This document shows positions 1 through 64,000 of a stretch of 64,000 nt of DNA, one piece after another. A program made the position numbers and the translations under genes. The stretch is from Alloyangia mangrovi. GTDB lineage: Bacteria; Pseudomonadota; Alphaproteobacteria; Rhodobacterales; Rhodobacteraceae. Under the pieces are notes generated by a model. The model was not told the origin of the DNA. It saw nothing but the letters and a program-made list of their open reading frames with translations, and ran no database searches. Location of the stretch: contig NZ_NTHN02000024.1 in assembly GCF_002300555.2 (NCBI RefSeq), forward strand, positions 1 through 64,000, given 5' to 3'. Position 1 is the first letter of the stretch, and the number at the start of each line of letters is the position of its first letter.

Positions 1-686
1 CCGCCCGCGATCTTGCCCGCGCCATCCGTGACCGGCGCTCGCGCCGCCGCCGGCAGGCCCGGCGCGGGTCCGAACTCGACATGCGGCGGATCCTGCGGGC
101 CTCGCTGGCGCGGGGTGGTGAGCCCCTGGACCTGCACCGCAGGGCCCGCCCGGAGCGTCCCATGCGCATCGTCGCACTCTGCGACGTGTCAGGCTCGATG
201 ACGGTCTATGCGCGGGTCTTCCTGGCCTTCATCAAGGGGTTGGTGGATGCCGACACCACGGCGGACGCCTACCTCTTCCACACCCGGCTGATGCGCATCA
301 CGCCCGCCCTGCGCGACCGCGACACGCTGCGCGCCGCCGGGCGGCTCAGCCTCATGGCCGAAGGTTTCGGCGGCGGCACCGACATCGGCGCCTCGCTCGG
401 AACCTTCGTCGAGGCCCATGCCGCCAAGGCGCTGTCGCGGCGGACGGTCGTTCTGATCCTTTCGGACGGGTATTGCACCGGCCGCCCCGAGGCGCTGGCC
501 GCGGCGCTGGCCCGCATCCGCCGCAGGGCGGGGCGGATCGTCTGGCTGAACCCGCTGCTCGGCTGGCAGGGCTACGCGCCGGTCGCCGTCGCGATCGCGG
601 CAGCGCTGCCCCATCTCGACGCGCATCTGCCCGCCAACACGATCGAGGCTCTGGCGGCGCTCGAACCTGAATTCGCAAGGCTCTGA
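1..686 (+). CDS. CoxE-like VWA-domain protein (5' end outside window)
   Basis: The frame is open from base 3, so the gene begins upstream of the window; about 227 codons are visible. The C-terminal half is a von Willebrand A domain: the MIDAS motif CDVSGSM lies at 180-200, followed by the metal-site threonine in GGGTDIG and the aspartate in ILSDG. Known of the family: CoxE-type VWA proteins work with a MoxR-type AAA+ ATPase (CoxD) to mature Mo-Cu CO dehydrogenase and related molybdenum hydroxylases. The next gene is an XdhC/CoxF protein, the usual coxD-coxE-coxF order, which supports this role (inference; the structural genes are not in the window). The stop is TGA at 684-686. Confidence 0.8.
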   Translation, partial: ARDLARAIRDRRSRRRRQARRGSELDMRRILRASLARGGEPLDLHRRARPERPMRIVALCDVSGSMTVYARVFLAFIKGLVDADTTADAYLFHTRLMRITPALRDRDTLRAAGRLSLMAEGFGGGTDIGASLGTFVEAHAAKALSRRTVVLILSDGYCTGRPEALAAALARIRRRAGRIVWLNPLLGWQGYAPVAVAIAAALPHLDAHLPANTIEALAALEPEFARL

Positions 687-715
687 CGAGGAGTCTGATT
701 AGGAAAGGGTCTCCG

Positions 716-1534
716 ATGGCCGATTTCGACATCTTCGACGTGATTGACCGGCAGCGCCGGGCGGGCCGGCCGTTCTGTGTCGCCACGGTGGTGCGCACCG
801 CGGATGTGACCTCTGCTAAGGCCGGGGCCAAGGCGGTGGTGACCGAGACCGGCGAGCTGCTTGGCCATCTCGGCGGCGCCTGCGTGAAGCGCGCAGTCTT
901 GGCGGCGGGGCAGGAGGCGATTTCCTGCGGCCAAACCCGGCTCATCCGGGTAAAACCCTCGGACAAGGTCGTGGCGCTGACCGATGCCGACGGGGCGCAG
1001 GTGTTCAAAAGCGGCTGCCCCTCGGGCGGCACGGTGGACCTGCTTCTCGAGCCCTACGAGTTGCCGCCGCTGCTGGTGATCTTCGGCGACACGCCGATCA
1101 GCCGCGCGCTGGCCTCGCATGCGGCGCTGGCGGGCTATCGGCTGGCCCTGCCCGAGGGTGCCGAAGGGCCCGGGAGCGCGACACGCTTTCCCGACGCCGA
1201 CCTCTCGGCGCTGCCGGTAGGGCCTCGGGATTTCGTCGTGGTCGCCAGCCAGGGCACGCAGGACCTTGCCTGCCTGCGCGCGGCGCTGGAGAGCCCGGCG
1301 GCCCGCATCGCCATGGTCGCCTCACGGCGCAAGGCCGAGGCGCTCTGCGCCAAGCTGGCCGATGCGGGCGTGGCGGCCGAGCGGATGGCCCGGCTGAAGT
1401 CCCCGGCGGGGCTCGACATTCGCGCCATCGATCCGCAGGAGATAGCACTTTCGGTGCTGGCCGAGATCATCCTGTGGCGCAACACCGACCGTACCCGTGC
1501 GCCTCGAGACGCGGAGCACGAGAGCCGGGCCTAG
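716..1534 (+). CDS. XdhC/CoxF family molybdenum-enzyme maturation protein
   Basis: A 272-residue protein of the XdhC family, which inserts or protects the molybdenum cofactor of xanthine dehydrogenase/CO dehydrogenase-type enzymes. The N-terminal XdhC_CoxI domain shows the pattern SAKAGAKAVV...GHLGGACVKRAV, and the C-terminal Rossmann-like XdhC domain has VVASQGTQDLACL and the family ending SPAGLDIRAIDPQEIALSVLAEI. It starts 29 bases after the CoxE-like gene with an AGGAAAGG ribosome-binding site, so the two are probably one operon. By position it corresponds best to CoxF; whether the client is a CO dehydrogenase or another molybdenum hydroxylase cannot be told here. Confidence 0.85.
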   Translation: MADFDIFDVIDRQRRAGRPFCVATVVRTADVTSAKAGAKAVVTETGELLGHLGGACVKRAVLAAGQEAISCGQTRLIRVKPSDKVVALTDADGAQVFKSGCPSGGTVDLLLEPYELPPLLVIFGDTPISRALASHAALAGYRLALPEGAEGPGSATRFPDADLSALPVGPRDFVVVASQGTQDLACLRAALESPAARIAMVASRRKAEALCAKLADAGVAAERMARLKSPAGLDIRAIDPQEIALSVLAEIILWRNTDRTRAPRDAEHESRA

Positions 1535-1581
1535 CCGGGCAACGGCGCGGAAAGGGTCATGGACGCGCTCGCCCCTTCGGC

Positions 1582-2649
1582 TCAGAGTTTCACCGGCTGT
1601 CCCGTGCGGATGCTCTCGTCCGCCGCGAGGCAGATGCCGAGCGAGGCGACGGCGTCGCTCATGTGGCGGGTCAGGTCAACGTCGCCCACGATGGCGCGGT
1701 AGAGGTAGTCCTGCTCGCGGTCGCAGAGCCCCTGGTGGTCCGGCTCGCCCTCCATGCTCAGCCATTCGTCCTCGCGCAGGAGTTCGCCATTCTCGCCGGT
1801 CTCGGCATGGTGGACACGCAGGCGCGAGGTCTGGGTGTGCGAGTTGATGTCCGCCGAGCCGGTCTTTTCCTCCATGACGATCGACACGGCGCCGTTCGGC
1901 GACATGACGTCCTTCACGAAATAGGCAGCCTCCGAGATCATCGGCCCCCAGCCGGCTTCGTACCAGCCGACGCTGCCGTCGTCGAAGAGCACCTGGAACT
2001 GGCCGTAGTTGTACATGCCCTCTTTCAGCCCCTTGGCGAAGGGCACGCCCATGCCGCGCACCTCGACCGGCTTGCCGTCGGTGATCTGGCACATGACATC
2101 GACGTAGTGCACGCCGCAGTCGACGATGGGCGAGGTGGTCTTGAGGATCTCCTGGTGGATCTTCCAGGCGGTGCCGCTCGACTGCTGGTTGAGGTTCATG
2201 CGGAAAGCGTAGGGGCCGCCTAGGTCGCGCGCCTCGGAGATCAGGCGCATCCACGAGGGGTGGTGGCGCAGGATGTAGCCGACGACCAGCTTGCTTCCGT
2301 GCGCCTTGGCGGCGGCGACGACGCGCTCGGCATCGGCGACATTGGCGGCGAGCGGCTTTTCCACGAAGACATGCGCGCCGGCCTCGATGGCGGTGATGGC
2401 GTAATCGGCATGGGTGTCGGTATGGGTGGCGATCGAGACCACGTCGGGCTTCAGCTCGGCCAGCGCCGTCTCGAAGTCATGGTGCAGCGGGTAGTGCGCA
2501 AGCTCCTTTGGCAGATCGCGTTTCGAGCGGTTCACCAAGCCGATGATCTCGAAGCCGGGGTGGGCATGGTAGGCGAGGGCGTGGCTCTGTCCCATCTGGC
2601 CAAGGCCCACGACCATGACGGAGAGTTTCTTGCTGGCGAGATCGGTCAT
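1582..2649 (-). CDS. Gfo/Idh/MocA family oxidoreductase (first copy)
   Basis: A 355-residue NAD(P)-dependent sugar/inositol dehydrogenase-type protein. The N-terminal Rossmann fold has VVGLGQMGQSH, followed by the family's EKP motif (VFVEKPLAAN), where the lysine is catalytic, and a C-terminal alpha/beta domain with the IVDCGVHYVDVMC histidine region. It lies 74 bases downstream of the GMC flavoprotein on the same strand, most likely the second gene of that operon. Gfo/Idh enzymes act on free or glycosidic sugars, often by oxidising or reducing C3. Paired with a GMC oxidase and TIM-barrel proteins, a role in 3-oxo-sugar formation or reduction is plausible (inference). Substrate unknown. Confidence 0.85.
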   Translation of the reverse strand: MTDLASKKLSVMVVGLGQMGQSHALAYHAHPGFEIIGLVNRSKRDLPKELAHYPLHHDFETALAELKPDVVSIATHTDTHADYAITAIEAGAHVFVEKPLAANVADAERVVAAAKAHGSKLVVGYILRHHPSWMRLISEARDLGGPYAFRMNLNQQSSGTAWKIHQEILKTTSPIVDCGVHYVDVMCQITDGKPVEVRGMGVPFAKGLKEGMYNYGQFQVLFDDGSVGWYEAGWGPMISEAAYFVKDVMSPNGAVSIVMEEKTGSADINSHTQTSRLRVHHAETGENGELLREDEWLSMEGEPDHQGLCDREQDYLYRAIVGDVDLTRHMSDAVASLGICLAADESIRTGQPVKL

Positions 2650-2723
2650 CGGGTCTGTCGTCTTTCTTGCTGGGCGGCAGGGCGCGCCGCACCCGCGTAT
2701 GCAGGGCGGCGCGTCAAGGTGGG

Positions 2724-4229
2724 TCAGGCGTCGGCTTTGGCCACGGCGCGGCGCGCTTCGGCGATCTTCTGCGCGCCGATGCTGGCCAGCGCCACGATGA
2801 AGGGCGTGGGGTTGGTGGCGGTCACCGTGGGAATGATGCCGTTGCCCGCGACATGCAGGTTTTCGAAGCCCCAGACCCGGCTGTAGCGGTCGCAGACGCT
2901 GGTGCCGTCATCCGTCTCGCCCATGCGCATGGTGCCCTGGTAGTGCAGCGAGTTGCCGGTAGGGATGCGGACCGTGGCGAAGCCGTCGAGCAGCCTGCCC
3001 AGCGTGGTGCCGATCTTCTCGGCCATCGCCTTGCCCATCTCGATGCGCTTTTCGTCGACCTCGCTGACTGGCGCGTGGATCGAGAAGCTGGGCAGGCCCT
3101 TCCAGTCGAGATTGTCCTCGTCGAAGATGATCCGGTTCTCGGGGCGGGGATCGGCGGCGACGAAGAGTCCCATGCCGACCAGCGTGCCCTCTATTTCCTC
3201 GGGGAAGGGAAATTTGGCCGGGTCATTGCCGTGGATGGTGACCGAGAAGGGGAAGTCCTCGGCGTCGACGCGCGGGATCCAGGACATCGAGGTGAGCGGA
3301 CCTTCGATGTCGGTGATGAAGAAGCGGTTGATCAGGTAGTGATCGTTGATGCCGCGCCCCAGCGCCTCGGGGCGGATGCCCGATCCAAAAAGCAGCTGCG
3401 GCCCGTGCAGCGAGTCCGCCGCCACGACCACGGTGCCCGCCTCGACCCGCCAGGTCTCGCCGCTGGTCATGCTGACCAACTCGACGCCGGTGGCGATGCC
3501 GTTCTCGTGCAGGATGCGGCGGCAGGCGGTCTCGGGAAGGATGCGGAACATCTCCTCGGGCTCGTTCACCATCTCGCCGAGGATGTGGTCGGTGCCATGG
3601 GTTATGACGCCCTCTTCGGTCACCGTGTAAGCCAGCGGCATGGGCTGCACCTTGCGGTCTTCGGGGCGCCCGGGGTTGAACACCTCGCCGAGCCGGCGGC
3701 GCATTTCCTCGGAGCCCTTGCAGCCGGGGAAGGGGTGCTTGTTCGAGCCCAGAAGTTCGTCGGCCAACTGCAGCGCGGCTTCCATCTCGGCCTCGTCGAT
3801 GAAGGGCACGCGCTCGGACTTCGAGGGATGCGGGCAGCCCGAGGTCCATTGCACGCCCATGCCGCCGACCGAAGCTGCGGCGAAGCCGGCAAAGGCGGTC
3901 TCGTCGGGCGTGTCGGTATTGGCGAAGAAGAGGCCCGGACGGCGCTGCAGCGAGGCGTCGTGCTTGCCGGCCTTGCGGGCCTCCCATTCGTCGCGGGTCA
4001 TCGGCGCGTAGGAGATGCCGCGCTTCGGTCCCTGCGCGAGGAGCTGTGCCTCGGTGCGGGCGGCGTCGGGCAGGTTGTCGAGATGCTTGCCGATCTCGGG
4101 CGTGGCCTTGGGACCCGCCTCGACCATGAGGATGCGCGCGTCGGGCCAGTCGCGGCGGATGATCCGCGCGTAGGTGGACCCGGTCGGGCCACTGCCCACG
4201 ATGACGACATCGGCGGCTCGGGTGGTCAT
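2724..4229 (-). CDS. GMC-family FAD oxidoreductase (pyranose/glycoside-oxidase-like)
   Basis: A 501-residue flavoprotein. It starts with the FAD-binding dinucleotide motif VIVGSGPTGSTYA and an acidic strand end MVEAGP. It ends with the GMC C-terminal signature: LHYQGTMRMG and VAGNGIIPTVTATNPTP, with the catalytic His at about 429 and Asn at about 473. The short length and this ending resemble pyranose 2-oxidase and bacterial glycoside/C-glycoside 3-oxidases more than choline dehydrogenase (recognition by eye). No signal peptide is seen, so it is probably cytoplasmic. It heads a leftward operon with a Gfo/Idh dehydrogenase and is divergent from a TIM-barrel protein. Predicted role: oxidation of a sugar ring hydroxyl to a keto group (inference). 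Confidence 0.85.
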   Translation of the reverse strand: MTTRAADVVIVGSGPTGSTYARIIRRDWPDARILMVEAGPKATPEIGKHLDNLPDAARTEAQLLAQGPKRGISYAPMTRDEWEARKAGKHDASLQRRPGLFFANTDTPDETAFAGFAAASVGGMGVQWTSGCPHPSKSERVPFIDEAEMEAALQLADELLGSNKHPFPGCKGSEEMRRRLGEVFNPGRPEDRKVQPMPLAYTVTEEGVITHGTDHILGEMVNEPEEMFRILPETACRRILHENGIATGVELVSMTSGETWRVEAGTVVVAADSLHGPQLLFGSGIRPEALGRGINDHYLINRFFITDIEGPLTSMSWIPRVDAEDFPFSVTIHGNDPAKFPFPEEIEGTLVGMGLFVAADPRPENRIIFDEDNLDWKGLPSFSIHAPVSEVDEKRIEMGKAMAEKIGTTLGRLLDGFATVRIPTGNSLHYQGTMRMGETDDGTSVCDRYSRVWGFENLHVAGNGIIPTVTATNPTPFIVALASIGAQKIAEARRAVAKADA

Positions 4230-4270
4230 GGTCGGAACTCCAGGTGGACGTGATGTGGGCGTGGACTGAC

Positions 4271-4283
4271 GTAAATTCTTTTC
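4271..4283 (-). promoter_or_regulatory. Operator-like 13-mer A1 (RpiR-type regulon)
   Basis: On the minus strand this reads GAAAAGAATTTAC, a variant of the GAAAATNAWTTNC element found twice in each of four divergent promoter regions of the sugar locus. It lies 42 bases upstream of the GMC start and 63 bases from A2 (six helical turns). Confidence 0.5.
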
Positions 4284-4333
4284 ACTTTAAGCCGCATGAA
4301 CGCCGGTGAATGCTGCAAAGTCAATAAGGTTGT

Positions 4334-4346
4334 GTAAAATATTTTC
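4334..4346 (-). promoter_or_regulatory. Operator-like 13-mer A2 (RpiR-type regulon)
   Basis: Minus strand GAAAATATTTTAC; the core AAAATATTTT is a perfect palindrome. It lies 79 bases upstream of the TIM-barrel gene at 4425. On the minus strand a TTGACT -35-like hexamer (4324-4319) sits between A1 and A2, so binding here could block the GMC promoter. Confidence 0.55.
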
Positions 4347-4424
4347 GGATGTTAGCGTCCCGTGGAAGCCAGCCGCCACTTGCTGCGCGGCGCCTCCGTT
4401 CCCACGTGAAAACAAGGATTTGCC

Positions 4425-5330
4425 ATGCAATTCGGCGTCAGTTCCTACAGTTTCCAGCCGCTCCTGCGGCGTCAGGAGATCACCCTCGAAGGGGTGTTCG
4501 AGCAGATCGCGGCCTCGGGCGGAACCCATATGGAATTGGCCACTCTGACCATCGGCCAGGGCCTCGAGACCATGCTGGAGTACGAGCTCTATGAGGACGC
4601 CGAAACCCGGGCGCGGCTCGAGGCGGCTGGCGCGAATTCGGGCATTGCACTGTCGGGCCTCTGCATCCCGGCAAGCTTCATTGATGAAGACGCGGCCACG
4701 CGCCGGGCGCAGATCGACCGGGCCAAGCGCTACGTCGATCTCTGCGCCGACATGGGGGTGGGGTTCCTGCGCACCGACGTCGTCCCCTGGGCGCTGCGGC
4801 CTGAGACCTACGCGCAGGTCGAGGCGCTCTTCCCGGTGATCACCGAAGCCTGTCTGGAACTGGCCGAGCACGCGGCGACCCGGGGCGTGGTGACAAGCAT
4901 CGAGAACCATGGCTTCCTGATGAACTCGAGCGAGCGCTGTCGCCGCCTCGTGCACGCGGTGGGCAGCCCGAACTTCCGCATGACGCTGGATGTCGGCAAT
5001 TTCCTCTGTGTCGACGAGGACCCGCTGATGGCGACGCGCAACTGCCTCGATATCGCCAGCTTCGTGCACCTGAAGGATTTCCTGCTGCGCAAACGCTATC
5101 CGGGGCCGGGCTGGCTCGAGACGCTGGGCGGGCGGCACATCGTCGGCACGGTCTTCGGTTTCGGCGACTTGGAGACGCGGGAGATTGTCCGGGCCATCGT
5201 GGGCGCGGGATTCGACGGCTACGTTTCGCTGGAGTTCGAGGGCAACGAGCCGACGCTCATGGGCTGCGACACCGGCCTTGGCAACGTCATCCGGATCTTC
5301 GACGAGGTGAAGGCCGAGCTGGTCGCCTGA
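4425..5330 (+). CDS. Sugar phosphate isomerase/epimerase-type TIM-barrel protein (first copy)
   Basis: A 301-residue xylose-isomerase-like TIM barrel (AP-endonuclease 2 superfamily). It shows the metal ligands typical of the fold: Glu in TSIENHG, Asp in TLDVGNF, His in FVHLKDF and Glu in VSLEFEGNE. Family members include 3-epimerases, 2-keto-myo-inositol dehydratase-type enzymes and the recently recognised 3-oxo-glycoside lyases/hydrolases. The gene is divergent from a GMC oxidase across a region with two regulon operators, so it probably acts on the product of the sugar oxidation step (inference). A paralogous protein is encoded convergently at 5400-6230. The exact reaction cannot be assigned from sequence. 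Confidence 0.85.
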   Translation: MQFGVSSYSFQPLLRRQEITLEGVFEQIAASGGTHMELATLTIGQGLETMLEYELYEDAETRARLEAAGANSGIALSGLCIPASFIDEDAATRRAQIDRAKRYVDLCADMGVGFLRTDVVPWALRPETYAQVEALFPVITEACLELAEHAATRGVVTSIENHGFLMNSSERCRRLVHAVGSPNFRMTLDVGNFLCVDEDPLMATRNCLDIASFVHLKDFLLRKRYPGPGWLETLGGRHIVGTVFGFGDLETREIVRAIVGAGFDGYVSLEFEGNEPTLMGCDTGLGNVIRIFDEVKAELVA

Positions 5331-5350
5331 GCACGGGAGCCGCTAGGCAA

Positions 5351-5383
5351 AAGGGGCGCGCCGGTTGTCCCGGCGGGCCCCTT
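5351..5383. terminator. Bidirectional hairpin between convergent TIM-barrel genes
   Basis: Fourteen-base arms (5351-5364 and 5370-5383) pair with a single mismatch around a 5-base loop; A-rich on the left and T-containing on the right. It lies between two convergent gene ends. Confidence 0.6.
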
Positions 5384-5399
5384 CCTGTTGCGTGGGTCC

Positions 5400-6230
5400 T
5401 CAGAGGACGCGCAGCGCCTCTACCCGCGCCCGGATCTCTGCGAGTCGCGCGCGGCCACCGCCGGGCACCTCGACCGAGGCCCACCCGCTGTAGCCGATCC
5501 CGCGCAGCGCCGCGTTCACTGCGGGCCAGTCGCAATCGCCCTCGCCAAGCTCGATGTCGAAGCCTTTCCACGGCCCCTCGGCATCCATCTTGCTGCGGCT
5601 GTATTCCTTGAGATCGACCCGGCAGATGCGCTCGCCCAGCACCTCGATCCAGTCGGTCGGATAGCCGTTGCGGAGGATATTGCCGATGTCGAGATACCAG
5701 CCCAACAGCGGGTGGTCGAAATGGTCGAGAAAGGCCGCGGCCTCGAGCGGGCTGAGCAGGAAGTTGTTCCAGACGTTCTCGATGGCGATGCGCACGCCGG
5801 TACGCTCGGCATGGGGCAGCAGCTGCTCGACGCCGGCGATGGCCCGGTCCCAGGCGGCGGCATAGCTGACCTCGGGGCTGACTACGCCGGGCACCAGCAG
5901 CACGGTTTCCGCACCGATGGTCCGCGCGGTCTCCAGCGCCGCGACCATCCCATTTACGCCCGCGGCGCGGGTCTCGGCGTCGGGCGAGGAGAGCGGGTGG
6001 CTCCAGTGGCGCGCGTTGATCACCCCGGGCAGGGCGACGCCGCTGGCCGTGCTGGCGGCGATCAGGTCGTCCAGCGGCATGTCCGTCGGGGCGTCGATCT
6101 CGACCCCGTCGTAACCCAGCTCGGCGAGCATGGCCAAGGTCTCGGCGATGTTCAGCTCTGGGGCTTCGATCATGCTCCACTTGAGGCTGATCCGGGCGAA
6201 GGGAAGCGGGCTGGTGGGCGGTTTGGTCAT
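5400..6230 (-). CDS. Sugar phosphate isomerase/epimerase-type TIM-barrel protein (second copy)
   Basis: I start this at ATG 6230 (MTKPPTSPLPFARISLKWSMI): the frame is open further upstream, but the extension is low-complexity and would run through the operator region. The result is 276 residues. It is an AP-endonuclease-2/xylose-isomerase-like barrel with putative metal ligands in IAIENVWN, YLDIGN, VDLKEY and ASVEVPGG. It is divergent from ridA-nagB across a region with two regulon operators and is clearly a different family member from the 4425 gene. Probable role: isomerase, epimerase or keto-sugar lyase in the same pathway (inference). Confidence 0.82.
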   Translation of the reverse strand: MTKPPTSPLPFARISLKWSMIEAPELNIAETLAMLAELGYDGVEIDAPTDMPLDDLIAASTASGVALPGVINARHWSHPLSSPDAETRAAGVNGMVAALETARTIGAETVLLVPGVVSPEVSYAAAWDRAIAGVEQLLPHAERTGVRIAIENVWNNFLLSPLEAAAFLDHFDHPLLGWYLDIGNILRNGYPTDWIEVLGERICRVDLKEYSRSKMDAEGPWKGFDIELGEGDCDWPAVNAALRGIGYSGWASVEVPGGGRARLAEIRARVEALRVL

Positions 6231-6293
6231 CGAACGGCTCGGTCCTTGTGTCATGCGCCGGGACGGGAGGGCGCGTGTCTTTGTGCGGAGAGT

Positions 6294-6306
6294 GGAAATT
6301 TCTTTC
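6294..6306 (-). promoter_or_regulatory. Operator-like 13-mer B1 (RpiR-type regulon)
   Basis: Minus strand GAAAGAAATTTCC, the most degenerate of the eight sites. It lies 64 bases upstream of the TIM-barrel start at 6230 and 75 bases from B2. Confidence 0.45.
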
Positions 6307-6309
6307 ATC

Positions 6310-6323
6310 AATTTGCGCAAATT
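6310..6323. promoter_or_regulatory. Perfect 14-bp palindrome AATTTGCGCAAATT
   Basis: A perfect inverted repeat in the divergent region between the second TIM-barrel gene and ridA, only 3 bases from site B1. It could be a second-regulator operator or an extension of the RpiR-type site. No identical copy is seen at the other three promoters. Confidence 0.4.
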
Positions 6324-6368
6324 CCGAGGAATCTATTGCCTAACTTCGCCGATCACGCCAGAAAAAAA

Positions 6369-6381
6369 GAAAATCAATTTC
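6369..6381 (+). promoter_or_regulatory. Operator-like 13-mer B2 (RpiR-type regulon)
   Basis: GAAAATCAATTTC, a near-perfect palindrome ending 14 bases before the ridA start and just upstream of its GGAG ribosome-binding site, where binding would block transcription. Confidence 0.55.
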
Positions 6382-6395
6382 TTGGAGCCCCTGCC

Positions 6396-6794
6396 ATGAC
6401 CATTCCCGGTATCCAACGCCTCGACGCCGCCGACACCCAGGCCGGCGGCCAGGAGCGCCCCTTTTCCAAGGCCGTGCGCGCCGGGGATTTCGTCTTCGTC
6501 TCGGGGCAGGTGCCGACGCGCGACGGCGAGGTGGTCGTGGGCAATATCGCCGTGCAGACCGAAGTAGTGATCGAGAACATCAAGGAAGTGCTGGCGCTGG
6601 CGGGCTGCGGGCTCGAGCACGTGGTGAAGGTGGGGGTCTGGCTCGATGACGCGCGCGATTTCTCGTCGTTCAACGCCGTCTTCAAGAAGCACTTCAGCAT
6701 CCACCCGCCCGCGCGTTCGACCGTGGAGTCGCCGCTGATGGTCGACGCCAAGGTCGAGATGGACGTGATCGCCTACAACCCGCTGAAGGGCTGA
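6396..6794 (+). CDS. RidA family enamine/imine deaminase
   Basis: A 132-residue Rid-family protein. I chose ATG 6396, with GGAG eight bases upstream, rather than the much longer open frame, because the protein then matches family length. It has the family motifs FVSGQVP, the conserved mid-region VVIENIKEVLALAGC and the C-terminal PARSTVESPLMVDAKVEMDVIAY, with the conserved Arg that binds the carboxylate of the substrate. RidA proteins hydrolyse reactive enamines/imines made by PLP enzymes. The gene is immediately followed by nagB, so it may handle an imine from amino-sugar deamination or from the PLP enzyme encoded at 12689 (inference). Confidence 0.85.
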   Translation: MTIPGIQRLDAADTQAGGQERPFSKAVRAGDFVFVSGQVPTRDGEVVVGNIAVQTEVVIENIKEVLALAGCGLEHVVKVGVWLDDARDFSSFNAVFKKHFSIHPPARSTVESPLMVDAKVEMDVIAYNPLKG

Positions 6795-6800
6795 TCCGCG

Positions 6801-7562
6801 GTGAAGATCCTGATCCTTGGGGATGCGGCGGCGGCGGCGGCGCGCGCGGCCGAGATCATCGCCGCGCAGGTCACCGCCAAGCCCGCCTCGGTGCTGGGCC
6901 TCGCGACGGGCGGGACGATGGAGGCGGTCTATGAACAGCTGATCGCGTTGCACCGCGCGGGCAGCGCCTCCTTTGCCGGTGCGCAGAGCTTCAACCTCGA
7001 CGAATATGTGGGGCTTTCGGGGGATCACCCCTGCTCCTATCGCCGCTACATGGCCGAGAAGCTCTTCGACCAGATCGATATCGCGCCCGGGTCCGCGCAT
7101 CTGCCCATGGGCGAGGTGGCGGACCCAGAGGCCGAGGCCGCGCGCTACGAGGCCGCCATCGCTGCGGCGGGTGATATTGACCTGCAGCTTCTCGGGCTGG
7201 GGCTGAACGGGCACATCGGCTTTAACGAGCCGACCTCGAGCCTCAGCTCTATCACCCGGCTGAAGACGCTGGAGCGCTCCACACGCGAGGCCAACAGCCG
7301 CTATTTCCCGGAGGGCGAGGAGCCGCCGCGGCTGGCGATCACCATGGGCATCGGCACGATCATGCGGGCGCGCGAGGTGCTGTTGGTCGCGACCGGCACG
7401 GCCAAGGCGCGGGCGGTGGCGCAGGTCATCGAGGGGCCGGTTTCGGCGCGATGGCCGGGCAGCGTGCTGCAGATGCACCGCCATGCGACGCTGGTGCTCG
7501 ACCGGGCTGCGGCGAGCGAGCTGGAGCTTTTCGACTATTACCTCGACGTGCACCCCGAGTGA
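6801..7562 (+). CDS. nagB: Glucosamine-6-phosphate deaminase
   Basis: A 253-residue NagB with GTG start 6801, six bases after the ridA stop. It converts glucosamine 6-phosphate to fructose 6-phosphate and ammonia. Visible motifs are GLATGGTMEAVYEQL (phosphate loop), FNLDEYVGLSGDHPCSYRRYM (catalytic Asp region) and LGLGLNGHIGFNEP (catalytic His/Glu loop). It is slightly shorter than the E. coli enzyme and lacks an obvious C-terminal extension. With nagA and the ROK kinase at 19680-21736 it completes GlcNAc to fructose-6-P, although the genes sit in separate operons of the same locus. Confidence 0.93.
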   Translation: MKILILGDAAAAAARAAEIIAAQVTAKPASVLGLATGGTMEAVYEQLIALHRAGSASFAGAQSFNLDEYVGLSGDHPCSYRRYMAEKLFDQIDIAPGSAHLPMGEVADPEAEAARYEAAIAAAGDIDLQLLGLGLNGHIGFNEPTSSLSSITRLKTLERSTREANSRYFPEGEEPPRLAITMGIGTIMRAREVLLVATGTAKARAVAQVIEGPVSARWPGSVLQMHRHATLVLDRAAASELELFDYYLDVHPE

Positions 7563-7584
7563 GCGGAGCGCCGGTCGAGGTGAT

Positions 7585-7606
7585 AGGGCGGTCCTAGGGC
7601 CGCCCT
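7585..7606. terminator. Hairpin between nagB and cutC
   Basis: Seven-base arms AGGGCGG/CCGCCCT at 7585-7591 and 7600-7606, followed by TTC. It overlaps the cutC stop codon and lies between convergent genes. No strong U-tract. Confidence 0.4.
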
Positions 7607-8334
7607 TCGTGGTTCAAGAGCAGGCGCTTCAACCCCGCCACGGTGGCGGCATCGGTGCGTCGCGCGCTCTCGGGCTGGAAACCGAAGCGGGCAATGGCGC
7701 CGGTCCCCGGATCGGGTTGCGAGGCGGAGGCATGGACTTCGCTCGGTGCGAGCACCTCGAGCAGGCCGGGCAGGGTGGCGGCGGAGACCCCGGCGCCGGG
7801 CATGATGCTCAGCCGACGCCCGGCATGGGCGGTCATCCCTTGCAGCCGGGCCAGACCTTCGGTCGCCGTAGCGGCGCCGCCCGAGCTGAGGATGCGCGAG
7901 ATGCCAAGTGCCGCCGCTTGATCGAGGGCTTCGAGCGGATCCTCCATGAGGTCGATGCAGCGGTGCAGGGTGAGATCGAGGCCCTTTGCCGCGGCAACCA
8001 GCCGCTGCATGACGGGCAGGTCGAGCGTCACAGAGCCCGCCTCGGAGCGCGTCGCACCGATCACCACGCCCGCGAGACCGGCGCGGGCCACGGCGGCGAT
8101 CTCTACCTCCATGGTGCCGACCTCCTCTTCGCTCCAGTCGAAACCTCCGGCGCGGGGGCGGATCATTGCCATGACCGGGATCGGCGCGCGGGCGGCGAGG
8201 GAGATAAGGCCGGGGCTCGGGGTAAGCCCGCCAAGCGCCAGCGCTGCACAGAGCTCGATCCGGTCCGCGCCGCCCTCGATGGCCGCGGCAAGACCGGAGG
8301 GGCTGTCGACGCAAATCTCCAGGATGCGGGTCAT
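7594..8334 (-). CDS. cutC: CutC family TIM-barrel protein
   Basis: A 246-residue CutC-family protein starting at ATG 8334, where its ATG overlaps the MFS stop (ATGA). Family motifs: LEICVDSPSGLAAAIEGGADRIELC, the TPSPGLI loop, VMAMIRPRAGGFDWS, GVVIGA and LTLHRCIDL, ILSSGG. CutC has been called a copper homeostasis protein, but direct copper chemistry has been questioned. Here it is the last gene of an rpiR-M81-MFS-cutC operon in a sugar locus, which favours an enzymatic role on a sugar-derived metabolite (inference). The separate copper-type bufferin operon in this window lies 23 kb away. Confidence 0.88.
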   Translation of the reverse strand: MTRILEICVDSPSGLAAAIEGGADRIELCAALALGGLTPSPGLISLAARAPIPVMAMIRPRAGGFDWSEEEVGTMEVEIAAVARAGLAGVVIGATRSEAGSVTLDLPVMQRLVAAAKGLDLTLHRCIDLMEDPLEALDQAAALGISRILSSGGAATATEGLARLQGMTAHAGRRLSIMPGAGVSAATLPGLLEVLAPSEVHASASQPDPGTGAIARFGFQPESARRTDAATVAGLKRLLLNHEGRP

Positions 8335-9560
8335 GACATCTCCTCTGCGCCAAGTGACGGGATTGGGCGCCAGCGTTCCAGTGCCACGAGGCCGAGCGCC
8401 CCGGCAAGACCGACGGCAATGCCCATGAAGGCGACCGTGGAATAGCTGCCGATACTGGTGCCGAGGCCGAAGAGCCCGGCGGCGATGGCGCCCGCGAGAA
8501 AGAGGTTCAGCGAGATCAGCGAGGCCGAGAGGCCGGGGCGGTCCGCGATCAGCTCTTGCAGGTAGCCCAGCGGCAGGGTGATCAGGGCCGAGGCCGCGGT
8601 GCCTCCGAGAAAGGCGCCGGCGATGATCATGCCCGGCGAAGTGGCGAGGGCGATGGTGCCGAGGTAGCCGGTGTAGAGTGCCATGGCGATGGCCAGCGTG
8701 GTGACCGTCGAGATGTAGCGGGTGATCCGTGCCCAGGCGAGCAGGAAGACCAGCTCCATGCCGGCGACGATGCCGACGGTGATCCCCACATCGCCGGTGC
8801 TGCCTCCGGCGCGGCCGGTCATGATCAACGGCATGACGGCGGCATGCACGTGGATCGCTGAGGTGATTGCCGCGGTGCCGAGCACGCGCATCGTCACCGA
8901 GGGGCGGGCCAGCAGCCCGAAGGCGCCGAGCAGCGAGACCTTGGGCGGGCGCTTCGCCGGATCGCCGCTGCCGCCGCGGGGCATGGTCAGCTTCAGCACG
9001 ATCAGGACCGCGGCGGCAGCCAGCGCCGCCACGAGGAAGGCGGGCAGCATCGAGCCGCGCCCGGCCAGCGCGAAGCCCAGCACCCCGGGCACGAGAATCC
9101 ATGCCGCCGAGACCATGCCGCGCAGGACCGAGGACATGGCGGCGCGGTCGGCGCTCGGCAGCCCGTCGGAAAACACCCGCCCGGCGGCGAAGAGCATCGG
9201 TGTCAGCCCGTTGAAGATCGACACGGGCAACAGCAGGGCGAGCACAAAGACGGCGGGCTGCGGGAAGAGGAAGATCGCCCCGTAGCCGGCGATGCCGATG
9301 GCGGCGAGCCACATCAGCAGCTTGCGGTAGCCCGTGTCGCGGTCCGCCAGCATGCCGAGGTAGATCGAGGCCAGCACGTTGATGATCGCCGCAGTCAGGG
9401 TGAGCGCGGAGAAAGCGCTGTCCGAGAGACCCAGTTCGCGGATCGCCACCACCGATTTGTAGGGCGCGGTCGAGGCCGCCGCGATGCCGCAGCAGAAGAC
9501 CGCCGCGGCGCAGGCCCGCAGACCTGGCGAGGCGCGAAGGGACTTGAGGATGTCGAACAT
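8331..9560 (-). CDS. MFS transporter (SetA/SotB sugar-efflux-like)
   Basis: A 409-residue protein with about twelve hydrophobic segments and the MFS loop 2-3 motif region YLGMLADRDTGYRKLL. The general look, with short loops and a repeated six-helix arrangement, resembles the sugar efflux transporter group. It sits between the M81 peptidase and cutC, overlapping cutC by four bases, so it is translationally coupled. Its likely job is export or uptake of a sugar or peptide intermediate of this pathway (inference); direction and substrate are not decidable. Confidence 0.78.
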   Translation of the reverse strand: MFDILKSLRASPGLRACAAAVFCCGIAAASTAPYKSVVAIRELGLSDSAFSALTLTAAIINVLASIYLGMLADRDTGYRKLLMWLAAIGIAGYGAIFLFPQPAVFVLALLLPVSIFNGLTPMLFAAGRVFSDGLPSADRAAMSSVLRGMVSAAWILVPGVLGFALAGRGSMLPAFLVAALAAAAVLIVLKLTMPRGGSGDPAKRPPKVSLLGAFGLLARPSVTMRVLGTAAITSAIHVHAAVMPLIMTGRAGGSTGDVGITVGIVAGMELVFLLAWARITRYISTVTTLAIAMALYTGYLGTIALATSPGMIIAGAFLGGTAASALITLPLGYLQELIADRPGLSASLISLNLFLAGAIAAGLFGLGTSIGSYSTVAFMGIAVGLAGALGLVALERWRPIPSLGAEEMS

Positions 9561-9654
9561 CGGGCTCTCGGAGGGGCGCGGCTCGCGGGCCGCGGGGGAA
9601 CGGAGGGCTCCTCGGCGCGGCTTCGTGCGCCGAGGGGCGTGATGAGCTGTCAGC

Positions 9655-11097
9655 TCACGCGCGGGCGGAGCGGGCGGGGGCGGGGGTAAAGGTCGCTTCC
9701 ATATCCCAGGGGTAGAGGCCCGGTGCGCGGTGGCGGCTCTCGAGGCGCGGGATGTCCTGGTTCACCACGCCATCGGTCAACGCCATGAGGTTCGGGTTGG
9801 CGATCGGCGCGAGATCCGGCGACAGGTACCCCGATTTCACCACCAGCAGGCCGACCTTGCGCGGGTCGAGGCCGAGGAGATCGAAATCCTCGAAATTGTG
9901 GTAGGGCCTGCGCCGCGCTGCGAGCACGACGGTGATCCCGCCGGTCTTCACCACGGCCTGGGCAAAGGCGCCGCCGGCGCCCTCCACGAGGTTCACCACG
10001 GTGAAGCGGGCGCTGGCGCTTTCGCCTGCCGGGTCGAGCTTCGCGCCGACGGTCAACTCGAGCTCGGCGCCGAGGCCGGCGGCGAAGCAGGCGGCGACGG
10101 CCTCGGGGTCGGTGATCCCGGCGATGAGTGCGTCTTGCCAATCCCGCTCGATCAGCGCCTTCAGCACGAGCCCATTGTCGCCGACCCCGCCGCCGGTGGG
10201 GTTGTCGCCGCTCTCGGCGAGGATCACCGGCGCGGTGCCTGCCTTGGCAGCGATCTCCAGCATCTCGTCCAGCGGGCCGGTCACGGGGCCGAAGGCGAAG
10301 TCTCCGCGCGCATCCCAGTAGGCCTGCGCCAGTTCGGTCGTAACGGCCTCGGCCTCGGCGGGATCGGTGGCGGTGACGATGGCCGCCGCGGTGCCGCGCG
10401 GCTCGTCGGCCCAGACGTAGCCGACCATCTGGTCGGCGGACCAAATACCCGGGCGCAGGTCATGGCCGGGCAGGGCGGCATAGAGTGATTTCGCCGGCTG
10501 GTCCTCGGTCGAGGAGCGCTCGCCCGGCATCAGCACGGGGATCTTCGCCCAGGTGACAAAGGGCTTCTCGCCGCTGCGCAGGCAGCGCAGCAGCATCTCC
10601 CAGGCGCGCTGCATGGTCTCGGCCACGTCGATATGCGGCGCGGTGCGATAGGCGGCGAACATGTCGATCTGGTCGATGATGCGCTGGCTGACGTTGCCGT
10701 GCAGGTCGTAGCTGACCGAGATCGGCACGTCGGGGCCGACGAGATCGCGCACCGCCTTGATCCAGTCGCCTTCGGCGTCCCACATGCCGTCCACGTGCAT
10801 CGCGCCATGCATGGCGAGATAGATGCCGTCGAGCGGCAGCGCCGCTTCGAGCCGGGACAGCAGGTTGGCCTTGAAGCCGTCGTAGGCGGCGCGATCCACT
10901 GGCCCGCCGGGCACGGCGCGGGCGTGCAGCAACGGCAGGATCTCGACGTCCTGCTGCGGCAGGAAGGCGAAGTGGGCCGAGGCGGTGAGTTCGTCTTCGC
11001 GCATCACGGTGAAATCCTCAGCCCGGATGAGCACGGGGTTGTAGGTCGAGCATTCGGTGTGGATGCCGCCGACGGCGATCCGTTTCTTCGTGGTCAT
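9655..11097 (-). CDS. M81 family metallopeptidase, MlrC type (first copy)
   Basis: A 480-residue protein with ATG 11097 chosen (MTTKKRIAVGGIHTECSTYNP). It belongs to the MlrC/M81 group: an N-terminal DUF1485 domain with GGIHTECSTYNP, the zinc-site region ISVSYDLHGNVS (D131-N135), and a C-terminal MlrC domain containing ESGDNPTGGGVGDNG. MlrC of microcystin degraders cleaves linear peptides, but most homologues have no known substrate. It is the second gene after rpiR on the same strand. A second, divergent M81 gene is at 21818 in the same regulon, which is unusual and suggests a paired role on a peptide- or amide-linked sugar substrate (inference). Confidence 0.87.
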   Translation of the reverse strand: MTTKKRIAVGGIHTECSTYNPVLIRAEDFTVMREDELTASAHFAFLPQQDVEILPLLHARAVPGGPVDRAAYDGFKANLLSRLEAALPLDGIYLAMHGAMHVDGMWDAEGDWIKAVRDLVGPDVPISVSYDLHGNVSQRIIDQIDMFAAYRTAPHIDVAETMQRAWEMLLRCLRSGEKPFVTWAKIPVLMPGERSSTEDQPAKSLYAALPGHDLRPGIWSADQMVGYVWADEPRGTAAAIVTATDPAEAEAVTTELAQAYWDARGDFAFGPVTGPLDEMLEIAAKAGTAPVILAESGDNPTGGGVGDNGLVLKALIERDWQDALIAGITDPEAVAACFAAGLGAELELTVGAKLDPAGESASARFTVVNLVEGAGGAFAQAVVKTGGITVVLAARRRPYHNFEDFDLLGLDPRKVGLLVVKSGYLSPDLAPIANPNLMALTDGVVNQDIPRLESRHRAPGLYPWDMEATFTPAPARSARA

Positions 11098-11164
11098 GGG
11101 AGTCTCTGGCCTGTTGGTCTGGCGTTGCGGGGGCGGGCTGCCTTGGGTGCGGCCTCTTGCGGGC

Positions 11165-12029
11165 TCAGTCGCCCAGGAGCTGGCGGTCGTCGCCATCGCG
11201 GTGGCGGATCAGGCTCTCCTTGATCCGGCGCAGGGTGGCGGCGCTTTCCTTGCGGTTGGTGTAGGCGACGAGATTGGCGAGGATGTCGACGACGGCCAGC
11301 ATGGCGTAGCGGGTCGAGGAGGGGCGGAAGATGTTCTCGCCCTCGGGCAGGTCGACGGCGAGCACCATGTCCGCGGCCTCGGCCACGGGCGAGCCGGACT
11401 GGGTGAGGGCGATGGTCTTCGCCCCCTGGTCGCGGGCGAGGCCGAAGGCGCGCACCAGCTCGGCGTTGCGCCCCGAGAAGGACGACCCGATCACCACGTC
11501 GCGCGGCGTGACCGCCGAGGCCTGCATCATCTGCATGCCGTGGTCGGTCGAGGTGGTGATCCGTGCGCCGAGGCGGAACAGCCGGTTCTGCATCTCGTTG
11601 ACGATCATCGACGAATTGCCGCCCGAACCGAAGGCATAGATCATCTCGGCACCCGAGAGAGTCTGGGCGGCGCGCTCCATCGCCGCCATGTCGAGCGCGT
11701 CATGCATCATGAAGAGCGCCTTCTGCGCCTTGGTGACGATGTCCTCGGCCACTTCCGAGGGGGTCGAGGATTTCGCCTCGGGGCGCAGGTAGCGCAGCCC
11801 GACATAGGAGGACTTGGCCAGCGTGACCTTGAAATCCGAGAAGGAGTTGCAGCCGAGCCGCCTGCAGAAGCGGGTCACGGTGGGGGGGCGACACTTCGGC
11901 CCTTGCGGCGAGGTCTGTGATCGAGGCATTGGTGGCGAAGTCGATGTCCTTCAGCACCAAGTCGGCGATGCGCTGTTCGGAGTGCGAGAGTTTCAGCCCC
12001 TCCTGCATCAGCGTTGCAAAGATATCCAT
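11165..12029 (-). pseudogene. RpiR/MurR family transcriptional regulator (frameshifted as read)
   Basis: The N-terminal helix-turn-helix (MDIFATLMQEGLKLSHSEQRIADLVL...ITDLAARAEVS) lies in one frame. The rest (PTVTRFCRRLGCNSFSDFK, then a SIS domain with IYAFGSGGNSSMIVNEM and VIGSSFSGRNAELV) lies in the next. The junction is a run of seven G at 11882-11888 where six restore PPTVTRFCRRLG exactly, so the gene is probably intact in the organism. RpiR-type regulators bind short AT-rich palindromes and sense phosphosugars through the SIS domain. This is the only such regulator in the window and two operator-like 13-mers sit in its own promoter region, so it is the best candidate to control the whole locus. 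A GGAGGGGA ribosome-binding site precedes the start. Confidence 0.88.
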
Positions 12030-12089
12030 CGCCCGTCCCCTCCGGCGGCTTCATCGGCCCCTTGAGGTGGCGGAAAACACCTCGGTTCC

Positions 12090-12102
12090 GAAAATCATTT
12101 TC
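12090..12102 (+). promoter_or_regulatory. Operator-like 13-mer C1 (RpiR-type regulon)
   Basis: GAAAATCATTTTC, a perfect palindrome and the best match among the eight sites. It lies 61 bases upstream of rpiR and 74 bases from C2. A plus-strand TTGACA (12112-12117) lies between the two sites. Confidence 0.62.
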
Positions 12103-12163
12103 TTATTTTCGTTGACACTTTCGCATGTGACCTCAAGAGTGGCCAGTGTTTTCGGCAATCTAC

Positions 12164-12176
12164 GAAAATAATTTGC
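12164..12176 (+). promoter_or_regulatory. Operator-like 13-mer C2 (RpiR-type regulon)
   Basis: GAAAATAATTTGC, a near-perfect palindrome just upstream of the ribosome-binding site of the gene at 12204 and exactly 74 bases from C1 (seven helical turns). Confidence 0.58.
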
Positions 12177-12203
12177 AACATGACACGGAAAGAGGCCGCC
12201 GAG

Positions 12204-12689
12204 ATGCGTGATCCGATGCAGAACCCCTTTGCGCCCGAGGACAGCGCCCGCCACGCCATCTGGGAGATGCTGGTGCCGCGCGACATCGACGCCTTCATCG
12301 GCGCCGACTGGGGGATGATCGAGGGCGATTTCCTCTCCGAGAACTTCATCGGGATGAACGGCAACTTCGATCCTGATCCGCAGAACTGGACGCTTTCCTT
12401 CGCCTCGCTGGAGGCTTATCGCGACGAATGGCTGCGGCAGGCCGCGGAGGGGCAGAAGACCGACTATGCCGAGGACCAACGCGCGGGCATCTTCCGCGCG
12501 ACCAAACTCGAGGAGATCGAGATCGACGGGCCTGTTGCGCTGGTGCGCAAGAAGTTCGACGGCACGATCAAGCGCGCCGATGGCGGCGAGGACAGGCTGC
12601 TGTGGCAGACGCTCTATACCTGCCGCGAGACGGCGAACGGCTGGAAGATCGCCGGCTTCGTCGGCTACCTGCCCTACGCGGGGCACTGA
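12204..12689 (+). CDS. Small conserved protein, possibly NTF2/SnoaL-like
   Basis: 161 residues from ATG 12204, which has a GGAAAGAGG ribosome-binding site eight bases upstream; an in-frame ATG at 12180 has none. I do not recognise a named family. The mix of an N-terminal helical part (HAIWEMLVPRDIDAFIGADW) and a C-terminal strand-rich part ending TYTCRETANGWKIAGFVGY-like is compatible with a SnoaL/NTF2-like fold, but this is a guess. Its stop overlaps the start of the PLP enzyme (TGATG), so the two are translationally coupled and probably act together, perhaps as enzyme plus small partner or isomerase. Confidence 0.7.
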   Translation: MRDPMQNPFAPEDSARHAIWEMLVPRDIDAFIGADWGMIEGDFLSENFIGMNGNFDPDPQNWTLSFASLEAYRDEWLRQAAEGQKTDYAEDQRAGIFRATKLEEIEIDGPVALVRKKFDGTIKRADGGEDRLLWQTLYTCRETANGWKIAGFVGYLPYAGH

Positions 12690-13786
12690 TGTCGGATCTG
12701 GCAAACATCTGGCCCGCGCCGGGCACGCCGCTTTCCGAGCTGCTGACGCCGCTGCCGGTCATCGACGAGGCGCGCATGGCGGCCAACATCGCCCGCGCGC
12801 AGACGCATATGGATAGGCTCGGCAGGTCCTTCCGCCCGCATATCAAGACGCACAAGCTGCCCGAGGTCGCGCGCGCGCAGATCGCGGCGGGAGCTGTGGG
12901 GATCAACTGCCAGAAGGTGACCGAGGCGGAGGTCTTCGCCGAAGCCGGCTTCGACGACATCCTGATCACCTACAACATCCTCGGGGCGGCCCGTCTGGCG
13001 CGACTGGACGCGCTGAACGCGCGGGTGGCGCGCCTGTCGGTGACGGCGGACAGCTCCGAGGTCGTGGCCGGGCTTGCCGCGACCTTCGGCGCGGGTGCCC
13101 CGCTGACGGTGCTGGTCGAATGCGACACCGGCGGCAAGCGCTGCGGTGTGCAGACGCCCGAGGCGGCGGCGGCCCTCGCGGCCGAGATCGCGGCGGCGGA
13201 GGGGCTGCGCTTCGGCGGGCTGATGACCTACCCGGCACCGGGCGGCGCCGCGGCGGTCGAGCGGTTTGTGACTTCGGCGAAGGCGCTGCTGGACGCGGCG
13301 GGGCTCGAGTGCCCGGTGGTGACGGTCGGCGGCACGCCGGATTTCTTTGCCGCCGGGGACATCCCTTCCGCGACCGAGCACCGCGCCGGGACTTATGTCT
13401 ACAACGACCGCGCGATGGTGCGGGCGGGCCATGCCTCCCTGGAGGATTGCGCCATGCACATTCTGGTCACCGTGGTCTCGCGCCCGACGCCGGACCGTGC
13501 AGTGATCGATGCAGGCTCGAAGGCGCTGACCTCGGACCTGCTGGGCTTTCAGGACCACGGGCTCGTCGTTGAATACCCCGGCGCGCGGATCTCCGGCCTG
13601 TCGGAAGAGCACGGCGTGGTCGATCTCTCGGGGATCACGGGCGAAGGGCCGAAAGTGGGCGATGTCTTGCGGGTGATCCCGAACCACACCTGCGTCGTCA
13701 CCAACCTCTTCGACCGGATGGTCTTCCACGATGGCGCGGCGGTGACCCGGGTGCTTGAGGTGGCGGCGCGCGGCACCGTCTGGTGA
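12689..13786 (+). CDS. D-threonine aldolase/D-serine dehydratase-like PLP enzyme
   Basis: 365 residues from ATG 12689. The N-terminal alanine-racemase-type barrel has the PLP-lysine motif RPHIKTHKLPE (residues 49-59). The middle has VLVECDTGGKRCGV and TVGGTPDFF. The C-terminal D-serine dehydratase-like beta domain carries the metal-site histidine and cysteine in PNHTCVVTNLFD. Family members cleave D-threonine or D-3-hydroxyaspartate to glycine or glyoxylate plus an aldehyde, or dehydrate D-serine. Placed in an amino-sugar and M81-peptidase locus, it may deal with a D-amino acid or beta-hydroxy amine released there (inference). The specific substrate is unresolved. Confidence 0.85.
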   Translation: MSDLANIWPAPGTPLSELLTPLPVIDEARMAANIARAQTHMDRLGRSFRPHIKTHKLPEVARAQIAAGAVGINCQKVTEAEVFAEAGFDDILITYNILGAARLARLDALNARVARLSVTADSSEVVAGLAATFGAGAPLTVLVECDTGGKRCGVQTPEAAAALAAEIAAAEGLRFGGLMTYPAPGGAAAVERFVTSAKALLDAAGLECPVVTVGGTPDFFAAGDIPSATEHRAGTYVYNDRAMVRAGHASLEDCAMHILVTVVSRPTPDRAVIDAGSKALTSDLLGFQDHGLVVEYPGARISGLSEEHGVVDLSGITGEGPKVGDVLRVIPNHTCVVTNLFDRMVFHDGAAVTRVLEVAARGTVW

Positions 13787-13829
13787 GAGTGTCTTGAGGC
13801 CACGGCGACCTGCTGCCTGTGGCCGCTTC

Positions 13830-13848
13830 GTGACAGCGTCACTGTCAC
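13830..13848. promoter_or_regulatory. Inverted repeat GTGACAG-N5-CTGTCAC
   Basis: A perfect 7-base inverted repeat, placed between the convergent PLP-enzyme gene and the ABC ATPase gene and just before the stronger hairpin at 13855. It is probably a first transcript hairpin rather than an operator. Confidence 0.35.
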
Positions 13849-13854
13849 AAGATA

Positions 13855-13881
13855 ACGCCCCCGCGTGGATCGCGGGGGCGT
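13855..13881. terminator. Strong bidirectional hairpin
   Basis: Perfect 11-base arms ACGCCCCCGCG/CGCGGGGGCGT with a 5-base loop, followed by CCTCTTTGTTT on the plus strand and TTATC on the minus strand. It lies between the convergent gene ends at 13786 and 13931. Confidence 0.7.
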
Positions 13882-13930
13882 CCTCTTTGTTTGCTCTCCT
13901 GCGCCGAGGGCGCCGCCTCTTTGGCGGGGA

Positions 13931-15055
13931 CTACGCGGTTGCCGCGGCCGGGATCGGCATCGAGCTGTCGACCTTGCGTGTGAGCGCCATGCCCTCGGCA
14001 TCGAAGAGGTGGCAGTCGGCAGCAAGGAAGGAGAGCGTCGCGGGCGTCTCCGGCGCCACCGGAGAGGAGCCCGGCAGCAGGGCGGAGATCGTGCCCACGC
14101 CCTCGAGTTCGGCATAGGCCACGGTGTTTACCCCCAGCCGTTCGACCACGGTCGGAACCACGTCGATCGACAGATCGCCGCCGGCCTGGCTCAGGTGCTC
14201 GGGGCGGATGCCGAGCGTGATCGGGTTGCCCTCGAGGCTGCGGGGCGCCTCGACCGGCACGGTGATCGTGCCGCCGGTGACGAGGTTCACCGTGGCGCCC
14301 TCGGGGCCGACCGCAGTGCAGGTGCCGGGCAGGAAGTTCATCCGCGGGTTGCCGATGAAGCCCGCGACGAAGAGGTTGTCGGGCTTGTGGTACAGCTCCA
14401 GCGGCGCGCCGACCTGGCTGATGCTGCCCCCGTCGAGCACCACGATGCGGTCGGCCATGGTCATCGCCTCGACCTGGTCGTGGGTGACATAGATCATCGT
14501 CGCCTTGAGCTTCTGGTGCAGCGCGGTCAACTCGATGCGCATCTCTGCGCGCAGCGCGGCGTCGAGGTTCGACAAGGGCTCGTCGAAGAGGAAGATCGAC
14601 GGCTGGCGTACGATGGCGCGGCCGATGGCGACGCGCTGGCGTTGGCCGCCCGAGAGGTTCCCCGGTTTCTGCTGCAGTCGGTTTTCCAGTTGCAGCACCC
14701 GGGCGGCGCGCATCACGCGCTCCTTGATCTCGGCCTCGGGAAGCTTCTCGACGCGCAGCGGAAAGGCGATGTTCTCGAAGACCGACATATGCGGGTAGAG
14801 CGCGTAGGACTGGAACACCATGGCGATGCCGCGCTTGACCGGGGGCAGGTCGTTGACGCGGATCCCGTCGATCGTGCACTCGCCCTCGGTGATCTCTTCC
14901 AGCCCGCAGATCATCCGCAGCAGCGTGGACTTGCCGCAGCCCGAAGGCCCGACGAAGACGACGAATTCGCCATCCCGGATGTCGAGATCGATCCCGTGGA
15001 TGACCTCAAATTTGTTGAAGCGTTTCTTCACACCGCTCAGGGCAAGCTGTCCCAA
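13931..15055 (-). CDS. Sugar ABC transporter ATP-binding protein (UgpC/MalK type)
   Basis: 374 residues. The ATPase domain has Walker A GPSGCGKST, the LSGGQRQR signature, Walker B IFLFDEPLSNLD and the His switch YVTHDQ. It is followed by the C-terminal OB-fold (TOBE) regulatory domain of the MalK/UgpC group, with GIRPEHL. It is the last gene of the leftward Gfo/Idh-permease-permease-binding protein-ATPase operon and energises import of the sugar recognised by the 15141 protein. Length and domain order are normal for the family. Confidence 0.92.
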   Translation of the reverse strand: MGQLALSGVKKRFNKFEVIHGIDLDIRDGEFVVFVGPSGCGKSTLLRMICGLEEITEGECTIDGIRVNDLPPVKRGIAMVFQSYALYPHMSVFENIAFPLRVEKLPEAEIKERVMRAARVLQLENRLQQKPGNLSGGQRQRVAIGRAIVRQPSIFLFDEPLSNLDAALRAEMRIELTALHQKLKATMIYVTHDQVEAMTMADRIVVLDGGSISQVGAPLELYHKPDNLFVAGFIGNPRMNFLPGTCTAVGPEGATVNLVTGGTITVPVEAPRSLEGNPITLGIRPEHLSQAGGDLSIDVVPTVVERLGVNTVAYAELEGVGTISALLPGSSPVAPETPATLSFLAADCHLFDAEGMALTRKVDSSMPIPAAATA

Positions 15056-15140
15056 GGGAAAGTCCTTTCCTATTCAAGCGGTCCGGACCCGAAGGTCCGG
15101 ACCATGAGAACCCGTGTGGGCTCGGATCATTCAGGCTGCA

Positions 15141-16349
15141 TCACTCGAGCTCGTTGAGCGCGGCGTCGGCCTTGGCCAGCGCGTCGGCGGGCTCGGCTGC
15201 GCCGGTCACCACGGATTGCACCATCTCGATCATGACGTTCTGGAAGCCGCGATAGTCGGTGAAGAGCGGTTCCGGACCACCGAACTCGATGCCGTCGATG
15301 TAGGGCGCCCAATAGGGGTTCTCGGCGACCAGCGCGTCGATCTTAGCGGAGGGACGCAGCGGGGTGAGGCCCTCGGCAAGGTCATATTCCTCCTGCGCTT
15401 CCGGCGCGGTGAGGAACTTGGCCAGCTCCATCGCCTTTTCCTCGTAGCCGGTGCCGGAGAAGACGGCGAGGCTGTCGGTGATCAGCAGCGTGCCGGGGCC
15501 TTCGGCTTCCGGGCCGAGCGGCAGGTTGGCCACGCCCCAGTCGATGTCGGTGTCCTGCAGGCGCGAGACGGCGCCGATCGAGGCGTGCATCATCGCCACG
15601 CCGCCATCGAGGAAGATCGCGCGGACCTCGTTCTGCTCGTAGGCGGTCGGGCCTTCTTCCGAGTAGGGGACGAGGGCCTTGTAGGCTTCCAGCGCTTCGA
15701 GGTTCTGCGGCGAGTTCAGCACGATGTTGCCATCGGCGTCCACGACCTGGCCGTTGTTGGTGTACACCCAGTGCAGGAACTGGTGCATGGTGTTGTCGAA
15801 GGTCTTGGCGACGAGGCCGAAACCGGCGCTGTCGGTGTTCTCGGTGACGGCCTTGGCGGCGTCGATGACCTCGGCCCAGGTCTTGGGCGGGCTTTCCGGG
15901 TCGAGCCCGGCTTCCTTGAAGAGGTCCTTGTTCCAGTAGAAGGCCTTGGTCGAGAAGGCGACCGGCACGCCCCACTGCTTGCCCTGGTAGGTCACGGTGT
16001 CGACCACGTTGGGGAAGTAGGACGCCTTTTCCTCGTCGCTCATCGGCACCGGCTCGATCAGGCCGAACTCGGCGAATTCCTTCAGGGTGCGCGAGCCGAC
16101 GTAGGCGAGGCCCACGGGGGTGCCGGCGACCGCGAGCGTGGTCACCTTGTCCTGGCACTGGCCCCAGCCGACGACCTCGGGAGCCACGGTCCAGCCTTCG
16201 TTCTCGGCTTCCCACTGGTCGATGTACTTCTGCTGGACCGGGTTCATGTTGTCGCCGCAGACGATCATCGTGATCTCTTCGGCCATGGCCGGCATTGCGG
16301 CGGTCAGCGCGACGAGCGCGGCGCCGGTGCGAAGAAGGGTCTTGGTCAT
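15141..16349 (-). CDS. Extracellular sugar-binding protein (ABC importer)
   Basis: 402 residues with a Sec signal peptide (MTKTLLRTGAALVALTAAMPAMAEE, cleavage near AMA). It belongs to the family 1 carbohydrate-binding protein group, with the typical KQWGVPVAFSTKAFYWNKDLFKEAGLDP segment and PPKTWAEVIDAAKA. It is periplasmic and delivers ligand to the two permeases. From its locus (NagA, ROK kinase, NagB) an N-acetylglucosamine-containing ligand such as a GlcNAc glycoside, chitobiose or a muropeptide is likely (inference). It lies between the permease and ATPase genes. Confidence 0.9.
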   Translation of the reverse strand: MTKTLLRTGAALVALTAAMPAMAEEITMIVCGDNMNPVQQKYIDQWEAENEGWTVAPEVVGWGQCQDKVTTLAVAGTPVGLAYVGSRTLKEFAEFGLIEPVPMSDEEKASYFPNVVDTVTYQGKQWGVPVAFSTKAFYWNKDLFKEAGLDPESPPKTWAEVIDAAKAVTENTDSAGFGLVAKTFDNTMHQFLHWVYTNNGQVVDADGNIVLNSPQNLEALEAYKALVPYSEEGPTAYEQNEVRAIFLDGGVAMMHASIGAVSRLQDTDIDWGVANLPLGPEAEGPGTLLITDSLAVFSGTGYEEKAMELAKFLTAPEAQEEYDLAEGLTPLRPSAKIDALVAENPYWAPYIDGIEFGGPEPLFTDYRGFQNVMIEMVQSVVTGAAEPADALAKADAALNELE

Positions 16350-16540
16350 TTCTGTTCTCTCCTGTTGGTGCCCTGTTGGGGCGGGCCGGTTCTTGCCGCT
16401 TGTGCGGCGGGCCTTTCTGGCTCCCCTGTCCCGGGGCGGTCTTCTGCGGCCCCCTTATGCGGAAGCCGCCGGTCACCCCCTCCCTCGGGGGCCGTGGTGG
16501 GCTTCCGCGCGCGCGGCGCGGACGCCGGGTCTTGCGCGGC

Positions 16541-17401
16541 CTACTGCTTCACCGCCCCGGCGGTGAGGCCGGCGACAAGGTAGCGTTGCAGCGCGAAGAT
16601 CAGGATCATCGCCGGGGCGATGCCGACGAAGCTGGCGGCCATGAGCTCGTTCCAGATCACCTCCTGGCGACCGAAGTAGGCGTAAAGGCCGATCGGAAGC
16701 GGCATGAACTCGGTCTTGGAGTTGAAGGTCAGCGCGAAGATGAACTGCTGGGCGTAGGCGCCGATGAAGGTGGTGATGGCGACCACGGTGATGCCAGGCA
16801 TCGCCAGCGGCAGGATCACCCGGCGCAGGATGTAGAAGTGGCTGGCGCCATCGACATAGGCAGCTTCGTCCAACTCGCGCGGGATGCGGCGCATGTAGGT
16901 CGAGAGCAGCCAGATCGCCGTCGGGATCAGGAAGGCCACGCCCGGCACGATCATCGACCAGTAGGTGTTGAGCATGCCGTAGGCGCGCATCAGCCGGAAC
17001 AGCGGGATCAGCAGCACCGCGCCCGAGAACATGTTCACCGCCAGGAAGGCACCGAGCAGCGTGCCCGAGCCGCGGAAGTTGATCCGGGCGAAGGCGTAGG
17101 AGGCGGGCACCACGAGCAGCAGCACCACAACGGTGATCACTGTCGAGATGAAGAAGGAGTTGAAGATGTAGCGGCCGAACTCGGGCACGCTTTCCCACAT
17201 GGTGAAATAAGCCTTGAACGAGCCGTTCTCGGGCAGGAAGCGGTAGGGTGTCGAGAACAGCAGCCCGAGCGGCTTGAGCGACACCAGGAAGCCCTCGATG
17301 AAGGGGGCCAGCACGAAGAACAGGAACACGAAGATGCCGCAATACATCAGGACGACTTCCCACCAGCGATAGCGGTCGATCATGGCGTTTTTCTTCATCA
17401 T
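16541..17401 (-). CDS. Sugar ABC transporter permease (MalG type)
   Basis: 286 residues with six predicted membrane segments. The EAA loop reads ELDEAAYVDGASHFYILRRVILPLAMPG and contacts the ATPase. ATG 17401 overlaps the stop of the partner permease by four bases (ATGATGA); a second in-frame ATG three bases later is an alternative. It belongs to the carbohydrate ABC permease group and is coexpressed with the MalF-like partner, binding protein and ATPase. The 191-base gap to the binding-protein gene has no gene and no clear motif that I can see. Confidence 0.9.
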   Translation of the reverse strand: MMKKNAMIDRYRWWEVVLMYCGIFVFLFFVLAPFIEGFLVSLKPLGLLFSTPYRFLPENGSFKAYFTMWESVPEFGRYIFNSFFISTVITVVVLLLVVPASYAFARINFRGSGTLLGAFLAVNMFSGAVLLIPLFRLMRAYGMLNTYWSMIVPGVAFLIPTAIWLLSTYMRRIPRELDEAAYVDGASHFYILRRVILPLAMPGITVVAITTFIGAYAQQFIFALTFNSKTEFMPLPIGLYAYFGRQEVIWNELMAASFVGIAPAMILIFALQRYLVAGLTAGAVKQ

Positions 17402-18282
17402 GTCGTCATCCTCTTCGACAGCTTGGTGACGGCGCGGAAGTAGAGCAGGGCAAAGGCCGACAGGAACAGGCAGATCACCACGGCGCGCGCCGCGCCCTCG
17501 CCGAACTTCTTGGAGCCGAGCGCGGTCGAATAGGTGTCGATGATCATCGTGGTGGTTGAGCCCGAGGGGCCACCCTGGGTCAGGATCCAGATCGGATCGA
17601 ACGAGTTGAAGGTCGAGATCAGCGAGATCATCGACATGGTGATCGCCGCCGGGAAGATCATCGGCAAAGTGATCCGGCGCATCCGGTAGAGACGGCTCGC
17701 CCCATCGGTCCAGGCGGCCTCGTGCAGGTCCTGCGGCACCGACTGCACGGCGGCGAGCATGTACATCGTCACCATCGGCACGCCGATCCACACGTCGGTG
17801 ATGATCGTCGCCCAGAAGGCGGTGTGGCCATAGGCGAGGAAAGCGACCGGCCCGTCGACCAGCCCGAAGCGCTGCAGCAGGCCAGAGATCATTCCGAACT
17901 GGCCGTTGTACATCCAGCCCCACATGAAGATGCCGATGGCCATGGGCACGATCCACGGCGGCATGGTCAGGATGCGGAAGAGCGCCCGGCCGGGCAGGGC
18001 GGCATTGAGCAGCATCGCCCCGGCGGTGCCGATGATCATCTTGATCGAGACCGACAGGAAGGTCCAAAGGAAGGTCCGGCCGATGATCGTGGCGAATTCG
18101 GCGTCGAAGATTTTCGCGTAGTTCTCCCAGCCGATGTAATTTGTGGTGCGCCGCAGCGAGGCGTCGGTGAACGACAGGTTCACCGTCTGCAGCAGCGGGT
18201 AGACCACAATGGCGGACACATAGGCCAGCGCGGGGATCAGCAGGATCCAGGCAAAGATGACGGCGGACTTCTGCGCGCTCAT
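17398..18282 (-). CDS. Sugar ABC transporter permease (MalF/UgpA type)
   Basis: 294 residues with six membrane segments; the EAA loop reads DLHEAAWTDGASRLYRMRRITLPMIFP. It overlaps the upstream Gfo/Idh gene (TGATG) and the downstream MalG-type permease (ATGA), indicating tight translational coupling of all three. It forms the heterodimeric channel with the 16541-17401 protein. Confidence 0.9.
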   Translation of the reverse strand: MSAQKSAVIFAWILLIPALAYVSAIVVYPLLQTVNLSFTDASLRRTTNYIGWENYAKIFDAEFATIIGRTFLWTFLSVSIKMIIGTAGAMLLNAALPGRALFRILTMPPWIVPMAIGIFMWGWMYNGQFGMISGLLQRFGLVDGPVAFLAYGHTAFWATIITDVWIGVPMVTMYMLAAVQSVPQDLHEAAWTDGASRLYRMRRITLPMIFPAAITMSMISLISTFNSFDPIWILTQGGPSGSTTTMIIDTYSTALGSKKFGEGAARAVVICLFLSAFALLYFRAVTKLSKRMTT

Positions 18283-19442
18283 CAGGCCGGGACCTTCGCG
18301 GTCAGGGCCTCGTCATAGAGATCCCAGGTGCGCGACATCTCTATGACCGTGCGCTTGGCGCGCGCCTCGTCCATCGCCATGGCGAGCAGCCCGGCCTCGA
18401 GCGCGTCGAGCACCGAGACGGGCTGTTTCGCGCCCGTCAGCACCGAGGCGATGACGCCCTTGGCCATCTCCTCGTCGGCGCCGTAGTGCTGCGAGAGGTC
18501 GCTGGCCTGATAGGTCTTGCGCTCGAGCGGCTGACGGGTGTGGCTGTCGGTGACATTGAGGAAGCCGCGGACGAAATCGCCCTCGGCCATGCCGCGCGTG
18601 CCGATCACCGCGAAGCGGCGGAAGTCATCGGGCACGTTGAGGTTGGTGTGGAAGTTCAGCGCCGCGCCATTCTCGTATTCGACGATGGCCACCTGGTAGT
18701 CGATGATCTCGGCGTCGCTGTCGAAGACCTTGTCGGTGCCGTTCCAGCCCGAGGGTTTCTGGGTGTAGACGCCGAGGTCGTTGATGCCGCGGTGGCGCGG
18801 GTCGTTGGCGGGCACGAACGTGCGGCGTCCGCCGAAGCTGCTCACCCGTTCGGGGCGGGCGCCGATGACACCGTTGTAAAGGTCGATGTCGTGACAGCAT
18901 TTCTCCAGCATGAAGCCGCCGGCCCAGCGGTCGTAGCGCCTCCAGTCGCGCATGAAGAAGGCGCCGTGGTAGGGCGGGATGTGCTCGCTGGCCTCGATCG
19001 AGACGACGTCCCCCAATTCGCCCCGCGCCTGCGCCGCGCGCAAGTCTGTGTAGAGCGGCGCGTAGCGCAGCACGAGGCCGATCAGCAGGTTCTCGACACC
19101 GTACTTGGCCAGCAGCCGGGCCATTTCGAAGCTGTCTTCCTTGGTGGTGACGACGGGCTTTTCGGAGAAGACCTTCACGCCGGCCTCGAAACCCGCGCGG
19201 ATGTGTTCGAGGTGCATGCAGTTGGGCGAGCCCACCATCAGCAGGTCGAGGTCTTCCGCCTTCAGAAGCTCTTGCACGGTCTCGTACCGGGTGCCCGCGG
19301 AGATGCCCTTTTCCTCCAGCAGGCCCATGCCCGCAGGGGCGGGATCGACGTAGCCGGCGATCTCGAAATCAGGATGCATTTGCGTGAAGACCTGGCTCAG
19401 GTAGCCTAGACGATACCCAAGACCGACGATGCCGACTTTCAT
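18282..19442 (-). CDS. Gfo/Idh/MocA family oxidoreductase (second copy)
   Basis: 386 residues. Rossmann motif GIVGLGYRLGYLS, the EKP motif in VFSEKPVVTTK, and a C-terminal domain with GGFMLEKCCHDIDLYNGV (the conserved active-site His/Asp region). It is only distantly similar to the first Gfo/Idh copy at 1582. It is the first gene of the importer operon and shares the operator-containing promoter region 19443-19679 with nagA. Probable role: NAD(P)-linked oxidation or reduction at a ring carbon of the imported sugar (inference). Confidence 0.87.
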   Translation of the reverse strand: MKVGIVGLGYRLGYLSQVFTQMHPDFEIAGYVDPAPAGMGLLEEKGISAGTRYETVQELLKAEDLDLLMVGSPNCMHLEHIRAGFEAGVKVFSEKPVVTTKEDSFEMARLLAKYGVENLLIGLVLRYAPLYTDLRAAQARGELGDVVSIEASEHIPPYHGAFFMRDWRRYDRWAGGFMLEKCCHDIDLYNGVIGARPERVSSFGGRRTFVPANDPRHRGINDLGVYTQKPSGWNGTDKVFDSDAEIIDYQVAIVEYENGAALNFHTNLNVPDDFRRFAVIGTRGMAEGDFVRGFLNVTDSHTRQPLERKTYQASDLSQHYGADEEMAKGVIASVLTGAKQPVSVLDALEAGLLAMAMDEARAKRTVIEMSRTWDLYDEALTAKVPA

Positions 19443-19518
19443 TCTCGATCCCTGTTCTTCTCTCGGGCGAGGGTGCCTTCCGCGACGGTGGGTGACGCGA
19501 AGCTGTCGCTCGAATTAC

Positions 19519-19531
19519 GTAATTTATTTTC
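19519..19531 (-). promoter_or_regulatory. Operator-like 13-mer D1 (RpiR-type regulon)
   Basis: Minus strand GAAAATAAATTAC. It overlaps a perfect 12-base palindrome AATTACGTAATT (19513-19524). It lies 77 bases upstream of the Gfo/Idh start and exactly 74 bases from D2. Confidence 0.58.
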
Positions 19532-19592
19532 GTAGACTGTGGGTCGGTTTCGTGACAGTCAATATAAAAATGCGAAAGACAGCGACTATGGT

Positions 19593-19605
19593 GAAATTCA
19601 TTTTC
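19593..19605 (-). promoter_or_regulatory. Operator-like 13-mer D2 (RpiR-type regulon)
   Basis: Minus strand GAAAATGAATTTC, a near-perfect palindrome 75 bases upstream of the nagA start. A TTGACT -35-like hexamer on the minus strand (19561-19556) lies between D1 and D2. Confidence 0.58.
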
Positions 19606-19679
19606 AGTTCCTGCCTCAGGCGCGGGCAGCCGGCTCCGGCCGTTTCCCCCCTGTGCGGCCCTTCGGAGCCTTGGAGCGC

Positions 19680-20819
19680 ATGAGGGCAGGGGTTTCCCCG
19701 GTTGCGCGCCGGGTTTTCGACGGTTGGAACTGGCATGAGAACGCCGCGCTGACCCATGCGGGCGGGAAAGTCACCGGGGTGATTCCCGGCGCGACGGCAG
19801 AGGTCGAGATGATCGTGCCGGGGCTGGTCGACTTGCAGGTCAACGGCGGCGGCGGGGTGCAGTTCAACGACACCACCAGCGCGGCGGGGCTCGCCGCGAT
19901 CTGCGCAGCGCACCGGGCGCTGGGGACGACGTCTATCCTTGCCACGCTGATCACCGACACCGCTGAGAAAACGTCCGAGGCGCTGACGGCCTGCGCCGAG
20001 GCGCGCGCGGCGGGGCAGGTGGGGCTGGCGGGCCTTCACCTTGAGGGGCCGCATCTCGATCCGCGCCGCAAGGGCACCCATGCCGAGGAGCTGGTGCGCC
20101 CGATGGAGGAGGCCGACCTTCAGCGCATCCTCGCGGCGGGCGGCAACTGCGGCCACTTGCTGGTGACACTGGCGCCCGAGGCGGCGACGGTCGAGCAGGT
20201 GGCGCGGCTGGCGGCCGGGGGTGTGCAGGTCTCGCTTGGCCACAGCGATTGCAGCGCCGAGACTGCCGCGGGCTATTTCGCTGCCGGGGCGAGCATGGCG
20301 ACGCATCTTTTCAACGCGATGAGCCAGATGGGCCACCGCGCCCCGGGCCTTGTCGGCGCGGTGCTGGACACGGGCTCGGTAAGCTGCGGGCTGATCGCCG
20401 ATGGCCACCACGTCAGCGACGTGGCCATGCGGGTCGCACTGCGCGGCAAGCGCGGGCCGGGCCATGTTTTCCTCGTCTCGGACGCCATGGCGGCGACCGG
20501 CTCGGAGCTCACCGAGCTCACCCTCAACGGCCGCACCATCTACCGCGCGGGCGGACGGCTGACGCTGGCCAACGGCACGCTGGCGGGGGCGGATATCTCG
20601 ATGCTCGAGGCGCTGCGCTACTGCGTCACCACGCTCAACCTGCCGCTCGACGAGGCGCTGCGCATGGCGACGCTCTACCCGGCGCAGGCTGCGGGACTTG
20701 CGGGGGTCGGACGTCTGACCGAGGGCGCTCAGGCGGACTTCCTTGTCCTCGATCAAGACCTAGGCTTGCAGGGCGTCTGGATCGGCGGCTCCCGGTCCGG
20801 CGATGAGGAGGCGGCATGA
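19680..20819 (+). CDS. nagA: N-acetylglucosamine-6-phosphate deacetylase
   Basis: 379 residues from ATG 19680, with GGAG close upstream; the longer open frame begins inside the operator region and is rejected. Metal and catalytic motifs of NagA are present: DLQVNG (51-56, with Gln where many have His), HLEGPHL (E122), SLGHS (H188), THLFNAM (H209), DGHHV and the catalytic Asp in LVSDAMA (about 268). It hydrolyses GlcNAc-6-P to GlcN-6-P and acetate, supplying NagB. It overlaps the ROK kinase by ATGA. It is the first gene of a nagA-kinase-M81-SDR operon divergent from the importer. Confidence 0.92.
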   Translation: MRAGVSPVARRVFDGWNWHENAALTHAGGKVTGVIPGATAEVEMIVPGLVDLQVNGGGGVQFNDTTSAAGLAAICAAHRALGTTSILATLITDTAEKTSEALTACAEARAAGQVGLAGLHLEGPHLDPRRKGTHAEELVRPMEEADLQRILAAGGNCGHLLVTLAPEAATVEQVARLAAGGVQVSLGHSDCSAETAAGYFAAGASMATHLFNAMSQMGHRAPGLVGAVLDTGSVSCGLIADGHHVSDVAMRVALRGKRGPGHVFLVSDAMAATGSELTELTLNGRTIYRAGGRLTLANGTLAGADISMLEALRYCVTTLNLPLDEALRMATLYPAQAAGLAGVGRLTEGAQADFLVLDQDLGLQGVWIGGSRSGDEEAA

Positions 20820-21736
20820 TCGTCTGTTTCGACATCGGCGGCACCTCGGTGAAAAGCGCCGTGGCCACCAGCGTCCACGACGTGCGTGCACTGTCGCGCC
20901 GTCCGACGCCGGGGGATGATTTCGAGGCCTTCGTCGCCACCCTTGCCGAGGCCATCGCCGAGGCCGGTGGCCGGGCGGAGCGGGTCGCGATCTCGATCGC
21001 CGGCGTGGTCGATCCGAAAACCGGCCGCGCCACCGTCGCCAATATCCCCTGCCTGACCGGGCGCCGGCTGGCGCCGGACCTCACGGCGCTGTTGGGGATC
21101 GAGGTGCTTGTCGCCAATGACGCCGACTGCTTCGCCCTGGCCGAGGCCGCGGTGGGTGCCGGGCGTGGGCATGACGTCGTCTTCGGCGCGATCATCGGCA
21201 CCGGTGTCGGCGGCGGGCTGGTGGCGGGCGGCAGGCTGATCGGTGCGGGCAGCGGCTACGCGGGCGAATGGGGGCATGGTCCGGTGGCGAAACGCCTGCT
21301 CGACTGCCTCGACGCGCCGCTGCCGTCGTACCAATGCGGCTGCGGCCTCAAGGGCTGCCTCGATGCCACCTGCTCGGCGCGTGGCATCGAGCGGCTGCAC
21401 CGTGACATTGCCGGGGCCGAGTTGCCCTCGACCGAAATCCTCGCGCTCTGGCACAGGGGCGACGCGGGCGCGTCGAAAACGGTCGCCGCCTGGTTGGAGC
21501 TGCTTTCGGGGCCGCTGGCCATGGTGGTCAACATGACCGGCGCGACGGTGGTGGCCGCGGGCGGCGGGCTGTCGAACGATGCCGCGCTGATGGCGGCGCT
21601 CGACGAGGCCACCCGGCCGCTGACGCTGGCGAAACCTGCCGAGCCTCTGGTGGTGCAGGCGCAATGCCGTACCGAGCCGGGGCTGGTGGGGGCCGCCATC
21701 CTCGCCCTGCGCGCGCCGTCGCGCGACGCGGCCTGA
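20816..21736 (+). CDS. ROK family sugar kinase (probable N-acetylglucosamine kinase)
   Basis: 306 residues with the phosphate-1 motif CFDIGGTSVKSAVA, the central GTGVGGGLV, and the ROK zinc signature YQCGCGLKGCLDATCS. It is preceded by nagA with a four-base overlap and lacks a DNA-binding domain, so it is a kinase rather than a repressor. Context makes GlcNAc or ManNAc the likely substrate, giving the 6-phosphate for NagA (inference). An ATP-dependent kinase is consistent with uptake by an ABC importer instead of a PTS. Confidence 0.88.
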   Translation: MIVCFDIGGTSVKSAVATSVHDVRALSRRPTPGDDFEAFVATLAEAIAEAGGRAERVAISIAGVVDPKTGRATVANIPCLTGRRLAPDLTALLGIEVLVANDADCFALAEAAVGAGRGHDVVFGAIIGTGVGGGLVAGGRLIGAGSGYAGEWGHGPVAKRLLDCLDAPLPSYQCGCGLKGCLDATCSARGIERLHRDIAGAELPSTEILALWHRGDAGASKTVAAWLELLSGPLAMVVNMTGATVVAAGGGLSNDAALMAALDEATRPLTLAKPAEPLVVQAQCRTEPGLVGAAILALRAPSRDAA

Positions 21737-21817
21737 GCGGATGACCCGGCGCGCGGCGACAGGATTTCACGAAGGCGGGCCCGCGCCGGTCCGCCGCAAC
21801 GCAAGGAGGGTCGCCGC

Positions 21818-23323
21818 GTGAGGGTGTTTACCGCGTCTCTAGCCACCGAAACGAATACCTTTTCGCCGCTGCCGACCGATCGCGCGGCCTTCGAGGCGGC
21901 CTTCTACGCCGGACCGGGGGAACACCCCGAGACGCCGACGCTCTGCTCCTCGCCGGTGCCGATCCTGCGCCAGCGCGGCCGCGACGAGGGGTTCACGGTG
22001 ATCGAGGGCAGCTCGACCTGGGCCGAACCTGCGGGGCTCATCAAGAAGGAGACCTTCGAGGAGTTGCGCGACGAGATCCTCGACCAGCTGCGCGCGGCTT
22101 TGCCGGTGGATGGCGTGATCCTCGGCCTGCATGGCGCGATGGTTGCGCAAGGCTACGACGATTGCGAAGGCGATTTCCTCGAGCGCGTCCGCGCCATCGT
22201 TGGCCCCGACGTATTGGTTGCCGCCGAGTTCGACCCGCACAGCCATCTCACGCGCAAGCGCGTGGCGCAGCTCGACCTCGCCGCCACCTTCCTCGAGTTT
22301 CCGCATACCGATTTCCAGGAACGCGGCGCGCATGTGGTGGACCTTGCGCTCAGGACGCTGCGCGGCGAGCTGCGCCCGGTCATCTCGACCTTCGACTGCA
22401 AGATGATCGACATCTACCCGACCAGCCAGCAGCCCATGCGCGGCTTCGTTGATCGCATGAAGCTGCTTGAGGGGCAGGGGAGGATCCTCTCATGCTCTGT
22501 CATCCACGGCTTCATGGCGGGCGACGTGCCGGAGATGGGCACGAAGATCATGGTGGTCACCGACAATGCGCCCGAGGAAGGCGCGGCGCTGGCCCGCAAG
22601 CTGGGCGAGGAACTCTACGCCCTGCGCGGCAAGACCGCGATGCCGATCGTCGGCTACGAGGAGGGCATCGATCTCGCGCTCGCAGTGCGTGAGGCCGAGC
22701 CCTCGAGGCCCGTGACCATCGCCGACACCTGGGACAACCCCGGCGGCGGCTGCGCCGGGGATGGGACCTATGTGCTGCTCTCGCTGATCGCGCGCGGTAT
22801 CGACAAGGTTGCAGTCGGCGCGATCTGGGATCCGGTGGCGGTGAGCTTCTGCCATGCGGCGGGACTCGGCGCGACGCTGCGCCTGCGCTTCGGCGGCAAG
22901 GCCGGGGCCGAGGCGGGGCCGCCGATCGACGCCGAGATCAAGGTCATCCACCTCGCGCAGGAGGGCCACCAGAGCTTCCGCGCCAGCCGGGTGACGCTGG
23001 GCCGCTCGGCCACCGTCCGCATCCTCGGCACCGAGATCGACATCGTGCTGATCTCCAGCCGGACGCAGACCTACGAGCCGACACTCTTTTCCAACCAGGG
23101 CGTCGATTTCGCGGGCAAGGAGATCCTGCTGGTCAAGTCCACCAACCATTTCCATGCCGGGTTCGATCCGGTGTCCTCGCGGATCATCCACGTCGACAGC
23201 CCGTCGTCCTACCCGACGAAACCGGCGCTGACCGCCTACCAGAAGGCGGGCAGCGATTTCTGGCCCAAGGTGGCGGACCCGCTGGGGCTCGACGCCGTGA
23301 CCGCCGAAGACGAGGAAGCCTGA
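21818..23323 (+). CDS. M81 family metallopeptidase, MlrC type (second copy)
   Basis: 501 residues with GTG start 21818 and an ideal AAGGAGGG site seven bases upstream. DUF1485 domain with ATETNTFSPLP at the N terminus; MlrC C-terminal domain with ADTWDNPGGGCAGDGTY. In place of the DLHGN zinc-site motif of the first copy it has FDPHSHLT (D139-H143), so metal geometry or specificity may differ. It lies 82 bases after the ROK kinase and three bases before the SDR gene. The peptide or amide bond it cuts is unknown. Confidence 0.87.
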   Translation: MRVFTASLATETNTFSPLPTDRAAFEAAFYAGPGEHPETPTLCSSPVPILRQRGRDEGFTVIEGSSTWAEPAGLIKKETFEELRDEILDQLRAALPVDGVILGLHGAMVAQGYDDCEGDFLERVRAIVGPDVLVAAEFDPHSHLTRKRVAQLDLAATFLEFPHTDFQERGAHVVDLALRTLRGELRPVISTFDCKMIDIYPTSQQPMRGFVDRMKLLEGQGRILSCSVIHGFMAGDVPEMGTKIMVVTDNAPEEGAALARKLGEELYALRGKTAMPIVGYEEGIDLALAVREAEPSRPVTIADTWDNPGGGCAGDGTYVLLSLIARGIDKVAVGAIWDPVAVSFCHAAGLGATLRLRFGGKAGAEAGPPIDAEIKVIHLAQEGHQSFRASRVTLGRSATVRILGTEIDIVLISSRTQTYEPTLFSNQGVDFAGKEILLVKSTNHFHAGFDPVSSRIIHVDSPSSYPTKPALTAYQKAGSDFWPKVADPLGLDAVTAEDEEA

Positions 23324-23325
23324 CC

Positions 23326-24070
23326 ATGTTGCTGAGCGGAAAACGCGTTGTCCTGACCGGGGCGGGGGGGCGGCATCGGCACGGCCATGGTCGCGGCGCT
23401 GAAGGAGGCGGGCGCGCATGTGGTCGCCTGCGACCGCGCAGGCAGCGGGCTGCAGGCCGATGAGCTGGTCGAATTCGACATCACCGACATGACGCAGACC
23501 GAGGGGGCGGCGGCGAAGATCGCGCAATCGCCGGTGGATGTGCTGATCTCCAATGCCGGGGGCACCCGGGTCGACCTGATGGAGCACACCGACACGGCGG
23601 CGATCCAGCACGACCTGCAGCTCAACTTCACCGGCGCGGCGGTGTTCAGCCGCGCGCTCTTGCCGGGGATGCGCGGACGTCCCGAGGGGGCGGCGGCGGT
23701 CTTTGTCGCCTCGGTCAACGGGCTGAGCCATTTCGGCAGCCCGGCCTATTCCGCGGCGAAGGCCGGGATCATCGCCTGGGCCAAGGCGCTGGCGACCGAG
23801 GAGGGCAAGCACGGTCTGCGCGCCAACGTGGTGGCGCCGGGCTCGGTGCATACCCCCGCATGGGACGACCGCAGGGCCCGACAGCCGGACATCTTCGCAA
23901 AGGTCACCGCGCTTTACCCGCTGGGTCGGCTGGTGAGCCCCGAGGAGGTGGCGAAGGCGGCGATCTTCCTCGCTTCGCCGATGGCCAGCGGCATCACCGG
24001 CACGGTGCTGCCCGTCGATGCCGGGCTGACCGCGGGCAACCTGCCGTTCATCGACATCATCACCGCCTAA
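23326..24070 (+). pseudogene. SDR family oxidoreductase (frameshifted as read)
   Basis: ATG 23326 starts MLLSGKRVVLTGAGG, then the frame is lost at a run of seven G (23364-23370). With six G it reads TGAGGGIGTAMVAALKEAG, the perfect TGxxxGIG cofactor motif, and continues in the frame of the rest of the protein. The remainder has ISNAGG, the catalytic Tyr-Lys in PAYSAAKAG and VAPGSVHTP. A classical SDR of about 247 residues, NAD(P)-dependent. It is last in the nagA operon, so a sugar-derived alcohol or ketone is a likely substrate (inference). Probably intact in the organism. Confidence 0.88.
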
Positions 24071-24207
24071 ACCATTCGGCGCGCGGGAGAGGAGACACCC
24101 CATCGGAGCCGTATTCCGCCAGGGCAAAGCGGCGGCGGGGGCTTTGCCCTCCTGCGCGGCTGTGGCATTCTGGGTCTCTCCGTTTTTCTCCCGCAGCGGG
24201 ACACCTC

Positions 24208-25296
24208 ATGGTCCGTGACTACTCAGCTTTCCTTCCCGGCAAGGGCGATGCCCCGGAGCCGGCCAGCCGCGCGCTCTCGGCGCTCGAGGCGCTTGGTTGG
24301 AAGAATTTCTTCGCCCAGCAGATCGACGCCGAGGCCTTGGCCGAGACGCCGCCCGTCCGGGTGCTCTCGGTGCACCGCGGCGGGCTGCACGTCGCAGGAG
24401 ACGGCATCGACATGCTGATCCCGACGGGACCCGAGGCGACGGTGGGCGACTGGCTGCTGCTCGACCGTGTTCTGCCGAAGTCGAGCCGGGTGCTCGAGCG
24501 CGCCTCGTTGATCAAGCGCCGCGCCGCGGGGCACGACCGGCGGGTGCAGCTCATTGCCGCCAATATCGATACGCTCTTCGTGGTCACTTCCTGCAACCAG
24601 GATTTCAACCTCGCGCGGCTGGAACGCTACCTCGCGCTGGCCTTCGATGCCGAAATCGAGCCGGTGATCTTGCTGACCAAGACCGACCTCGTGGACGACC
24701 CCGCGCCCTATGTGGAGGAGGCGCGGAGCCTCTCGGACCGGGTGCAGGTGGTCGCGCTGGATGCCCGCGGCGGCGAGCCCGCGCAGGCGCTGGCCGACTG
24801 GTGCAAGCCGGGGCGGACGGTGGCCTTCGTCGGCTCCTCTGGGGTGGGCAAGTCAACGCTGACCAATGCGCTCTCGGGCGCGCGGGCCGTCGCAACGCAG
24901 GGCATCCGCGAGGATGATGCCAAGGGCCGCCACACCACCACCCACCGTGAACTGCACCCGGTGCCGGGCGGCTGCATGCTGCTCGACACCCCGGGGATGC
25001 GCGAGCTGCAGCTGACCGATGTCGCGGCCGGGATCGCCGAGCTCTTCGAGGACATCGAGGAATTGGCGGCGGGTTGCCGGTTTCGCGACTGCGGGCATGA
25101 GACCGAGCCGGGCTGCGCGGTTCGCGCGGCACTCGACGAAGGCCGGATCGACGCGCCTCGCCTTGCCCGCTGGCGCAAGCTGAAGGCCGAGGATGAGTTC
25201 AACTCCGCCAGCCTGCAGCAGCGGCGCGGGAAGGACAAAGCCTTTGGCAAGATGGTCCGTGGGGTGATGAAGGACAAGGCCCGCCAGAAGCGCTGA
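24208..25296 (+). CDS. rsgA: Ribosome small-subunit biogenesis GTPase RsgA
   Basis: 362 residues from ATG 24208. OB-fold N-terminal part, then a circularly permuted GTPase: G4 LLTKTDLVD first, followed by Walker A VGSSGVGKST and G3 DTPGMRE. The C-terminal zinc knuckle is CRFRDCGHETEPGC. It acts late in 30S maturation by checking the decoding site. A lysine/arginine-rich tail (MKDKARQKR) ends the protein, as is common. It stands alone with no operon partner evident; the 137-base gap before it holds no recognised gene. Confidence 0.93.
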   Translation: MVRDYSAFLPGKGDAPEPASRALSALEALGWKNFFAQQIDAEALAETPPVRVLSVHRGGLHVAGDGIDMLIPTGPEATVGDWLLLDRVLPKSSRVLERASLIKRRAAGHDRRVQLIAANIDTLFVVTSCNQDFNLARLERYLALAFDAEIEPVILLTKTDLVDDPAPYVEEARSLSDRVQVVALDARGGEPAQALADWCKPGRTVAFVGSSGVGKSTLTNALSGARAVATQGIREDDAKGRHTTTHRELHPVPGGCMLLDTPGMRELQLTDVAAGIAELFEDIEELAAGCRFRDCGHETEPGCAVRAALDEGRIDAPRLARWRKLKAEDEFNSASLQQRRGKDKAFGKMVRGVMKDKARQKR

Positions 25297-25352
25297 GCGC
25301 CGGGCGGGCCGGTTGCGATGCGTTTCGGGAGGCGGCACCGAGGCGCAGGCCG

Positions 25353-26463
25353 CTATTCGTCGCCGACGAAGAACGAGGGGCGGATGACCCGCAGGGTGAT
25401 CGCGCCGACGCCGGTGAGGACCATGGCCAGCACGAAGAGCCAGCCGAAGAAGGGAATGAGCCCGATGATGCCCGCGGCAAGCGCGCCGAGGCCCGCTGCA
25501 AGAGAGCGCGCGCCGATGCTGAGCGGCTCGCCCCGGCCAAAGGCGAGAAAGAGCCCGACGCCGAAGGCATAGGCCGCGACGACGTAGCCCGCGAAGCCCC
25601 CCGCAAGGGCCAGCAGGACCATCGCCGGGGTGAGCAGCAGGCCGATGAGCGTCAGCGCAAAGAGCACGCCCGCGCCGATCACCGCCGATTGGGTCAGAAA
25701 GCCGAGCCAGAGCGTGTGAAAGGGCCGGTCGAGGATCTGCCGCCGCATCTCGGCGAGCCGTTCGGGCACCAGCACGGCAATCAGCGCGCCGAGCGCGGCG
25801 ATGCCCAGCACACCGAGCAAGAAGCCGAGGATCGCCCGCCGCCAACTCGGCGGCTTCGGCCCCTCCCAGGCCTCAATCTCGCGACGTTCGATACGGTTTT
25901 CTGGCGCCACCCGGTCGGGCACGTCGAGATCGCCCGGCGTCTCTTCGTAAACGATCAGCCGCCCGCCGATCCGCGCGGCATCCCCCCCACTCCACGCGTT
26001 CGGCGGCGAGGCTCACGTCGCCCGCGACCGCCGCGTCGAAACTGACCTCTTCGCCGGCCAGCATCGCATAGCCGGCGACCGGGCCGGAGAGGTGCAATTC
26101 CGATCCGGCGATGCGCAAGTCGCCATCAATGGCCAAGACCGAAAGCGCCCTGCCGAAGAGGGTGACATCTCCGGCAACCGGCCCGCGAAGGGTGACCTCG
26201 TCGCCCGCCGCATACACATCGCCGCCGACGGAGCCCTCGACCGTCACCTCGCGTCCGGCAAGATGCGCGGAGCCGGTGATATCGCCCCTCACCGCGACGG
26301 TCTCTCCGGCAAGGAACAGATCGTCCGAGCCCGCGCCCCCGGCCTGCACCGATCGTCCGGCGCGGAAGACATCGGGCCCGATCGCGAAACTTGCCATCTC
26401 GCTCTCGGCCCATGCGGGCAGCGCCAATAGGCAGGCGGCCACTGTCAAGCATATCCTCAGCAT
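25353..26463 (-). pseudogene. Bactofilin-like protein with C-terminal membrane domain (frameshifted as read)
   Basis: The N-terminal part has a signal peptide ([21 protein letters not shown]) and a polymer-forming bactofilin-like beta-helix: repeated strands such as VRGDITGSAHLAGREVTVEGSVGGDVYAAGDEVTLRG. A run of seven C (25982-25988, seven G on the coding strand) breaks the frame; six would read EWGDAARIGGRLIVYEETPGDLDVPDR and join a C-terminal part with about four membrane segments. The combination of secreted beta-helix repeats with a membrane tail differs from cytoplasmic bactofilins and suggests an envelope-anchored scaffold (inference). About 370 residues if intact. Confidence 0.75.
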
Positions 26464-26733
26464 GGGTGCCTCTCTCCCCTGATTGATATGGGCGAGCGTA
26501 GGGCCACCCGGGCGGCTGCGCCTTGCGGCAAATCAATCCGGCGCGGGGACACCTCGGATGGGACCAACTTTGACGCCTCGGGCTTGTGCATTAGGTTGAC
26601 TGGAAATCATCGTCCGGTCTTTGCAGCGGGCACGCGTGCGCCGCTCTTCTGTGGCTTGTGCCGCTCCCGCTGCCTCGGGAGCCGCCGGGGTACCTACCGG
26701 CCGGACCGACGTCCACAAAGGGAGCAAGGCTTC

Positions 26734-28699
26734 ATGCAGCACTCGCAGCGACGCGCACCCCAGACGCAGCACGACCCGGACAAGACCGGCACCCCTTCTG
26801 GGTTCAGGCCGGTTCTCGGCGAGCTCGACATCCATCTCATCGCGGAGGGCCGCCACGGTCGGCTGTGGGAGGCACTCGGCGCCCATGTGATGGCGCATGA
26901 GGGGGTTCAAGGCACGCATTTCGCCGTCTGGGCGCCGCATGCGCAGCGGGTCTCTGTGGTCGGGCCGTTCAACGACTGGCAGGGCGGGGCGGACCTGATG
27001 CAGCCGCGCGGTGCAGGCCTTTGGGAGCTGTTCCTGCCGGACCTCGGCGAGGGCACGCTCTACAAGTACGAGATCGTCGATGCATCCGGGAACACCCTGC
27101 CGCTGAAGGCCGACCCGCTGGGTTTCGGAGCTCAGCACCGGCCGGAGAACGCCAGCCTGGTGCGCGACATCAGCGGCTACGGCTGGCACGACGCCGACTG
27201 GATGGAAGACCGCGCCGCCCGCAATGCGCCGGAGGCGCCGGTGTCGATCTACGAGGTGCACCTCGGGTCGTGGAAGCGGGATCACACGCAGAACGGTCGC
27301 CCGATTTCCTACAAGGAGGCGGCGCAGGAGCTGGTCGACTACGTGGCGGACATGGGCTTCACGCATATCGAGCTGCTCCCCATCGCCGAATATCCCTTCG
27401 ACGGCTCCTGGGGCTATCAGCCCACGGGCCTCTACGCGCCCACCGTGCGCCACGGTCCGCCGCACGAGTTCCGCGATCTCGTGGATGCCGCGCACCGCAA
27501 GGGGCTGGGCGTGCTGCTTGATTGGGTGCCTGCGCATTTCCCGTCCGACGCGCATGGGCTCGGACAGTTCGATGGCACCGCGCTTTACGAATACGCCGAT
27601 CCGCGCGAGGGCTTTCACCGCGACTGGAACACGCTGATCTATGATTTCGGCAAGCCGGCGGTGGTCAATTTTCTCACCGCCAACGCCCTCTACTGGCTCG
27701 AGGAGTATCACGCCGACGGGCTGCGTGTGGACGCGGTCGCCTCGATGCTCTACCGCGACTACTCGCGCCCCGGCGGCGAATGGGTGGCCAACAAGGACGG
27801 CGGGCGCGAGAATTACGAGGCGATCGATCTCTTGCGGCGGATGAACCGCGAGACCCACGAGGCGATGCCCGGCATCATGACCGTGGCCGAGGAGAGCACC
27901 GCCTTTCCCGGCGTCTCGCGCCCCGTCGATCAGGGGGGGGCTCGGTTTCGGCTTCAAGTGGAACATGGGCTGGATGCACGACACGCTGAGCTATGTCGCG
28001 ACGGACCCGATCTACCGGCAGCACCACCACAACCAGATGACCTTCGGCCTTACTTACGCGTTCTCAGAGAACTTTATCCTCGCGATCAGCCACGACGAGG
28101 TTGTGCACGGCAAGGGCTCGCTCTTGGGCAAGATGCCGGGCAGCGACTGGGAAAAATTCGCCAACCTGCGCGCCTACTACGGCTTCATGTGGGGGCATCC
28201 GGGCAAGAAGCTTCTGTTCATGGGGCAGGAGTTCGCGCAACCCACCGAATGGGCCTTCGAGGGCGAGCTGCCCTGGGAGCTGCTGAAGGAGGCGAAGCAC
28301 GCCGGGGTGCAATCCCTCGTACGCGACCTCAACCGGCTCTACCGCGATCTGCCCGCGCTACACCGGCGCGACTGCGACGGGCAGGGCTTCGAGTGGATCC
28401 TCGCCGATGCTGCCGCCGAGAATGTCTTTGCCTGGGTCCGCAAGGGGGGCGAGGGGGATGATCCAGTGGTCATCGTCTGCAATTTTTCCTCTGTTACCCG
28501 CAGCGATTTCGAGTTGGGCTTGCCCCGCGCGGGTGTCTGGCGCGAAGTTCTGAATACCGATGCCGGGATCTACGGCGGCTCGGGCGCCGGCAACATGGGG
28601 CAGGTCGAGGCCAGCGCGCCGGGCGCGCAGAGTCAGCCCGCCTCGGTGCGCATGACATTGCCGCCGCTGTCCACCGTCATGCTTACCCCGGCGCGCTGA
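26734..28699 (+). pseudogene. glgB: 1,4-alpha-glucan branching enzyme GlgB (frameshifted as read)
   Basis: From ATG 26734 (AAGGGAG site upstream): a CBM48 domain ([22 protein letters not shown]), then GH13 motifs including [11 protein letters not shown], the nucleophile Asp in [15 protein letters not shown] and the acid/base Glu in TVAEEST. The frame breaks at eight G (27933-27940); seven give [18 protein letters not shown], the expected family sequence. The remainder has the catalytic NHxxS-like [13 protein letters not shown]. About 655 residues, shorter than E. coli GlgB, because the first N-terminal module is absent. It makes alpha-1,6 branches in glycogen. Followed 55 bases later by another GH13 gene. 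Probably intact in the organism. Confidence 0.9.
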
Positions 28700-28754
28700 C
28701 CCCACACCCGACGCAAGGGCCGAGGTGCCCGCAGATCAAACAGGAGACCCGGAC

Positions 28755-31130
28755 GTGTACGACCGCATGGAAAGCCTGTCCTACGACGCAGAGGCAACCC
28801 TCGAACTCTCGCGCTGGTGCGAGCGCATTCTGACCACCGCCGAAGACCGTTTCACCGCCGGGCGCAGCATCGCGCGCAGGCTCGGCGCGCAGGTCGAGGG
28901 GGACCGTGTCGTCTTCGGCTTCTGGGCGCCCGAGCTGCAGGACTGGAGCGTCTCGGATGGCGACATCTTCGTCGAGATCCTGCGCCCGGAGGGCGAGCTT
29001 GACCTGACCCTGTCGCAGAGCGAGACCAGCTTCGACCGGGTGCTGTTGCCGGTGGAGCGCTGCGAGGCCTTCGTGTTTTCCATCGCCGCGGGGGTGAAGG
29101 CGGGAAACCGCGCTGAGACCGGAGATTTCTATGCGCTCGTCTGGCGCGACTCCGAGGGCAAGATGACCCGCATCCTCGATCCGCTCGCCATGTCGGTGCC
29201 CTTCGGCGCGCTGGCCCCGGCCGAGGTCTATGACGTCGCCTCGATGCAGGAGGACCGCCCCGACAAGACCTATTTCGAGGCCCTGAGACGCGATGGCCCG
29301 CACAAGTTCGGCGCCCCCACCTCTATTCTGCAGCTGCATATCCCCACAGCCACCGCGGGTGGCACCATCGCCAGTCTGACCAGGCAGATCCACCGCCTCG
29401 GCGAGCGCGTGGCCAATGGCCTGCCGCTCGAGCCGGCCGACGAGCTTTTCATGGGCTATGACGCGGTGCAGCCGTTGCCGCTGGAGCCGACCACCGTCTA
29501 CGAGGCGGGGCCGGACTTCTGGACCGAGAGCCTGACCGAGGAAGGGCGCATCGAGGCCACCCTCATGCGGCCCAACACAACGAACTGGGGCTATGACATC
29601 GTCATCGCCGGCATGGCGACGGTGAACCCGGTGCTGCTGGAAAGCGCCCGCCCGGACGAGCTGGTGGATTTCGCCGCGGCACTGCACAATTTCCCCGGCA
29701 CGCCCAAGAAGCTGATCCTCGACGTGGTCTTCGGCCATTCCGACAACCAGGGGCTCAACGCGCTGTCGAGTCACTATTTTGCCGGGCCCAACATGTACGG
29801 CCAGAACCTCGACTACCTGAACCCCTACGTGCGAGCGATCCTGCTGGAAATGCAGCGTCGCAAGGTGAACTTTGGCGCCGACGGGGTGCGGGTCGATGGC
29901 GCGCAGGACTTCAAGTGGTGGGACTGGGCGGCGCAGACGCTGCGCCACGACGACGACTACCTGCGCGAGATGTCCGGCCTTGTGCAGGAGGTGGCGGGCA
30001 CCGAGTACTTGCCGTGGTTCGTCTTCGAGGACGGCCGTCCTTGGCCGGACGAGGACTGGGAGCTGAGCTCGACCTACCGTGCGGTGATCGAGGAGCAGAC
30101 CCATGACCCCGACGTCTTCCAGTGGGGTCCGCTGACCTTTGCCCACAACACGCCCTTCATCTACACCTTCTGGCTGTCGAAATACTGGCGGATCAAGGAA
30201 ATCCTCGCGCATGGGGCGAACTGGATCTCGGGAACCGCGAACCACGACACGCTGCGCCGTGGCACGCAGGTCAACCCGAGCAAGCTGAACATCAACACCC
30301 GGCTCGGCGACACCAAGATGGAGATCCTCGACAAGGCGTATGACAACCCGGCGGTGTCGATCCTCACCTACGCAGTCTTTCCGGGCGTGCCGATGGACTT
30401 CCTCAATGCCACGGCGCGGGCGAGTTGGGGCTTCATCCGTAATCAGGATGACAAATACGGGGTCAAGGTCGTGGCCGAAGAGGCGATCAGCCTCAAATGG
30501 CAGGTCGACACCTACAGCTATTCAATCCCGGGCAATTTCCGGCGTCTCAAGGAGATGGGCTTCGAGACCCGCGAGGATCTGGCCCGCTTCTTCGAGTTCC
30601 TGCCTGCGCTGGTCGAGGTGACGGACTACGATCTCAACACCATCGCTGCACTGCTTGGCGCGGTCGAGCCGCCGCTGGCCGGACCGACGCGTTACACCGT
30701 CGGGGAGCTCAAGCGGATCGCCTGCGCCTGGATGGATGACATGCACGAGTATTGCAACGTCTCGCATTACCTGTCGTGGCTCGACCCGAACCAGACCGGC
30801 TTCATGCGCAAGCTGAGGGACTTCCGGCAGCAGAACCCCTGGTTGCGCGGCAACTTCGGCACTGGCGACAGCTTCCGCTACCTCGAGCCCATAGACGGTC
30901 GCACGATTTTCGCCGCTCTGCGCCATGCGCCGGACGGGCGGCGCATCTTTTCCGTCTGCCACATGGAAGGCCGCGAGACCGAGGAGATCGATCCGCTCGA
31001 CTTGCTGCCCGAGGGCGCGCGCGGCGGCGACTGGCGGCTGATCCTGCGCAGCCCGGGCATTGGCGAGGACTACCTTGGCGGGCCGATCACCCTGCGCGAC
31101 TCCATGGGGCTGGTCTTCGAGGCAGGCTGA
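28755..31130 (+). CDS. GH13 enzyme, glucosylglycerol-hydrolase-like
   Basis: 791 residues with GTG start 28755 and AGGAG site. An in-frame ATG at 28725 lacks a site. GH13 regions are visible: LDVVFGHSDNQG (region I), FGADGVRVDGAQDF (region II, nucleophile Asp), WFVFEDGRPWP (region III, acid/base Glu) and SGTANHDT (region IV). Overall length and the FKWWDW segment recall glucosylglycerol hydrolases of salt-stressed cyanobacteria and marine bacteria (recognition by memory, not proven). No signal peptide, so cytoplasmic. Its pairing with glgB suggests balancing of the compatible solute and glycogen (inference). A strong terminator follows. Confidence 0.75.
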   Translation: MYDRMESLSYDAEATLELSRWCERILTTAEDRFTAGRSIARRLGAQVEGDRVVFGFWAPELQDWSVSDGDIFVEILRPEGELDLTLSQSETSFDRVLLPVERCEAFVFSIAAGVKAGNRAETGDFYALVWRDSEGKMTRILDPLAMSVPFGALAPAEVYDVASMQEDRPDKTYFEALRRDGPHKFGAPTSILQLHIPTATAGGTIASLTRQIHRLGERVANGLPLEPADELFMGYDAVQPLPLEPTTVYEAGPDFWTESLTEEGRIEATLMRPNTTNWGYDIVIAGMATVNPVLLESARPDELVDFAAALHNFPGTPKKLILDVVFGHSDNQGLNALSSHYFAGPNMYGQNLDYLNPYVRAILLEMQRRKVNFGADGVRVDGAQDFKWWDWAAQTLRHDDDYLREMSGLVQEVAGTEYLPWFVFEDGRPWPDEDWELSSTYRAVIEEQTHDPDVFQWGPLTFAHNTPFIYTFWLSKYWRIKEILAHGANWISGTANHDTLRRGTQVNPSKLNINTRLGDTKMEILDKAYDNPAVSILTYAVFPGVPMDFLNATARASWGFIRNQDDKYGVKVVAEEAISLKWQVDTYSYSIPGNFRRLKEMGFETREDLARFFEFLPALVEVTDYDLNTIAALLGAVEPPLAGPTRYTVGELKRIACAWMDDMHEYCNVSHYLSWLDPNQTGFMRKLRDFRQQNPWLRGNFGTGDSFRYLEPIDGRTIFAALRHAPDGRRIFSVCHMEGRETEEIDPLDLLPEGARGGDWRLILRSPGIGEDYLGGPITLRDSMGLVFEAG

Positions 31131-31148
31131 GCGTGCTCGGGGCGTGGA

Positions 31149-31178
31149 AAAGGGGCCGCAACGGAGTGCGGCCCCTTT
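31149..31178 (+). terminator. Intrinsic terminator of the glgB operon
   Basis: Perfect 12-base arms AAAGGGGCCGCA/TGCGGCCCCTTT with a 6-base loop, 18 bases after the stop of the GH13 gene; the right arm ends in TTT. Confidence 0.8.
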
Positions 31179-31202
31179 CGTGTGCTTGCGCGGAAGCAGG
31201 GA

Positions 31203-31599
31203 TCACCGGGTGGACAAGGCTCGGATCATGCCCCGCTTTTGCACTTCGGGCCGGCTCGAATGGGCGATCGCCAAGGCGTCGCCGATGTGCTGGCCGGACA
31301 TGCGGGACAGCTCTTCATCGGTGACATAATCGCCCACGAGATCGAGTTGCGACTGCGAGTAGGTGCGCGGTGCCGCGCCGCTGGTGGCGATATAGGCGAT
31401 CCGTGACGCTTTTTTGTGCGTCGGTCTCGCGGCTTGTCGACATGCTGAAAGCGGTCAGGATTTCGGACTCGCTCAGCAGCGACAGCACGGAGTCGGGCAC
31501 ATATTGCGAAAGGGTGTCAACCAGGCTCTGTTGCGCCGTGGCCGGGGAGGTGGAGGCCAGGGCGAGGGAGAGGGAGGAAATGGCGAGAAAGAACTTCAT
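31203..31599 (-). pseudogene. Small secreted protein of unknown function (frameshifted as read)
   Basis: ATG 31599 starts a Sec signal peptide (MKFFLAISSLSLALASTSPATAQQ, cleavage near ATA or TAQ). The frame then breaks at six T (31410-31415; six A on the coding strand). Five would continue TDAQKASRIAYIATSGAAPRTYS and run to a TGA at 31203, about 131 residues. The mature part has no motif that I recognise, but the region DEELSRMSGQHIGDALAIAHSSR looks well ordered. The leftward direction and place next to the SigF/NrsF genes do not by themselves show a connection. This gene is probably intact in the organism. Confidence 0.6.
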
Positions 31600-31895
31600 G
31601 GCTATTCCTTTCAGGATACAGAAATCGTCTCTGACAAGGAATTCACTCAACAAGGTCCGAAAATTTCGAACCCTGGGACGGTGGGGAAAATCAGGCGGGA
31701 GAGGCGAGAGAGCCGCCGGAGGCGCTCCGGCTTTCTCACTTGGGAGGTGGGGAAAACCGAAGGTGTCCCAGAACCTCACATTAACATAAATCCGCTGTGG
31801 ATAATATGGGTCTCGGAGAGGTTTCACGAAAATGAGATCGCTTCCGAGCCCCGGAGCGGCGGCGGCGAACGCGCGTTCAAGCGGCGCTCGCCGGG

Positions 31896-32498
31896 TCAGA
31901 CGCCCAGCCAGCGCCGTCCTGCCATGCGTCCGGCAAGCCCGCAGAGCATGATTGCAAGCCCATACCACAAAAGGAAAAACGCCGCGCTGTCCTCGTCGCA
32001 ATGCACCGCGTAGACCGCCGCCGCCGCGCCGCCCGAGAAGAGCCCCGCCAGCAGGCCACTGCGCGCCGGGCGGGGCTCGACCCGGTGTCTCAGGCCGCGG
32101 AACAGGGCCAGGGCGATGGGCAGGGCCAGCGCCGGGATCGACAGCAGGCAGGCCCAGAGTGTCTGGCCCAGGATGTCGCCGCCGCCGAGGACCGAGAGCG
32201 CCCAGCCGGCGGCACTGGCACCGGCCAGCAGCCAGAGCGGCCAGAGCGGCGCCTGCGCCTCGGGATCGCTCCGGCGCAGCAGCGGCCAAGCGGCAAGTGC
32301 CACGAGGATCGGCAGGCTCTGCTTGACCAGCAGCGGTGCCATCATCAACACGCCCGGCCAGCCCGGGCGCATGCCCCAGAACACCAGCATCAGAACCAGC
32401 GACACCGCAAGGCCGAAGGCAACGCGCCACAGCAGGCGCGGGCGCTTGGCGGGCACGTCATCGGCGGCCAGGGCGGCGATCAGCTCATCGGTGTCCAT
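31896..32498 (-). CDS. nrsF: NrsF family membrane anti-sigma factor (DUF1109)
   Basis: 200 residues from ATG 32498. Short cytoplasmic N terminus (MDTDELIAALAADD) followed by about six membrane helices; the family is NrsF/DUF1109. It overlaps the sigma-factor gene by 19 bases. Known of the family: in Caulobacter NrsF holds SigF at the membrane and releases it under metal stress, and conserved cysteines are involved. Here cysteines lie in the fourth loop (QTLWACLLS), near VHCDEDS and in IMLCGLAG, consistent with a thiol or metal sensor (inference). Confidence 0.85.
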   Translation of the reverse strand: MDTDELIAALAADDVPAKRPRLLWRVAFGLAVSLVLMLVFWGMRPGWPGVLMMAPLLVKQSLPILVALAAWPLLRRSDPEAQAPLWPLWLLAGASAAGWALSVLGGGDILGQTLWACLLSIPALALPIALALFRGLRHRVEPRPARSGLLAGLFSGGAAAAVYAVHCDEDSAAFFLLWYGLAIMLCGLAGRMAGRRWLGV

Positions 32499-33061
32499 TC
32501 TTCCTCCTTCCTGGCGGCATCGGCCAGTCGTCTCAGGGCCCGGTGCAGGGCGACGCGCAGGGCGCCAGGGCTGAGATCGAAATCCTTCGAAAGCGTCTCG
32601 GGGTCGGCGCCGCCGAGCGCGTGTTCCCGCACCAGCGCCGCATCCCGCGGCGAGAGCCGCGACAGCGCCTGCTCGAGGTGCAGCCCCGCCAGCGGATCGA
32701 CCTCCGGGGCGTCGAGCCCGGGGTGATCCTCGACCGGCTCGTGCGGTGCGCTTGGGGTCTTGCGCAGGGCGTCGATCGCCTTGTGCTTCACGATCACCCG
32801 CACCCATGGCAGCAGCGGCCGGTTTCGGTCCCAACTGCCGCGCTTGAGGTGGATCGACAGCAGCGCCTCTTGCACCACGTCCTCGGCCAGATGCCCATGC
32901 TGCGCCGGAAGATCGTGCGAGGCCATGGCGCGCATGCGCGGTACCAGAAGCTGCAGGCAGGCCGCATAGGCCCGCCGGTCGCCATCCAGCGCCTTGCGCA
33001 TCAGCGCCTCGATCTCGTCATCGCGTCCGGTCATCTGGGTTCGGCCATGGTGTCGGCTCAT
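32480..33061 (-). CDS. sigF: ECF sigma factor SigF
   Basis: 193 residues from ATG 33061 (AGGTGG-like site; ATG 33034 gives a nine-residue shorter protein). Sigma region 2: MASHDLPAQHGHLAEDVVQEALLSIHLKRGSW and PWVRVIVKHKAIDALRK; region 4: LSRLSPRDAALVREHALGG and a helix-turn-helix with LSPGALRVALHRALRRL. It overlaps nrsF, the classical ECF sigma/anti-sigma arrangement. It is divergent from the bufferin operon, whose upstream region has a fitting promoter. Predicted role: switching on bufferin and probably its own operon when NrsF senses metal or oxidative stress (inference from Caulobacter SigF). Confidence 0.87.
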   Translation of the reverse strand: MSRHHGRTQMTGRDDEIEALMRKALDGDRRAYAACLQLLVPRMRAMASHDLPAQHGHLAEDVVQEALLSIHLKRGSWDRNRPLLPWVRVIVKHKAIDALRKTPSAPHEPVEDHPGLDAPEVDPLAGLHLEQALSRLSPRDAALVREHALGGADPETLSKDFDLSPGALRVALHRALRRLADAARKEEEWTPMS

Positions 33062-33089
33062 GTCCACCTGCAGGGAATGTACCTGCGCA

Positions 33090-33115
33090 TACGAGCGCGC
33101 GGGGCCGCCCGTTAC
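33090..33115 (-). promoter_or_regulatory. Possible SigF autoregulatory promoter
   Basis: On the minus strand: GTAACG (33115-33110), 16-base spacer, CGTA (33093-33090), 29 bases before the sigF start. It differs from the GTAACC-N16-CGAA pattern by one base in each box. Weaker than the bufA-side promoter. Confidence 0.35.
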
Positions 33116-33160
33116 AGCGGTGCGCGAATATTTCGTCTCTATCACACAAGCGCGAGCCGC

Positions 33161-33186
33161 GTAACAAAGCCGGTCCCCCGCCCGAA
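33161..33186 (+). promoter_or_regulatory. SigF-type promoter of the bufferin operon
   Basis: GTAACA at 33161-33166, a spacer of exactly 16 bases and CGAA at 33183-33186, 50 bases upstream of the bufferin precursor start. As I recall, Caulobacter SigF recognises GTAACC-N16-CGAA; only one base differs. Confidence 0.65.
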
Positions 33187-33235
33187 TACCTCGGTGCAGA
33201 CGCGATGATCTGCGTGTCACACTGGAGAGACGAAA

Positions 33236-33541
33236 ATGACCCTTCACAGCAAACATCTCGCCCTCGCCGGAGCCTTTGCCGCCGGTCTTGCCCAATTTGC
33301 CGGTGCCGCCCAGGCCCAGGAGCAGGAGAAGTGCTTCGGCGTTGCCATGGCAGGCCAGAACGGCTGTGCCGCAGGCCCCGGCACCACCTGCGCCGGCACC
33401 GCCTCGGTCGACTACCAAGGCAATTCCTGGACGCTGGTGCCCGCCGGCACCTGCGCCGAGATCGATCTTCCGGCCATGGCCGACGGCACCCCGCGCATGG
33501 GCTCGCTCGAGCCGCTGATGCGCGATCTGCCGAAGGGCTGA
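33236..33541 (+). CDS. bufA1: Bufferin precursor (DUF2282 family), GigA/BufA1-like
   Basis: 101 residues. A Sec signal peptide ends near AQA (residue 27), followed by a core with four cysteines (33, 44, 52, 73), the DUF2282 pattern [21 protein letters not shown] and VPAGTC. Known of the family: DUF2282 proteins are the leaders/substrates of MNIO enzymes; some cysteines become thiooxazoles, and the secreted product binds copper and protects cells. The AGAGACG site upstream is weak (GGAGAG at 33224). It starts a four-gene operon with the MNIO enzyme, DUF2063 partner and DoxX. An 81-base gap separates it from the enzyme gene. Confidence 0.87.
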
Positions 33542-33622
33542 GGCCGTCGGCTAATCCCGCGCGCGGCGGCCCGTCGGTCGCCGTGCGCGCCCCACCCCCG
33601 CCCGATCACAGGGAGAGACCCC

Positions 33623-34465
33623 ATGCAGAGCAGAACGCTTCCGAACACCGCCGGTGTCGGCTTCAAGTCTGTGCATTTTGAAGATCTCGCCGATCCCGGC
33701 GCAGTGAGTTGGCTGGAAATCCACGCCGAGAACTATATGGTCGAGGGCGGCCCGCGCCTTGCCATGCTGGACGATCTGCGCACGCGCTTTCCCATCTCGG
33801 TGCATGGCGTCGGCCTGTCGATCGGCGGCGAGGGCCCGCTTGATCCGGCGCATCTGGCGCGCCTGAGGCGGCTGATCGAGCGGGTGCGCCCGGCGCAGTT
33901 TTCCGAGCATCTCGCCTGGTCCACCCATGAGGGCGCCTATTTCAGCGACCTGCTGCCGTTGCCCTACACCGCAGCCACGCTCGACCGCGTCGCCGCCCAC
34001 GTAGACGAGGTGCAGCAGCACCTTGGCCTGCGCATGCTGCTGGAGAACCCGTCGAGCTATCTCGTCTTCGAGGAGAGCACGCTTTCGGAGACCGCCTTTC
34101 TCGATGAGGTTTCCCGCCGCACCGGCTGCGGGCTGCTTCTCGACATCAACAACGTATTTATCTCGGCCAGCAACCTTGGCACCTCGGCGCAGGGTTACCT
34201 CGCCGATTACCCGGTTGAGCTGGTCGGGGAAATCCACCTTGCGGGCTACGCCGAGGAGGACGACGGGCAGGGCGGGCCGCTGCTCATCGACACCCATGGC
34301 GCGCCGGTGGCCGACCCGGTCTGGGAGCTCTACGCCGAGGTCATCTCCCGCATCGGGCCGCGCCCGACGCTGATCGAATGGGACAACGACGTGCCCGAAT
34401 TCCGTACCCTCGAAGTCGAGGCCGCGCGCGCCGCGCGGGTCATGGCACGACGGAGGGCGGCATGA
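33623..34465 (+). CDS. bufB: MNIO/DUF692 family RiPP-modifying enzyme, GigB/BufB-like
   Basis: 280 residues, a TIM-barrel multinuclear non-haem iron oxidase. Metal-site signatures: LEIHAENYM, ISVHGVGLSIGG, SEHLAW, LLENPSSY, LLDINNVFIS, EIHLAGY, IDTHG and LIEWDND. It is predicted to oxidise cysteines of the DUF2282 precursor to heterocycles using iron and oxygen. The 81-base gap from the precursor contains no separate promoter that I see, and its stop overlaps the DUF2063 start (ATGA). Cytoplasmic; acts before export of the peptide. Confidence 0.9.
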   Translation: MQSRTLPNTAGVGFKSVHFEDLADPGAVSWLEIHAENYMVEGGPRLAMLDDLRTRFPISVHGVGLSIGGEGPLDPAHLARLRRLIERVRPAQFSEHLAWSTHEGAYFSDLLPLPYTAATLDRVAAHVDEVQQHLGLRMLLENPSSYLVFEESTLSETAFLDEVSRRTGCGLLLDINNVFISASNLGTSAQGYLADYPVELVGEIHLAGYAEEDDGQGGPLLIDTHGAPVADPVWELYAEVISRIGPRPTLIEWDNDVPEFRTLEVEAARAARVMARRRAA

Positions 34466-35196
34466 ACGGGCAGGGCGCATTCGCCGGTGCTTTGCTCTCC
34501 CCCGAGATGCCCTGCCCCGAGCAGCTGCGCGGCCCGGCGGGCCGCCACGCCACGCGCCGTTTTGACGTTTATCGCAACAACGTCACCGTCGCCCTGACCG
34601 AGGCGCTGGCCGCCGCCTTCCCGGTGGTGCAGCGGTTGGTAGGCGAGGCCTATTTCGCCGCCATGGCGCGAGATTTTATTCGCGAGCACCCGCCGCGCAG
34701 CCCGGTCATGGCGCTCTACGGTGCGGGACTGCCGGGCTGGATCGAGCGCTTCCCGCCGCTTGCCGCGCTGCCCTATCTGCCGGAGGTCGCCTGCCTCGAG
34801 CAGGCGCGGCGCGAAGCGAGTTTGTCAGCCGACGCCGCCCCTCTCGATCCTCAAGCGCTGGCGGGGCTCTCGCCCGAGGCGCTGGCCGCAAGTGCCCCGC
34901 GCCCGCACCCCGCCGCGCGGTTCCTGCGGACCCGCCACCCGGCCCTCGCCATCTGGGCGCGCAATGCGGGTCGACCGGATCTGGTGCAGAGGCCGGCTGG
35001 CGAGGTGCTGGTCACCCGCCCAAAGCTCTCGGTGCTGACCTGCGCCGCCCCGATCGGAACCGCCGCGACGCTGGAGGCACTGGCGCGCGGCCTGCCACTC
35101 GGAGCCGCACTTCCGGCGGGGGCCGACCATTCCGCGATCTTTGCCTGCCTGTTCAGCGCCGGCGCCGTGATTTCCGAGGGAGACCCCAAGCCATGA
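34462..35196 (+). CDS. bufC: DUF2063 family MNIO partner protein, GigC/BufC-like
   Basis: 244 residues from ATG 34462, overlapping bufB by ATGA. The N-terminal DUF2063 domain has RRFDVYRNNVTVALTEALAAAFPVVQRLVGEAYF and SPVMALYGAGLPGWIE. Known of the family: these proteins bind the leader region of the precursor and hand it to the MNIO enzyme. The C-terminal half (SVLTCAAPIGTAATLEAL) is less conserved. It overlaps the DoxX gene by four bases, so the operon is translationally coupled. Confidence 0.88.
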   Translation: MNGQGAFAGALLSPEMPCPEQLRGPAGRHATRRFDVYRNNVTVALTEALAAAFPVVQRLVGEAYFAAMARDFIREHPPRSPVMALYGAGLPGWIERFPPLAALPYLPEVACLEQARREASLSADAAPLDPQALAGLSPEALAASAPRPHPAARFLRTRHPALAIWARNAGRPDLVQRPAGEVLVTRPKLSVLTCAAPIGTAATLEALARGLPLGAALPAGADHSAIFACLFSAGAVISEGDPKP

Positions 35197-35759
35197 CCGA
35201 TCTTGCCCCTTCCGCTGCCAGCACCACGGCACTGCTCGCCCAGCTCGACCGCGCCGAACGCGCCGTGACCCGATGCGCGCCCGCCGTGCTCGGTCTCACC
35301 GGCCGCGTCGTCTTTGCGGCAACGCTCGCCGGGTTCTTCTGGACCTCGGCATTGACCAAGATCGACGGCTTCGGCCTGTCGTTGAACGCCTATGCGCAGA
35401 TCTTCCCCCGCGCCATGGAGGCCGTCGGCTATGATGCCAGCCAGCTTGGCCTTTTCGCGCACCTCGTTGTCGCCGCCGGCACCGCCGCCGAGGTCCTTCT
35501 GCCACTCTTGCTGATCCTCGGGCTTTTCACCCGGCTCGGGGCGCTTGGCATGATTGGCCTCCTGCTGGTCGTGAGCCTGACCGACATTTTCGGCCACGGT
35601 GTGGATGCCACGGCCATCGGCGCGCTCTTCGACCGCCAGCCCGATGCGCCGATCCTCGACCAGCGGCTGCTCTGGGGGTTCCTGATGCTGGTGCTGGTCT
35701 TCACCGGCGGCGGGGCGCTCTCGCTCGACCGCTGGCTGCGCCGTCGCCTGCGCGATTGA
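35193..35759 (+). CDS. DoxX family membrane protein, GigD-like
   Basis: 188 residues with about four membrane helices and the DoxX pattern GRVVFAATLAGFFWTSALTKI followed by EVLLPLLLILGLFTRLGALGMI. It is the fourth gene of the bufferin operon, overlapping bufC. In Caulobacter the corresponding gigD gene closes the same operon. Its function is not settled; quinone- or thiol-linked redox chemistry at the inner membrane has been suggested for DoxX-like proteins. No terminator is visible before the convergent M48 gene, which ends seven bases away. Confidence 0.85.
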   Translation: MTDLAPSAASTTALLAQLDRAERAVTRCAPAVLGLTGRVVFAATLAGFFWTSALTKIDGFGLSLNAYAQIFPRAMEAVGYDASQLGLFAHLVVAAGTAAEVLLPLLLILGLFTRLGALGMIGLLLVVSLTDIFGHGVDATAIGALFDRQPDAPILDQRLLWGFLMLVLVFTGGGALSLDRWLRRRLRD

Positions 35760-35765
35760 GCCGCC

Positions 35766-36458
35766 TCAGCCCTGCACGGAGGTCCAGCGTGCCTCGAGTT
35801 GTTCGAGCGCCGCGATGCGCTCCGAGGTCTTGGGGTGCGACAGCAGCCAGGCGGGCATGCCGCGCCCGCCGCCACCGCTCAGTCTTTCAAGCTTGGCAAA
35901 GAGTGACTTCTGCGGCGCGACGCCGATCCCTGCCTTGTGCAGCAGCGCCGCGGCATAGGCATCCGCTTCGTACTCGTCGCCGCGCGACAGCCGCGCCGCC
36001 AGGAGCGAGGTCAGCGCATTGGCGATCAGCGGCCCGAGACCCGGCACCAGCCGGGCCAGCACCATGACCAGGACGGTGCGGATGGCGTTCTGGCCGGAAA
36101 AATCGATCATCCGTCGCCGAGAGTGCCCCAGTGCCACGTGGCCGAGCTCATGCGCGATCACCGAGGAGAGCTCCTCGGCGCTCACCTCGCCGGACTTATA
36201 ACGGTTGTAGAAGCCGCGGGTGATGAAGATGCGCCCGTCCGGCGCTGCCAGCCCGTTCACCGGCTCGATCTCGTAGATGTTCACCCGGATGCGCTGCAGG
36301 TCCAGCGCGGCTGCCATGCGGTCGGTCAGCGCCCTGAGCTTGGGATCGGCAAGCTCGGTCGAGCGCGCGTCCAGTTCCCGCGCCGTGCGCCAAGCCGAGA
36401 AGCGGTAGGCGATGAGTGCATAGGCGATGGCGAGAAGGATCGGGGTGAGCTTGAGCAT
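35766..36458 (-). CDS. M48 family metalloprotease
   Basis: 230 residues from ATG 36458. An N-terminal hydrophobic helix (LKLTPILLAIAYALIAYRF) anchors or exports it. The zinc motif is HELGH in VIAHELGHVALGHSRRRMID, with the third ligand region DEYEADAYAAALLHKAGIG (EADAYA). GAPDGRIFITRGF-like strands match HtpX/Ste24-type peptidases. It is shorter than Ste24 and lacks BepA-like TPR repeats. Likely a membrane-protein or envelope quality-control protease (inference). Confidence 0.85.
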   Translation of the reverse strand: MLKLTPILLAIAYALIAYRFSAWRTARELDARSTELADPKLRALTDRMAAALDLQRIRVNIYEIEPVNGLAAPDGRIFITRGFYNRYKSGEVSAEELSSVIAHELGHVALGHSRRRMIDFSGQNAIRTVLVMVLARLVPGLGPLIANALTSLLAARLSRGDEYEADAYAAALLHKAGIGVAPQKSLFAKLERLSGGGGRGMPAWLLSHPKTSERIAALEQLEARWTSVQG

Positions 36459-36572
36459 GGGCGGAATATGGGGCCGCGTGTGCGGCGTGCCAAGGCTTGA
36501 CGCGCGGCCGGGGCCCCGCTGCGGCGAAAGAACCGCCCCGTCCTTCTTCTCTTTCGAAGTACGCAATTGAAA

Positions 36573-36598
36573 ACGCCCGCCCCAAGCGGGACGGGCGT
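36573..36598 (-). terminator. Intrinsic terminator of gyrA
   Basis: On the minus strand ACGCCCGTCCC/GGGGCGGGCGT pairs over 11 bases with one G-T wobble, loop GCTT, followed by a TTTT run; 22 bases after the gyrA stop. Confidence 0.75.
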
Positions 36599-36620
36599 CG
36601 ATTTCAGCCGCGGGCCGGGA

Positions 36621-39404
36621 TCACTCTTCGGCGGAGCCTTCGCCCGTCTCACCCTCGGCGACGTCGGTCTCCTCGTCGTCCTGGTCGGCGATCCAGGCCA
36701 CCGAGACCACGGTCTCGCCATCGCGGGTGTTGAACACCTTCACCCCGCCGGCGCTGCGCGAGCGGAAGGAGATGCCCTCGACCGGAACCCGGATCGACTG
36801 GCCGGTGGAGGTGGCGAGCATGATCTGATCGCCCATCTCGACCGGGAAGGAGGCCACGATCTCGCCGCCGCGCATGGATTTCTCCCAGGCGGTGACGCCC
36901 ATGCCGCCACGTCCGCGGATCGGGTAGTCATGGCTCGACGAGAGCTTGCCGAGGCCGCGCGCCGTCACCGTCAGGATCAGGTTCTCGACCGCCGACATCT
37001 CGGCGTAGCGCTCGGCCGGCAGCAGGCTGTCGGCGTTGCCCTCTTCCTCGTCCGAGGCGGTGGCTTCCGCGTCATCGGCGATGCCGGCCATGGCACGGCG
37101 CATCTTGAGGTAGGAGGCGCGCTCGTCCGAATCTGCCTCGAAGTGGCGGATCACCGACATCGACACGACCTCGTCGCCGTTGGTCAGCTTGACGCCGCGC
37201 ACGCCGGTGGAGTTGCGCGAGTTGAACACCCGCACGTCGGTCACCGGGAAGCGGATGGCGCGGCCCGAGTTGGTGACCAGCATCACGTCGTCGTCTTCCG
37301 AGCAGATGCGGGCGTTGATCAGGCGGGTGTTCTCGTCCTCGCCCTCGAACTTCATCGCGATCTTGCCGTTACGCATGACGTTGGTGAAATCCGACAGCCG
37401 GTTGCGGCGCACCGAGCCCTTGGAGGTGGCGAAGACGATCTGCAGGTCGTCCCAGTCGCTCTCGTCGCGGTCCACCGGCATGATCGCCGCCACCGACACG
37501 CCCGCCGGGATCGGCAGGATGTTGACGATCGCCTTGCCCTTGGAGGTGCGGCCACCCTGCGGCAGGCGCCAGCACTTGAGCTTGTAGGCCATGCCGTCGG
37601 TGGTGAAGAACAGCAGCTGGGTGTGGGTGTTGGCCACGAAGAGCTGGGTGACCACGTCGTCCTCTTTCAGGCCGCCACCCGACAGCCCCTTGCCGCCGCG
37701 CTTCTGGGCGCGGAAATCGGCCAGCGGGGTGCGCTTGATCCAGCCGGACTGGGTGACGGTGACCACCATGTCCTCGCGTTCGATCAAGTCCTCGTCGTCC
37801 ATGTCGCCGGCCCAGTCGACGATCTCGGTGCGGCGGGGCACGGCGAACTGATCCTTCACCGTGATCATCTCGTTCGAGATGATCTCGAGGATGCGCTCGC
37901 GCGAGCCGAGAATCTCAAGGTATTCCTTGATCTTGCCGGCCAGCTCTTCGAGCTCGTCGGTGACCTCCTTGACGCCGAGCTGGGTCAGGCGCTGCAGGCG
38001 CAGCTCGAGGATGGCACGGGCCTGGGTCTCGGACAGGTTGTAGGTCCCGTCGTCGTTCATCTTGTGGGTCGGATCGTCGATCAGCCGGATGAAGGGCGCG
38101 ATCTCCTCCGCCGGCCAGCGCCGGGTCATCAGCTTCTCGCGTGCCTCGGCGGCATCGGCCGAACTGCGGATCGTCGCCACGACCTCGTCGACGTTGGCCA
38201 CCGCCACGGCGAGGCCGCAGAGCACGTGGCTGCGCTCGCGCGCCTTGTTCAGCAGGTAGGCGGTGCGCCGCGCGATCACATCCTCGCGGAAATCGAGGAA
38301 GGCGGTCAGGAAGGTGCGCAGCGTCAATTGCTCGGGCTTGCCGCCGTTCAGCGCCAGCATGTTGCAGCCGAAGCTGACCTGCATCGGGGTGAAGCGGAAG
38401 AGCTGGTTGAGCACCACCTCGGCGGTGGCGTCGCGCTTGAGCTCGATCACCACGCGCACGCCGGACCGGTCCGACTCGTCCTGCACGTGGGCGATGCCCT
38501 CGATCTTCTTGTCGCGCACGCATTCGGCGATGCGCTCGATCATCGTCGCCTTGTTCACCTGGTAGGGGATCTCGTCGATGACGATGGCAAAGCGGTCGCG
38601 GCGCAGCTCCTCGATGCGGGTCTTGGCGCGGATGATCACCGAGCCGCGGCCCTCGAGATAGGCCTTGCGCGCGCCGGAGCGGCCAAGGATCACGCCGCCC
38701 GTCGGGAAGTCGGGGGCAGGGATGAACTCGATCAGCTGCTCGGAGGTCAGATCGGGGTTCTCGATCAGCGCCAGCGTGGCGTCGATCACCTCGCCGAGGT
38801 TGTGCGGCGGGATGCGGGTCGCCATGCCGACGGCGATGCCCTCGGCGCCGTTGACCAGCACGTTGGGATAGCGCGCCGGCAGAACAACGGGCTCGTTGCG
38901 CTCGTTGGCATAGTTCGGCACGAAGTCCACCGTGCCCTTCTCGATGTCCTCGAGCAGGGCCTCGGCGGTGCGGTCGAGACGCGCCTCGGTGTAACGGTAG
39001 GCGGCGGGCGGATCGCCGTCCATCGAGCCGAAGTTGCCCTGACCGTCGATCAGCGGCAGCGACATGGAGAAGTCCTGCGCCATGCGCACCAGCGCGTCAT
39101 AGACAGCCGAGTCGCCATGCGGGTGATAGCGGCCCATCACGTCGCCGACGGCGGTGGCGCACTTGCGGTAGTTCTTGGACTTGGTCTGCCCGTTCTCCCA
39201 CAGCGTGTAGAGAATGCGCCGATGCACAGGTTTTAGGCCGTCGCGCAGATCGGGAATCGCGCGGCTGACGATGACGCTCATGGCATAGTCGAGGTAGCTC
39301 GACTTCATCTCATCGATGATCGAGATCACCGGGCCACCATGACCGCTCCGCTCGGGACGCGGAGTTTCTTCTTCGTTTTCGGGGGTTTCCGGCGTGTCGG
39401 TCAC
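36621..39404 (-). CDS. gyrA: DNA gyrase subunit A
   Basis: 927 residues. The N-terminal breakage-reunion domain contains the catalytic Tyr in AYRYTEARL (Y138) and the quinolone region [13 protein letters not shown]. The residues equivalent to E. coli S83 and D87 are the wild-type S99 and D103. The GyrA-box region reads [13 protein letters not shown]. The C-terminal beta-pinwheel follows, and an acidic tail ([21 protein letters not shown]) ends the protein. It introduces negative supercoils with GyrB, which is not in the window. Slightly longer than E. coli GyrA because of the N-terminal extension ([14 protein letters not shown]) and an acidic insertion ([10 protein letters not shown]). A terminator lies just downstream and an inverted repeat just upstream. 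Confidence 0.96.
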
Positions 39405-39429
39405 GTTGCTCGCCTGTCCGTGCTGTCTC

Positions 39430-39453
39430 TATATGTAGTTGGGACTACCTATA
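39430..39453. promoter_or_regulatory. Inverted repeat upstream of gyrA
   Basis: TATATGTAGT/ACTACCTATA, 10-base arms with one mismatch around TGGG, 26 bases before the gyrA start. It is AT-rich within a GC-rich context. It could be an operator, the promoter -10 region, or an mRNA leader hairpin. Confidence 0.4.
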
Positions 39454-39569
39454 TCAGAGGCTAGGTGTGGGGCGCAATGCCGGCGGGTTGCTTATTCTGG
39501 CAGCCACCCTGGGTCGTGGCTAACATACTGTTTTATTTGAAAACTAACCCGTCTTTCGGCAGCCTTGTT

Positions 39570-39584
39570 ACATGGACGTCATGT
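39570..39584. promoter_or_regulatory. Inverted repeat ACATG-N5-CATGT before usg
   Basis: A 15-base imperfect palindrome ending 11 bases before the usg start; it overlaps the ribosome-binding region and could be regulatory or structural. Confidence 0.3.
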
Positions 39585-39595
39585 GAGGTAAAGCG

Positions 39596-39865
39596 ATGGA
39601 CGAAACTCCCACCGAACTCATGCTGAAGGGCTACGGGCTGACCACGGCGGAACTCTTCTACCGGATGCCCGATTACCAGCATGTGCTGAACACCTTCGTC
39701 TGGCAGGAGTATGACCTCGCGCCCGACCATCCACGGCTGTTCCGCTTCATCGAGTTCTGGCAGGACGAGATCGAGGGCCCTCTGCACTCGGTGCGCTTCA
39801 CCCATCGCAAGATGATCTCGGCGGGGGAGTGGCGGCAGGTGGTGGGCGAATTCCACTATCACTGA
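39596..39865 (+). CDS. usg: Usg family protein
   Basis: 89 residues, full length for the family. It shows the conserved Usg features: GYGLTTAELFYRMPDY, FVWQEYDLAPDHPRLFRFIEFWQDEIEGPLHSV and the final HRKMISAGEWRQVVGEF. The name comes from an open frame next to the trp genes of Caulobacter; the function is unknown. Usg is nearly confined to alphaproteobacteria, which supports the taxonomic reading. It is divergent from gyrA and shows no operon partner. Confidence 0.9.
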   Translation: MDETPTELMLKGYGLTTAELFYRMPDYQHVLNTFVWQEYDLAPDHPRLFRFIEFWQDEIEGPLHSVRFTHRKMISAGEWRQVVGEFHYH

Positions 39866-39963
39866 CGCCCCGCGGAGGGCACCGCCGGTGCCTGCGTATT
39901 TGCAAAGAGAAGAAGCCGCGGGGCCCTGCGAGGCTGCCTTTCTTCTAGGCGAAAATATCCCGG

Positions 39964-39992
39964 GGGTCAGGGGGGCAGCGCCCCCCCTGCGT
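39964..39992 (-). terminator. Hairpin after the SYLF gene
   Basis: CAGGGGGG...CCCCCCCTG around a 4-base loop, downstream of the SYLF gene on the minus strand. One arm has six G and the other seven C, so one base is unpaired as read. A similar G-rich hairpin following GCGAAAATATCCC is common between roseobacter genes (recognition). Confidence 0.45.
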
Positions 39993-39996
39993 TGGA

Positions 39997-40560
39997 TCAG
40001 GGAATGATCCGCGTGTATTTCACGCCTTCCAGCGTCGCGCCCATGTGCAGGCCGGACTTGCCGAAGATGACCGCGATGATCGGCGCGAGCGAGGTGGTGG
40101 TCTCCGCCGCCAGCGTCTCGCCCCCCTCGGGGATCGCGTATTCGATGTTCGCGCCCGCGGCCCAGCCCGGCGAGCGGCGGAAGTTGGAGAGCGCGTCCTG
40201 GGTCATGAAGAACAGCACATGCGCGTATTGCTGCGCGCCGATCTGCAGACCGCCCGAGCCCTTGACCACCGAGTAGTAATCCACCGTGGCGTTGTTCACC
40301 TTGAGCGCGCCGCGGCCATAGGCGCCGCCAAGGCCGAGGCCGGCCTCGGTGATCAGCGGCATGACCAGCATGCCGGCGGATTTCGCCGCAAGGTCGCGGG
40401 TGCCGGGATATTGCGCGTACATCTGGTTGACCGTGGCGTTCACCCGCGCGTCGATGGTCTGTGCGCCGCTGCCGCCCACGCCATTGCCGCAGGCGGCCAG
40501 CGCGCCCGTGGCGCCAAGGGCGCCGATTGTCAGGAGGAGTCCCCGTCGATTAAAGGTCAT
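39997..40560 (-). CDS. SYLF (YSC84/DUF500) domain lipoprotein
   Basis: 187 residues from ATG 40560. A lipoprotein signal peptide ends in LAAC (lipobox GALAACG). The SYLF domain follows, with AKSAGMLVMPLITEAGLGLGGAYGRGALKVN and the family ending GKSGLHMGATLEGVKYTRI. In eukaryotes SYLF domains bind phosphoinositides; the bacterial role is unknown, probably an envelope lipid-associated protein. A longer open frame to 40641 is not needed. No partner gene is apparent. Confidence 0.83.
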   Translation of the reverse strand: MTFNRRGLLLTIGALGATGALAACGNGVGGSGAQTIDARVNATVNQMYAQYPGTRDLAAKSAGMLVMPLITEAGLGLGGAYGRGALKVNNATVDYYSVVKGSGGLQIGAQQYAHVLFFMTQDALSNFRRSPGWAAGANIEYAIPEGGETLAAETTTSLAPIIAVIFGKSGLHMGATLEGVKYTRIIP

Positions 40561-40701
40561 TCTGCTCAATCCTCGTAGATGTCCGGTCGTCTGGACCGGC
40601 CCAAGCCTGTTGCCCGGCTGTCCCGCCGGTTGTCCTTTCACAGTATAGGCAGGCCGTCCCGGCCTGTCACTAGATCATGCGGGCCATGCCGAATACGCCC
40701 G

Positions 40702-41712
40702 CTAGCCGTTGAGCAGCCGTGCCGCGGCGGGCGCGAAATAGGTCAGCACCCCGTCGCAGCCAGCGCGCTTGAAGGCGGTGAGGCTCTCGAGCATGACCTT
40801 GTCGCGGTCAAGCCAGCCGTTCTCGAAGGCCCCTGCAAGCATCGCGTATTCGCCCGACACCTGGTAGGCGAAGGTCGGCGCGCCGAACATCTCCTTGGCG
40901 CGGCGGCAGATGTCGAGATAGGGCATGCCGGGCTTGACCATGATCATGTCGGCGCCCTCCTGCAGGTCGCGCTCGATCAGCCGCATCGCCTCGTCGGAAT
41001 TGCCCGGCTGCATCTGGTAGGTCTGCTTGTCGCCGCCCATGGTGCCCTTGAGCGCGCCCGAGGCGCCCACCGCGTCGCGGAACGGACCGTAGAAACCGCT
41101 GGCGTATTTCGCCGCGTAGCTCAGCAGCAGGACATTGTGGAAGCCCTCGGCCTCCAGCGCCGCGCGGATCGCGCCGATGCGCCCATCCATCATGTCCGAT
41201 GGGCCGATGATGTCCGCCCCGGCGCGGGCCTGGCTCAGCGCCTGCTTGACCAGGGCCTCGACGGTGCGGTCGTTGACGATCTGGCCGTTCTCGATAAAGC
41301 CGTCATGGCCGGTGATGTTGTAGGGGTCGAGTGCCACGTCGGTCATCACCGCGATCCCGGGCACCGCCTCCTTGATGGCGCGGGTGGCGCGGTTGGAAAG
41401 GTTCTCGGGGTTCCAAGCCTCGGCGCAATCCTCGGTCTTCAGCGACGCGTCGGTGTAGGGGAAAAGGCAGATCGCCGGGATGCCGAGCGCATGCGCCTCC
41501 AGCGCCGCCTCGACCACCTTGTCCACCGACAGCCGGTTCACCCCGGGCATCGAGGCGATGGGCTCGACGATCCCTTCGCCGTCGCGCACGAAAACCGGCC
41601 AGATGAAATCGCCCGGGGTCAGCAACGTCTGCTGGGTCAGGGCCCGGATCGCGGGGGAGCTGCGCAGCCGGCGCAGGCGTGTGGCAGGAAAGGCGGCAAT
41701 CACGGGTTTCAT
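40702..41712 (-). CDS. hemB: Delta-aminolevulinic acid dehydratase (porphobilinogen synthase)
   Basis: 336 residues. Active-site lysines lie in LSYAAKYASGFYGPFR and IMVKPGMPYLDI. The metal-site region DVALDPYNITGHDG lacks the cysteine triad of zinc enzymes and so fits the magnesium-type group (inference). It condenses two 5-aminolevulinate molecules to porphobilinogen in the second step of tetrapyrrole synthesis. It is transcribed alone and divergent from a small membrane protein. The 181-base gap upstream has no visible motif other than CCTTG-T-CAAGG at 41732-41742. Confidence 0.95.
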   Translation of the reverse strand: MKPVIAAFPATRLRRLRSSPAIRALTQQTLLTPGDFIWPVFVRDGEGIVEPIASMPGVNRLSVDKVVEAALEAHALGIPAICLFPYTDASLKTEDCAEAWNPENLSNRATRAIKEAVPGIAVMTDVALDPYNITGHDGFIENGQIVNDRTVEALVKQALSQARAGADIIGPSDMMDGRIGAIRAALEAEGFHNVLLLSYAAKYASGFYGPFRDAVGASGALKGTMGGDKQTYQMQPGNSDEAMRLIERDLQEGADMIMVKPGMPYLDICRRAKEMFGAPTFAYQVSGEYAMLAGAFENGWLDRDKVMLESLTAFKRAGCDGVLTYFAPAAARLLNG

Positions 41713-41731
41713 CGGGCGTGTCCTTCGTATC

Positions 41732-41742
41732 CCTTGTCAAGG
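41732..41742. promoter_or_regulatory. Palindrome CCTTGTCAAGG
   Basis: A perfect 5-1-5 palindrome 20 bases upstream of hemB. It contains a minus-strand TTGACA. The distance to the start codon is too short for a normal promoter, so the role is uncertain. Confidence 0.25.
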
Positions 41743-41893
41743 TTTCCCTTGGGTGGCATGGAAAGACGCCTGTCACAAGGGCTCCCGCCGGGGACCCCGG
41801 CCTGCGGTCGACGCTGGGCCGGACGGACGAAGGGCCGGGACGGGCCGCAAGTGAGAGGGCCGCAGCGGCCCCGAAGGAAAGAGTGGGAACGCC

Positions 41894-42418
41894 GTGGACT
41901 GGACCGGGCTCGTTTTCGAAACCATCGACATGCGGTCGTTTTCCAACCTCTGGTTCTGGATCGCCCTCGCGGTGTTCTGGTCGAGCAACAGCCATTGGGT
42001 GCTAGGCGTGCCCTTCGACATGGTCGGTCGCGCCCGCCGGCAGGGCGGGCAGGCGGCGCAGGACCTCGAGGATATGGTGCGCATTCAGGTGAACCGACGC
42101 CTCTTCATCGTCGAGCAGGCGGGGCTGTGGTTGGTCGCCATCGTGTCGGCGCTGCTGGCGATGCTGGCGAGCCTCGGCTTCTGGTACGACATCGAGCTGG
42201 CACAGGCGCTCTTCCTGCTGGGCTTTCCCATGTCGCTCGTCGGGGGTCTCAGCATCGCCGCCGCCGAGCGCATTCGCGGCCAGGGGCTGACCGGCGAGGC
42301 GCTGTGTCACAAGCTGGCGGTGCTGCGATTCTGGGTGCAGGTGATCGGCATGATCGCGATCTTCGTCACCGCGATGTGGGGCATGTACCAGAACCTCGCG
42401 CACGGCGTTCTCGGTTGA
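41894..42418 (+). CDS. Conserved membrane protein of roseobacters ('component of SufBCD complex' type)
   Basis: 174 residues with about three membrane segments (FWIALAVFWSS, AGLWLVAIVSALLAML and FWVQVIGMIAIFVTAMWGMYQ). The conserved start VFETIDMRSFSNLWFWIALAVFWSSNSHWVLGVPFDMV matches a family that databases call 'component of SufBCD complex' in this clade (recognition). The sequence shows no Fe-S ligand and I would not accept the name as functional evidence. It lies just upstream of mfd on the same strand, 30 bases away, and may be co-transcribed. Confidence 0.75.
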   Translation: MDWTGLVFETIDMRSFSNLWFWIALAVFWSSNSHWVLGVPFDMVGRARRQGGQAAQDLEDMVRIQVNRRLFIVEQAGLWLVAIVSALLAMLASLGFWYDIELAQALFLLGFPMSLVGGLSIAAAERIRGQGLTGEALCHKLAVLRFWVQVIGMIAIFVTAMWGMYQNLAHGVLG

Positions 42419-42448
42419 CGTAGGCGCGGTGGCAAGCCATTGAGCGGC

Positions 42449-45400
42449 ATGTCCCAGTCGCTTACCAAATCGGCCCGTATCACCAAGGGCGGCGCACCCG
42501 AGGGGTTCGACGCCAGGCTCCTTCTTGCCGAGGTCGAACAGACCGGCGGGCCGGTGCTGCACATCGCCCGCGACGACAAGCGCCTTGCTGCGCTGCGCGA
42601 GGCGCTGGCCTTCTTCGATCCCGGCATGCCGGTGGTCACCTTCCCGGGCTGGGACTGCCTGCCTTATGACCGGGTCTCGCCCAATCCCGACATCTCGGCC
42701 ACCCGCATGTCGACGCTTGCGGGGCTGGTGCACGGCATGCCGCAGCGCTTCGTGCTGCTCACCACGCTTTCGGCCGCCATGCAGCGCATCCCCGCGCGCG
42801 AGGTGCTGCGCGAGGCGGCCTTTGCCGCGCGCGTCGGCGACCGGGTGGACGAGGCGGCGCTGCGCAATTTCCTCGTGCGCATGGGCTTTTCCAATGCGCC
42901 CACGGTGCATGAGCCCGGCGATTACGCGATCCGCGGCGGCATCATCGACATCTTCCCGCCGGGCGAGGGCGGGCCGGTGCGGCTCGATCTTTTCGGCGAC
43001 GTGCTAGACGGCGCGCGGCGTTTCGATCCGGTCTCGCAGCGCACCACGGAAAAGCTCGACGTGGTCGAGCTGGCGCCGGTTTCGGAGGTCATTCTCGACG
43101 AGGCGGCGATCACCCGTTTCCGGCAGAACTACCGCATCGAGTTCGGCACCGCGGGCTCGGACGATCCGCTCTATGAGGCGGTGAGCGCGGGGCGCAAGAC
43201 GCAGGGCATGGAACACTGGCTGCCGTTCTTCCACGAAAAGCTGGAAACGCTCTTCGACTACATGCCCGGCGCGCCGGTGCTGATGGATGACCAGATCACC
43301 CCGGCGCGGCTCGCCCGATGGGAGAGCATCGAGGACCAGTACCAGACCCGCCGCCACGCGATGACCCAGAAGGGGCGGCTCGACTCGGTCTACAAACCGG
43401 TGCCGCCGCACCTGCTGTACCTCGACGAGGCGCATTGGGACGCTGCCGTCGCAGATCGCCGGGTGGTGCAATTCTCGCCGCTGCCGCAGGCCAGCGGGCC
43501 GGGCGTGGTGGATGCGGGCGGGCGCATCGGGCGCAGCTTTGCCCCCGAGCGCCAGCAGGAAAGCATCAGCCTTTTCGCCGCCCTCGCCGATCACGTGAAA
43601 AAGCAGATGGCCGAGGGGCCGGTGCTCATCGCCTCTTGGTCCGAGGGCGCGCGCGAGCGCCTCACCGGGCTCATCGAGGACGAGGGGCTGGCCGAGGCGA
43701 TCCCGGTCATGGACGGCACGCGCATCGGCAAGCGCGGGCTGCATCTGGCGGTCTGGGGGCTGGAGCAGGGCTTCGTCGCGCCTTGGGGCGATCCCAAGAG
43801 CGGTCTGAAGCTCACCGTGATCTCCGAACAGGACGTGCTGGGCGACCGGCTGATCCGCGCTCCGAAGAAGCGCCGCAAGGCCGAGAATTTCCTGACCGAG
43901 GCGCAGTCTCTCAGCCCGGGTGACCTGGTGGTGCACGTCGATTTCGGAATTGGCCGCTACCAGGGGCTGGAGGTGATCACCGCCGCCGGCGCGGCGCACG
44001 AATGCCTGCTGCTGGAATATGCCGAGAGCGCGCGGCTCTACCTGCCGGTGGAAAACATCGAGCTTCTGTCGCGCTACGGCCATGACGAGGGGCTGCTCGA
44101 CAAGCTTGGCGGCGGCGCCTGGCAGGCAAAGAAGGCGCGGCTCAAGGAGCGCATCCGCGAGATGGCGGACAAGCTCATCCGCGTGGCGGCCGAGCGCGCG
44201 CTGCGCAAGGCGCCGATCATCGACCCGCCGCCCGGTGCCTGGGAGAGCTTCTGCGCCCGCTTCCCCTATACCGAGACCGACGACCAGATGGGGGCCATCG
44301 AGGACGTGCTGGGCGACATGACCAGCGGCCAGCCGATGGACCGGCTGATCTGTGGCGACGTCGGCTTTGGCAAGACCGAGGTGGCGATGCGCGCCGCCTT
44401 CGTCGCCGCCATGTCCGGCGTGCAGGTGGCGGTGATTGCTCCCACGACGCTGCTTGCCCGCCAGCACTACAAGAGCTTCGCCGAGCGCTTCCGCGGCTTC
44501 CCGATCAACGTCGCGCCCCTTTCGCGTTTCGTCTCTTCGGGCGATGCGGCGAAGACCCGAGACGGCATCTCCAAGGGCTCGGTCGACATCGCGGTCGGCA
44601 CCCACGCGTTGCTGGCCAAGGGTATCCGGTTCAACAATCTCGGGCTGCTGATCATCGACGAGGAACAGCACTTCGGCGTCGGCCACAAGGAGCGGCTGAA
44701 GCAGCTGCGCTCCGACATCCACGTGCTGACGCTGACCGCGACGCCGATCCCGCGCACCTTGCAATTGTCGCTCTCGGGCGTGCGGGACCTGTCGATCATC
44801 GGCACGCCGCCCGTCGACCGGCTGTCGATCCGCACCTATGTCTCGGAGTTCGACGCGATCACCATCCGCGAGGCGCTCCTGCGCGAGCACTACCGTGGCG
44901 GACAAAGTTTCTACGTGGTCCCGCGTCTTTCGGATCTTCCCGAAATAGAGCAGTTCCTGCGCGAACAGGTGCCCGAGGTGTCCTTTGTCGTGGCGCATGG
45001 CCAGATGGCGGCGGGCGAGCTCGATGACCGGATGAACGCCTTCTACGACGGCAAATACGACGTGCTGCTGGCGACCACCATCGTCGAGTCCGGCCTCGAC
45101 ATCCCCACCGCCAACACGATGATCGTGCACCGTGCCGACATGTTCGGCCTTGCCCAGCTCTACCAGATCCGCGGACGGGTCGGGCGCTCCAAGACCCGCG
45201 CCTATGCCTATCTGACCACCAAGCCGCGTACCAAGCTCACCGACACCGCGGAAAAGCGGCTGCGGGTGCTGGGCTCGCTCGACACGCTGGGGGCGGGCTT
45301 CACGCTGGCCTCTCAGGACCTCGACATCCGCGGCGCGGGCAACCTCTTGGGCGAGGAACAGTCGGGCCAGATGCGCGATGTGGGCTACGAGCTTTACCAG

Positions 45401-45943
45401 TCGATGCTGGAAGAGGCGATTGCCAAGATCAAGTCGGGCGAGCTGGAAGGGCTCACCGACGACGACGGGCAATGGGCGCCGCAGATCAACCTCGGCGTGC
45501 CGGTGCTGATTCCCGAGGAGTACGTGCCCGATCTCGACGTGCGGCTCGGCCTCTACCGGCGCCTATCGGAGCTGACCACCAAGGTCGAGCTCGAAGGGTT
45601 CGCCGCCGAGCTGATCGACCGTTTCGGCAAGCTGCCGAAGGAGGTCAACACGCTGATGCTGGTGGTCCGGATCAAGGCGATGTGCAAGCACGCCGGGATC
45701 GCCAAGCTCGACGGCGGGCCGAAGGGTGCGACGGTGCAGTTTCACAACGACAAGTTCGCCAAGCCCGAGGGTCTGGTGGAATTCATCCAGGCGCAGAATG
45801 GGCTGGCGAAAATCAAGGACAACAAGATCATCGTCCGCCGCGACTGGAAGAGCGACGCCGACAAGATCAAAGGTGCCTTCGCCATCGCCCGCGACCTCGC
45901 CGAGAAGGCCGGGGCGATCAAGGTCCGCAAGGACAAGGGCTGA
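42449..45943 (+). CDS. mfd: Transcription-repair coupling factor Mfd
   Basis: 1164 residues from ATG 42449 (a TTG nine bases upstream is an alternative). N-terminal UvrB-like domains, then the RNA-polymerase-interacting domain with VHVDFGIGRYQGLE. Helicase motifs: Walker A CGDVGFGKTEVA, Walker B IIDEEQHFGVGHKE, motif III LTATPIPRTL and motif VI YQIRGRVGRS. The C-terminal TRCF domain has NLGVPVLIPEEYVPD. It removes stalled RNA polymerase and recruits UvrA. Normal length for alphaproteobacteria; it follows the membrane-protein gene by 30 bases. Confidence 0.96.
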   Translation: MSQSLTKSARITKGGAPEGFDARLLLAEVEQTGGPVLHIARDDKRLAALREALAFFDPGMPVVTFPGWDCLPYDRVSPNPDISATRMSTLAGLVHGMPQRFVLLTTLSAAMQRIPAREVLREAAFAARVGDRVDEAALRNFLVRMGFSNAPTVHEPGDYAIRGGIIDIFPPGEGGPVRLDLFGDVLDGARRFDPVSQRTTEKLDVVELAPVSEVILDEAAITRFRQNYRIEFGTAGSDDPLYEAVSAGRKTQGMEHWLPFFHEKLETLFDYMPGAPVLMDDQITPARLARWESIEDQYQTRRHAMTQKGRLDSVYKPVPPHLLYLDEAHWDAAVADRRVVQFSPLPQASGPGVVDAGGRIGRSFAPERQQESISLFAALADHVKKQMAEGPVLIASWSEGARERLTGLIEDEGLAEAIPVMDGTRIGKRGLHLAVWGLEQGFVAPWGDPKSGLKLTVISEQDVLGDRLIRAPKKRRKAENFLTEAQSLSPGDLVVHVDFGIGRYQGLEVITAAGAAHECLLLEYAESARLYLPVENIELLSRYGHDEGLLDKLGGGAWQAKKARLKERIREMADKLIRVAAERALRKAPIIDPPPGAWESFCARFPYTETDDQMGAIEDVLGDMTSGQPMDRLICGDVGFGKTEVAMRAAFVAAMSGVQVAVIAPTTLLARQHYKSFAERFRGFPINVAPLSRFVSSGDAAKTRDGISKGSVDIAVGTHALLAKGIRFNNLGLLIIDEEQHFGVGHKERLKQLRSDIHVLTLTATPIPRTLQLSLSGVRDLSIIGTPPVDRLSIRTYVSEFDAITIREALLREHYRGGQSFYVVPRLSDLPEIEQFLREQVPEVSFVVAHGQMAAGELDDRMNAFYDGKYDVLLATTIVESGLDIPTANTMIVHRADMFGLAQLYQIRGRVGRSKTRAYAYLTTKPRTKLTDTAEKRLRVLGSLDTLGAGFTLASQDLDIRGAGNLLGEEQSGQMRDVGYELYQSMLEEAIAKIKSGELEGLTDDDGQWAPQINLGVPVLIPEEYVPDLDVRLGLYRRLSELTTKVELEGFAAELIDRFGKLPKEVNTLMLVVRIKAMCKHAGIAKLDGGPKGATVQFHNDKFAKPEGLVEFIQAQNGLAKIKDNKIIVRRDWKSDADKIKGAFAIARDLAEKAGAIKVRKDKG

Positions 45944-45988
45944 CCCCAGTTGGGAGAGGGCGCCGGAAGGCTGCCTCTCCCTGCTGTC

Positions 45989-47948
45989 TCAGAGGGTCTC
46001 GATCGTCGACAGAAGCTCGGCTTCCGAGATCGGCTTCGACAGTCGCGGCACGCCGGTGCGCACCTCGCCATCGTAGCCCGAGATGATCACCACTGGCACG
46101 CCTTTGGCGAGCAGGTGGTCAAGCAGCGGCGTGGATTTCTCGCCGCCGAGGTTCTCGTCGAGCAGAACGAGGTCGGGCAGGCTCTCAGCGGTGCCGGAGA
46201 GCCCGGCGGCGACCGAGGCGAACTGGCCGAAGATGGCATAGCCCGCATGTTCCATCATTCCCACAAGGTCCATCGCGATGATCGGCTCGTCCTCGACGAT
46301 CATCACCGCGCGGCGCTCCCGGACGGCGCCCGGATCACCGCTCTCCGGCTGCGGCTCTGCGGCCTGCGCCGACCAGGCACCGCGGGGCAGGGTGATCTCG
46401 TAGCGCAGGTGGCCCGGGCCGATCGTCCGCTCGATCCGCCCGCCGAAATGGTCCTGCGCGATGCGCGTCAGCAGCTGCGTGCCGAAGCCGCCACCCTGCG
46501 AGACCATCTCGGGGGCGCTCTCCCCCGGGAAGTTCTCGTCCCAGTGCAGCGACAGGACCCCCTCGGTCCCGAGAACCCAGCGCAGCCGTAGCGTGCCTTC
46601 GGTTGTGCGCAGCGCGCCGTGTTTCATCGCATTGGTGGTCAGCTCGTGGACGAGCATGGCGATCATCTGCGCGTCGTTTGGATCGAGCGGCACGCAGGGG
46701 CCGTCGAGGGTGACCCGGTCGTGGATGTCGGCGCCGTAGGGAGAGAACTCCTCGTCGACCACCTCGCGCAGCCGCACGTCCCCCCCACTTCTTGCGCGAC
46801 AGCAGCCCGTGGGTTCGGGAAAGCGATGTGATCCGCTCGTCCAGCTTCTCGCGGAACTCGGCGACCGTATCGGCCCGGATCAGCCGCGCGGTGGACCGCA
46901 GGATCGCCAGCATGTTGCGGGCGCGGTGGTCGATCTCCTGTGCCATGACCGCCTCGCGGGCGAGGGTCTTCTCACGCGAGACCCAACCCATGACGATATC
47001 CAGCACCCGCTCGACCAGCGACACGTCGAGCGCGCTGTAGGCGCGGGGCCGGGTCCAATGCAGGAGCAACGCCTGCTCCAGCCGCCCGCCGGTGATCCAG
47101 GGTACGAAGATCGCGTTGGAAATGCGCCGGGCCTCGAGATAGGCGCGGCACTGCGGATCGAGCTCCGGGTCGCGCCGGGTCAGGAAGAGTGTCTTGCCAT
47201 GGCGCAGTTCTGCCTCTGCGGCAGCGCTGATCCAGGGCGGGCTGGAGGCGTCGGGAAGACGCGCTTGCGGGGCGGCCCAGGACTGGGCGACGTCGAACCC
47301 CGCGCCGGGCTTGCCGGGGATGGCAAGGCGCACCCCCGCGGCAGAGAGGTGCACGCCGAGCCGCTCGACCGCGATCCTCAGCCCCTCCTGCGCCGAGCCA
47401 GCGCTACGCAGCGCCTCGTTGAGCTTGAGTAGAAACTCGGCGTTGCGCCGCTGGATGACGTTGTCGGTGGTCTCGCTGCCGGTGTTCCAGACGCCGACGA
47501 TATTGCCCTGCTCGCCGCGTAGCGGGGTGAAACTGTAGCTCCAGTAGGTTTCTTCCTCGAAGCCATAGCGCTGCATCGGCAGCATGTGGTCCTGCAGGAA
47601 GAGCCCCTTGCCAGAGCGGATCACCTCGGAGAACTGGGGCTCGATGATCGACCAGATGTCGCTCCAGACCTCCTTGGCCGGGGCGCCGAGCGCCGTTGGG
47701 TGGCGCGGGCCGGGGATGGGGGCCCAGGCGTCATTGTAGAGCAGGCGCAGCTCTGAGCCCCAGTAGATTGCCGTTGGGAAGGCGGAGTTCAGGCAGATCG
47801 CGAGGGCCGAGCGCAGCGATTGTGGCCACTCCTCGGAGGGGCCGAAGGAATGCTCGCTCCAATCCGTATTGCGGATCAGACTGGCCATCTCGCCGTCCCC
47901 GGCAAGAAAATCCATGGGCCCGAAGACCGGGCTCTGTTGACGAAGCAT
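45989..47948 (-). pseudogene. HWE-family sensor histidine kinase with response-regulator domain (frameshifted as read)
   Basis: ATG 47948 has a GGAAGG site. PAS-like N terminus (FGPSEEWPQSLRSALAICLNSAFPTAIYWG) and GAF-like middle; then the HWE H-box QEIDHRARNMLAIL. The frame breaks at seven C (46780-46786); six give LLSRKKWGDVRLREVVDEEF. The N-box HELTTNAMKHGALR and the W-x-E signature LHWDENFPGE follow. A C-terminal receiver domain (VMIVEDEPIIAMD, phospho-Asp in LVLLDENLGGE, KPIS) makes it a hybrid kinase. No membrane segment is visible, so it is cytosolic. Such kinases often feed stress or light responses. Probably intact in the organism. Confidence 0.85.
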
Positions 47949-48115
47949 GCGCGCCTTCCAGCAAGAGGATGAAGCACGAGGATAGCACTGAATGTCGATG
48001 TGACGACTAGGCGAAAGTGTAGTTCCGAAAATATCTTAGGGTTGTTTGCACTTTTGCCGACGCGCTGATGCGGACGTGACGGGACCAGGCCGCTTGGGCG
48101 CGGCTTCATGTGGAA

Positions 48116-48143
48116 GGGCCCCGCCGCATCCGCGGCGGGGCCC
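48116..48143 (-). terminator. Hairpin after brnQ
   Basis: Perfect 12-base arms GGGCCCCGCCGC/GCGGCGGGGCCC with loop ATCC, downstream of brnQ (ends 48172). No strong U-tract, so efficiency is uncertain. Confidence 0.55.
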
Positions 48144-48171
48144 AGAGATCAGTCGCCTTCGTGGCGCGGCT

Positions 48172-49540
48172 TTACTCCGCGGGCAACCCCTTTGCCTCGG
48201 CACATCCCGTGTTGGGCTGCCCCGAGAGCTTCCAGAGCAGCCCACCGACCAGCCCGCCTGCCAGGGTCGGCAGCAGCCAGGCGAAGCCCGCGGAGGACAG
48301 CGGGATGGTGTCGTGCATCTGCCGGAGCGCTTGCGGCATGGTGCCGCCCATCTTGCCGGCAAGGCTCGCGACAAGGTCATAGACCCCCATCACGATCGCC
48401 AGGATTGTCGCCCCCTTCCAGACGCCGTCATTCAGCCAGGCGCGCGGCAGCAGCCCGAGGATCACGATCGCGATGCCCACCGGGTAGAGCAGCAGGAAGA
48501 TCGGCTCGGCCAGCGCGACGATGTAGTCGACGCCGCCAAAGGCCTGCACCAGCGAGGTGAGCGAGACCGCGAGCACGCCTGCCTTGTAGCTGACCCGGCC
48601 CCGGGACCACTTCTGAATGTATTCGCCCAGCACCGCCGTCGCCCCGACCGCCGTGGTCAGGCAGGCGAGCAGCACCGCGACGGCCAGCGTGTTGGCACCG
48701 ACCTTGCCGGCGAGCTGCCCGACGAGTGCGGTCAGCAGCCCTGCCTGGGGCACGTCCGAGCCGAGCACGCCGCTGCCGGTGGCGCCGAGGTACTCCAGTC
48801 CGCCGTAGACGAAAAAGAGCCCGAGGAATGTGACCAGGGCCATGCCCCAGAGCGCGCCCGTGTATCGCGGGCCGGGGGTGTAGCCGCGATCGCGGAAGGC
48901 CTCGATGAAGATGATGCCGAACATGATGCCGCCGAAGACGTCGCCGGTCTGGTAGCCGGTCAGCAGCCCGAGCCGGAAGGGCGCAGCCTCGCCGGTGTCG
49001 GCAGGAACGCCGAGCGGCGAGAGGACCGACCAGATCACGATGATCCCCAGGAGCCCCAGCAGCAGCGGCGTCAGCACCCGGCCGATGCGATCGATCACCC
49101 GCGAGCGGTCAAGGGCGAAATAGGTCGAGACCACGAAAAAAGAGCGGCACGAAGACCCAGATGCCGAGCTTGGGCTCTAGGGCCGGGGCAAGCGTGCGGA
49201 AGCCGGTCTCGAAGGCGACGCTGGCGGTGCGCGGTACGGCGATCAACCAGGCGAGGCCGAGCATGGTGACAAAGAGCAGCGCCGAGCCGAACCAGGGCGC
49301 GATGGGGGCGCAGAGCCGCTCGACGGTGCCGCCGCGCAGCCCGAGCGCGACCACAGAGAGCACCGGCAGGACCATGCCGGTGATCAGCAGGCCGGTCAGC
49401 GCCGCGCTCCAGCCGTCACCCGCAAGGAAGCCGATCTGCGGCGGGAAGATCAGGTTGCCCGCCCCGAAGAAGACGGCGAACATCGCCAGCCCCACGATCA
49501 CGGAATCCCGTATCACCCGTTGTTGTCCGGCCTGCGCCAT
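48172..49540 (-). pseudogene. brnQ: Branched-chain amino acid transporter BrnQ/LivCS (frameshifted as read)
   Basis: ATG 49540 has GGAAGAAG upstream (an earlier ATG at 49555 lacks a site). The N-terminal half (VGLAMFAVFFGAGNLIFPPQIGFLAG) is the BrnQ signature. The frame breaks at six A (49136-49141); five would give FVPLFFVVSTYFALDRSRV and continue into the second half. About 455 residues with twelve membrane helices, matching a sodium-coupled Leu/Ile/Val symporter (LivCS family). It is transcribed alone. Probably intact in the organism. Confidence 0.88.
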
Positions 49541-49936
49541 TGCGACTTCTTCCATTCGTTTTGAGTTCTGGATGGGCACCCGGCGCGGCCCGAACGGCGG
49601 CACCTGAACTGGAAAAAACAGCGGCCCGCGATGTTGTCCCAATAGACGTTCGGCCGGGGGACCGGCACTCTTGGCGTCAGGCGGAAACGGTTGGGGCCTG
49701 CAGGCGGGTCCTCGGCCGGGCCGGGAACGGGCTGCGTGGGCGCCGCTATAGAGAAGCGGGCGATCAAAGGGAACCCCGGCGGGGCGCGGGCATGTGCGAC
49801 CTAACGTCCCTCCGCCAGAGCGCAGGCTGCCTGCGGCCAAGCGCCAGTATCTTCGCATCGGGGGTGTCCCATGCGGGCTTGTCAGCGGGGGCTGGATGGA
49901 GGTATTTATAAGTCTATACAAATAGAGAGGGGGATC
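49541..49936. other. 396-base intergenic region between brnQ and hutF
   Basis: No coding frame here looks real. It holds the promoter regions of both divergent genes. The plus-strand end is distinctly AT-rich (49901-49925) in front of hutF and carries a half-site-like TTGTATAGAC on the minus strand. No terminator or repeat is visible. Confidence 0.6.
49907..49921 (-). promoter_or_regulatory. Possible HutC operator upstream of hutF
   Basis: On the minus strand TTGTATAGACTTATA; the left half resembles the TTGTATA arm of GntR/HutC operators, but the right half is degenerate. It lies 15 bases before hutF, overlapping the expected promoter. Confidence 0.3.
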
Positions 49937-51301
49937 ATGACTTCACAGGTTTTCGCCGGACAGGCGCTGCTGCCGGAGGGTTGGGCGCGGGACGTGGTGA
50001 TCGGCTTTGATGCGGCCGGGACCATCGCGCGGGTCGAGACCGGTGCCGAGCAGGCGCCGGGGATGGAGCGCGTCGAGATCATGGTGCCGGCGCTGAGCAA
50101 CCTGCACTCGCACGCCTTCCAGCGCGCCATGGCGGGTCTCGCCGAGGTCGCGGGCCCCAGCGCCGACAGCTTCTGGACCTGGCGCGACCGCATGTACCGC
50201 TGCGTCGGGAGCATGACGCCGGACGACATCGAGACCGTGGCGCTCTATTTGCAGATCGAGTTGCTGAAAGGCGGCTTCGGGCATCTCGTCGAGTTCCACT
50301 ACCAGCACCACAGCGGCACTGGCGTGCCCTACGCCAACCCCGCCGAGACCTCGCTGCGCCAGTTCGAGGCGGCGCGGCAGAGCGGTATCGGCCTCACCCA
50401 GCTGCCGGTCTTCTACGCGCAGTCCGACTTCGGCGGCCTGCCGCCGGTCGCGGGCCAGCGCCCCTTCCTGCATGACGTCGACGGCTACCTGCGCCTGATG
50501 GAGACGGTACGCGCCCGCGCTGCCGAAGATGGGCAGCTTGCCGGTTGCGCCATCCACTCGCTGCGCGCCGCCACGCCCGAGCAGATGCGCGCGATCCTTG
50601 CAGAGCTGCCCGAAGAGGCTCCCATACACATCCACGTCGCCGAGCAGATGCGCGAGGTCGAGGCCTCCATCGCATGGTCCGGGCGCCGCCCGGTCGAATG
50701 GCTGCTGGACGAGATGCCGGTGGACGCGCGCTGGTGTCTCATCCACGCGACCCACCTGACGGACAGCGAAGTCACCCGCATGGCGCAAAGCGGCGCGGTT
50801 GCGGGGCTCTGCCCGGCGACCGAGGCCAACCTTGGCGACGGCATCTTCGAGGCCCGCGATTTCCTCGCCCAGGGCGGGCGCTTCGGCGTCGGCACCGACA
50901 GCCACGTGGCGACCTCGGTGGCCGAGGAGCTGCGGCTACTGGAATACAGCCAACGCCTGCGCGACCGCGCCCGCAACTGCCTCGCGGCGGGCGAAGGCAG
51001 CTCGACCGGGCGCCGCCTGCTGGGCGGTGCGCTGGCGGGTGGGCACCAGGCGGCGGGGATCGCCAAGGCGGGCCTGCAGGTCGGTGCCGCGGCAAGCTGG
51101 CTGGTGATGGACCATGAGCATCCGTTCGTCGGTACCGCCAGCGGAGATACCTTGATCGACCGTTGGATCTTTGCCCTCGGCGATCAGGCCATCCGGGATG
51201 TGATTGTGCGCGGCAAGAAGGTCATCGAGAACCGGCGCCACGCCCTCGACGAGGAGATCGCACCGCGCTTTGCCGAGGTGCTTCGGAAAATCCAGGCATG
51301 A
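49937..51301 (+). CDS. hutF: Formimidoylglutamate deiminase
   Basis: 454 residues from ATG 49937 (AGAGAGGGGG site). Amidohydrolase family: zinc motif HSHAFQRAMAGL (in ALSNLHSHAFQRAM), FHYQHHSG, HIHVAEQMREVE with its metal His, LIHATHLTDSEV and the catalytic Asp in GTDSHVATSVAEELRLLEY. HutF deiminates N-formimino-L-glutamate to N-formyl-glutamate and ammonia, one branch of histidine degradation. It overlaps hutD by ATGA. HutH, HutU, HutI and HutG are not in the window, so the rest of the pathway must lie elsewhere. Confidence 0.93.
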   Translation: MTSQVFAGQALLPEGWARDVVIGFDAAGTIARVETGAEQAPGMERVEIMVPALSNLHSHAFQRAMAGLAEVAGPSADSFWTWRDRMYRCVGSMTPDDIETVALYLQIELLKGGFGHLVEFHYQHHSGTGVPYANPAETSLRQFEAARQSGIGLTQLPVFYAQSDFGGLPPVAGQRPFLHDVDGYLRLMETVRARAAEDGQLAGCAIHSLRAATPEQMRAILAELPEEAPIHIHVAEQMREVEASIAWSGRRPVEWLLDEMPVDARWCLIHATHLTDSEVTRMAQSGAVAGLCPATEANLGDGIFEARDFLAQGGRFGVGTDSHVATSVAEELRLLEYSQRLRDRARNCLAAGEGSSTGRRLLGGALAGGHQAAGIAKAGLQVGAAASWLVMDHEHPFVGTASGDTLIDRWIFALGDQAIRDVIVRGKKVIENRRHALDEEIAPRFAEVLRKIQA

Positions 51302-51852
51302 ACCTCTTTGCGGAAGTCCACCGAGCGGCAGCGCGCCGTTTCACCCCGTGGAAGAATGGCGGCGGCGAGACGGCGGAGATCCTCTGCGTGCCGGAGGCCG
51401 CGGGCTTCGATGCCTTCGACTGGCGGATCAGCACGGCCAAGGTCGCGCAATCTGGCCCCTTCTCGAACTTTCCCGGGGTGATGCGGAACCTGACGGTGAT
51501 CGAAGGCGGGCCGATGCGCCTGAGTTTCCCGAACGGAACCATACACGAGTTGGGAGCGCAAGCCGCTCCCTTTGCCTTCAGCGGCGAGGTGGGTTGCGGC
51601 TGCGATCTGCTGGGACCGGAGCTGCTAGACCTCAACGTCATGGTGCGCCCGCCTTACCGTGCCGAGGTCGTTCGCGGCGCGCCGCGTCGGGGGAGCGGTA
51701 TGGGGCTGACCTGTCTCGTCTTCGCGCTCGGGGAGTTGGCGGAGGTCGGCCTTGCGCGCCATGACCTCGCCGTGCTGGCTGACGGGGCAGAGGTCGCCGC
51801 ATTGGCTCCTCACCCAGAGCATCTCATCACCATCGAGATCAGCGCGGGCTGA
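51298..51852 (+). CDS. hutD: HutD family protein
   Basis: 184 residues, ATG 51298 overlapping hutF. HutD is a cupin-like family linked with histidine utilisation; the pattern RFTPWKNGGGETAEIL, DWRISTAKVAQSGPFSNFPGV and LTVIEGGPMRLSF is conserved. Its role in Pseudomonas is to limit hut expression or to bind an intermediate. Closely coupled to hutF. It is followed by a convergent LysR gene 12 bases away with no terminator. Confidence 0.87.
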   Translation: MNLFAEVHRAAARRFTPWKNGGGETAEILCVPEAAGFDAFDWRISTAKVAQSGPFSNFPGVMRNLTVIEGGPMRLSFPNGTIHELGAQAAPFAFSGEVGCGCDLLGPELLDLNVMVRPPYRAEVVRGAPRRGSGMGLTCLVFALGELAEVGLARHDLAVLADGAEVAALAPHPEHLITIEISAG

Positions 51853-51864
51853 GCCCTCGGAGCC

Positions 51865-52806
51865 TCAGGCGAGCCTGTCGCGCAGGCTCTCCACCATCAG
51901 CTTCGTCGCCGGGTGGCGCTCCCAGTTCGGGCGTAGGGCAATCTGGAACCGGGCCTTGTAGGAAAACAGGTCCGGCCGGATCACCCGCAGCCGCACCGTG
52001 TGCGACAGGCTTTGCGCCATGTGGTCGGGCAGGTAGCCGAGATAGCGCGCCGAGAGGATCAGATGCGCCTCGGCCTCCATGTCGACCACCGTGGCGTGCG
52101 GCGCGGTGATCGCGAAGATGCGCGTGTCGCGCGAGCCCCAGTAGCCGCGCGAAATGATGCGGTGATCGCGGATGGTCTCGATGCCGATCTCGGCGTCGGG
52201 CACATCAAAGAGCGGATGACCCTCGGCGCAGTAGAAATTGTGCTGCTCCTCGAAGAGATCGATGTAGTCGAGCCCCAGCGCCACCTTGGGGAAGCTGCCC
52301 ACCACCATGTCGACCCGGCGCGCGAGCACCTCGCTCAAGAGCTCGGAGGGGTTCAGCGTGACCAGCTTGAGATGCACCTCAGGGGCTCGGTCGGCGAAAT
52401 CGGCGATGGCCCCCGACACGCCGTTGTTCGGGTAGGAGATCATGTTGTCGACCAGCCCGAGCGTGAAGTTGCGCGGCATCCGCGAGCCGAGCGCCATGGT
52501 GCGTTGCCCGAACTGGTCGAGCGCCGAGACCAGCCGCTCGCATTCCTGGTAGAACTGCTCGCCTGCCTCGGTGAGGGCAAAGCCGGTGCGGCCGCGGCGG
52601 CAGAGGCGCACGCCGAAGCGCTTCTCGAGCGAGGAGATTTTCTCGGAGACGGTGGAGAGCGCCAGATTCAGCTCGCCTTGCGCGGCGGTCATGCCGCCGG
52701 CCTCAACCACGGTCATGAAGATCCGGATCAGCCGGATGTCGATGCTCTCGACGGAGAAGTTGACGCGCCGCCCGAGCGCGGCATTCGGGGTCTCGCGTTT
52801 CACCAT
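51865..52806 (-). CDS. LysR family transcriptional regulator
   Basis: 313 residues. The N-terminal winged HTH (IDIRLIRIFMTVVEAGGMTAAQGELNLALSTVSEKISSLEKRFG) is followed by a substrate-binding domain. The gene lies at the downstream end of the leftward importer-oxidase operon (61667-52900) with an 80-base gap and a hairpin in between, so it may be co-transcribed or have its own promoter. LysR proteins commonly control a divergent gene, but none is adjacent; the amine operon or the ureohydrolase gene are likely targets (inference). Confidence 0.87.
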   Translation of the reverse strand: MVKRETPNAALGRRVNFSVESIDIRLIRIFMTVVEAGGMTAAQGELNLALSTVSEKISSLEKRFGVRLCRRGRTGFALTEAGEQFYQECERLVSALDQFGQRTMALGSRMPRNFTLGLVDNMISYPNNGVSGAIADFADRAPEVHLKLVTLNPSELLSEVLARRVDMVVGSFPKVALGLDYIDLFEEQHNFYCAEGHPLFDVPDAEIGIETIRDHRIISRGYWGSRDTRIFAITAPHATVVDMEAEAHLILSARYLGYLPDHMAQSLSHTVRLRVIRPDLFSYKARFQIALRPNWERHPATKLMVESLRDRLA

Positions 52807-52860
52807 GGGTCCGGCCTTGGATTGGGTTGGGCGATTTTGGCGCTTTCCCGGGGAAAGGCC

Positions 52861-52896
52861 AAGGGGTGACGGGCCGGCAGTCGCGGCCCGTCCCTT
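52861..52896 (-). terminator. Hairpin between the amidohydrolase and LysR genes
   Basis: Eight-base arms ACGGGCCG/CGGCCCGT (52869-52876 and 52884-52891) flanked by AAGGGG and CCCTTT. It lies just after the amidohydrolase stop and may separate its operon from the LysR gene. Confidence 0.5.
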
Positions 52897-52899
52897 TGA

Positions 52900-54579
52900 T
52901 CAGAGCGCCGCGTCTTCGTGGGTGATCCGGCCATCGCAGATGGTCAGCAGGGCGCGAACGCCCGCCATGTCGTTGGCGGCGGTTTCAGAGAGGTCACGGT
53001 CGAGCAGCACCACGTCGGCGAGGTATCCTTCGCGCAGCATACCCTTCTGACCTTCGGCGAACTCGGCATAGGCGGCGGTGGTCGTATAGGCCATCAGCGC
53101 CTCGTCCAGCGTCTGGCGGTTGTCGGGCAGGCACTCGTGCCAGGGCTGGCGGGTCATTGCCGCGTGGATCGACGCCCAGGGATCGACCGAGGACACCGGC
53201 CAGTCGGACGAGAGGATCAGCGGGATGCCCTCGTCGCGCATCCGCCGCCAGGCATAGGCGCGCGGCCAGTTGGCGCGGCCGATGCGGGTGATCGTCGGCT
53301 CGAACGGCAACCCGCATTGCCCCGGGGGATGCGGCGGCTGCATCGAGGCGATGACGCCAAGATCCCTCAGTCGGGCGAAATCCTCCTCGCGCACCACTTC
53401 GAGGTGCTCGATCCGGTGGCGGCTGTCGCGCGCGCCGTTCCGCGCACGGGCGGCGGCGAAGGCGTCGAGCACGATCTGGGTCGCGCGATCGCCGATGGAG
53501 TGGACCGCGATCTGCAGGCCGCGGGCGTCGGCCTGCGCGCAGACGGACTTGAAGAACTCGGGCTCGAAGCGCGGCTCGCCGGACCAGTCGGGGCGACCCT
53601 CGTAGGGGGCGCTCATCACCGCGGTGTAGCTGTCGAGCACACCGTCGATGAAGAACTTCACCGCGCCGGAGCTCAGCATCGGGGTGGCGAAGGCGTCGCG
53701 CATCTCCTCGGCGCGGTTCAGCGCGTCCCCAACGCTGCCCGAGACGTAGCGCGCGGGCACGCGGCCGCGGCAGAGCAGGCGGCCCTCGCGCTCCAGCTCG
53801 GCCAGCAGCTCGAGAGTGTAGCGGTTGCCGTCCATGTTCTGGAAACTGGTGATGCCGAAGGAGGCGAGGTGCCGCAGCCCGCGCTCGAGCACCTCCTTGT
53901 CGGCAGCGCGTTCCTCGGGTGAGGGCGGGGTCGCGGGGTCGAGGCCCGACACCATGCCCAGCTTGTCGCGGCCGCCGCTGGCGGTCAGCTCGTAGATCGG
54001 GCCGAAGGCCTCGGCTTCCTGCAGCTCGCCGGTGGCGAGACCGTCGTCGCCCATCACCACCTCGTTGCCCGGCGCGAGCTTGCGCCCGTGCAGCAGCCCG
54101 GCCTTGCCGAGCGCGGCGGTGTTGGCCCAGACCGTGTGGTGGTCGGGCGACATGAGGGCGAGGGGGCGATCCGGCAGGATGTCGTCGAGCACGTGACGGT
54201 CGAGGCTGCGGCCACCCCCGAGGATGGTGTAGTCGGCGCTGCCGCAGAGCACGATGGGCAGGCCCGGGTTCTCGGCGGCATAGGCACGGATCAGGCGCTT
54301 GATGGTCTCGAAGCCCGACTGCTCGAAGAGCGAGAGCTGCGAAAGTTCGACCGCGCCGACGAAGAGGTGGATGTGGCTCTCGTTGAGCCCGGGCATCACG
54401 GTGCGGCCCTTGGCGTCGATCAGCTGGGTGGAGGGGCCCCGCAGGGCCAGGACCTCCGCATCCTCCCCGAGTGCCACGATCTTCCCGCCTTCGATCGCCA
54501 GGGCCGTCGCGCGGGGGCGCGCGGGATCCATGGTGAGCAGGGCGGCATTGAACAGGATCGTGTCGGCGCTCGGCGTCAT
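52900..54579 (-). CDS. Amidohydrolase family protein (YtcJ/amidohydrolase_3 type)
   Basis: 559 residues. Metal-site motifs of the amidohydrolase_3 group: ESHIHLFVG (HxH), GAVKFFIDG (Lys), AVHSIGD, RIEHLEVV (His) and SSDWPVSS (catalytic Asp). The C-terminal small beta domain ends with YLADVVLLDRDL. Substrates of the group include N-substituted formamides and guanidine-type or acylated amines. Here it lies with a PuuB-like oxidase, aldehyde dehydrogenase and polyamine-type importer, so it probably hydrolyses an N-acyl or amidino amine of that pathway (inference). Last structural gene of the leftward operon. Confidence 0.85.
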   Translation of the reverse strand: MTPSADTILFNAALLTMDPARPRATALAIEGGKIVALGEDAEVLALRGPSTQLIDAKGRTVMPGLNESHIHLFVGAVELSQLSLFEQSGFETIKRLIRAYAAENPGLPIVLCGSADYTILGGGRSLDRHVLDDILPDRPLALMSPDHHTVWANTAALGKAGLLHGRKLAPGNEVVMGDDGLATGELQEAEAFGPIYELTASGGRDKLGMVSGLDPATPPSPEERAADKEVLERGLRHLASFGITSFQNMDGNRYTLELLAELEREGRLLCRGRVPARYVSGSVGDALNRAEEMRDAFATPMLSSGAVKFFIDGVLDSYTAVMSAPYEGRPDWSGEPRFEPEFFKSVCAQADARGLQIAVHSIGDRATQIVLDAFAAARARNGARDSRHRIEHLEVVREEDFARLRDLGVIASMQPPHPPGQCGLPFEPTITRIGRANWPRAYAWRRMRDEGIPLILSSDWPVSSVDPWASIHAAMTRQPWHECLPDNRQTLDEALMAYTTTAAYAEFAEGQKGMLREGYLADVVLLDRDLSETAANDMAGVRALLTICDGRITHEDAAL

Positions 54580-54610
54580 GTCGGGTCTCCTCCGGGTCTC
54601 ATGGTCGCGG

Positions 54611-54967
54611 TCAGGCGGCGACGAAGTAGAACTTGCGCAGCGTCTCGGTGACTTCGAAGGTGCCGGTGAAGCCCTTCTCCATCAGGTAGGTCTCGCCGGG
54701 GCCGAAGCTCTGCGCCTCCCCGCCCTCGGGGGTGATGATGACGCGGCCCGAGATCACATGCGCCATCTCGTGGAACGGGTAGTTGTCGAAACGCTCGGCA
54801 TAGGGCGTGGCTTCCCAGATGCCGCCGGTGGTCTCGCCGTCCGACAGCTCGACGGCGCCGCGCTCGACGGGCTGTTCGGAGCCGGGCAGCAGCGCCTCGG
54901 CAGGCACGACGGCGCAGGGCTGGAGGCCTTTGCTGCCCTCGGGGGCAAGGCGGATGAGTTTGCTCAT
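54611..54967 (-). CDS. Cupin_3 domain protein
   Basis: 118 residues, one cupin domain of the EutQ/DUF861 type: WEATPYAERFDNYPFHEMAHVISGRVIITPEGGEAQSFGPGETYLMEKGF. The usual HxH-type ligands are partly replaced (HEMAH), so it may not bind iron. It lies between the aldehyde dehydrogenase and amidohydrolase genes. In E. coli the putrescine repressor PuuR carries a cupin domain; this standalone cupin may be an enzyme or metabolite sensor of the operon (inference). Confidence 0.82.
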   Translation of the reverse strand: MSKLIRLAPEGSKGLQPCAVVPAEALLPGSEQPVERGAVELSDGETTGGIWEATPYAERFDNYPFHEMAHVISGRVIITPEGGEAQSFGPGETYLMEKGFTGTFEVTETLRKFYFVAA

Positions 54968-54991
54968 TGGTCTGTCCTTGGAAGGTCCGGC

Positions 54992-56440
54992 CTACGCCGG
55001 GGTGGTGATGTGCTTGAGTGCGGCGTAGCCCTGCAGCCCGCCGAAACCGAGCTCGCGGCCGATGCCGCTGGCCTTGAAGCCGCCCCACGACGTTTCGGGG
55101 AAGATGATCTGCATGGTGTTCACCCAGACGTGGCCCGCGTCGATGCGGTCCGCCACGGCATTGGCACGCGCGGGATCGCCGCCCACCACGGTCGCCGCCA
55201 GCCCGTAGTCGGTGGCATTGGCGAGCGCGATGGCGGCCTCGTCGCCCTTGACGCGGCGGACGGAGAGGACCGGGCCGAAAATCTCTTCGCGCCAGAGCGC
55301 GCTGGTCTCGGGTACGTCGAGATAGACCGTGGGCTCGATGAAGAAGCCGGGGCCAAGCGCGCCGGTGCCGCCGCAGAGGCAGTCGAGCCCCTCGGAGCGC
55401 GCCGCCAGCAGGTAGCCCAGCACCTTGTCGCGCTGCGCCATGGTGGTCAGCGGGCCCATGTCGATCTCGCCGCGCGGGTCGCCCACGGCCATCTTGCGGA
55501 TGCGCGCGCGCAGGGCGGCGATGAGGTCGTCGGCAATCGCCTCGTCGACGATCAGCCGCGAGGTGGCCGAGCAGATCTGCCCCGCGTTGAAGAAGATGCC
55601 GCCGCAGACCAGTTCCGCCGCCGTCTCGATGTCGGCATCCGAAAGCACAACGATGGGGGACTTGCCGCCGAGCTCCAGCGAGACCGGCAGCAGGCGGTTG
55701 GCCGCCGCGCCCATGATGCGGGCGCCGGTGGCGTTGGAGCCGGTGAAGGAGGCCTTGCGGACTTGCGGCGCGTCCAGCATCGCGGCGCCGATGGCGCCCT
55801 CGCCGGGCAGGATCGACAGCACGCCGTCGGGCAGGCCGATCTCCTGTGCGATCTCGCCGTAGACAAGCTCGGCGAGGGTGGTGAACTCCGAGGGTTTCAG
55901 CAGCGCGGTGCAGCCCGCCGCCAGCGCCGGGGCGAGCTTCCAGGCGGTGGTGACCAGCGGGAAGTTCCACGGCACGATCAGCGCCGCGGGGCCGTAGGGT
56001 TCCAGCACCTGGCGGCCTGTAAAGCCGTCATCGGGCAGCACGACGCGGTCACGGTCGAGGGCTCCGCCCTCGATGAGATCCGCGTAGTAGCGGAAGCAGG
56101 CGGCGGCATCGCCGAGGTCGATCTCGGCCTCGAAGCGCGGCTTGCCGTTGTTGCGCATCTGTAGCTCGATCAGCGCGTCGCGGCGTGCGTCGAGCCCTTC
56201 AGCGAAGCCGCGCAGGAAGCGTGCACGCTCGGCGACTGGCAGGCGGCGCCACGTGCCGAAGGCGCGCTCGGCGCTTTCGGCGGCAGCGGTCACGTCGCCC
56301 GGCGTCGCGGTGGCGAAGCGGGCGAAGGCCTCGCCCGTCGCCGGGTTCACCGCGTCGCGCAGCGCGCCCTTGCCGGCGTGGAAGCGGCCGTTCAGGAAGA
56401 CGGCATCGGTGCGGGTCTCGATCATTTCTGCAACGCTCAC
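54992..56440 (-). CDS. Aldehyde dehydrogenase family protein
   Basis: 482 residues with GTG start 56440 that overlaps the flavin oxidase stop (GTGA). NAD-site segment VPWNFPLVTTAWKLAPALAAG, ELGGKSPIV, the catalytic Cys in FNAGQICSATSR and the Glu in the ELGGK region. It resembles aminobutyraldehyde/gamma-Glu-aminobutyraldehyde dehydrogenases (recognition). It would oxidise the aldehyde made by the upstream flavin oxidase to the acid, for example 4-aminobutanal to GABA (inference). Confidence 0.9.
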   Translation of the reverse strand: MSVAEMIETRTDAVFLNGRFHAGKGALRDAVNPATGEAFARFATATPGDVTAAAESAERAFGTWRRLPVAERARFLRGFAEGLDARRDALIELQMRNNGKPRFEAEIDLGDAAACFRYYADLIEGGALDRDRVVLPDDGFTGRQVLEPYGPAALIVPWNFPLVTTAWKLAPALAAGCTALLKPSEFTTLAELVYGEIAQEIGLPDGVLSILPGEGAIGAAMLDAPQVRKASFTGSNATGARIMGAAANRLLPVSLELGGKSPIVVLSDADIETAAELVCGGIFFNAGQICSATSRLIVDEAIADDLIAALRARIRKMAVGDPRGEIDMGPLTTMAQRDKVLGYLLAARSEGLDCLCGGTGALGPGFFIEPTVYLDVPETSALWREEIFGPVLSVRRVKGDEAAIALANATDYGLAATVVGGDPARANAVADRIDAGHVWVNTMQIIFPETSWGGFKASGIGRELGFGGLQGYAALKHITTPA

Positions 56441-57826
56441 AGCGGGAACCCCATCGCATGCACCATCTTCACCCAGGCGCGGCGCCAGCCGCCCTTGTCA
56501 TCGACCTCGTCGAGCGCGCGCATGGTGATCGCGGCACCCGGCCAGCGGAACGGCTCGCGCGGGATCGGGCGGGGCAGGGAGTTGGCAAGGCCGAGATCCA
56601 GCTCGGGCACGCCGGTGTCATCCAGCATCTCGATCCCCAGCCGCGCGCCGAAGCGCGAGGCGGTGACGCCGAAGCCCGAGTAGCCGCCCGCGTAGACACC
56701 CTTGCCGCCGTAATAGGGCTGGAAGTGCACCGCGAGCCGGGTGGTCAGGTCGATCGGACCGGACCAGGCGTGCGAGAACTTCACGTCCTCGAGCTGCGGG
56801 AAGGTCTTGAAGAAGTAGCCCGCGAGCCGGTCGTAGACCTCGATCTTGCGATCGCCCTCGGGGTCGGTCTTGTCGCCGTAGTAGTAGCCGATGCGCCCGC
56901 CGTAGACGATGCGGTTGTCCTTGGTCAGACGCATGTAGTTGAGCTGGGTGCGGGTGTCGTAGATGCCCTGCCGGTGGATCCAGCCGATGCGCGAGAGCTG
57001 CTCGTCGCTGAGCGGCTCGGTGGCGATCACCCGGTCGCGCATGGCGACGACGTAGTTCTTGATCTTCTTGTGCCCGGCGCACCAGGCGTTGGTGGCAAAG
57101 AGCACCTTGGGCGCGGTGATCACCCCGTCATGGGTGCGGATGCGCAGCTTCGGGCCGAGGTCCTCGACCTCTTCCATCGGCGTGTGCTCGTAGATCGTGA
57201 CGCCCAGCGACAGCGCGGCGGCCTTGAGGCCCCAGGCCAGCTTGGCGGGCTGCACGGTGCCGGTGCGCTCCTTCGACCAGATGCCGGCCTCGAAGAGCGG
57301 CGAAGCGACCTCGGCCTGCACCTCGGCCTTGTCGAGCCAAGCGACGTCATGGCCGTGGCCCATGTGCAGCTGGTGCTCGCGGCGGAGCTCGGGCAGGTCA
57401 TCCTTCCGCACGGCGACGGTCATCTCGCCCCCCCCACTCGAGGTCGGCGTCGATGCCGAAGCTCTCGATGGTCTCGCGCCAGCTGTCGAGGTTGTCGATG
57501 CCGAGCTTCTCCAGCATCTCGATGTCCTTGGGGAAGACACGCTCGGCGTTGACCAGCCCGTGCATGACCGAGGTCGAGACGATGCCGCCGGGGCGGCCAG
57601 AGGCGCCATGCGCCACCTTGCCGGCCTCGATGATCACCACCTCGCGCTGCGGGTCGCGCTGCTTGGCGATGATCGCCGCCCAGAGCCCGGTGAAGCCGCC
57701 GCCGACGATCAAGAGGTCGGCCTCGCGCGCGCCGACGAGATGCGGGCAGGTGTCCGGCGCGGCGGGGTTGTCGAGCCACAGCGGGTAGAGTGTGGCGTGG
57801 GCGAGTGCCTTTTGGGTCAGGGTCAT
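56437..57826 (-). pseudogene. PuuB-like FAD-dependent amine oxidoreductase (frameshifted as read)
   Basis: ATG 57826 overlaps the permease stop (ATGA). FAD motif LLIVGGGFTGLWAAI with VIIEAG; DAO-type fold. The frame breaks at eight C (57428-57435); seven give DLEWGGEMTVAVRKDDLP and continue through NYMRLTKDNRIVYGGRIGYYYG and VYAGGYSGFGVTASRFGARL. About 463 residues, length normal for gamma-glutamylputrescine oxidase. No PuuA-type glutamate-putrescine ligase is in the window, so it may act directly on a diamine or guanidino amine (inference). Probably intact in the organism. Confidence 0.87.
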
Positions 57827-58620
57827 TTGCTTCTGGCTCCAAGAAGTTTCGGCAGGTCGCTGAAGGCCGCGACGAGAGAGAAGATCAGCACGGTGCTGGC
57901 CACGAACACCACCGAGGCGGCGGCCATGACCGGCGTGTAGCCGTAGCGCAGGGCGTTAAAGATCTTCATCGGAAGGGTTTCGAAGACGGCGCCCACGGTC
58001 ATCACCGCGATGATGTACTCGTTGAGCGAGATCACGAAGACGAAGCAGAAGCCAGAGATCACGTAGGGGCGGATCATCGGTAGCACGACGGTGCGTAGCA
58101 CGGTCGCTTCCGAGGCGCCCATCGAGCGCGAGGCTTCGACGAGGCTGGTGTCGATGTCCTCGAAGCCGAGCGATAGCGAGACCAGCGGCAGGGTCACGAG
58201 GAAGATCGCGTGCGCGACGACCACCGTCCAGAACTCGCCGTAATACCCAAGGATGATGAAGAAGGTCAGGAAGCCCATCGCGGTGATCACCGGCGGCAGC
58301 AGGAAGGGCATGGCGCCGAGGCCTGCCACCAGCTTGCCGAAGCCGGTGCGGTAGCGCCAGTTGAACCAGGCCACCGGGAAGGCGATCAGCACCGCCAGCA
58401 GCGAGGCGCAGATCGCGATGGAGAGCGAGGTCATCAGCGGCGCGCGCCACTCGGCGTCGAGGAATAGGTCCGCGTACCAGCCGAGGTTGAACCCCTCGGG
58501 CGGGAAGGTCAGCGACTTGCGCTCGTTGACCGAGACCCCGGCGATCACCACGAAGGGGGCTATGGTGACGATGCCGACGATCCAGAAGAACAGCGTGGAG
58601 AGGATCTTGCCGAGTTTCAT
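57823..58620 (-). CDS. ABC transporter permease (PotC type)
   Basis: 265 residues with six membrane helices and the EAA loop VEASRSMGASEATVLRTVVLPMIRP. It belongs to the spermidine/putrescine permease group and pairs with the 58617-59470 permease, with which it overlaps by four bases. It also overlaps the flavin-oxidase gene by four bases, so import and oxidation of the same amine are coupled. Confidence 0.9.
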   Translation of the reverse strand: MKLGKILSTLFFWIVGIVTIAPFVVIAGVSVNERKSLTFPPEGFNLGWYADLFLDAEWRAPLMTSLSIAICASLLAVLIAFPVAWFNWRYRTGFGKLVAGLGAMPFLLPPVITAMGFLTFFIILGYYGEFWTVVVAHAIFLVTLPLVSLSLGFEDIDTSLVEASRSMGASEATVLRTVVLPMIRPYVISGFCFVFVISLNEYIIAVMTVGAVFETLPMKIFNALRYGYTPVMAAASVVFVASTVLIFSLVAAFSDLPKLLGARSK

Positions 58621-59470
58621 GCCTTGGCGCCTTTCCGGTTGATCAGGGTGACCAGCAGCACAAGCAGAATGGTTACGGTCATCAGGAAGATCGACAGCGC
58701 CGCCGCGAAGGGCATGTTGGACTGCAGCAGCGCCTGGTCCGAGATCACCACCGAGAGCGTCCAGTTGGTCGGCCGGCGAGGATCTGCGGCAGCAGGTAGG
58801 AACCCAGCGTGAAGACGAAGATCATCACGAAGCTGACGACGATGGGCGTGCGGTGCATCGGCACGATCACGTTGAAGAAGGCGCGCAGCGGCGAGGCGCC
58901 GAGGGTGCGCGAGGCCTGCTCGATGTCGGGCTCGATGCGGCTCAGGATCGGGTAGAGCAGCAGCACGGCGTAGGGCATGGCGATGTAGGTGACACCGGCC
59001 AGCACCGCGCCGAGCGAGGGGGCGTAGCTTTGGGCCTTCTCGGTCAGGCCGAGCGCCTCGAACAGAACGCCGATCCCGGCGGTGCGCGACAGCAGCGTCG
59101 ACCAGGCGAAACCGATGATCGCCTCCGAGAGCGACAGCACCGAGAGCATGACGATCAGCCAGAACACCTGCGTGCCGCGTTTTGCGTTCACCAGCAGGTA
59201 GGTGAAGGGGAAGCCGATGACGATGGCGAAGAGCGCGACGAGGAAGGCGACCTCGAAGGAGGTGCCGAGCACGCTCAGGAAGAAGGGCGAGATCAGCCGC
59301 GCGTAGTTCTCGAGCGTGAAGACCTCCTCGTAGGCGCCGCCGCCGAGGTTGTGAAAGAACGACATGCCGACCATCGAGCCGAAGGGCACGATGTAGAAGG
59401 CGATGAGCGCGAAGGCTGGCAGCAGGATGGGCAGGTAGCCCAGCGGGGTGCGGGGGCGTGACTGGATCAT
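58617..59470 (-). pseudogene. ABC transporter permease (PotB type, frameshifted as read)
   Basis: ATG 59470. The N-terminal part (LPILLPAFALIAFYIVPFGSMVG) and the EAA loop (IEQASRTLGASPLRAFFNVIVPMHR) are typical of PotB. The frame is lost at 58773-58774: one extra C there would read QILAGPTNWTLSVVISDQALLQ and continue to the TGA at 58617. About 284 residues if corrected. Unlike the other broken genes the change is one base missing from a CCC. It pairs with the PotC-type permease. Probably intact in the organism. Confidence 0.85.
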
Positions 59471-59473
59471 GGC

Positions 59474-60511
59474 TCAGCCCAGAACCACGACAGCCGCGGG
59501 ATCGACCGAGAGGTGCGCCGTGTCGCCGATCGCGAGGGGGCAATGGGTGCGGCCCGGCAGGCTGACGGTCAGGTCCTTGTGGTCCGAGTTGCCGGTATCC
59601 ACGCTGATCTCGGTGGTGGCGCCAAGGTGGCGCACGAAGGTCACCGTGCCGCTCAGCGTGTCCGCGCCCGCCTGCGGCGCCAGCGCGATGTCCTCGGGGC
59701 GGATCGACAGGGTGGCATTGCCGGTTTTTGCCCCCGGCAACGTCAGCGCGCCGCCCGGACCTTCGAAGCGGCCGCCGTCGATGCGACCGGCGATCAGGTT
59801 GGTGATGCCGATGAAGTCGGCGACGAAGGCGTTGGCGGGGTTGCGGTAGATCTCGATCGGCGGGGCGACCTGCTGGATCTTGCCCTCGGACATGACTACC
59901 ACCAGATCGGCGGTGGTCATCGCCTCGCGCTGGTCGTGGGTCACCAGCAGCGAGGTCACGCCGAGGCTGCGCTGCAGGCGCTTCACTTCGACCTGCATGG
60001 TCTCGCGCAGCTTGGCGTCGAGCGCAGACATCGGTTCGTCGAGCAGGAAGAGCTTGGGCTGCATGATCAGCGCGCGGGCGATGGCGACGCGCTGGCGCTG
60101 GCCGCCGGAAAGCTGCGTGATGGCGCGGTCGGCCTTGCCGGGCAGGTGCACGAGGTCAAGCAGCCGCTCGACCTCGGCGCGGCGTTTGTCCTTGGGCACG
60201 CCGCGAATGGCCAGCGGGTAGGCGATATTATCGCCCACCGTCAGATGCGGGAAGAGCGCAAGCGACTGGAACACCATGCCGAAGTCGCGCTTGTGCGCCG
60301 GGGTCGTGGTGATGTCCGCGCCGTCCAGAACGATCCGCCCGGCGCTGGGATCCTCGAGCCCCGCGACGATGCGCAGAAGGCTTGTCTTGCCGCAGCCCGA
60401 GGGGCCGAGGAGGCAGACGAATTGCCCGTTGTCCACGGTAAGCGAAATGTCCTTGAGCGCCTGGACGGTGCCGTAGAACTTGTCGACGTTTTCGACGATG
60501 AGACCTGACAT
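59474..60511 (-). CDS. Polyamine-type ABC transporter ATP-binding protein (PotA type)
   Basis: 345 residues. Walker A GPSGCGKTSLLR, signature LSGGQRQRVAIAR, Walker B LFLLDEPMSALD, and the TOBE domain with SIRPEDIAL. It energises the two permeases. It starts 73 bases after the binding-protein gene stop and ends three bases before the PotB start. Normal length for the group. Confidence 0.91.
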   Translation of the reverse strand: MSGLIVENVDKFYGTVQALKDISLTVDNGQFVCLLGPSGCGKTSLLRIVAGLEDPSAGRIVLDGADITTTPAHKRDFGMVFQSLALFPHLTVGDNIAYPLAIRGVPKDKRRAEVERLLDLVHLPGKADRAITQLSGGQRQRVAIARALIMQPKLFLLDEPMSALDAKLRETMQVEVKRLQRSLGVTSLLVTHDQREAMTTADLVVVMSEGKIQQVAPPIEIYRNPANAFVADFIGITNLIAGRIDGGRFEGPGGALTLPGAKTGNATLSIRPEDIALAPQAGADTLSGTVTFVRHLGATTEISVDTGNSDHKDLTVSLPGRTHCPLAIGDTAHLSVDPAAVVVLG

Positions 60512-60584
60512 GCGTGCGTCTTCCCTTCGGCCGGGCGCCTTCGCCCCCGGCCGTCTCCTGATTGGTTGAAATGTGGTGTGGCGA

Positions 60585-61667
60585 TCAGGCCTGGAGCATC
60601 TCGGCCCAGATCTGGTTCAGCCAGTCGGTGCGCTCGAAGTGCAGGTCGTAGCGCGGGATCACCGGCTCGATCTCCGAAGACACGGCGGCGAATTCCTCGT
60701 CGGTGAGATCCATGCTCTCGCGCGGCACGTTCGGCGCGGTGCCGAGGTTGCGCGCCAGCATCGCCTGCACCGAGGGCTGCGACATGTAGTCGATGAAGAC
60801 CTGCGCCTGGTCGATCTTGTCCGATACGCGCGCCACCGCCCAGTTGCCGGACTCGCGCAGGCCGCCCTCCTTGGGGAAGTTCGACCGCACCGGGAAGCCG
60901 TCGGCGGCGGCAAGGCCGGTGACGTCGTGGTAATACTGGCCAATCGGGATCTCGCCCGACTTCAGCGCTTGCTCGAATTGTGCTTCGTCGCGGTACCACA
61001 GGCGGGTGTTCGGCTTCAGCTCGGCGACCTTGGCGAGGACCTCACGGATGGTCTCGTCGCTCGACAGGTAGTCGGTACCGCCAAAGAAGGTCTTGGCGGT
61101 GATCTCCAGCAGGTAGGAGTTCGACACCAGCGCCAGCAGCCCGAGGCTGTCCTCGTACTTCGGCTCCCAGAGGTCTGCCCAGCTGCCGATGGGGTCGGGG
61201 AAGCTGTCGGTGTTGGTGGCGACGGTGATGTACCAGGACACCGCGCCGACCGCCGCAAGGCCGCCGTCGTCGTAGCGGTTGATCAGCGTCGGCAGGATGT
61301 TGGATACGTTCGGCATCGCCGCCTCGTCGAGCGGGGCCCAGAGACCGGTGCGCATTCCGCGCATGATGCTGACGGTGGCCATCATCGACACGTCCGCCGG
61401 CGCGCGCTTGGCGCGGGCCGCCTGCTGCAGCTGGATCAGCCAGGCTTCGCCGGTGGGGACCGCAATGCTCTCGATCTCGATGCCGGTGGCCTTGGTGAAT
61501 TCGGGGTAGACGAAGCTGTCGAAGCTGTCCTGGAAGTAGCCGCCGTAGACGCCGACCTTCAGCGGCGCGCCGCCGGCGCGCAGCACGGCGGGGGCGGCGA
61601 GGGTCAGCGGCAGGGCGCTGGCTGCCTTGAGGAGCGTGCGGCGCGAGAGCGCGGAGGATTTCATCAT
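60585..61667 (-). CDS. Polyamine-type extracellular binding protein, Tat-exported
   Basis: 360 residues with a twin-arginine signal (SALSRRTLLKAASALPLTLAAPAVLRAG). The mature protein has PotD/spermidine-binding-family features (VGVYGGYFQDSFDSF, TKATGIEIESIAVPTGEAW). The Tat signal is unusual but not unique for this family. It is the first gene of the leftward operon, so its ligand defines what is imported, possibly putrescine, agmatine or a guanidino acid (inference). Confidence 0.88.
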   Translation of the reverse strand: MMKSSALSRRTLLKAASALPLTLAAPAVLRAGGAPLKVGVYGGYFQDSFDSFVYPEFTKATGIEIESIAVPTGEAWLIQLQQAARAKRAPADVSMMATVSIMRGMRTGLWAPLDEAAMPNVSNILPTLINRYDDGGLAAVGAVSWYITVATNTDSFPDPIGSWADLWEPKYEDSLGLLALVSNSYLLEITAKTFFGGTDYLSSDETIREVLAKVAELKPNTRLWYRDEAQFEQALKSGEIPIGQYYHDVTGLAAADGFPVRSNFPKEGGLRESGNWAVARVSDKIDQAQVFIDYMSQPSVQAMLARNLGTAPNVPRESMDLTDEEFAAVSSEIEPVIPRYDLHFERTDWLNQIWAEMLQA

Positions 61668-61811
61668 GTCTCGGTCCCTGTTTTCGCGTTTTTGAAGAGT
61701 TCGGGGCAGAAGACTGCAAGCTCGCTTCCGGAAACATCACGAAAGAACGGAATTCACTTCGGGATATTCCGAATTTCACGGGGAGCGAGTGTTGGACTTT
61801 GAGGAAGTGTG

Positions 61812-61850
61812 AGAAAATATAATTAAAACAGTTATATATAATTGTTTTCT
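61812..61850. promoter_or_regulatory. AT-rich imperfect inverted repeat
   Basis: 39 bases, about 90 percent A/T in a GC-rich chromosome, with arms beginning AGAAAA and ending TTTTCT, and an AATT in each arm. A likely regulator-binding or nucleoid-protein site between the importer and the ureohydrolase. Confidence 0.45.
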
Positions 61851-61945
61851 GTAGATTGACCTTAGGAGAGATGGAACGGATTGCTCGGGATGTCGCTACG
61901 TCATGGCGTATCTCAAGAGTGTATGGCAGCTAACTTCGTAATTTG

Positions 61946-61961
61946 CCGAAATGATTTTCGG
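61946..61961. promoter_or_regulatory. Palindrome CCGAAATGATTTTCGG
   Basis: Six-base perfect arms around TGAT, 66 bases upstream of the ureohydrolase start. The core GAAAATCATTTCG on the minus strand matches the RpiR-type 13-mer except for the last base, but the surroundings differ. Confidence 0.35.
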
Positions 61962-62027
61962 AAGTTCCTTATTTCCTCGAAGCGTGCAAGCGCGGAAGAG
62001 TAGTGCGGAACGAATTTCGAGGCTCAA

Positions 62028-62975
62028 ATGTCAGAACTCAATCAACCACTTGGTGGAAACGTCATGCCGCGCACCGGCGGCCCGGGGACGATGATGCGGC
62101 TGCCGACGCAGCCGACGGCGGAAGGGCTCGACGCCTGTTTTGTCGGAATCCCGATGGATATCGGCACCTCGAACCGCCCGGGCACCCGCCTTGGCCCGCG
62201 CCAGATTCGCGACGAGAGCCGGATGATCCGCCCCTACAACATGGCGACCCGCGCCGCGCCTTTCGACAGCCTGCAGGTGGCGGACATCGGCGACGTGCCG
62301 ATCAACCTCTATGACTTGAAGAAGTCGGTCGACATCATCACCGAGCACTACAAGGGGATCTTGTCGCATGACGTTGTCCCGTTGACCCTCGGCGGCGATC
62401 ACACGCTGACTTGGCCTGTGCTGCGCGCCATTGCTGCGAAGCATGGGCCGGTGGCGCTGATCCACGTCGACGCGCATTCGGACACCAACGAAGAGATGTT
62501 CGGCGAGACCGTCGCCCATGGTTGCCCCTTCCGGCGCGCCTACGAGGACGGGCTGCTGCTCAACGACAAGGTGTTCCAGATTGGCTTGCGCGGCTCGGGC
62601 TATGCGCCCGAGGACTTCGACTGGGGCCGCGAGAAGGGCTGGACGGTGATCCCCGCCGAGGAGTGCTGGCACAAGTCTCTGGCACCGCTGATGGAGGAAA
62701 TCCGCGCCAAGATCGGCGATGCGCCGGTCTATCTCAGCTACGACATCGACAGCCTTGACCCGGCCTTTGCGCCCGGCACCGGCACCGTCGAGGTGGGTGG
62801 TCTCACGACCATCCAGGGTCTCGAGATCATCCGCGGCTGCGCCGGGCTGAACCTCGTCGGCTGCGATCTCGTGGAAGTCTCGCCGCCCTACGATCCCGCC
62901 GGCAATACCGCCGTCATCGCGGCGAACTACCTCTTCGAGATGCTCTGCGCCCTGCCGGGCGTGAAGCGCGGCTGA
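62028..62975 (+). CDS. Ureohydrolase: agmatinase/guanidinobutyrase family
   Basis: 315 residues from ATG 62028. Dimanganese ligands: GGDHTLTWP, HVDAHSDTNEEMFGE and YDIDSLDPAFAPGTGTVEVGG. The starting region NQPLGGNVMPRTGGPGTMMRLP and MIRPYNMATRAAPFDSLQVADIGDV strongly resembles Pseudomonas guanidinobutyrase/guanidinopropionase (recognition by memory), more than E. coli agmatinase. It removes urea from a guanidino compound; with 4-guanidinobutyrate the product is GABA, which would feed the succinate-semialdehyde dehydrogenase at the right edge. The ribosome site is weak (CGAGG). It is divergent from the amine importer. Confidence 0.87.
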   Translation: MSELNQPLGGNVMPRTGGPGTMMRLPTQPTAEGLDACFVGIPMDIGTSNRPGTRLGPRQIRDESRMIRPYNMATRAAPFDSLQVADIGDVPINLYDLKKSVDIITEHYKGILSHDVVPLTLGGDHTLTWPVLRAIAAKHGPVALIHVDAHSDTNEEMFGETVAHGCPFRRAYEDGLLLNDKVFQIGLRGSGYAPEDFDWGREKGWTVIPAEECWHKSLAPLMEEIRAKIGDAPVYLSYDIDSLDPAFAPGTGTVEVGGLTTIQGLEIIRGCAGLNLVGCDLVEVSPPYDPAGNTAVIAANYLFEMLCALPGVKRG

Positions 62976-63025
62976 GGGCGGTCCGCACAATCGAGATCGC
63001 TGTTTCGGAGAAACCCGAAATGAAA

Positions 63026-63050
63026 AAAGGGGGGCCTTGCGGCCCCCTTT
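63026..63050. terminator. Bidirectional hairpin after the ureohydrolase gene
   Basis: AAAGGGGGGCC TTGC GGCCCCCTTT between convergent genes. One arm has six G and the other five C, so a G-T wobble or a miscounted base is implied. Flanked by A and T runs on either side. Confidence 0.7.
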
Positions 63051-63071
63051 CCTTGTTCCTGCCTAAAGGCC

Positions 63072-64000
63072 TCAGCTGAGACCGCCGAAGCAGAGGTTCT
63101 TGATCTCGAGGTAGTCGTCGCAGCCGTACTTGGAGCCTTCGCGGCCCATGCCCGACTGCTTGACCCCGCCGAAGGGGGCCAGCTCGGTCGAGATCACGCC
63201 GGTGTTGATGCCGACCATGCCGGTCTCGAGCGCCTCGCCGACGCGCCAGGCGCGCGAGAGGTCGCGGGTATAGAAGTAGCCCGCGAGGCCGAACTCGCTG
63301 TCGTTGGCCCAGTCGATCGCCTCGTCCTCGCTCTCGAAGCGCACCAGCGGGGCGAGCGGGCCGAAGGTCTCTTCGCGGGCGACCTTCATCGCCTGCGTCA
63401 CGCCGGTCAGCAGCGTCGGCTCGTAGAAGGTGCGGCCGAGCCCGGAGCAGGCGCCGCCCTTGACCACGGTCGCGCCCTTGTCCAGCGCGTCGGAGATGTG
63501 ATCCTCGACCTTGGCCAGCGCCGCCGCGTTGATCAGCGGGCCGGTGTTGACCCCCTCGGCGAAGCCGTCGCCCAGCGTCAGCTTGCCCATTGCCGAGCCC
63601 AGTTTCTCGGCGAAGGCGTCATAGACGCCCGCCTGCACGTAGATGCGGTTGGCGCAGACGCAGGTCTGACCGTTGTTGCGGAACTTCGCCAGCATTACGC
63701 CCTCGACCGCCGCGTCGAGATCGGCGTCGTCGAAGACGATGAAGGGCGCGTTGCCGCCCAGCTCCAGCGAGAGCTTCTTCACCGTGTCGGCGCCCTGCTT
63801 CATCAGCAGCTTGCCGACGCGGGTCGAGCCGGTGAAGGTCAGCTTGGCGACCTTGGGACTGGCGCACATCTCCATCCCCATGCCCGCCGCGTCGAGACCC
63901 GGCAGCACGTTGAAGACGCCCGCGGGCACGCCCGCGCGCTCGGCCAGCACCGCCAGCGCCAGCGCCGAGAGCGGGGTGAACTCGGAAGGACGCGCCACCA
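63072..64000 (-). CDS. gabD: NAD(P)-dependent succinate-semialdehyde dehydrogenase (5' end outside window)
   Basis: 308 codons are visible; the gene begins beyond the right edge. GabD-type sequence: LELGGNAPFIVFDDADLDAAVEG, the catalytic Cys in NNGQTCVCANRIYV, VAREETFGPLAPLVRF, and the C-terminal ELAPFGGVKQSGMGREGSKYG. It converts succinate semialdehyde to succinate, the final step of GABA and putrescine use. The position beside the ureohydrolase is a good fit for a guanidinobutyrate-GABA-succinate route. The missing part should be about 175 residues. Confidence 0.88.
   Translation of the reverse strand, partial: VARPSEFTPLSALALAVLAERAGVPAGVFNVLPGLDAAGMGMEMCASPKVAKLTFTGSTRVGKLLMKQGADTVKKLSLELGGNAPFIVFDDADLDAAVEGVMLAKFRNNGQTCVCANRIYVQAGVYDAFAEKLGSAMGKLTLGDGFAEGVNTGPLINAAALAKVEDHISDALDKGATVVKGGACSGLGRTFYEPTLLTGVTQAMKVAREETFGPLAPLVRFESEDEAIDWANDSEFGLAGYFYTRDLSRAWRVGEALETGMVGINTGVISTELAPFGGVKQSGMGREGSKYGCDDYLEIKNLCFGGLS

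What the first reader, a model, noticed from the sequence alone, without database searches (positions are those of the whole stretch)
4271..19605. Eight copies of one 13-bp palindrome, arranged as four helically phased pairs, define an RpiR-type regulon
By eye, the same element (consensus GAAAATNAWTTNC) occurs exactly twice in each of the four divergent promoter regions of the sugar locus: 4271/4334, 6294/6369, 12090/12164 and 19519/19593. Within-pair distances are 63, 75, 74 and 74 bp, that is six or seven turns of the helix. I noticed no other full-match copy elsewhere in the window. The promoters serve all genes from 1582 to 24070, including rpiR itself. Known: RpiR/MurR proteins bind short AT-rich palindromes and carry a SIS domain that binds a phosphosugar. 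Inference: a looping or cooperative dimer-of-dimers repressor that ties the whole locus to one ligand.
Basis: partly seen in the sequence, partly recalled or inferred. Interest (0 to 1): 0.85.

Follow-up and report, generated by a model that had tools for sequence, protein, structure and literature searches.

The report
Paired RpiR operators bracketing sugar promoters
A marine bacterium's amino-sugar gene cluster carries four pairs of matching DNA sites, each pair set about six or seven helix turns apart around one promoter and kept that way in relatives, which suggests that one sugar-sensing protein grips both sites of a pair to switch the genes off.

Summary
The eight sites are real: five match the stated consensus exactly, two have one mismatch, one has two. 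In the window's 5.53-Mb genome all 5 exact places lie in this locus. Four congeneric genomes keep the whole locus and all four pairs. Over 14 genomes I compared 41 homologous pairs: 63 bp in 6 of 6 at the GMC promoter, 72-75 bp in 35 of 35 elsewhere. Pairs persist in rearranged loci whose RpiR is 68%, 66% or 48% identical.

Measured from start sites that I inferred, all eight operators fall on one helical face, best period 10.5 bp.

Best reading: a tetrameric RpiR repressor related to RccR/HexR bridges two operators and blocks RNA polymerase until an amino-sugar phosphate releases it. No binding was tested. Paired RpiR sites are already described (RccR, MurR, IolR), so this is a new variant of a known kind. 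The window's own rpiR is frame-broken at a G-run; relatives' copies are intact.

The parts
4271..4283 (-). proximal operator of the GMC promoter, centre about +11 from the inferred start
   Evidence: one mismatch to consensus; conserved; geometry
4334..4346 (-). distal operator of the GMC promoter, centre about -52
4296..4324 (-). inferred promoter (TTGACT, 17 bp, GTTCAT) of the GMC and Gfo/Idh genes 4229-1582
   Evidence: TTGACT at the same offset in 6 of 6 genomes
6294..6306 (+). distal operator of the RidA-NagB promoter, centre about -72; weakest of the eight (two mismatches)
   Evidence: exact consensus in G005 and G015 at the same place
6369..6381 (+). proximal operator of the RidA-NagB promoter, centre about +2 (+3 in the window)
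   Evidence: exact consensus
6336..6364 (+). inferred promoter (TTGCCT, 17 bp, CAGAAA) of ridA-nagB
   Evidence: TTGC at this offset in 10 of 11 genomes; L147 has TTGAAT
12090..12102 (+). distal operator of the 12204-gene promoter, centre about -52; also the site nearest to rpiR
12164..12176 (+). proximal operator of the 12204-gene promoter, centre about +22
12112..12140 (+). inferred promoter (TTGACA, 17 bp, AAGAGT) of the 12204-13786 genes; its second hexamer is poor
   Evidence: TTGACA 7-9 bp after the distal operator in 13 of 14 genomes, absent in L062
19519..19531 (-). proximal operator of the MocA2 promoter, centre about +1
19593..19605 (-). distal operator of the MocA2 promoter, centre about -73
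19534..19562 (-). inferred promoter (TTGACT, 17 bp, CAGTCT) of the Gfo/Idh and ABC transporter genes 19442-13931
   Evidence: TTGAC 28-30 bp after the distal operator in 10 of 10 genomes
11165..12029 (-). rpiR (HTH_6 and SIS domains), frame broken at the G-run 11882-11888 inside the HTH
   Evidence: HTH_6 split over two frames; open 287-aa frame in 4 of 4 congeners
1582..4229 (-). Gfo/Idh oxidoreductase and GMC oxidoreductase genes
4425..5330 (+). xylose-isomerase-like TIM-barrel protein
5400..6230 (-). second xylose-isomerase-like TIM-barrel protein
6396..7562 (+). RidA-type protein and glucosamine-6-phosphate deaminase NagB (TIGR00502 above its cut-off)
7594..11097 (-). CutC-like, MFS transporter and M81/MlrC-like genes downstream of rpiR
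12204..13786 (+). 161-aa protein without a Pfam or NCBIfam match, and a D-serine dehydratase/BhcC-like protein
13931..19442 (-). ABC sugar transporter (ATPase, binding protein, two permeases) and Gfo/Idh oxidoreductase (MocA2 in my labels)
19680..24070 (+). N-acetylglucosamine-6-phosphate deacetylase NagA (TIGR00221 above its cut-off), ROK kinase, second M81/MlrC-like protein, short-chain dehydrogenase (start apparently out of frame)

Best explanation
The eight palindromes are operators of the RpiR-family regulator encoded in the locus, a relative of HexR and RccR. They work in pairs. Each pair lies on one face of the helix, 63 or about 74 bp apart, and encloses one promoter. A tetramer (dimer of dimers) most likely binds both members at once, bends the DNA into a tight loop of about six or seven turns and blocks RNA polymerase. 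A phosphorylated sugar of the pathway, most likely glucosamine-6-phosphate or N-acetylglucosamine-6-phosphate, would bind the SIS domain and relieve it. Shown by sequence: the pairs, the concentration of exact sites in this locus, the conserved spacing, one conserved promoter-like element per pair. Inferred: the start sites and hence the same-face geometry, that RpiR is the binder, the loop, repression rather than activation, and the ligand.
For: Exact sites: 25 of 27 exact places in the five same-genus genomes with the locus lie inside it; the 15 congeners without a close rpiR orthologue have 20 places, none within 1 kb of another. Site columns are 85-100% invariant across five congeners against 26-54% of the other intergenic columns. 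41 of 41 homologous pairs in 14 genomes are spaced 63 or 72-75 bp. The non-divergent MocA2 promoter of L147 keeps its pair. All eight centres share one helical phase, R = 0.951, Monte Carlo p about 1e-5, 10.5 bp the best of 60 periods tried. RpiR residues 1-85 are invariant in four congeners. Nearest solved relatives 8ju9 and 8k3b, E about 1e-39; 8k3b is RccR with KDPG, shown as a tetramer (PMC10810197, passages). RccR binds two 15-bp sites at aceE with apparent cooperativity and signs of DNA bending, over the mapped start site (PMC5489143, passages). Six of the nine RccR ligand contacts have the same residue here, R277 by numbering only. NagA and NagB are among the regulated genes.
Against: No binding, transcript or start-site data. 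I assigned the promoters from conservation and assumed a 17-bp spacer; RidA's -35 is only TTGC and the 12204 gene's second hexamer is poor, so the phase p-value is not independent of my choices; for RidA I used the relatives' 74 bp, not the window's 75. Spacing could be fixed by promoter geometry alone. Second sites are weak at the 12204-gene promoter of L056-L060 (matrix score 12.0, with an overlapping register one base away) and L061 (13.2). L062 lacks TTGACA at that promoter. The window's rpiR is frame-broken. At Caulobacter iolC mutation of one of two IolR motifs changed expression in complex medium but mutation of the other did not (PMC2597717, passages). SpNanR, an RpiR member, is an activator (PMC12713135).
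Confidence: 0.7

Rival explanations
1. Two independent dimers per region without looping: each operator acts by simple occlusion, and equal spacing only reflects promoter geometry.
For: Proximal operators at MocA2 and RidA overlap the inferred start site, where one dimer could already block. At the 12204-gene promoter the proximal operator keeps a fixed distance to TTGACA while the distal one shifts by 1-2 bp. In the window all four regions are divergent. At iolC one of two IolR motifs could be mutated without effect in complex medium (PMC2597717, passages).
Against: Three regions share 72-75 bp and the fourth is one turn shorter; both operators stay at a non-divergent promoter in L147; distal sites near -72 lie well upstream of the inferred -35.
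Confidence: 0.18
2. RpiR acts as an activator or a dual regulator here, as SpNanR or SiaR do, with the distal operators (-52, -72) serving as activator sites.
For: Distal operators end 9 bp before the -35 at two promoters; SpNanR activates (PMC12713135); SiaR both represses and activates with CRP in a phase-dependent way and GlcN-6P as co-activator (PMC2946308, abstract and passages).
Against: Every pair also has a member at or downstream of the inferred start (+1 to +22), the usual place of a repressor site (general knowledge).
Confidence: 0.15
3. Another transcription factor, encoded elsewhere, binds the sites.
For: Presence of rpiR and of the sites in the same genomes cannot by itself separate rpiR from other genes of the locus.
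Against: No other DNA-binding regulator was seen among the locus proteins scanned; a pair lies beside rpiR in the window; the core resembles known RpiR sites, GAAA/TTTC arms in SpNanR and GGAA/TTCC in IolR.
Confidence: 0.05

Closest known systems
RccR of Pseudomonas (RpiR family) at the aceE promoter
   Same: Closest relative of known structure; two pseudo-palindromes flanking a stretch with hypersensitive bands, apparent cooperativity, binding that covers the mapped start site (PMC5489143, passages)
   Different: Half-sites TGTAGT/ACTACA; sites reported 68 bp apart, which as a gap would be 83 bp centre to centre; other RccR targets have one 28-bp site; ligand KDPG, and three of nine ligand-contact positions differ here
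MurR of E. coli
   Same: Tetramer proposed to bridge two adjacent sites that overlap the -35 and -10 boxes (as told in PMC12713135)
   Different: Sites 17 bp apart, 47 bp in all, not six or seven turns; cell-wall sugar pathway
IolR of Caulobacter (RpiR-like) at iolC
   Same: Two copies of a GGAA-N6-TTCC palindrome, 59 bp apart by their stated positions; alphaproteobacterial sugar-type locus (PMC2597717, passages)
   Different: Only one promoter there has two copies; the two were not equivalent when mutated; 59 bp is not a whole number of turns
SiaR of Haemophilus influenzae
   Same: RpiR-type regulator of an amino-sugar pathway whose action depends on helical phase; GlcN-6P as effector (PMC2946308, abstract and passages)
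   Different: A single SiaR operator paired with a CRP operator, not two RpiR operators
NanR of Streptococcus pneumoniae
   Same: RpiR tetramer stabilised by a sugar phosphate; looping between its sites proposed (PMC12713135, abstract, Discussion part 1, section on mechanism, passages)
   Different: Activator; single sites plus a degenerate half-site 23 bp away; looping not shown

Membership tests
RpiR/MurR family regulator | N-terminal HTH_6 plus C-terminal SIS domain | tested here: met
   Intact orthologue L031: HTH_6 68.4 bits, SIS 64.2 bits; in the window both are present but split over two frames
RpiR/MurR family regulator | binds short palindromes in promoters of sugar genes | not testable with these tools
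   Sites and genes fit; no binding assay
RpiR/MurR family regulator | SIS domain binds a phosphorylated sugar | tested here: inconclusive
   Six of nine RccR ligand-contact residues are the same, three differ; R277 compared by numbering only
HexR or RccR orthologue | reaches the curated HexR score | tested here: not met
   NCBIfam HexR model PRK11302 is the best match, 189.7 bits against a cut-off of 296
Loop-forming repressor with paired operators | two operators in helical phase around or near a promoter | tested here: met
   41 of 41 pairs at 63 or 72-75 bp, one promoter-like element within each region; phase test
Loop-forming repressor with paired operators | tetrameric protein bridging the two operators; phase-dependent repression | not testable with these tools
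   Tetramers known for relatives only
NagQ/NagR/NagC regulons of N-acetylglucosamine use | regulator of GntR, LacI or ROK family | tested here: not met
   Those families per PMC5343134 (passages); here an RpiR-type protein

The most novel reading that the evidence does not exclude
Operator pairs on one helical face around a single promoter are a general mode of action of RpiR/HexR-type regulators in these alphaproteobacteria: the tetramer is a molecular ruler with preferred lengths of about 4, 6 and 7 helix turns. In 133 stretches upstream of RpiR-family genes I found 26 pairs of palindromes with RpiR-like half-sites against 0.4 expected; 10 of 26 are 43-44 bp apart and 4 of 26 are 72-74 bp apart.
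Probability: 0.35. Interest if true: 0.7.

Novelty: new variant of a known kind. Interest (0 to 1): 0.5.

Why it matters
RpiR-family tetramers have been proposed to bridge sites or loop DNA, and RccR shows cooperativity and bending at one promoter, but in the texts that I saw nobody had altered the spacing between two RpiR operators. Here one regulator seems to control four promoters with two loop lengths that differ by one helical turn and with different placements around the start site, preserved in divergent relatives. Inserting half and whole turns would test the looping idea directly. The motif and spacing rule would also help to predict RpiR targets in marine alphaproteobacteria.

Tried and rejected
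Palindrome at 61947 as a ninth site: rejected for different symmetry and gene context. Two extra perfect palindromes outside the locus (G005 C20:200203, G013 C11:247480): single, no second site scoring 12 or more in the 5-kb stretch; neighbouring genes unrelated by my reading of the ORFs. Of the 34 one-mismatch places outside the locus in the own genome, 17 were held as loci and checked for a partner within 130 bp: 2 of 17 had one scoring 12 or more, at 31 and 129 bp; the other 17 were not checked. A matrix scan of the whole genome was not possible; pattern scans stand in for it.

Family-wide spacing, results for and against. Strict scan of 80 upstream regions: 1 pair against 1.1 expected at word length 13, 4 against 2.5 at 14, 0 against 1.3 at 15, 7 against 1.4 at 16. 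Looser scan of the same 80: 17 pairs at score 14 or more against 3.2, Rayleigh p = 0.013 at 10.5 bp. Second sample of 53 regions (one cut to 303 bases), planned as a confirmation: 6 against 2.8, p = 0.51, so it did not confirm, with little power. Guided scan of all 133: 26 pairs in 19 regions against 0.4, p about 0.01; its half-sites came from papers but were completed after I had seen, orthologues in it are not independent, and the L127 pair (72 bp) is the same region as the L148 pair counted among the 41. My note says 5 pairs at 72-74 bp; the recount gives 4.

Dropped before counting: L053-L055 are the same contigs as G005, G015 and G013 by length and position; L149 (RpiR 33% identical, pair 74 bp apart) is not among the 41. 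Pairs were assigned by me from matrix hits, taking the higher-scoring of overlapping registers; the other register would change a distance by 1 bp. The first Pfam calls used wrong frames for three stretches (5287-6180, 13865-15157, 15114-16583), repeated on the right ones. The name NTF2 in my scripts for the 12204 gene was a guess; no family matched. The ligand could not be narrowed beyond amino-sugar phosphates.
Full report
What is there. The window holds an amino-sugar locus at 1582-24070. Its 21 genes include N-acetylglucosamine-6-phosphate deacetylase and glucosamine-6-phosphate deaminase (both above an NCBIfam cut-off), a ROK kinase, an ABC sugar transporter, two Gfo/Idh oxidoreductases, two M81/MlrC-like proteins and an RpiR-type regulator. 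Genes run outward from four divergent intergenic regions, so all could be served from there; that they form operons is inferred from strand and spacing.

The sites. Matrices trained without a region still rank its two sites in the top 9 of 63,988 positions. In the whole genome exact matches occur at 5 places, all five here. Among 20 genomes of the genus, the five with the locus have 27 exact places, 25 of them in the locus; the 15 in which no close rpiR orthologue was found have 20 places, none within 1 kb of another.

Conservation. Four congeners (G005, G009, G013, G015) have the same 21 genes in the same order. In the four intergenic alignments 85, 85, 96 and 100% of site columns are invariant against 48, 26, 46 and 54% of the others. 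Seven further named loci (L056-L062, RpiR 66-87% identical) and two unnamed ones (L147 68%, L148 48%) keep the pairs in each homologous region that lies in the fetched stretches. Count of distances, 41 pairs in 14 genomes: 12204-gene promoter 74 bp in 11, 73 in 2, 72 in 1; MocA2 promoter 74 in 8, 73 in 2; RidA promoter 74 in 7, 73 in 3, 75 in 1 (the window); GMC promoter 63 in 6 of 6. Gene order differs in L061, L147 and L148, yet the pair goes with its promoter. The second site is weak at the 12204-gene promoter of L056-L061.

One promoter per pair. Between the operators lies TTGAC at a near-constant offset in 10 of 10 (MocA2), 13 of 14 (12204 gene, not L062) and 6 of 6 (GMC) genomes, and TTGC in 10 of 11 (RidA, not L147). 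A TTGAC on either strand is present by chance in 10-12% of shuffled versions of such stretches. In L147 the ROK gene (13934-14830 +) and MocA2 (14985-16136 +) run the same way, and a 73-bp pair lies between them. So I read a pair as the control element of one promoter. Whether the opposite genes (TIM-barrel genes, rpiR, nagA) are served too is open; I identified no second promoter.

Same face. I take +1 as the eighth base after a hexamer that begins 17 bp after the -35. Operator centres are then -73/+1 (MocA2), -72/+2 (RidA, with the relatives' 74 bp), -52/+22 (12204 gene) and -52/+11 (GMC). All eight fall at 0.5-2.0 bp modulo 10.5. Mean vector length is 0.951, Monte Carlo p = 1.3e-5; proximal sites alone give p = 0.009 and distal alone 0.007; the best of 60 periods between 8 and 14 bp is 10.5. 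These values assume random placement and rest on promoters that I assigned, so they are strong hints and not proof.

The protein. In the window rpiR is split over two frames at a run of seven G (11882-11888) inside the HTH. A second break seems to lie in a seven-G run (23364-23370) before the short-chain dehydrogenase, whose Pfam matches begin at profile positions 14 and 17, and the odd 75-bp distance comes from a seven-A run (6362-6368). Three homopolymer oddities in one draft contig suggest sequencing error; phase variation is not excluded. Orthologues in four congeners have open frames holding the same 287 residues' length, with residues 1-85 identical. The nearest solved structures are 8ju9 and 8k3b (E about 1e-39); 8k3b is RccR with KDPG, shown as a tetramer (PMC10810197, passages only). 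Of nine RccR ligand contacts named there, six have the same residue in the congeners (S139, R152, S183, S185, K270, R277, the last by numbering beyond the aligned stretch) and three differ (H148, H164 and S188 are N, G and N). That fits a phosphosugar other than KDPG. Glucosamine-6-phosphate or N-acetylglucosamine-6-phosphate is my guess from the genes and from SiaR (PMC2946308, abstract and passages).

Mechanism. RpiR structures reported so far are tetramers, and bridging of two sites and looping have been proposed, for MurR and SpNanR among others (PMC12713135, sections). RccR binds two sites at aceE with apparent cooperativity and signs of strong bending, over the start site (PMC5489143, passages). 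The anatomy here fits a tetramer that holds both operators on one face and encloses the polymerase site. Against it stands that at iolC one of two IolR motifs could be mutated without effect in complex medium (PMC2597717, passages). Occlusion by separate dimers is the main rival; activation is the next.

How general. Unguided scans upstream of other RpiR-family genes of the same family of bacteria were mixed: first sample p = 0.013, second, meant as confirmation, p = 0.51 with six pairs. A guided scan of all 133 regions gave 26 pairs against 0.4 expected, 10 at 43-44 bp and 4 at 72-74 bp; it is post hoc and holds related genes. This is the novel case, not a conclusion.

Novelty. Ten literature searches, limited to open-licence PMC papers and read mostly as listings, led to paired RpiR sites at RccR, MurR, VvNanR and IolR targets. 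I saw no description of this regulon or of same-face pairs as a rule. I rate it a new variant of a known kind.

Noticed in passing
window 11882-11888, 23364-23370, 6362-6368: Two seven-G runs coincide with frame breaks in rpiR and, apparently, the start of the short-chain dehydrogenase; a seven-A run gives the one deviating pair distance. Homopolymer sequencing error or phase variation.
   Followed up: partly
window 61945-61960: Palindrome CCGAAA-N4-TTTCGG in the divergent region between a binding-protein-like gene (60585-61667 -) and an agmatinase-like gene (62028 +), names by my reading; probably another regulator's site.
   Followed up: partly
window 9655-11097 and 21818-23323: Two M81/MlrC-like genes inside an amino-sugar locus, both also present in L061, L147 and L148; their role is unexplained.
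   Followed up: no
L085 (upstream of another RpiR-family gene): Three TGTAG/CTACA-type palindromes at 0, 44 and 73 bp.
   Followed up: partly
L149 from 8123: A more distant RpiR (33% identical) with a TGTAA/TTACA-type pair 74 bp apart, in a neighbourhood with another M81 gene and ABC transporter genes.
   Followed up: partly
G002 (same genus, no close rpiR orthologue found): Six exact consensus places, more than any other congener without the locus; scattered and unexplained.
   Followed up: partly
window 12204-12689: A 161-aa protein without a Pfam or NCBIfam match, yet 54-97% identical beside RpiR in the relatives compared.
   Followed up: no
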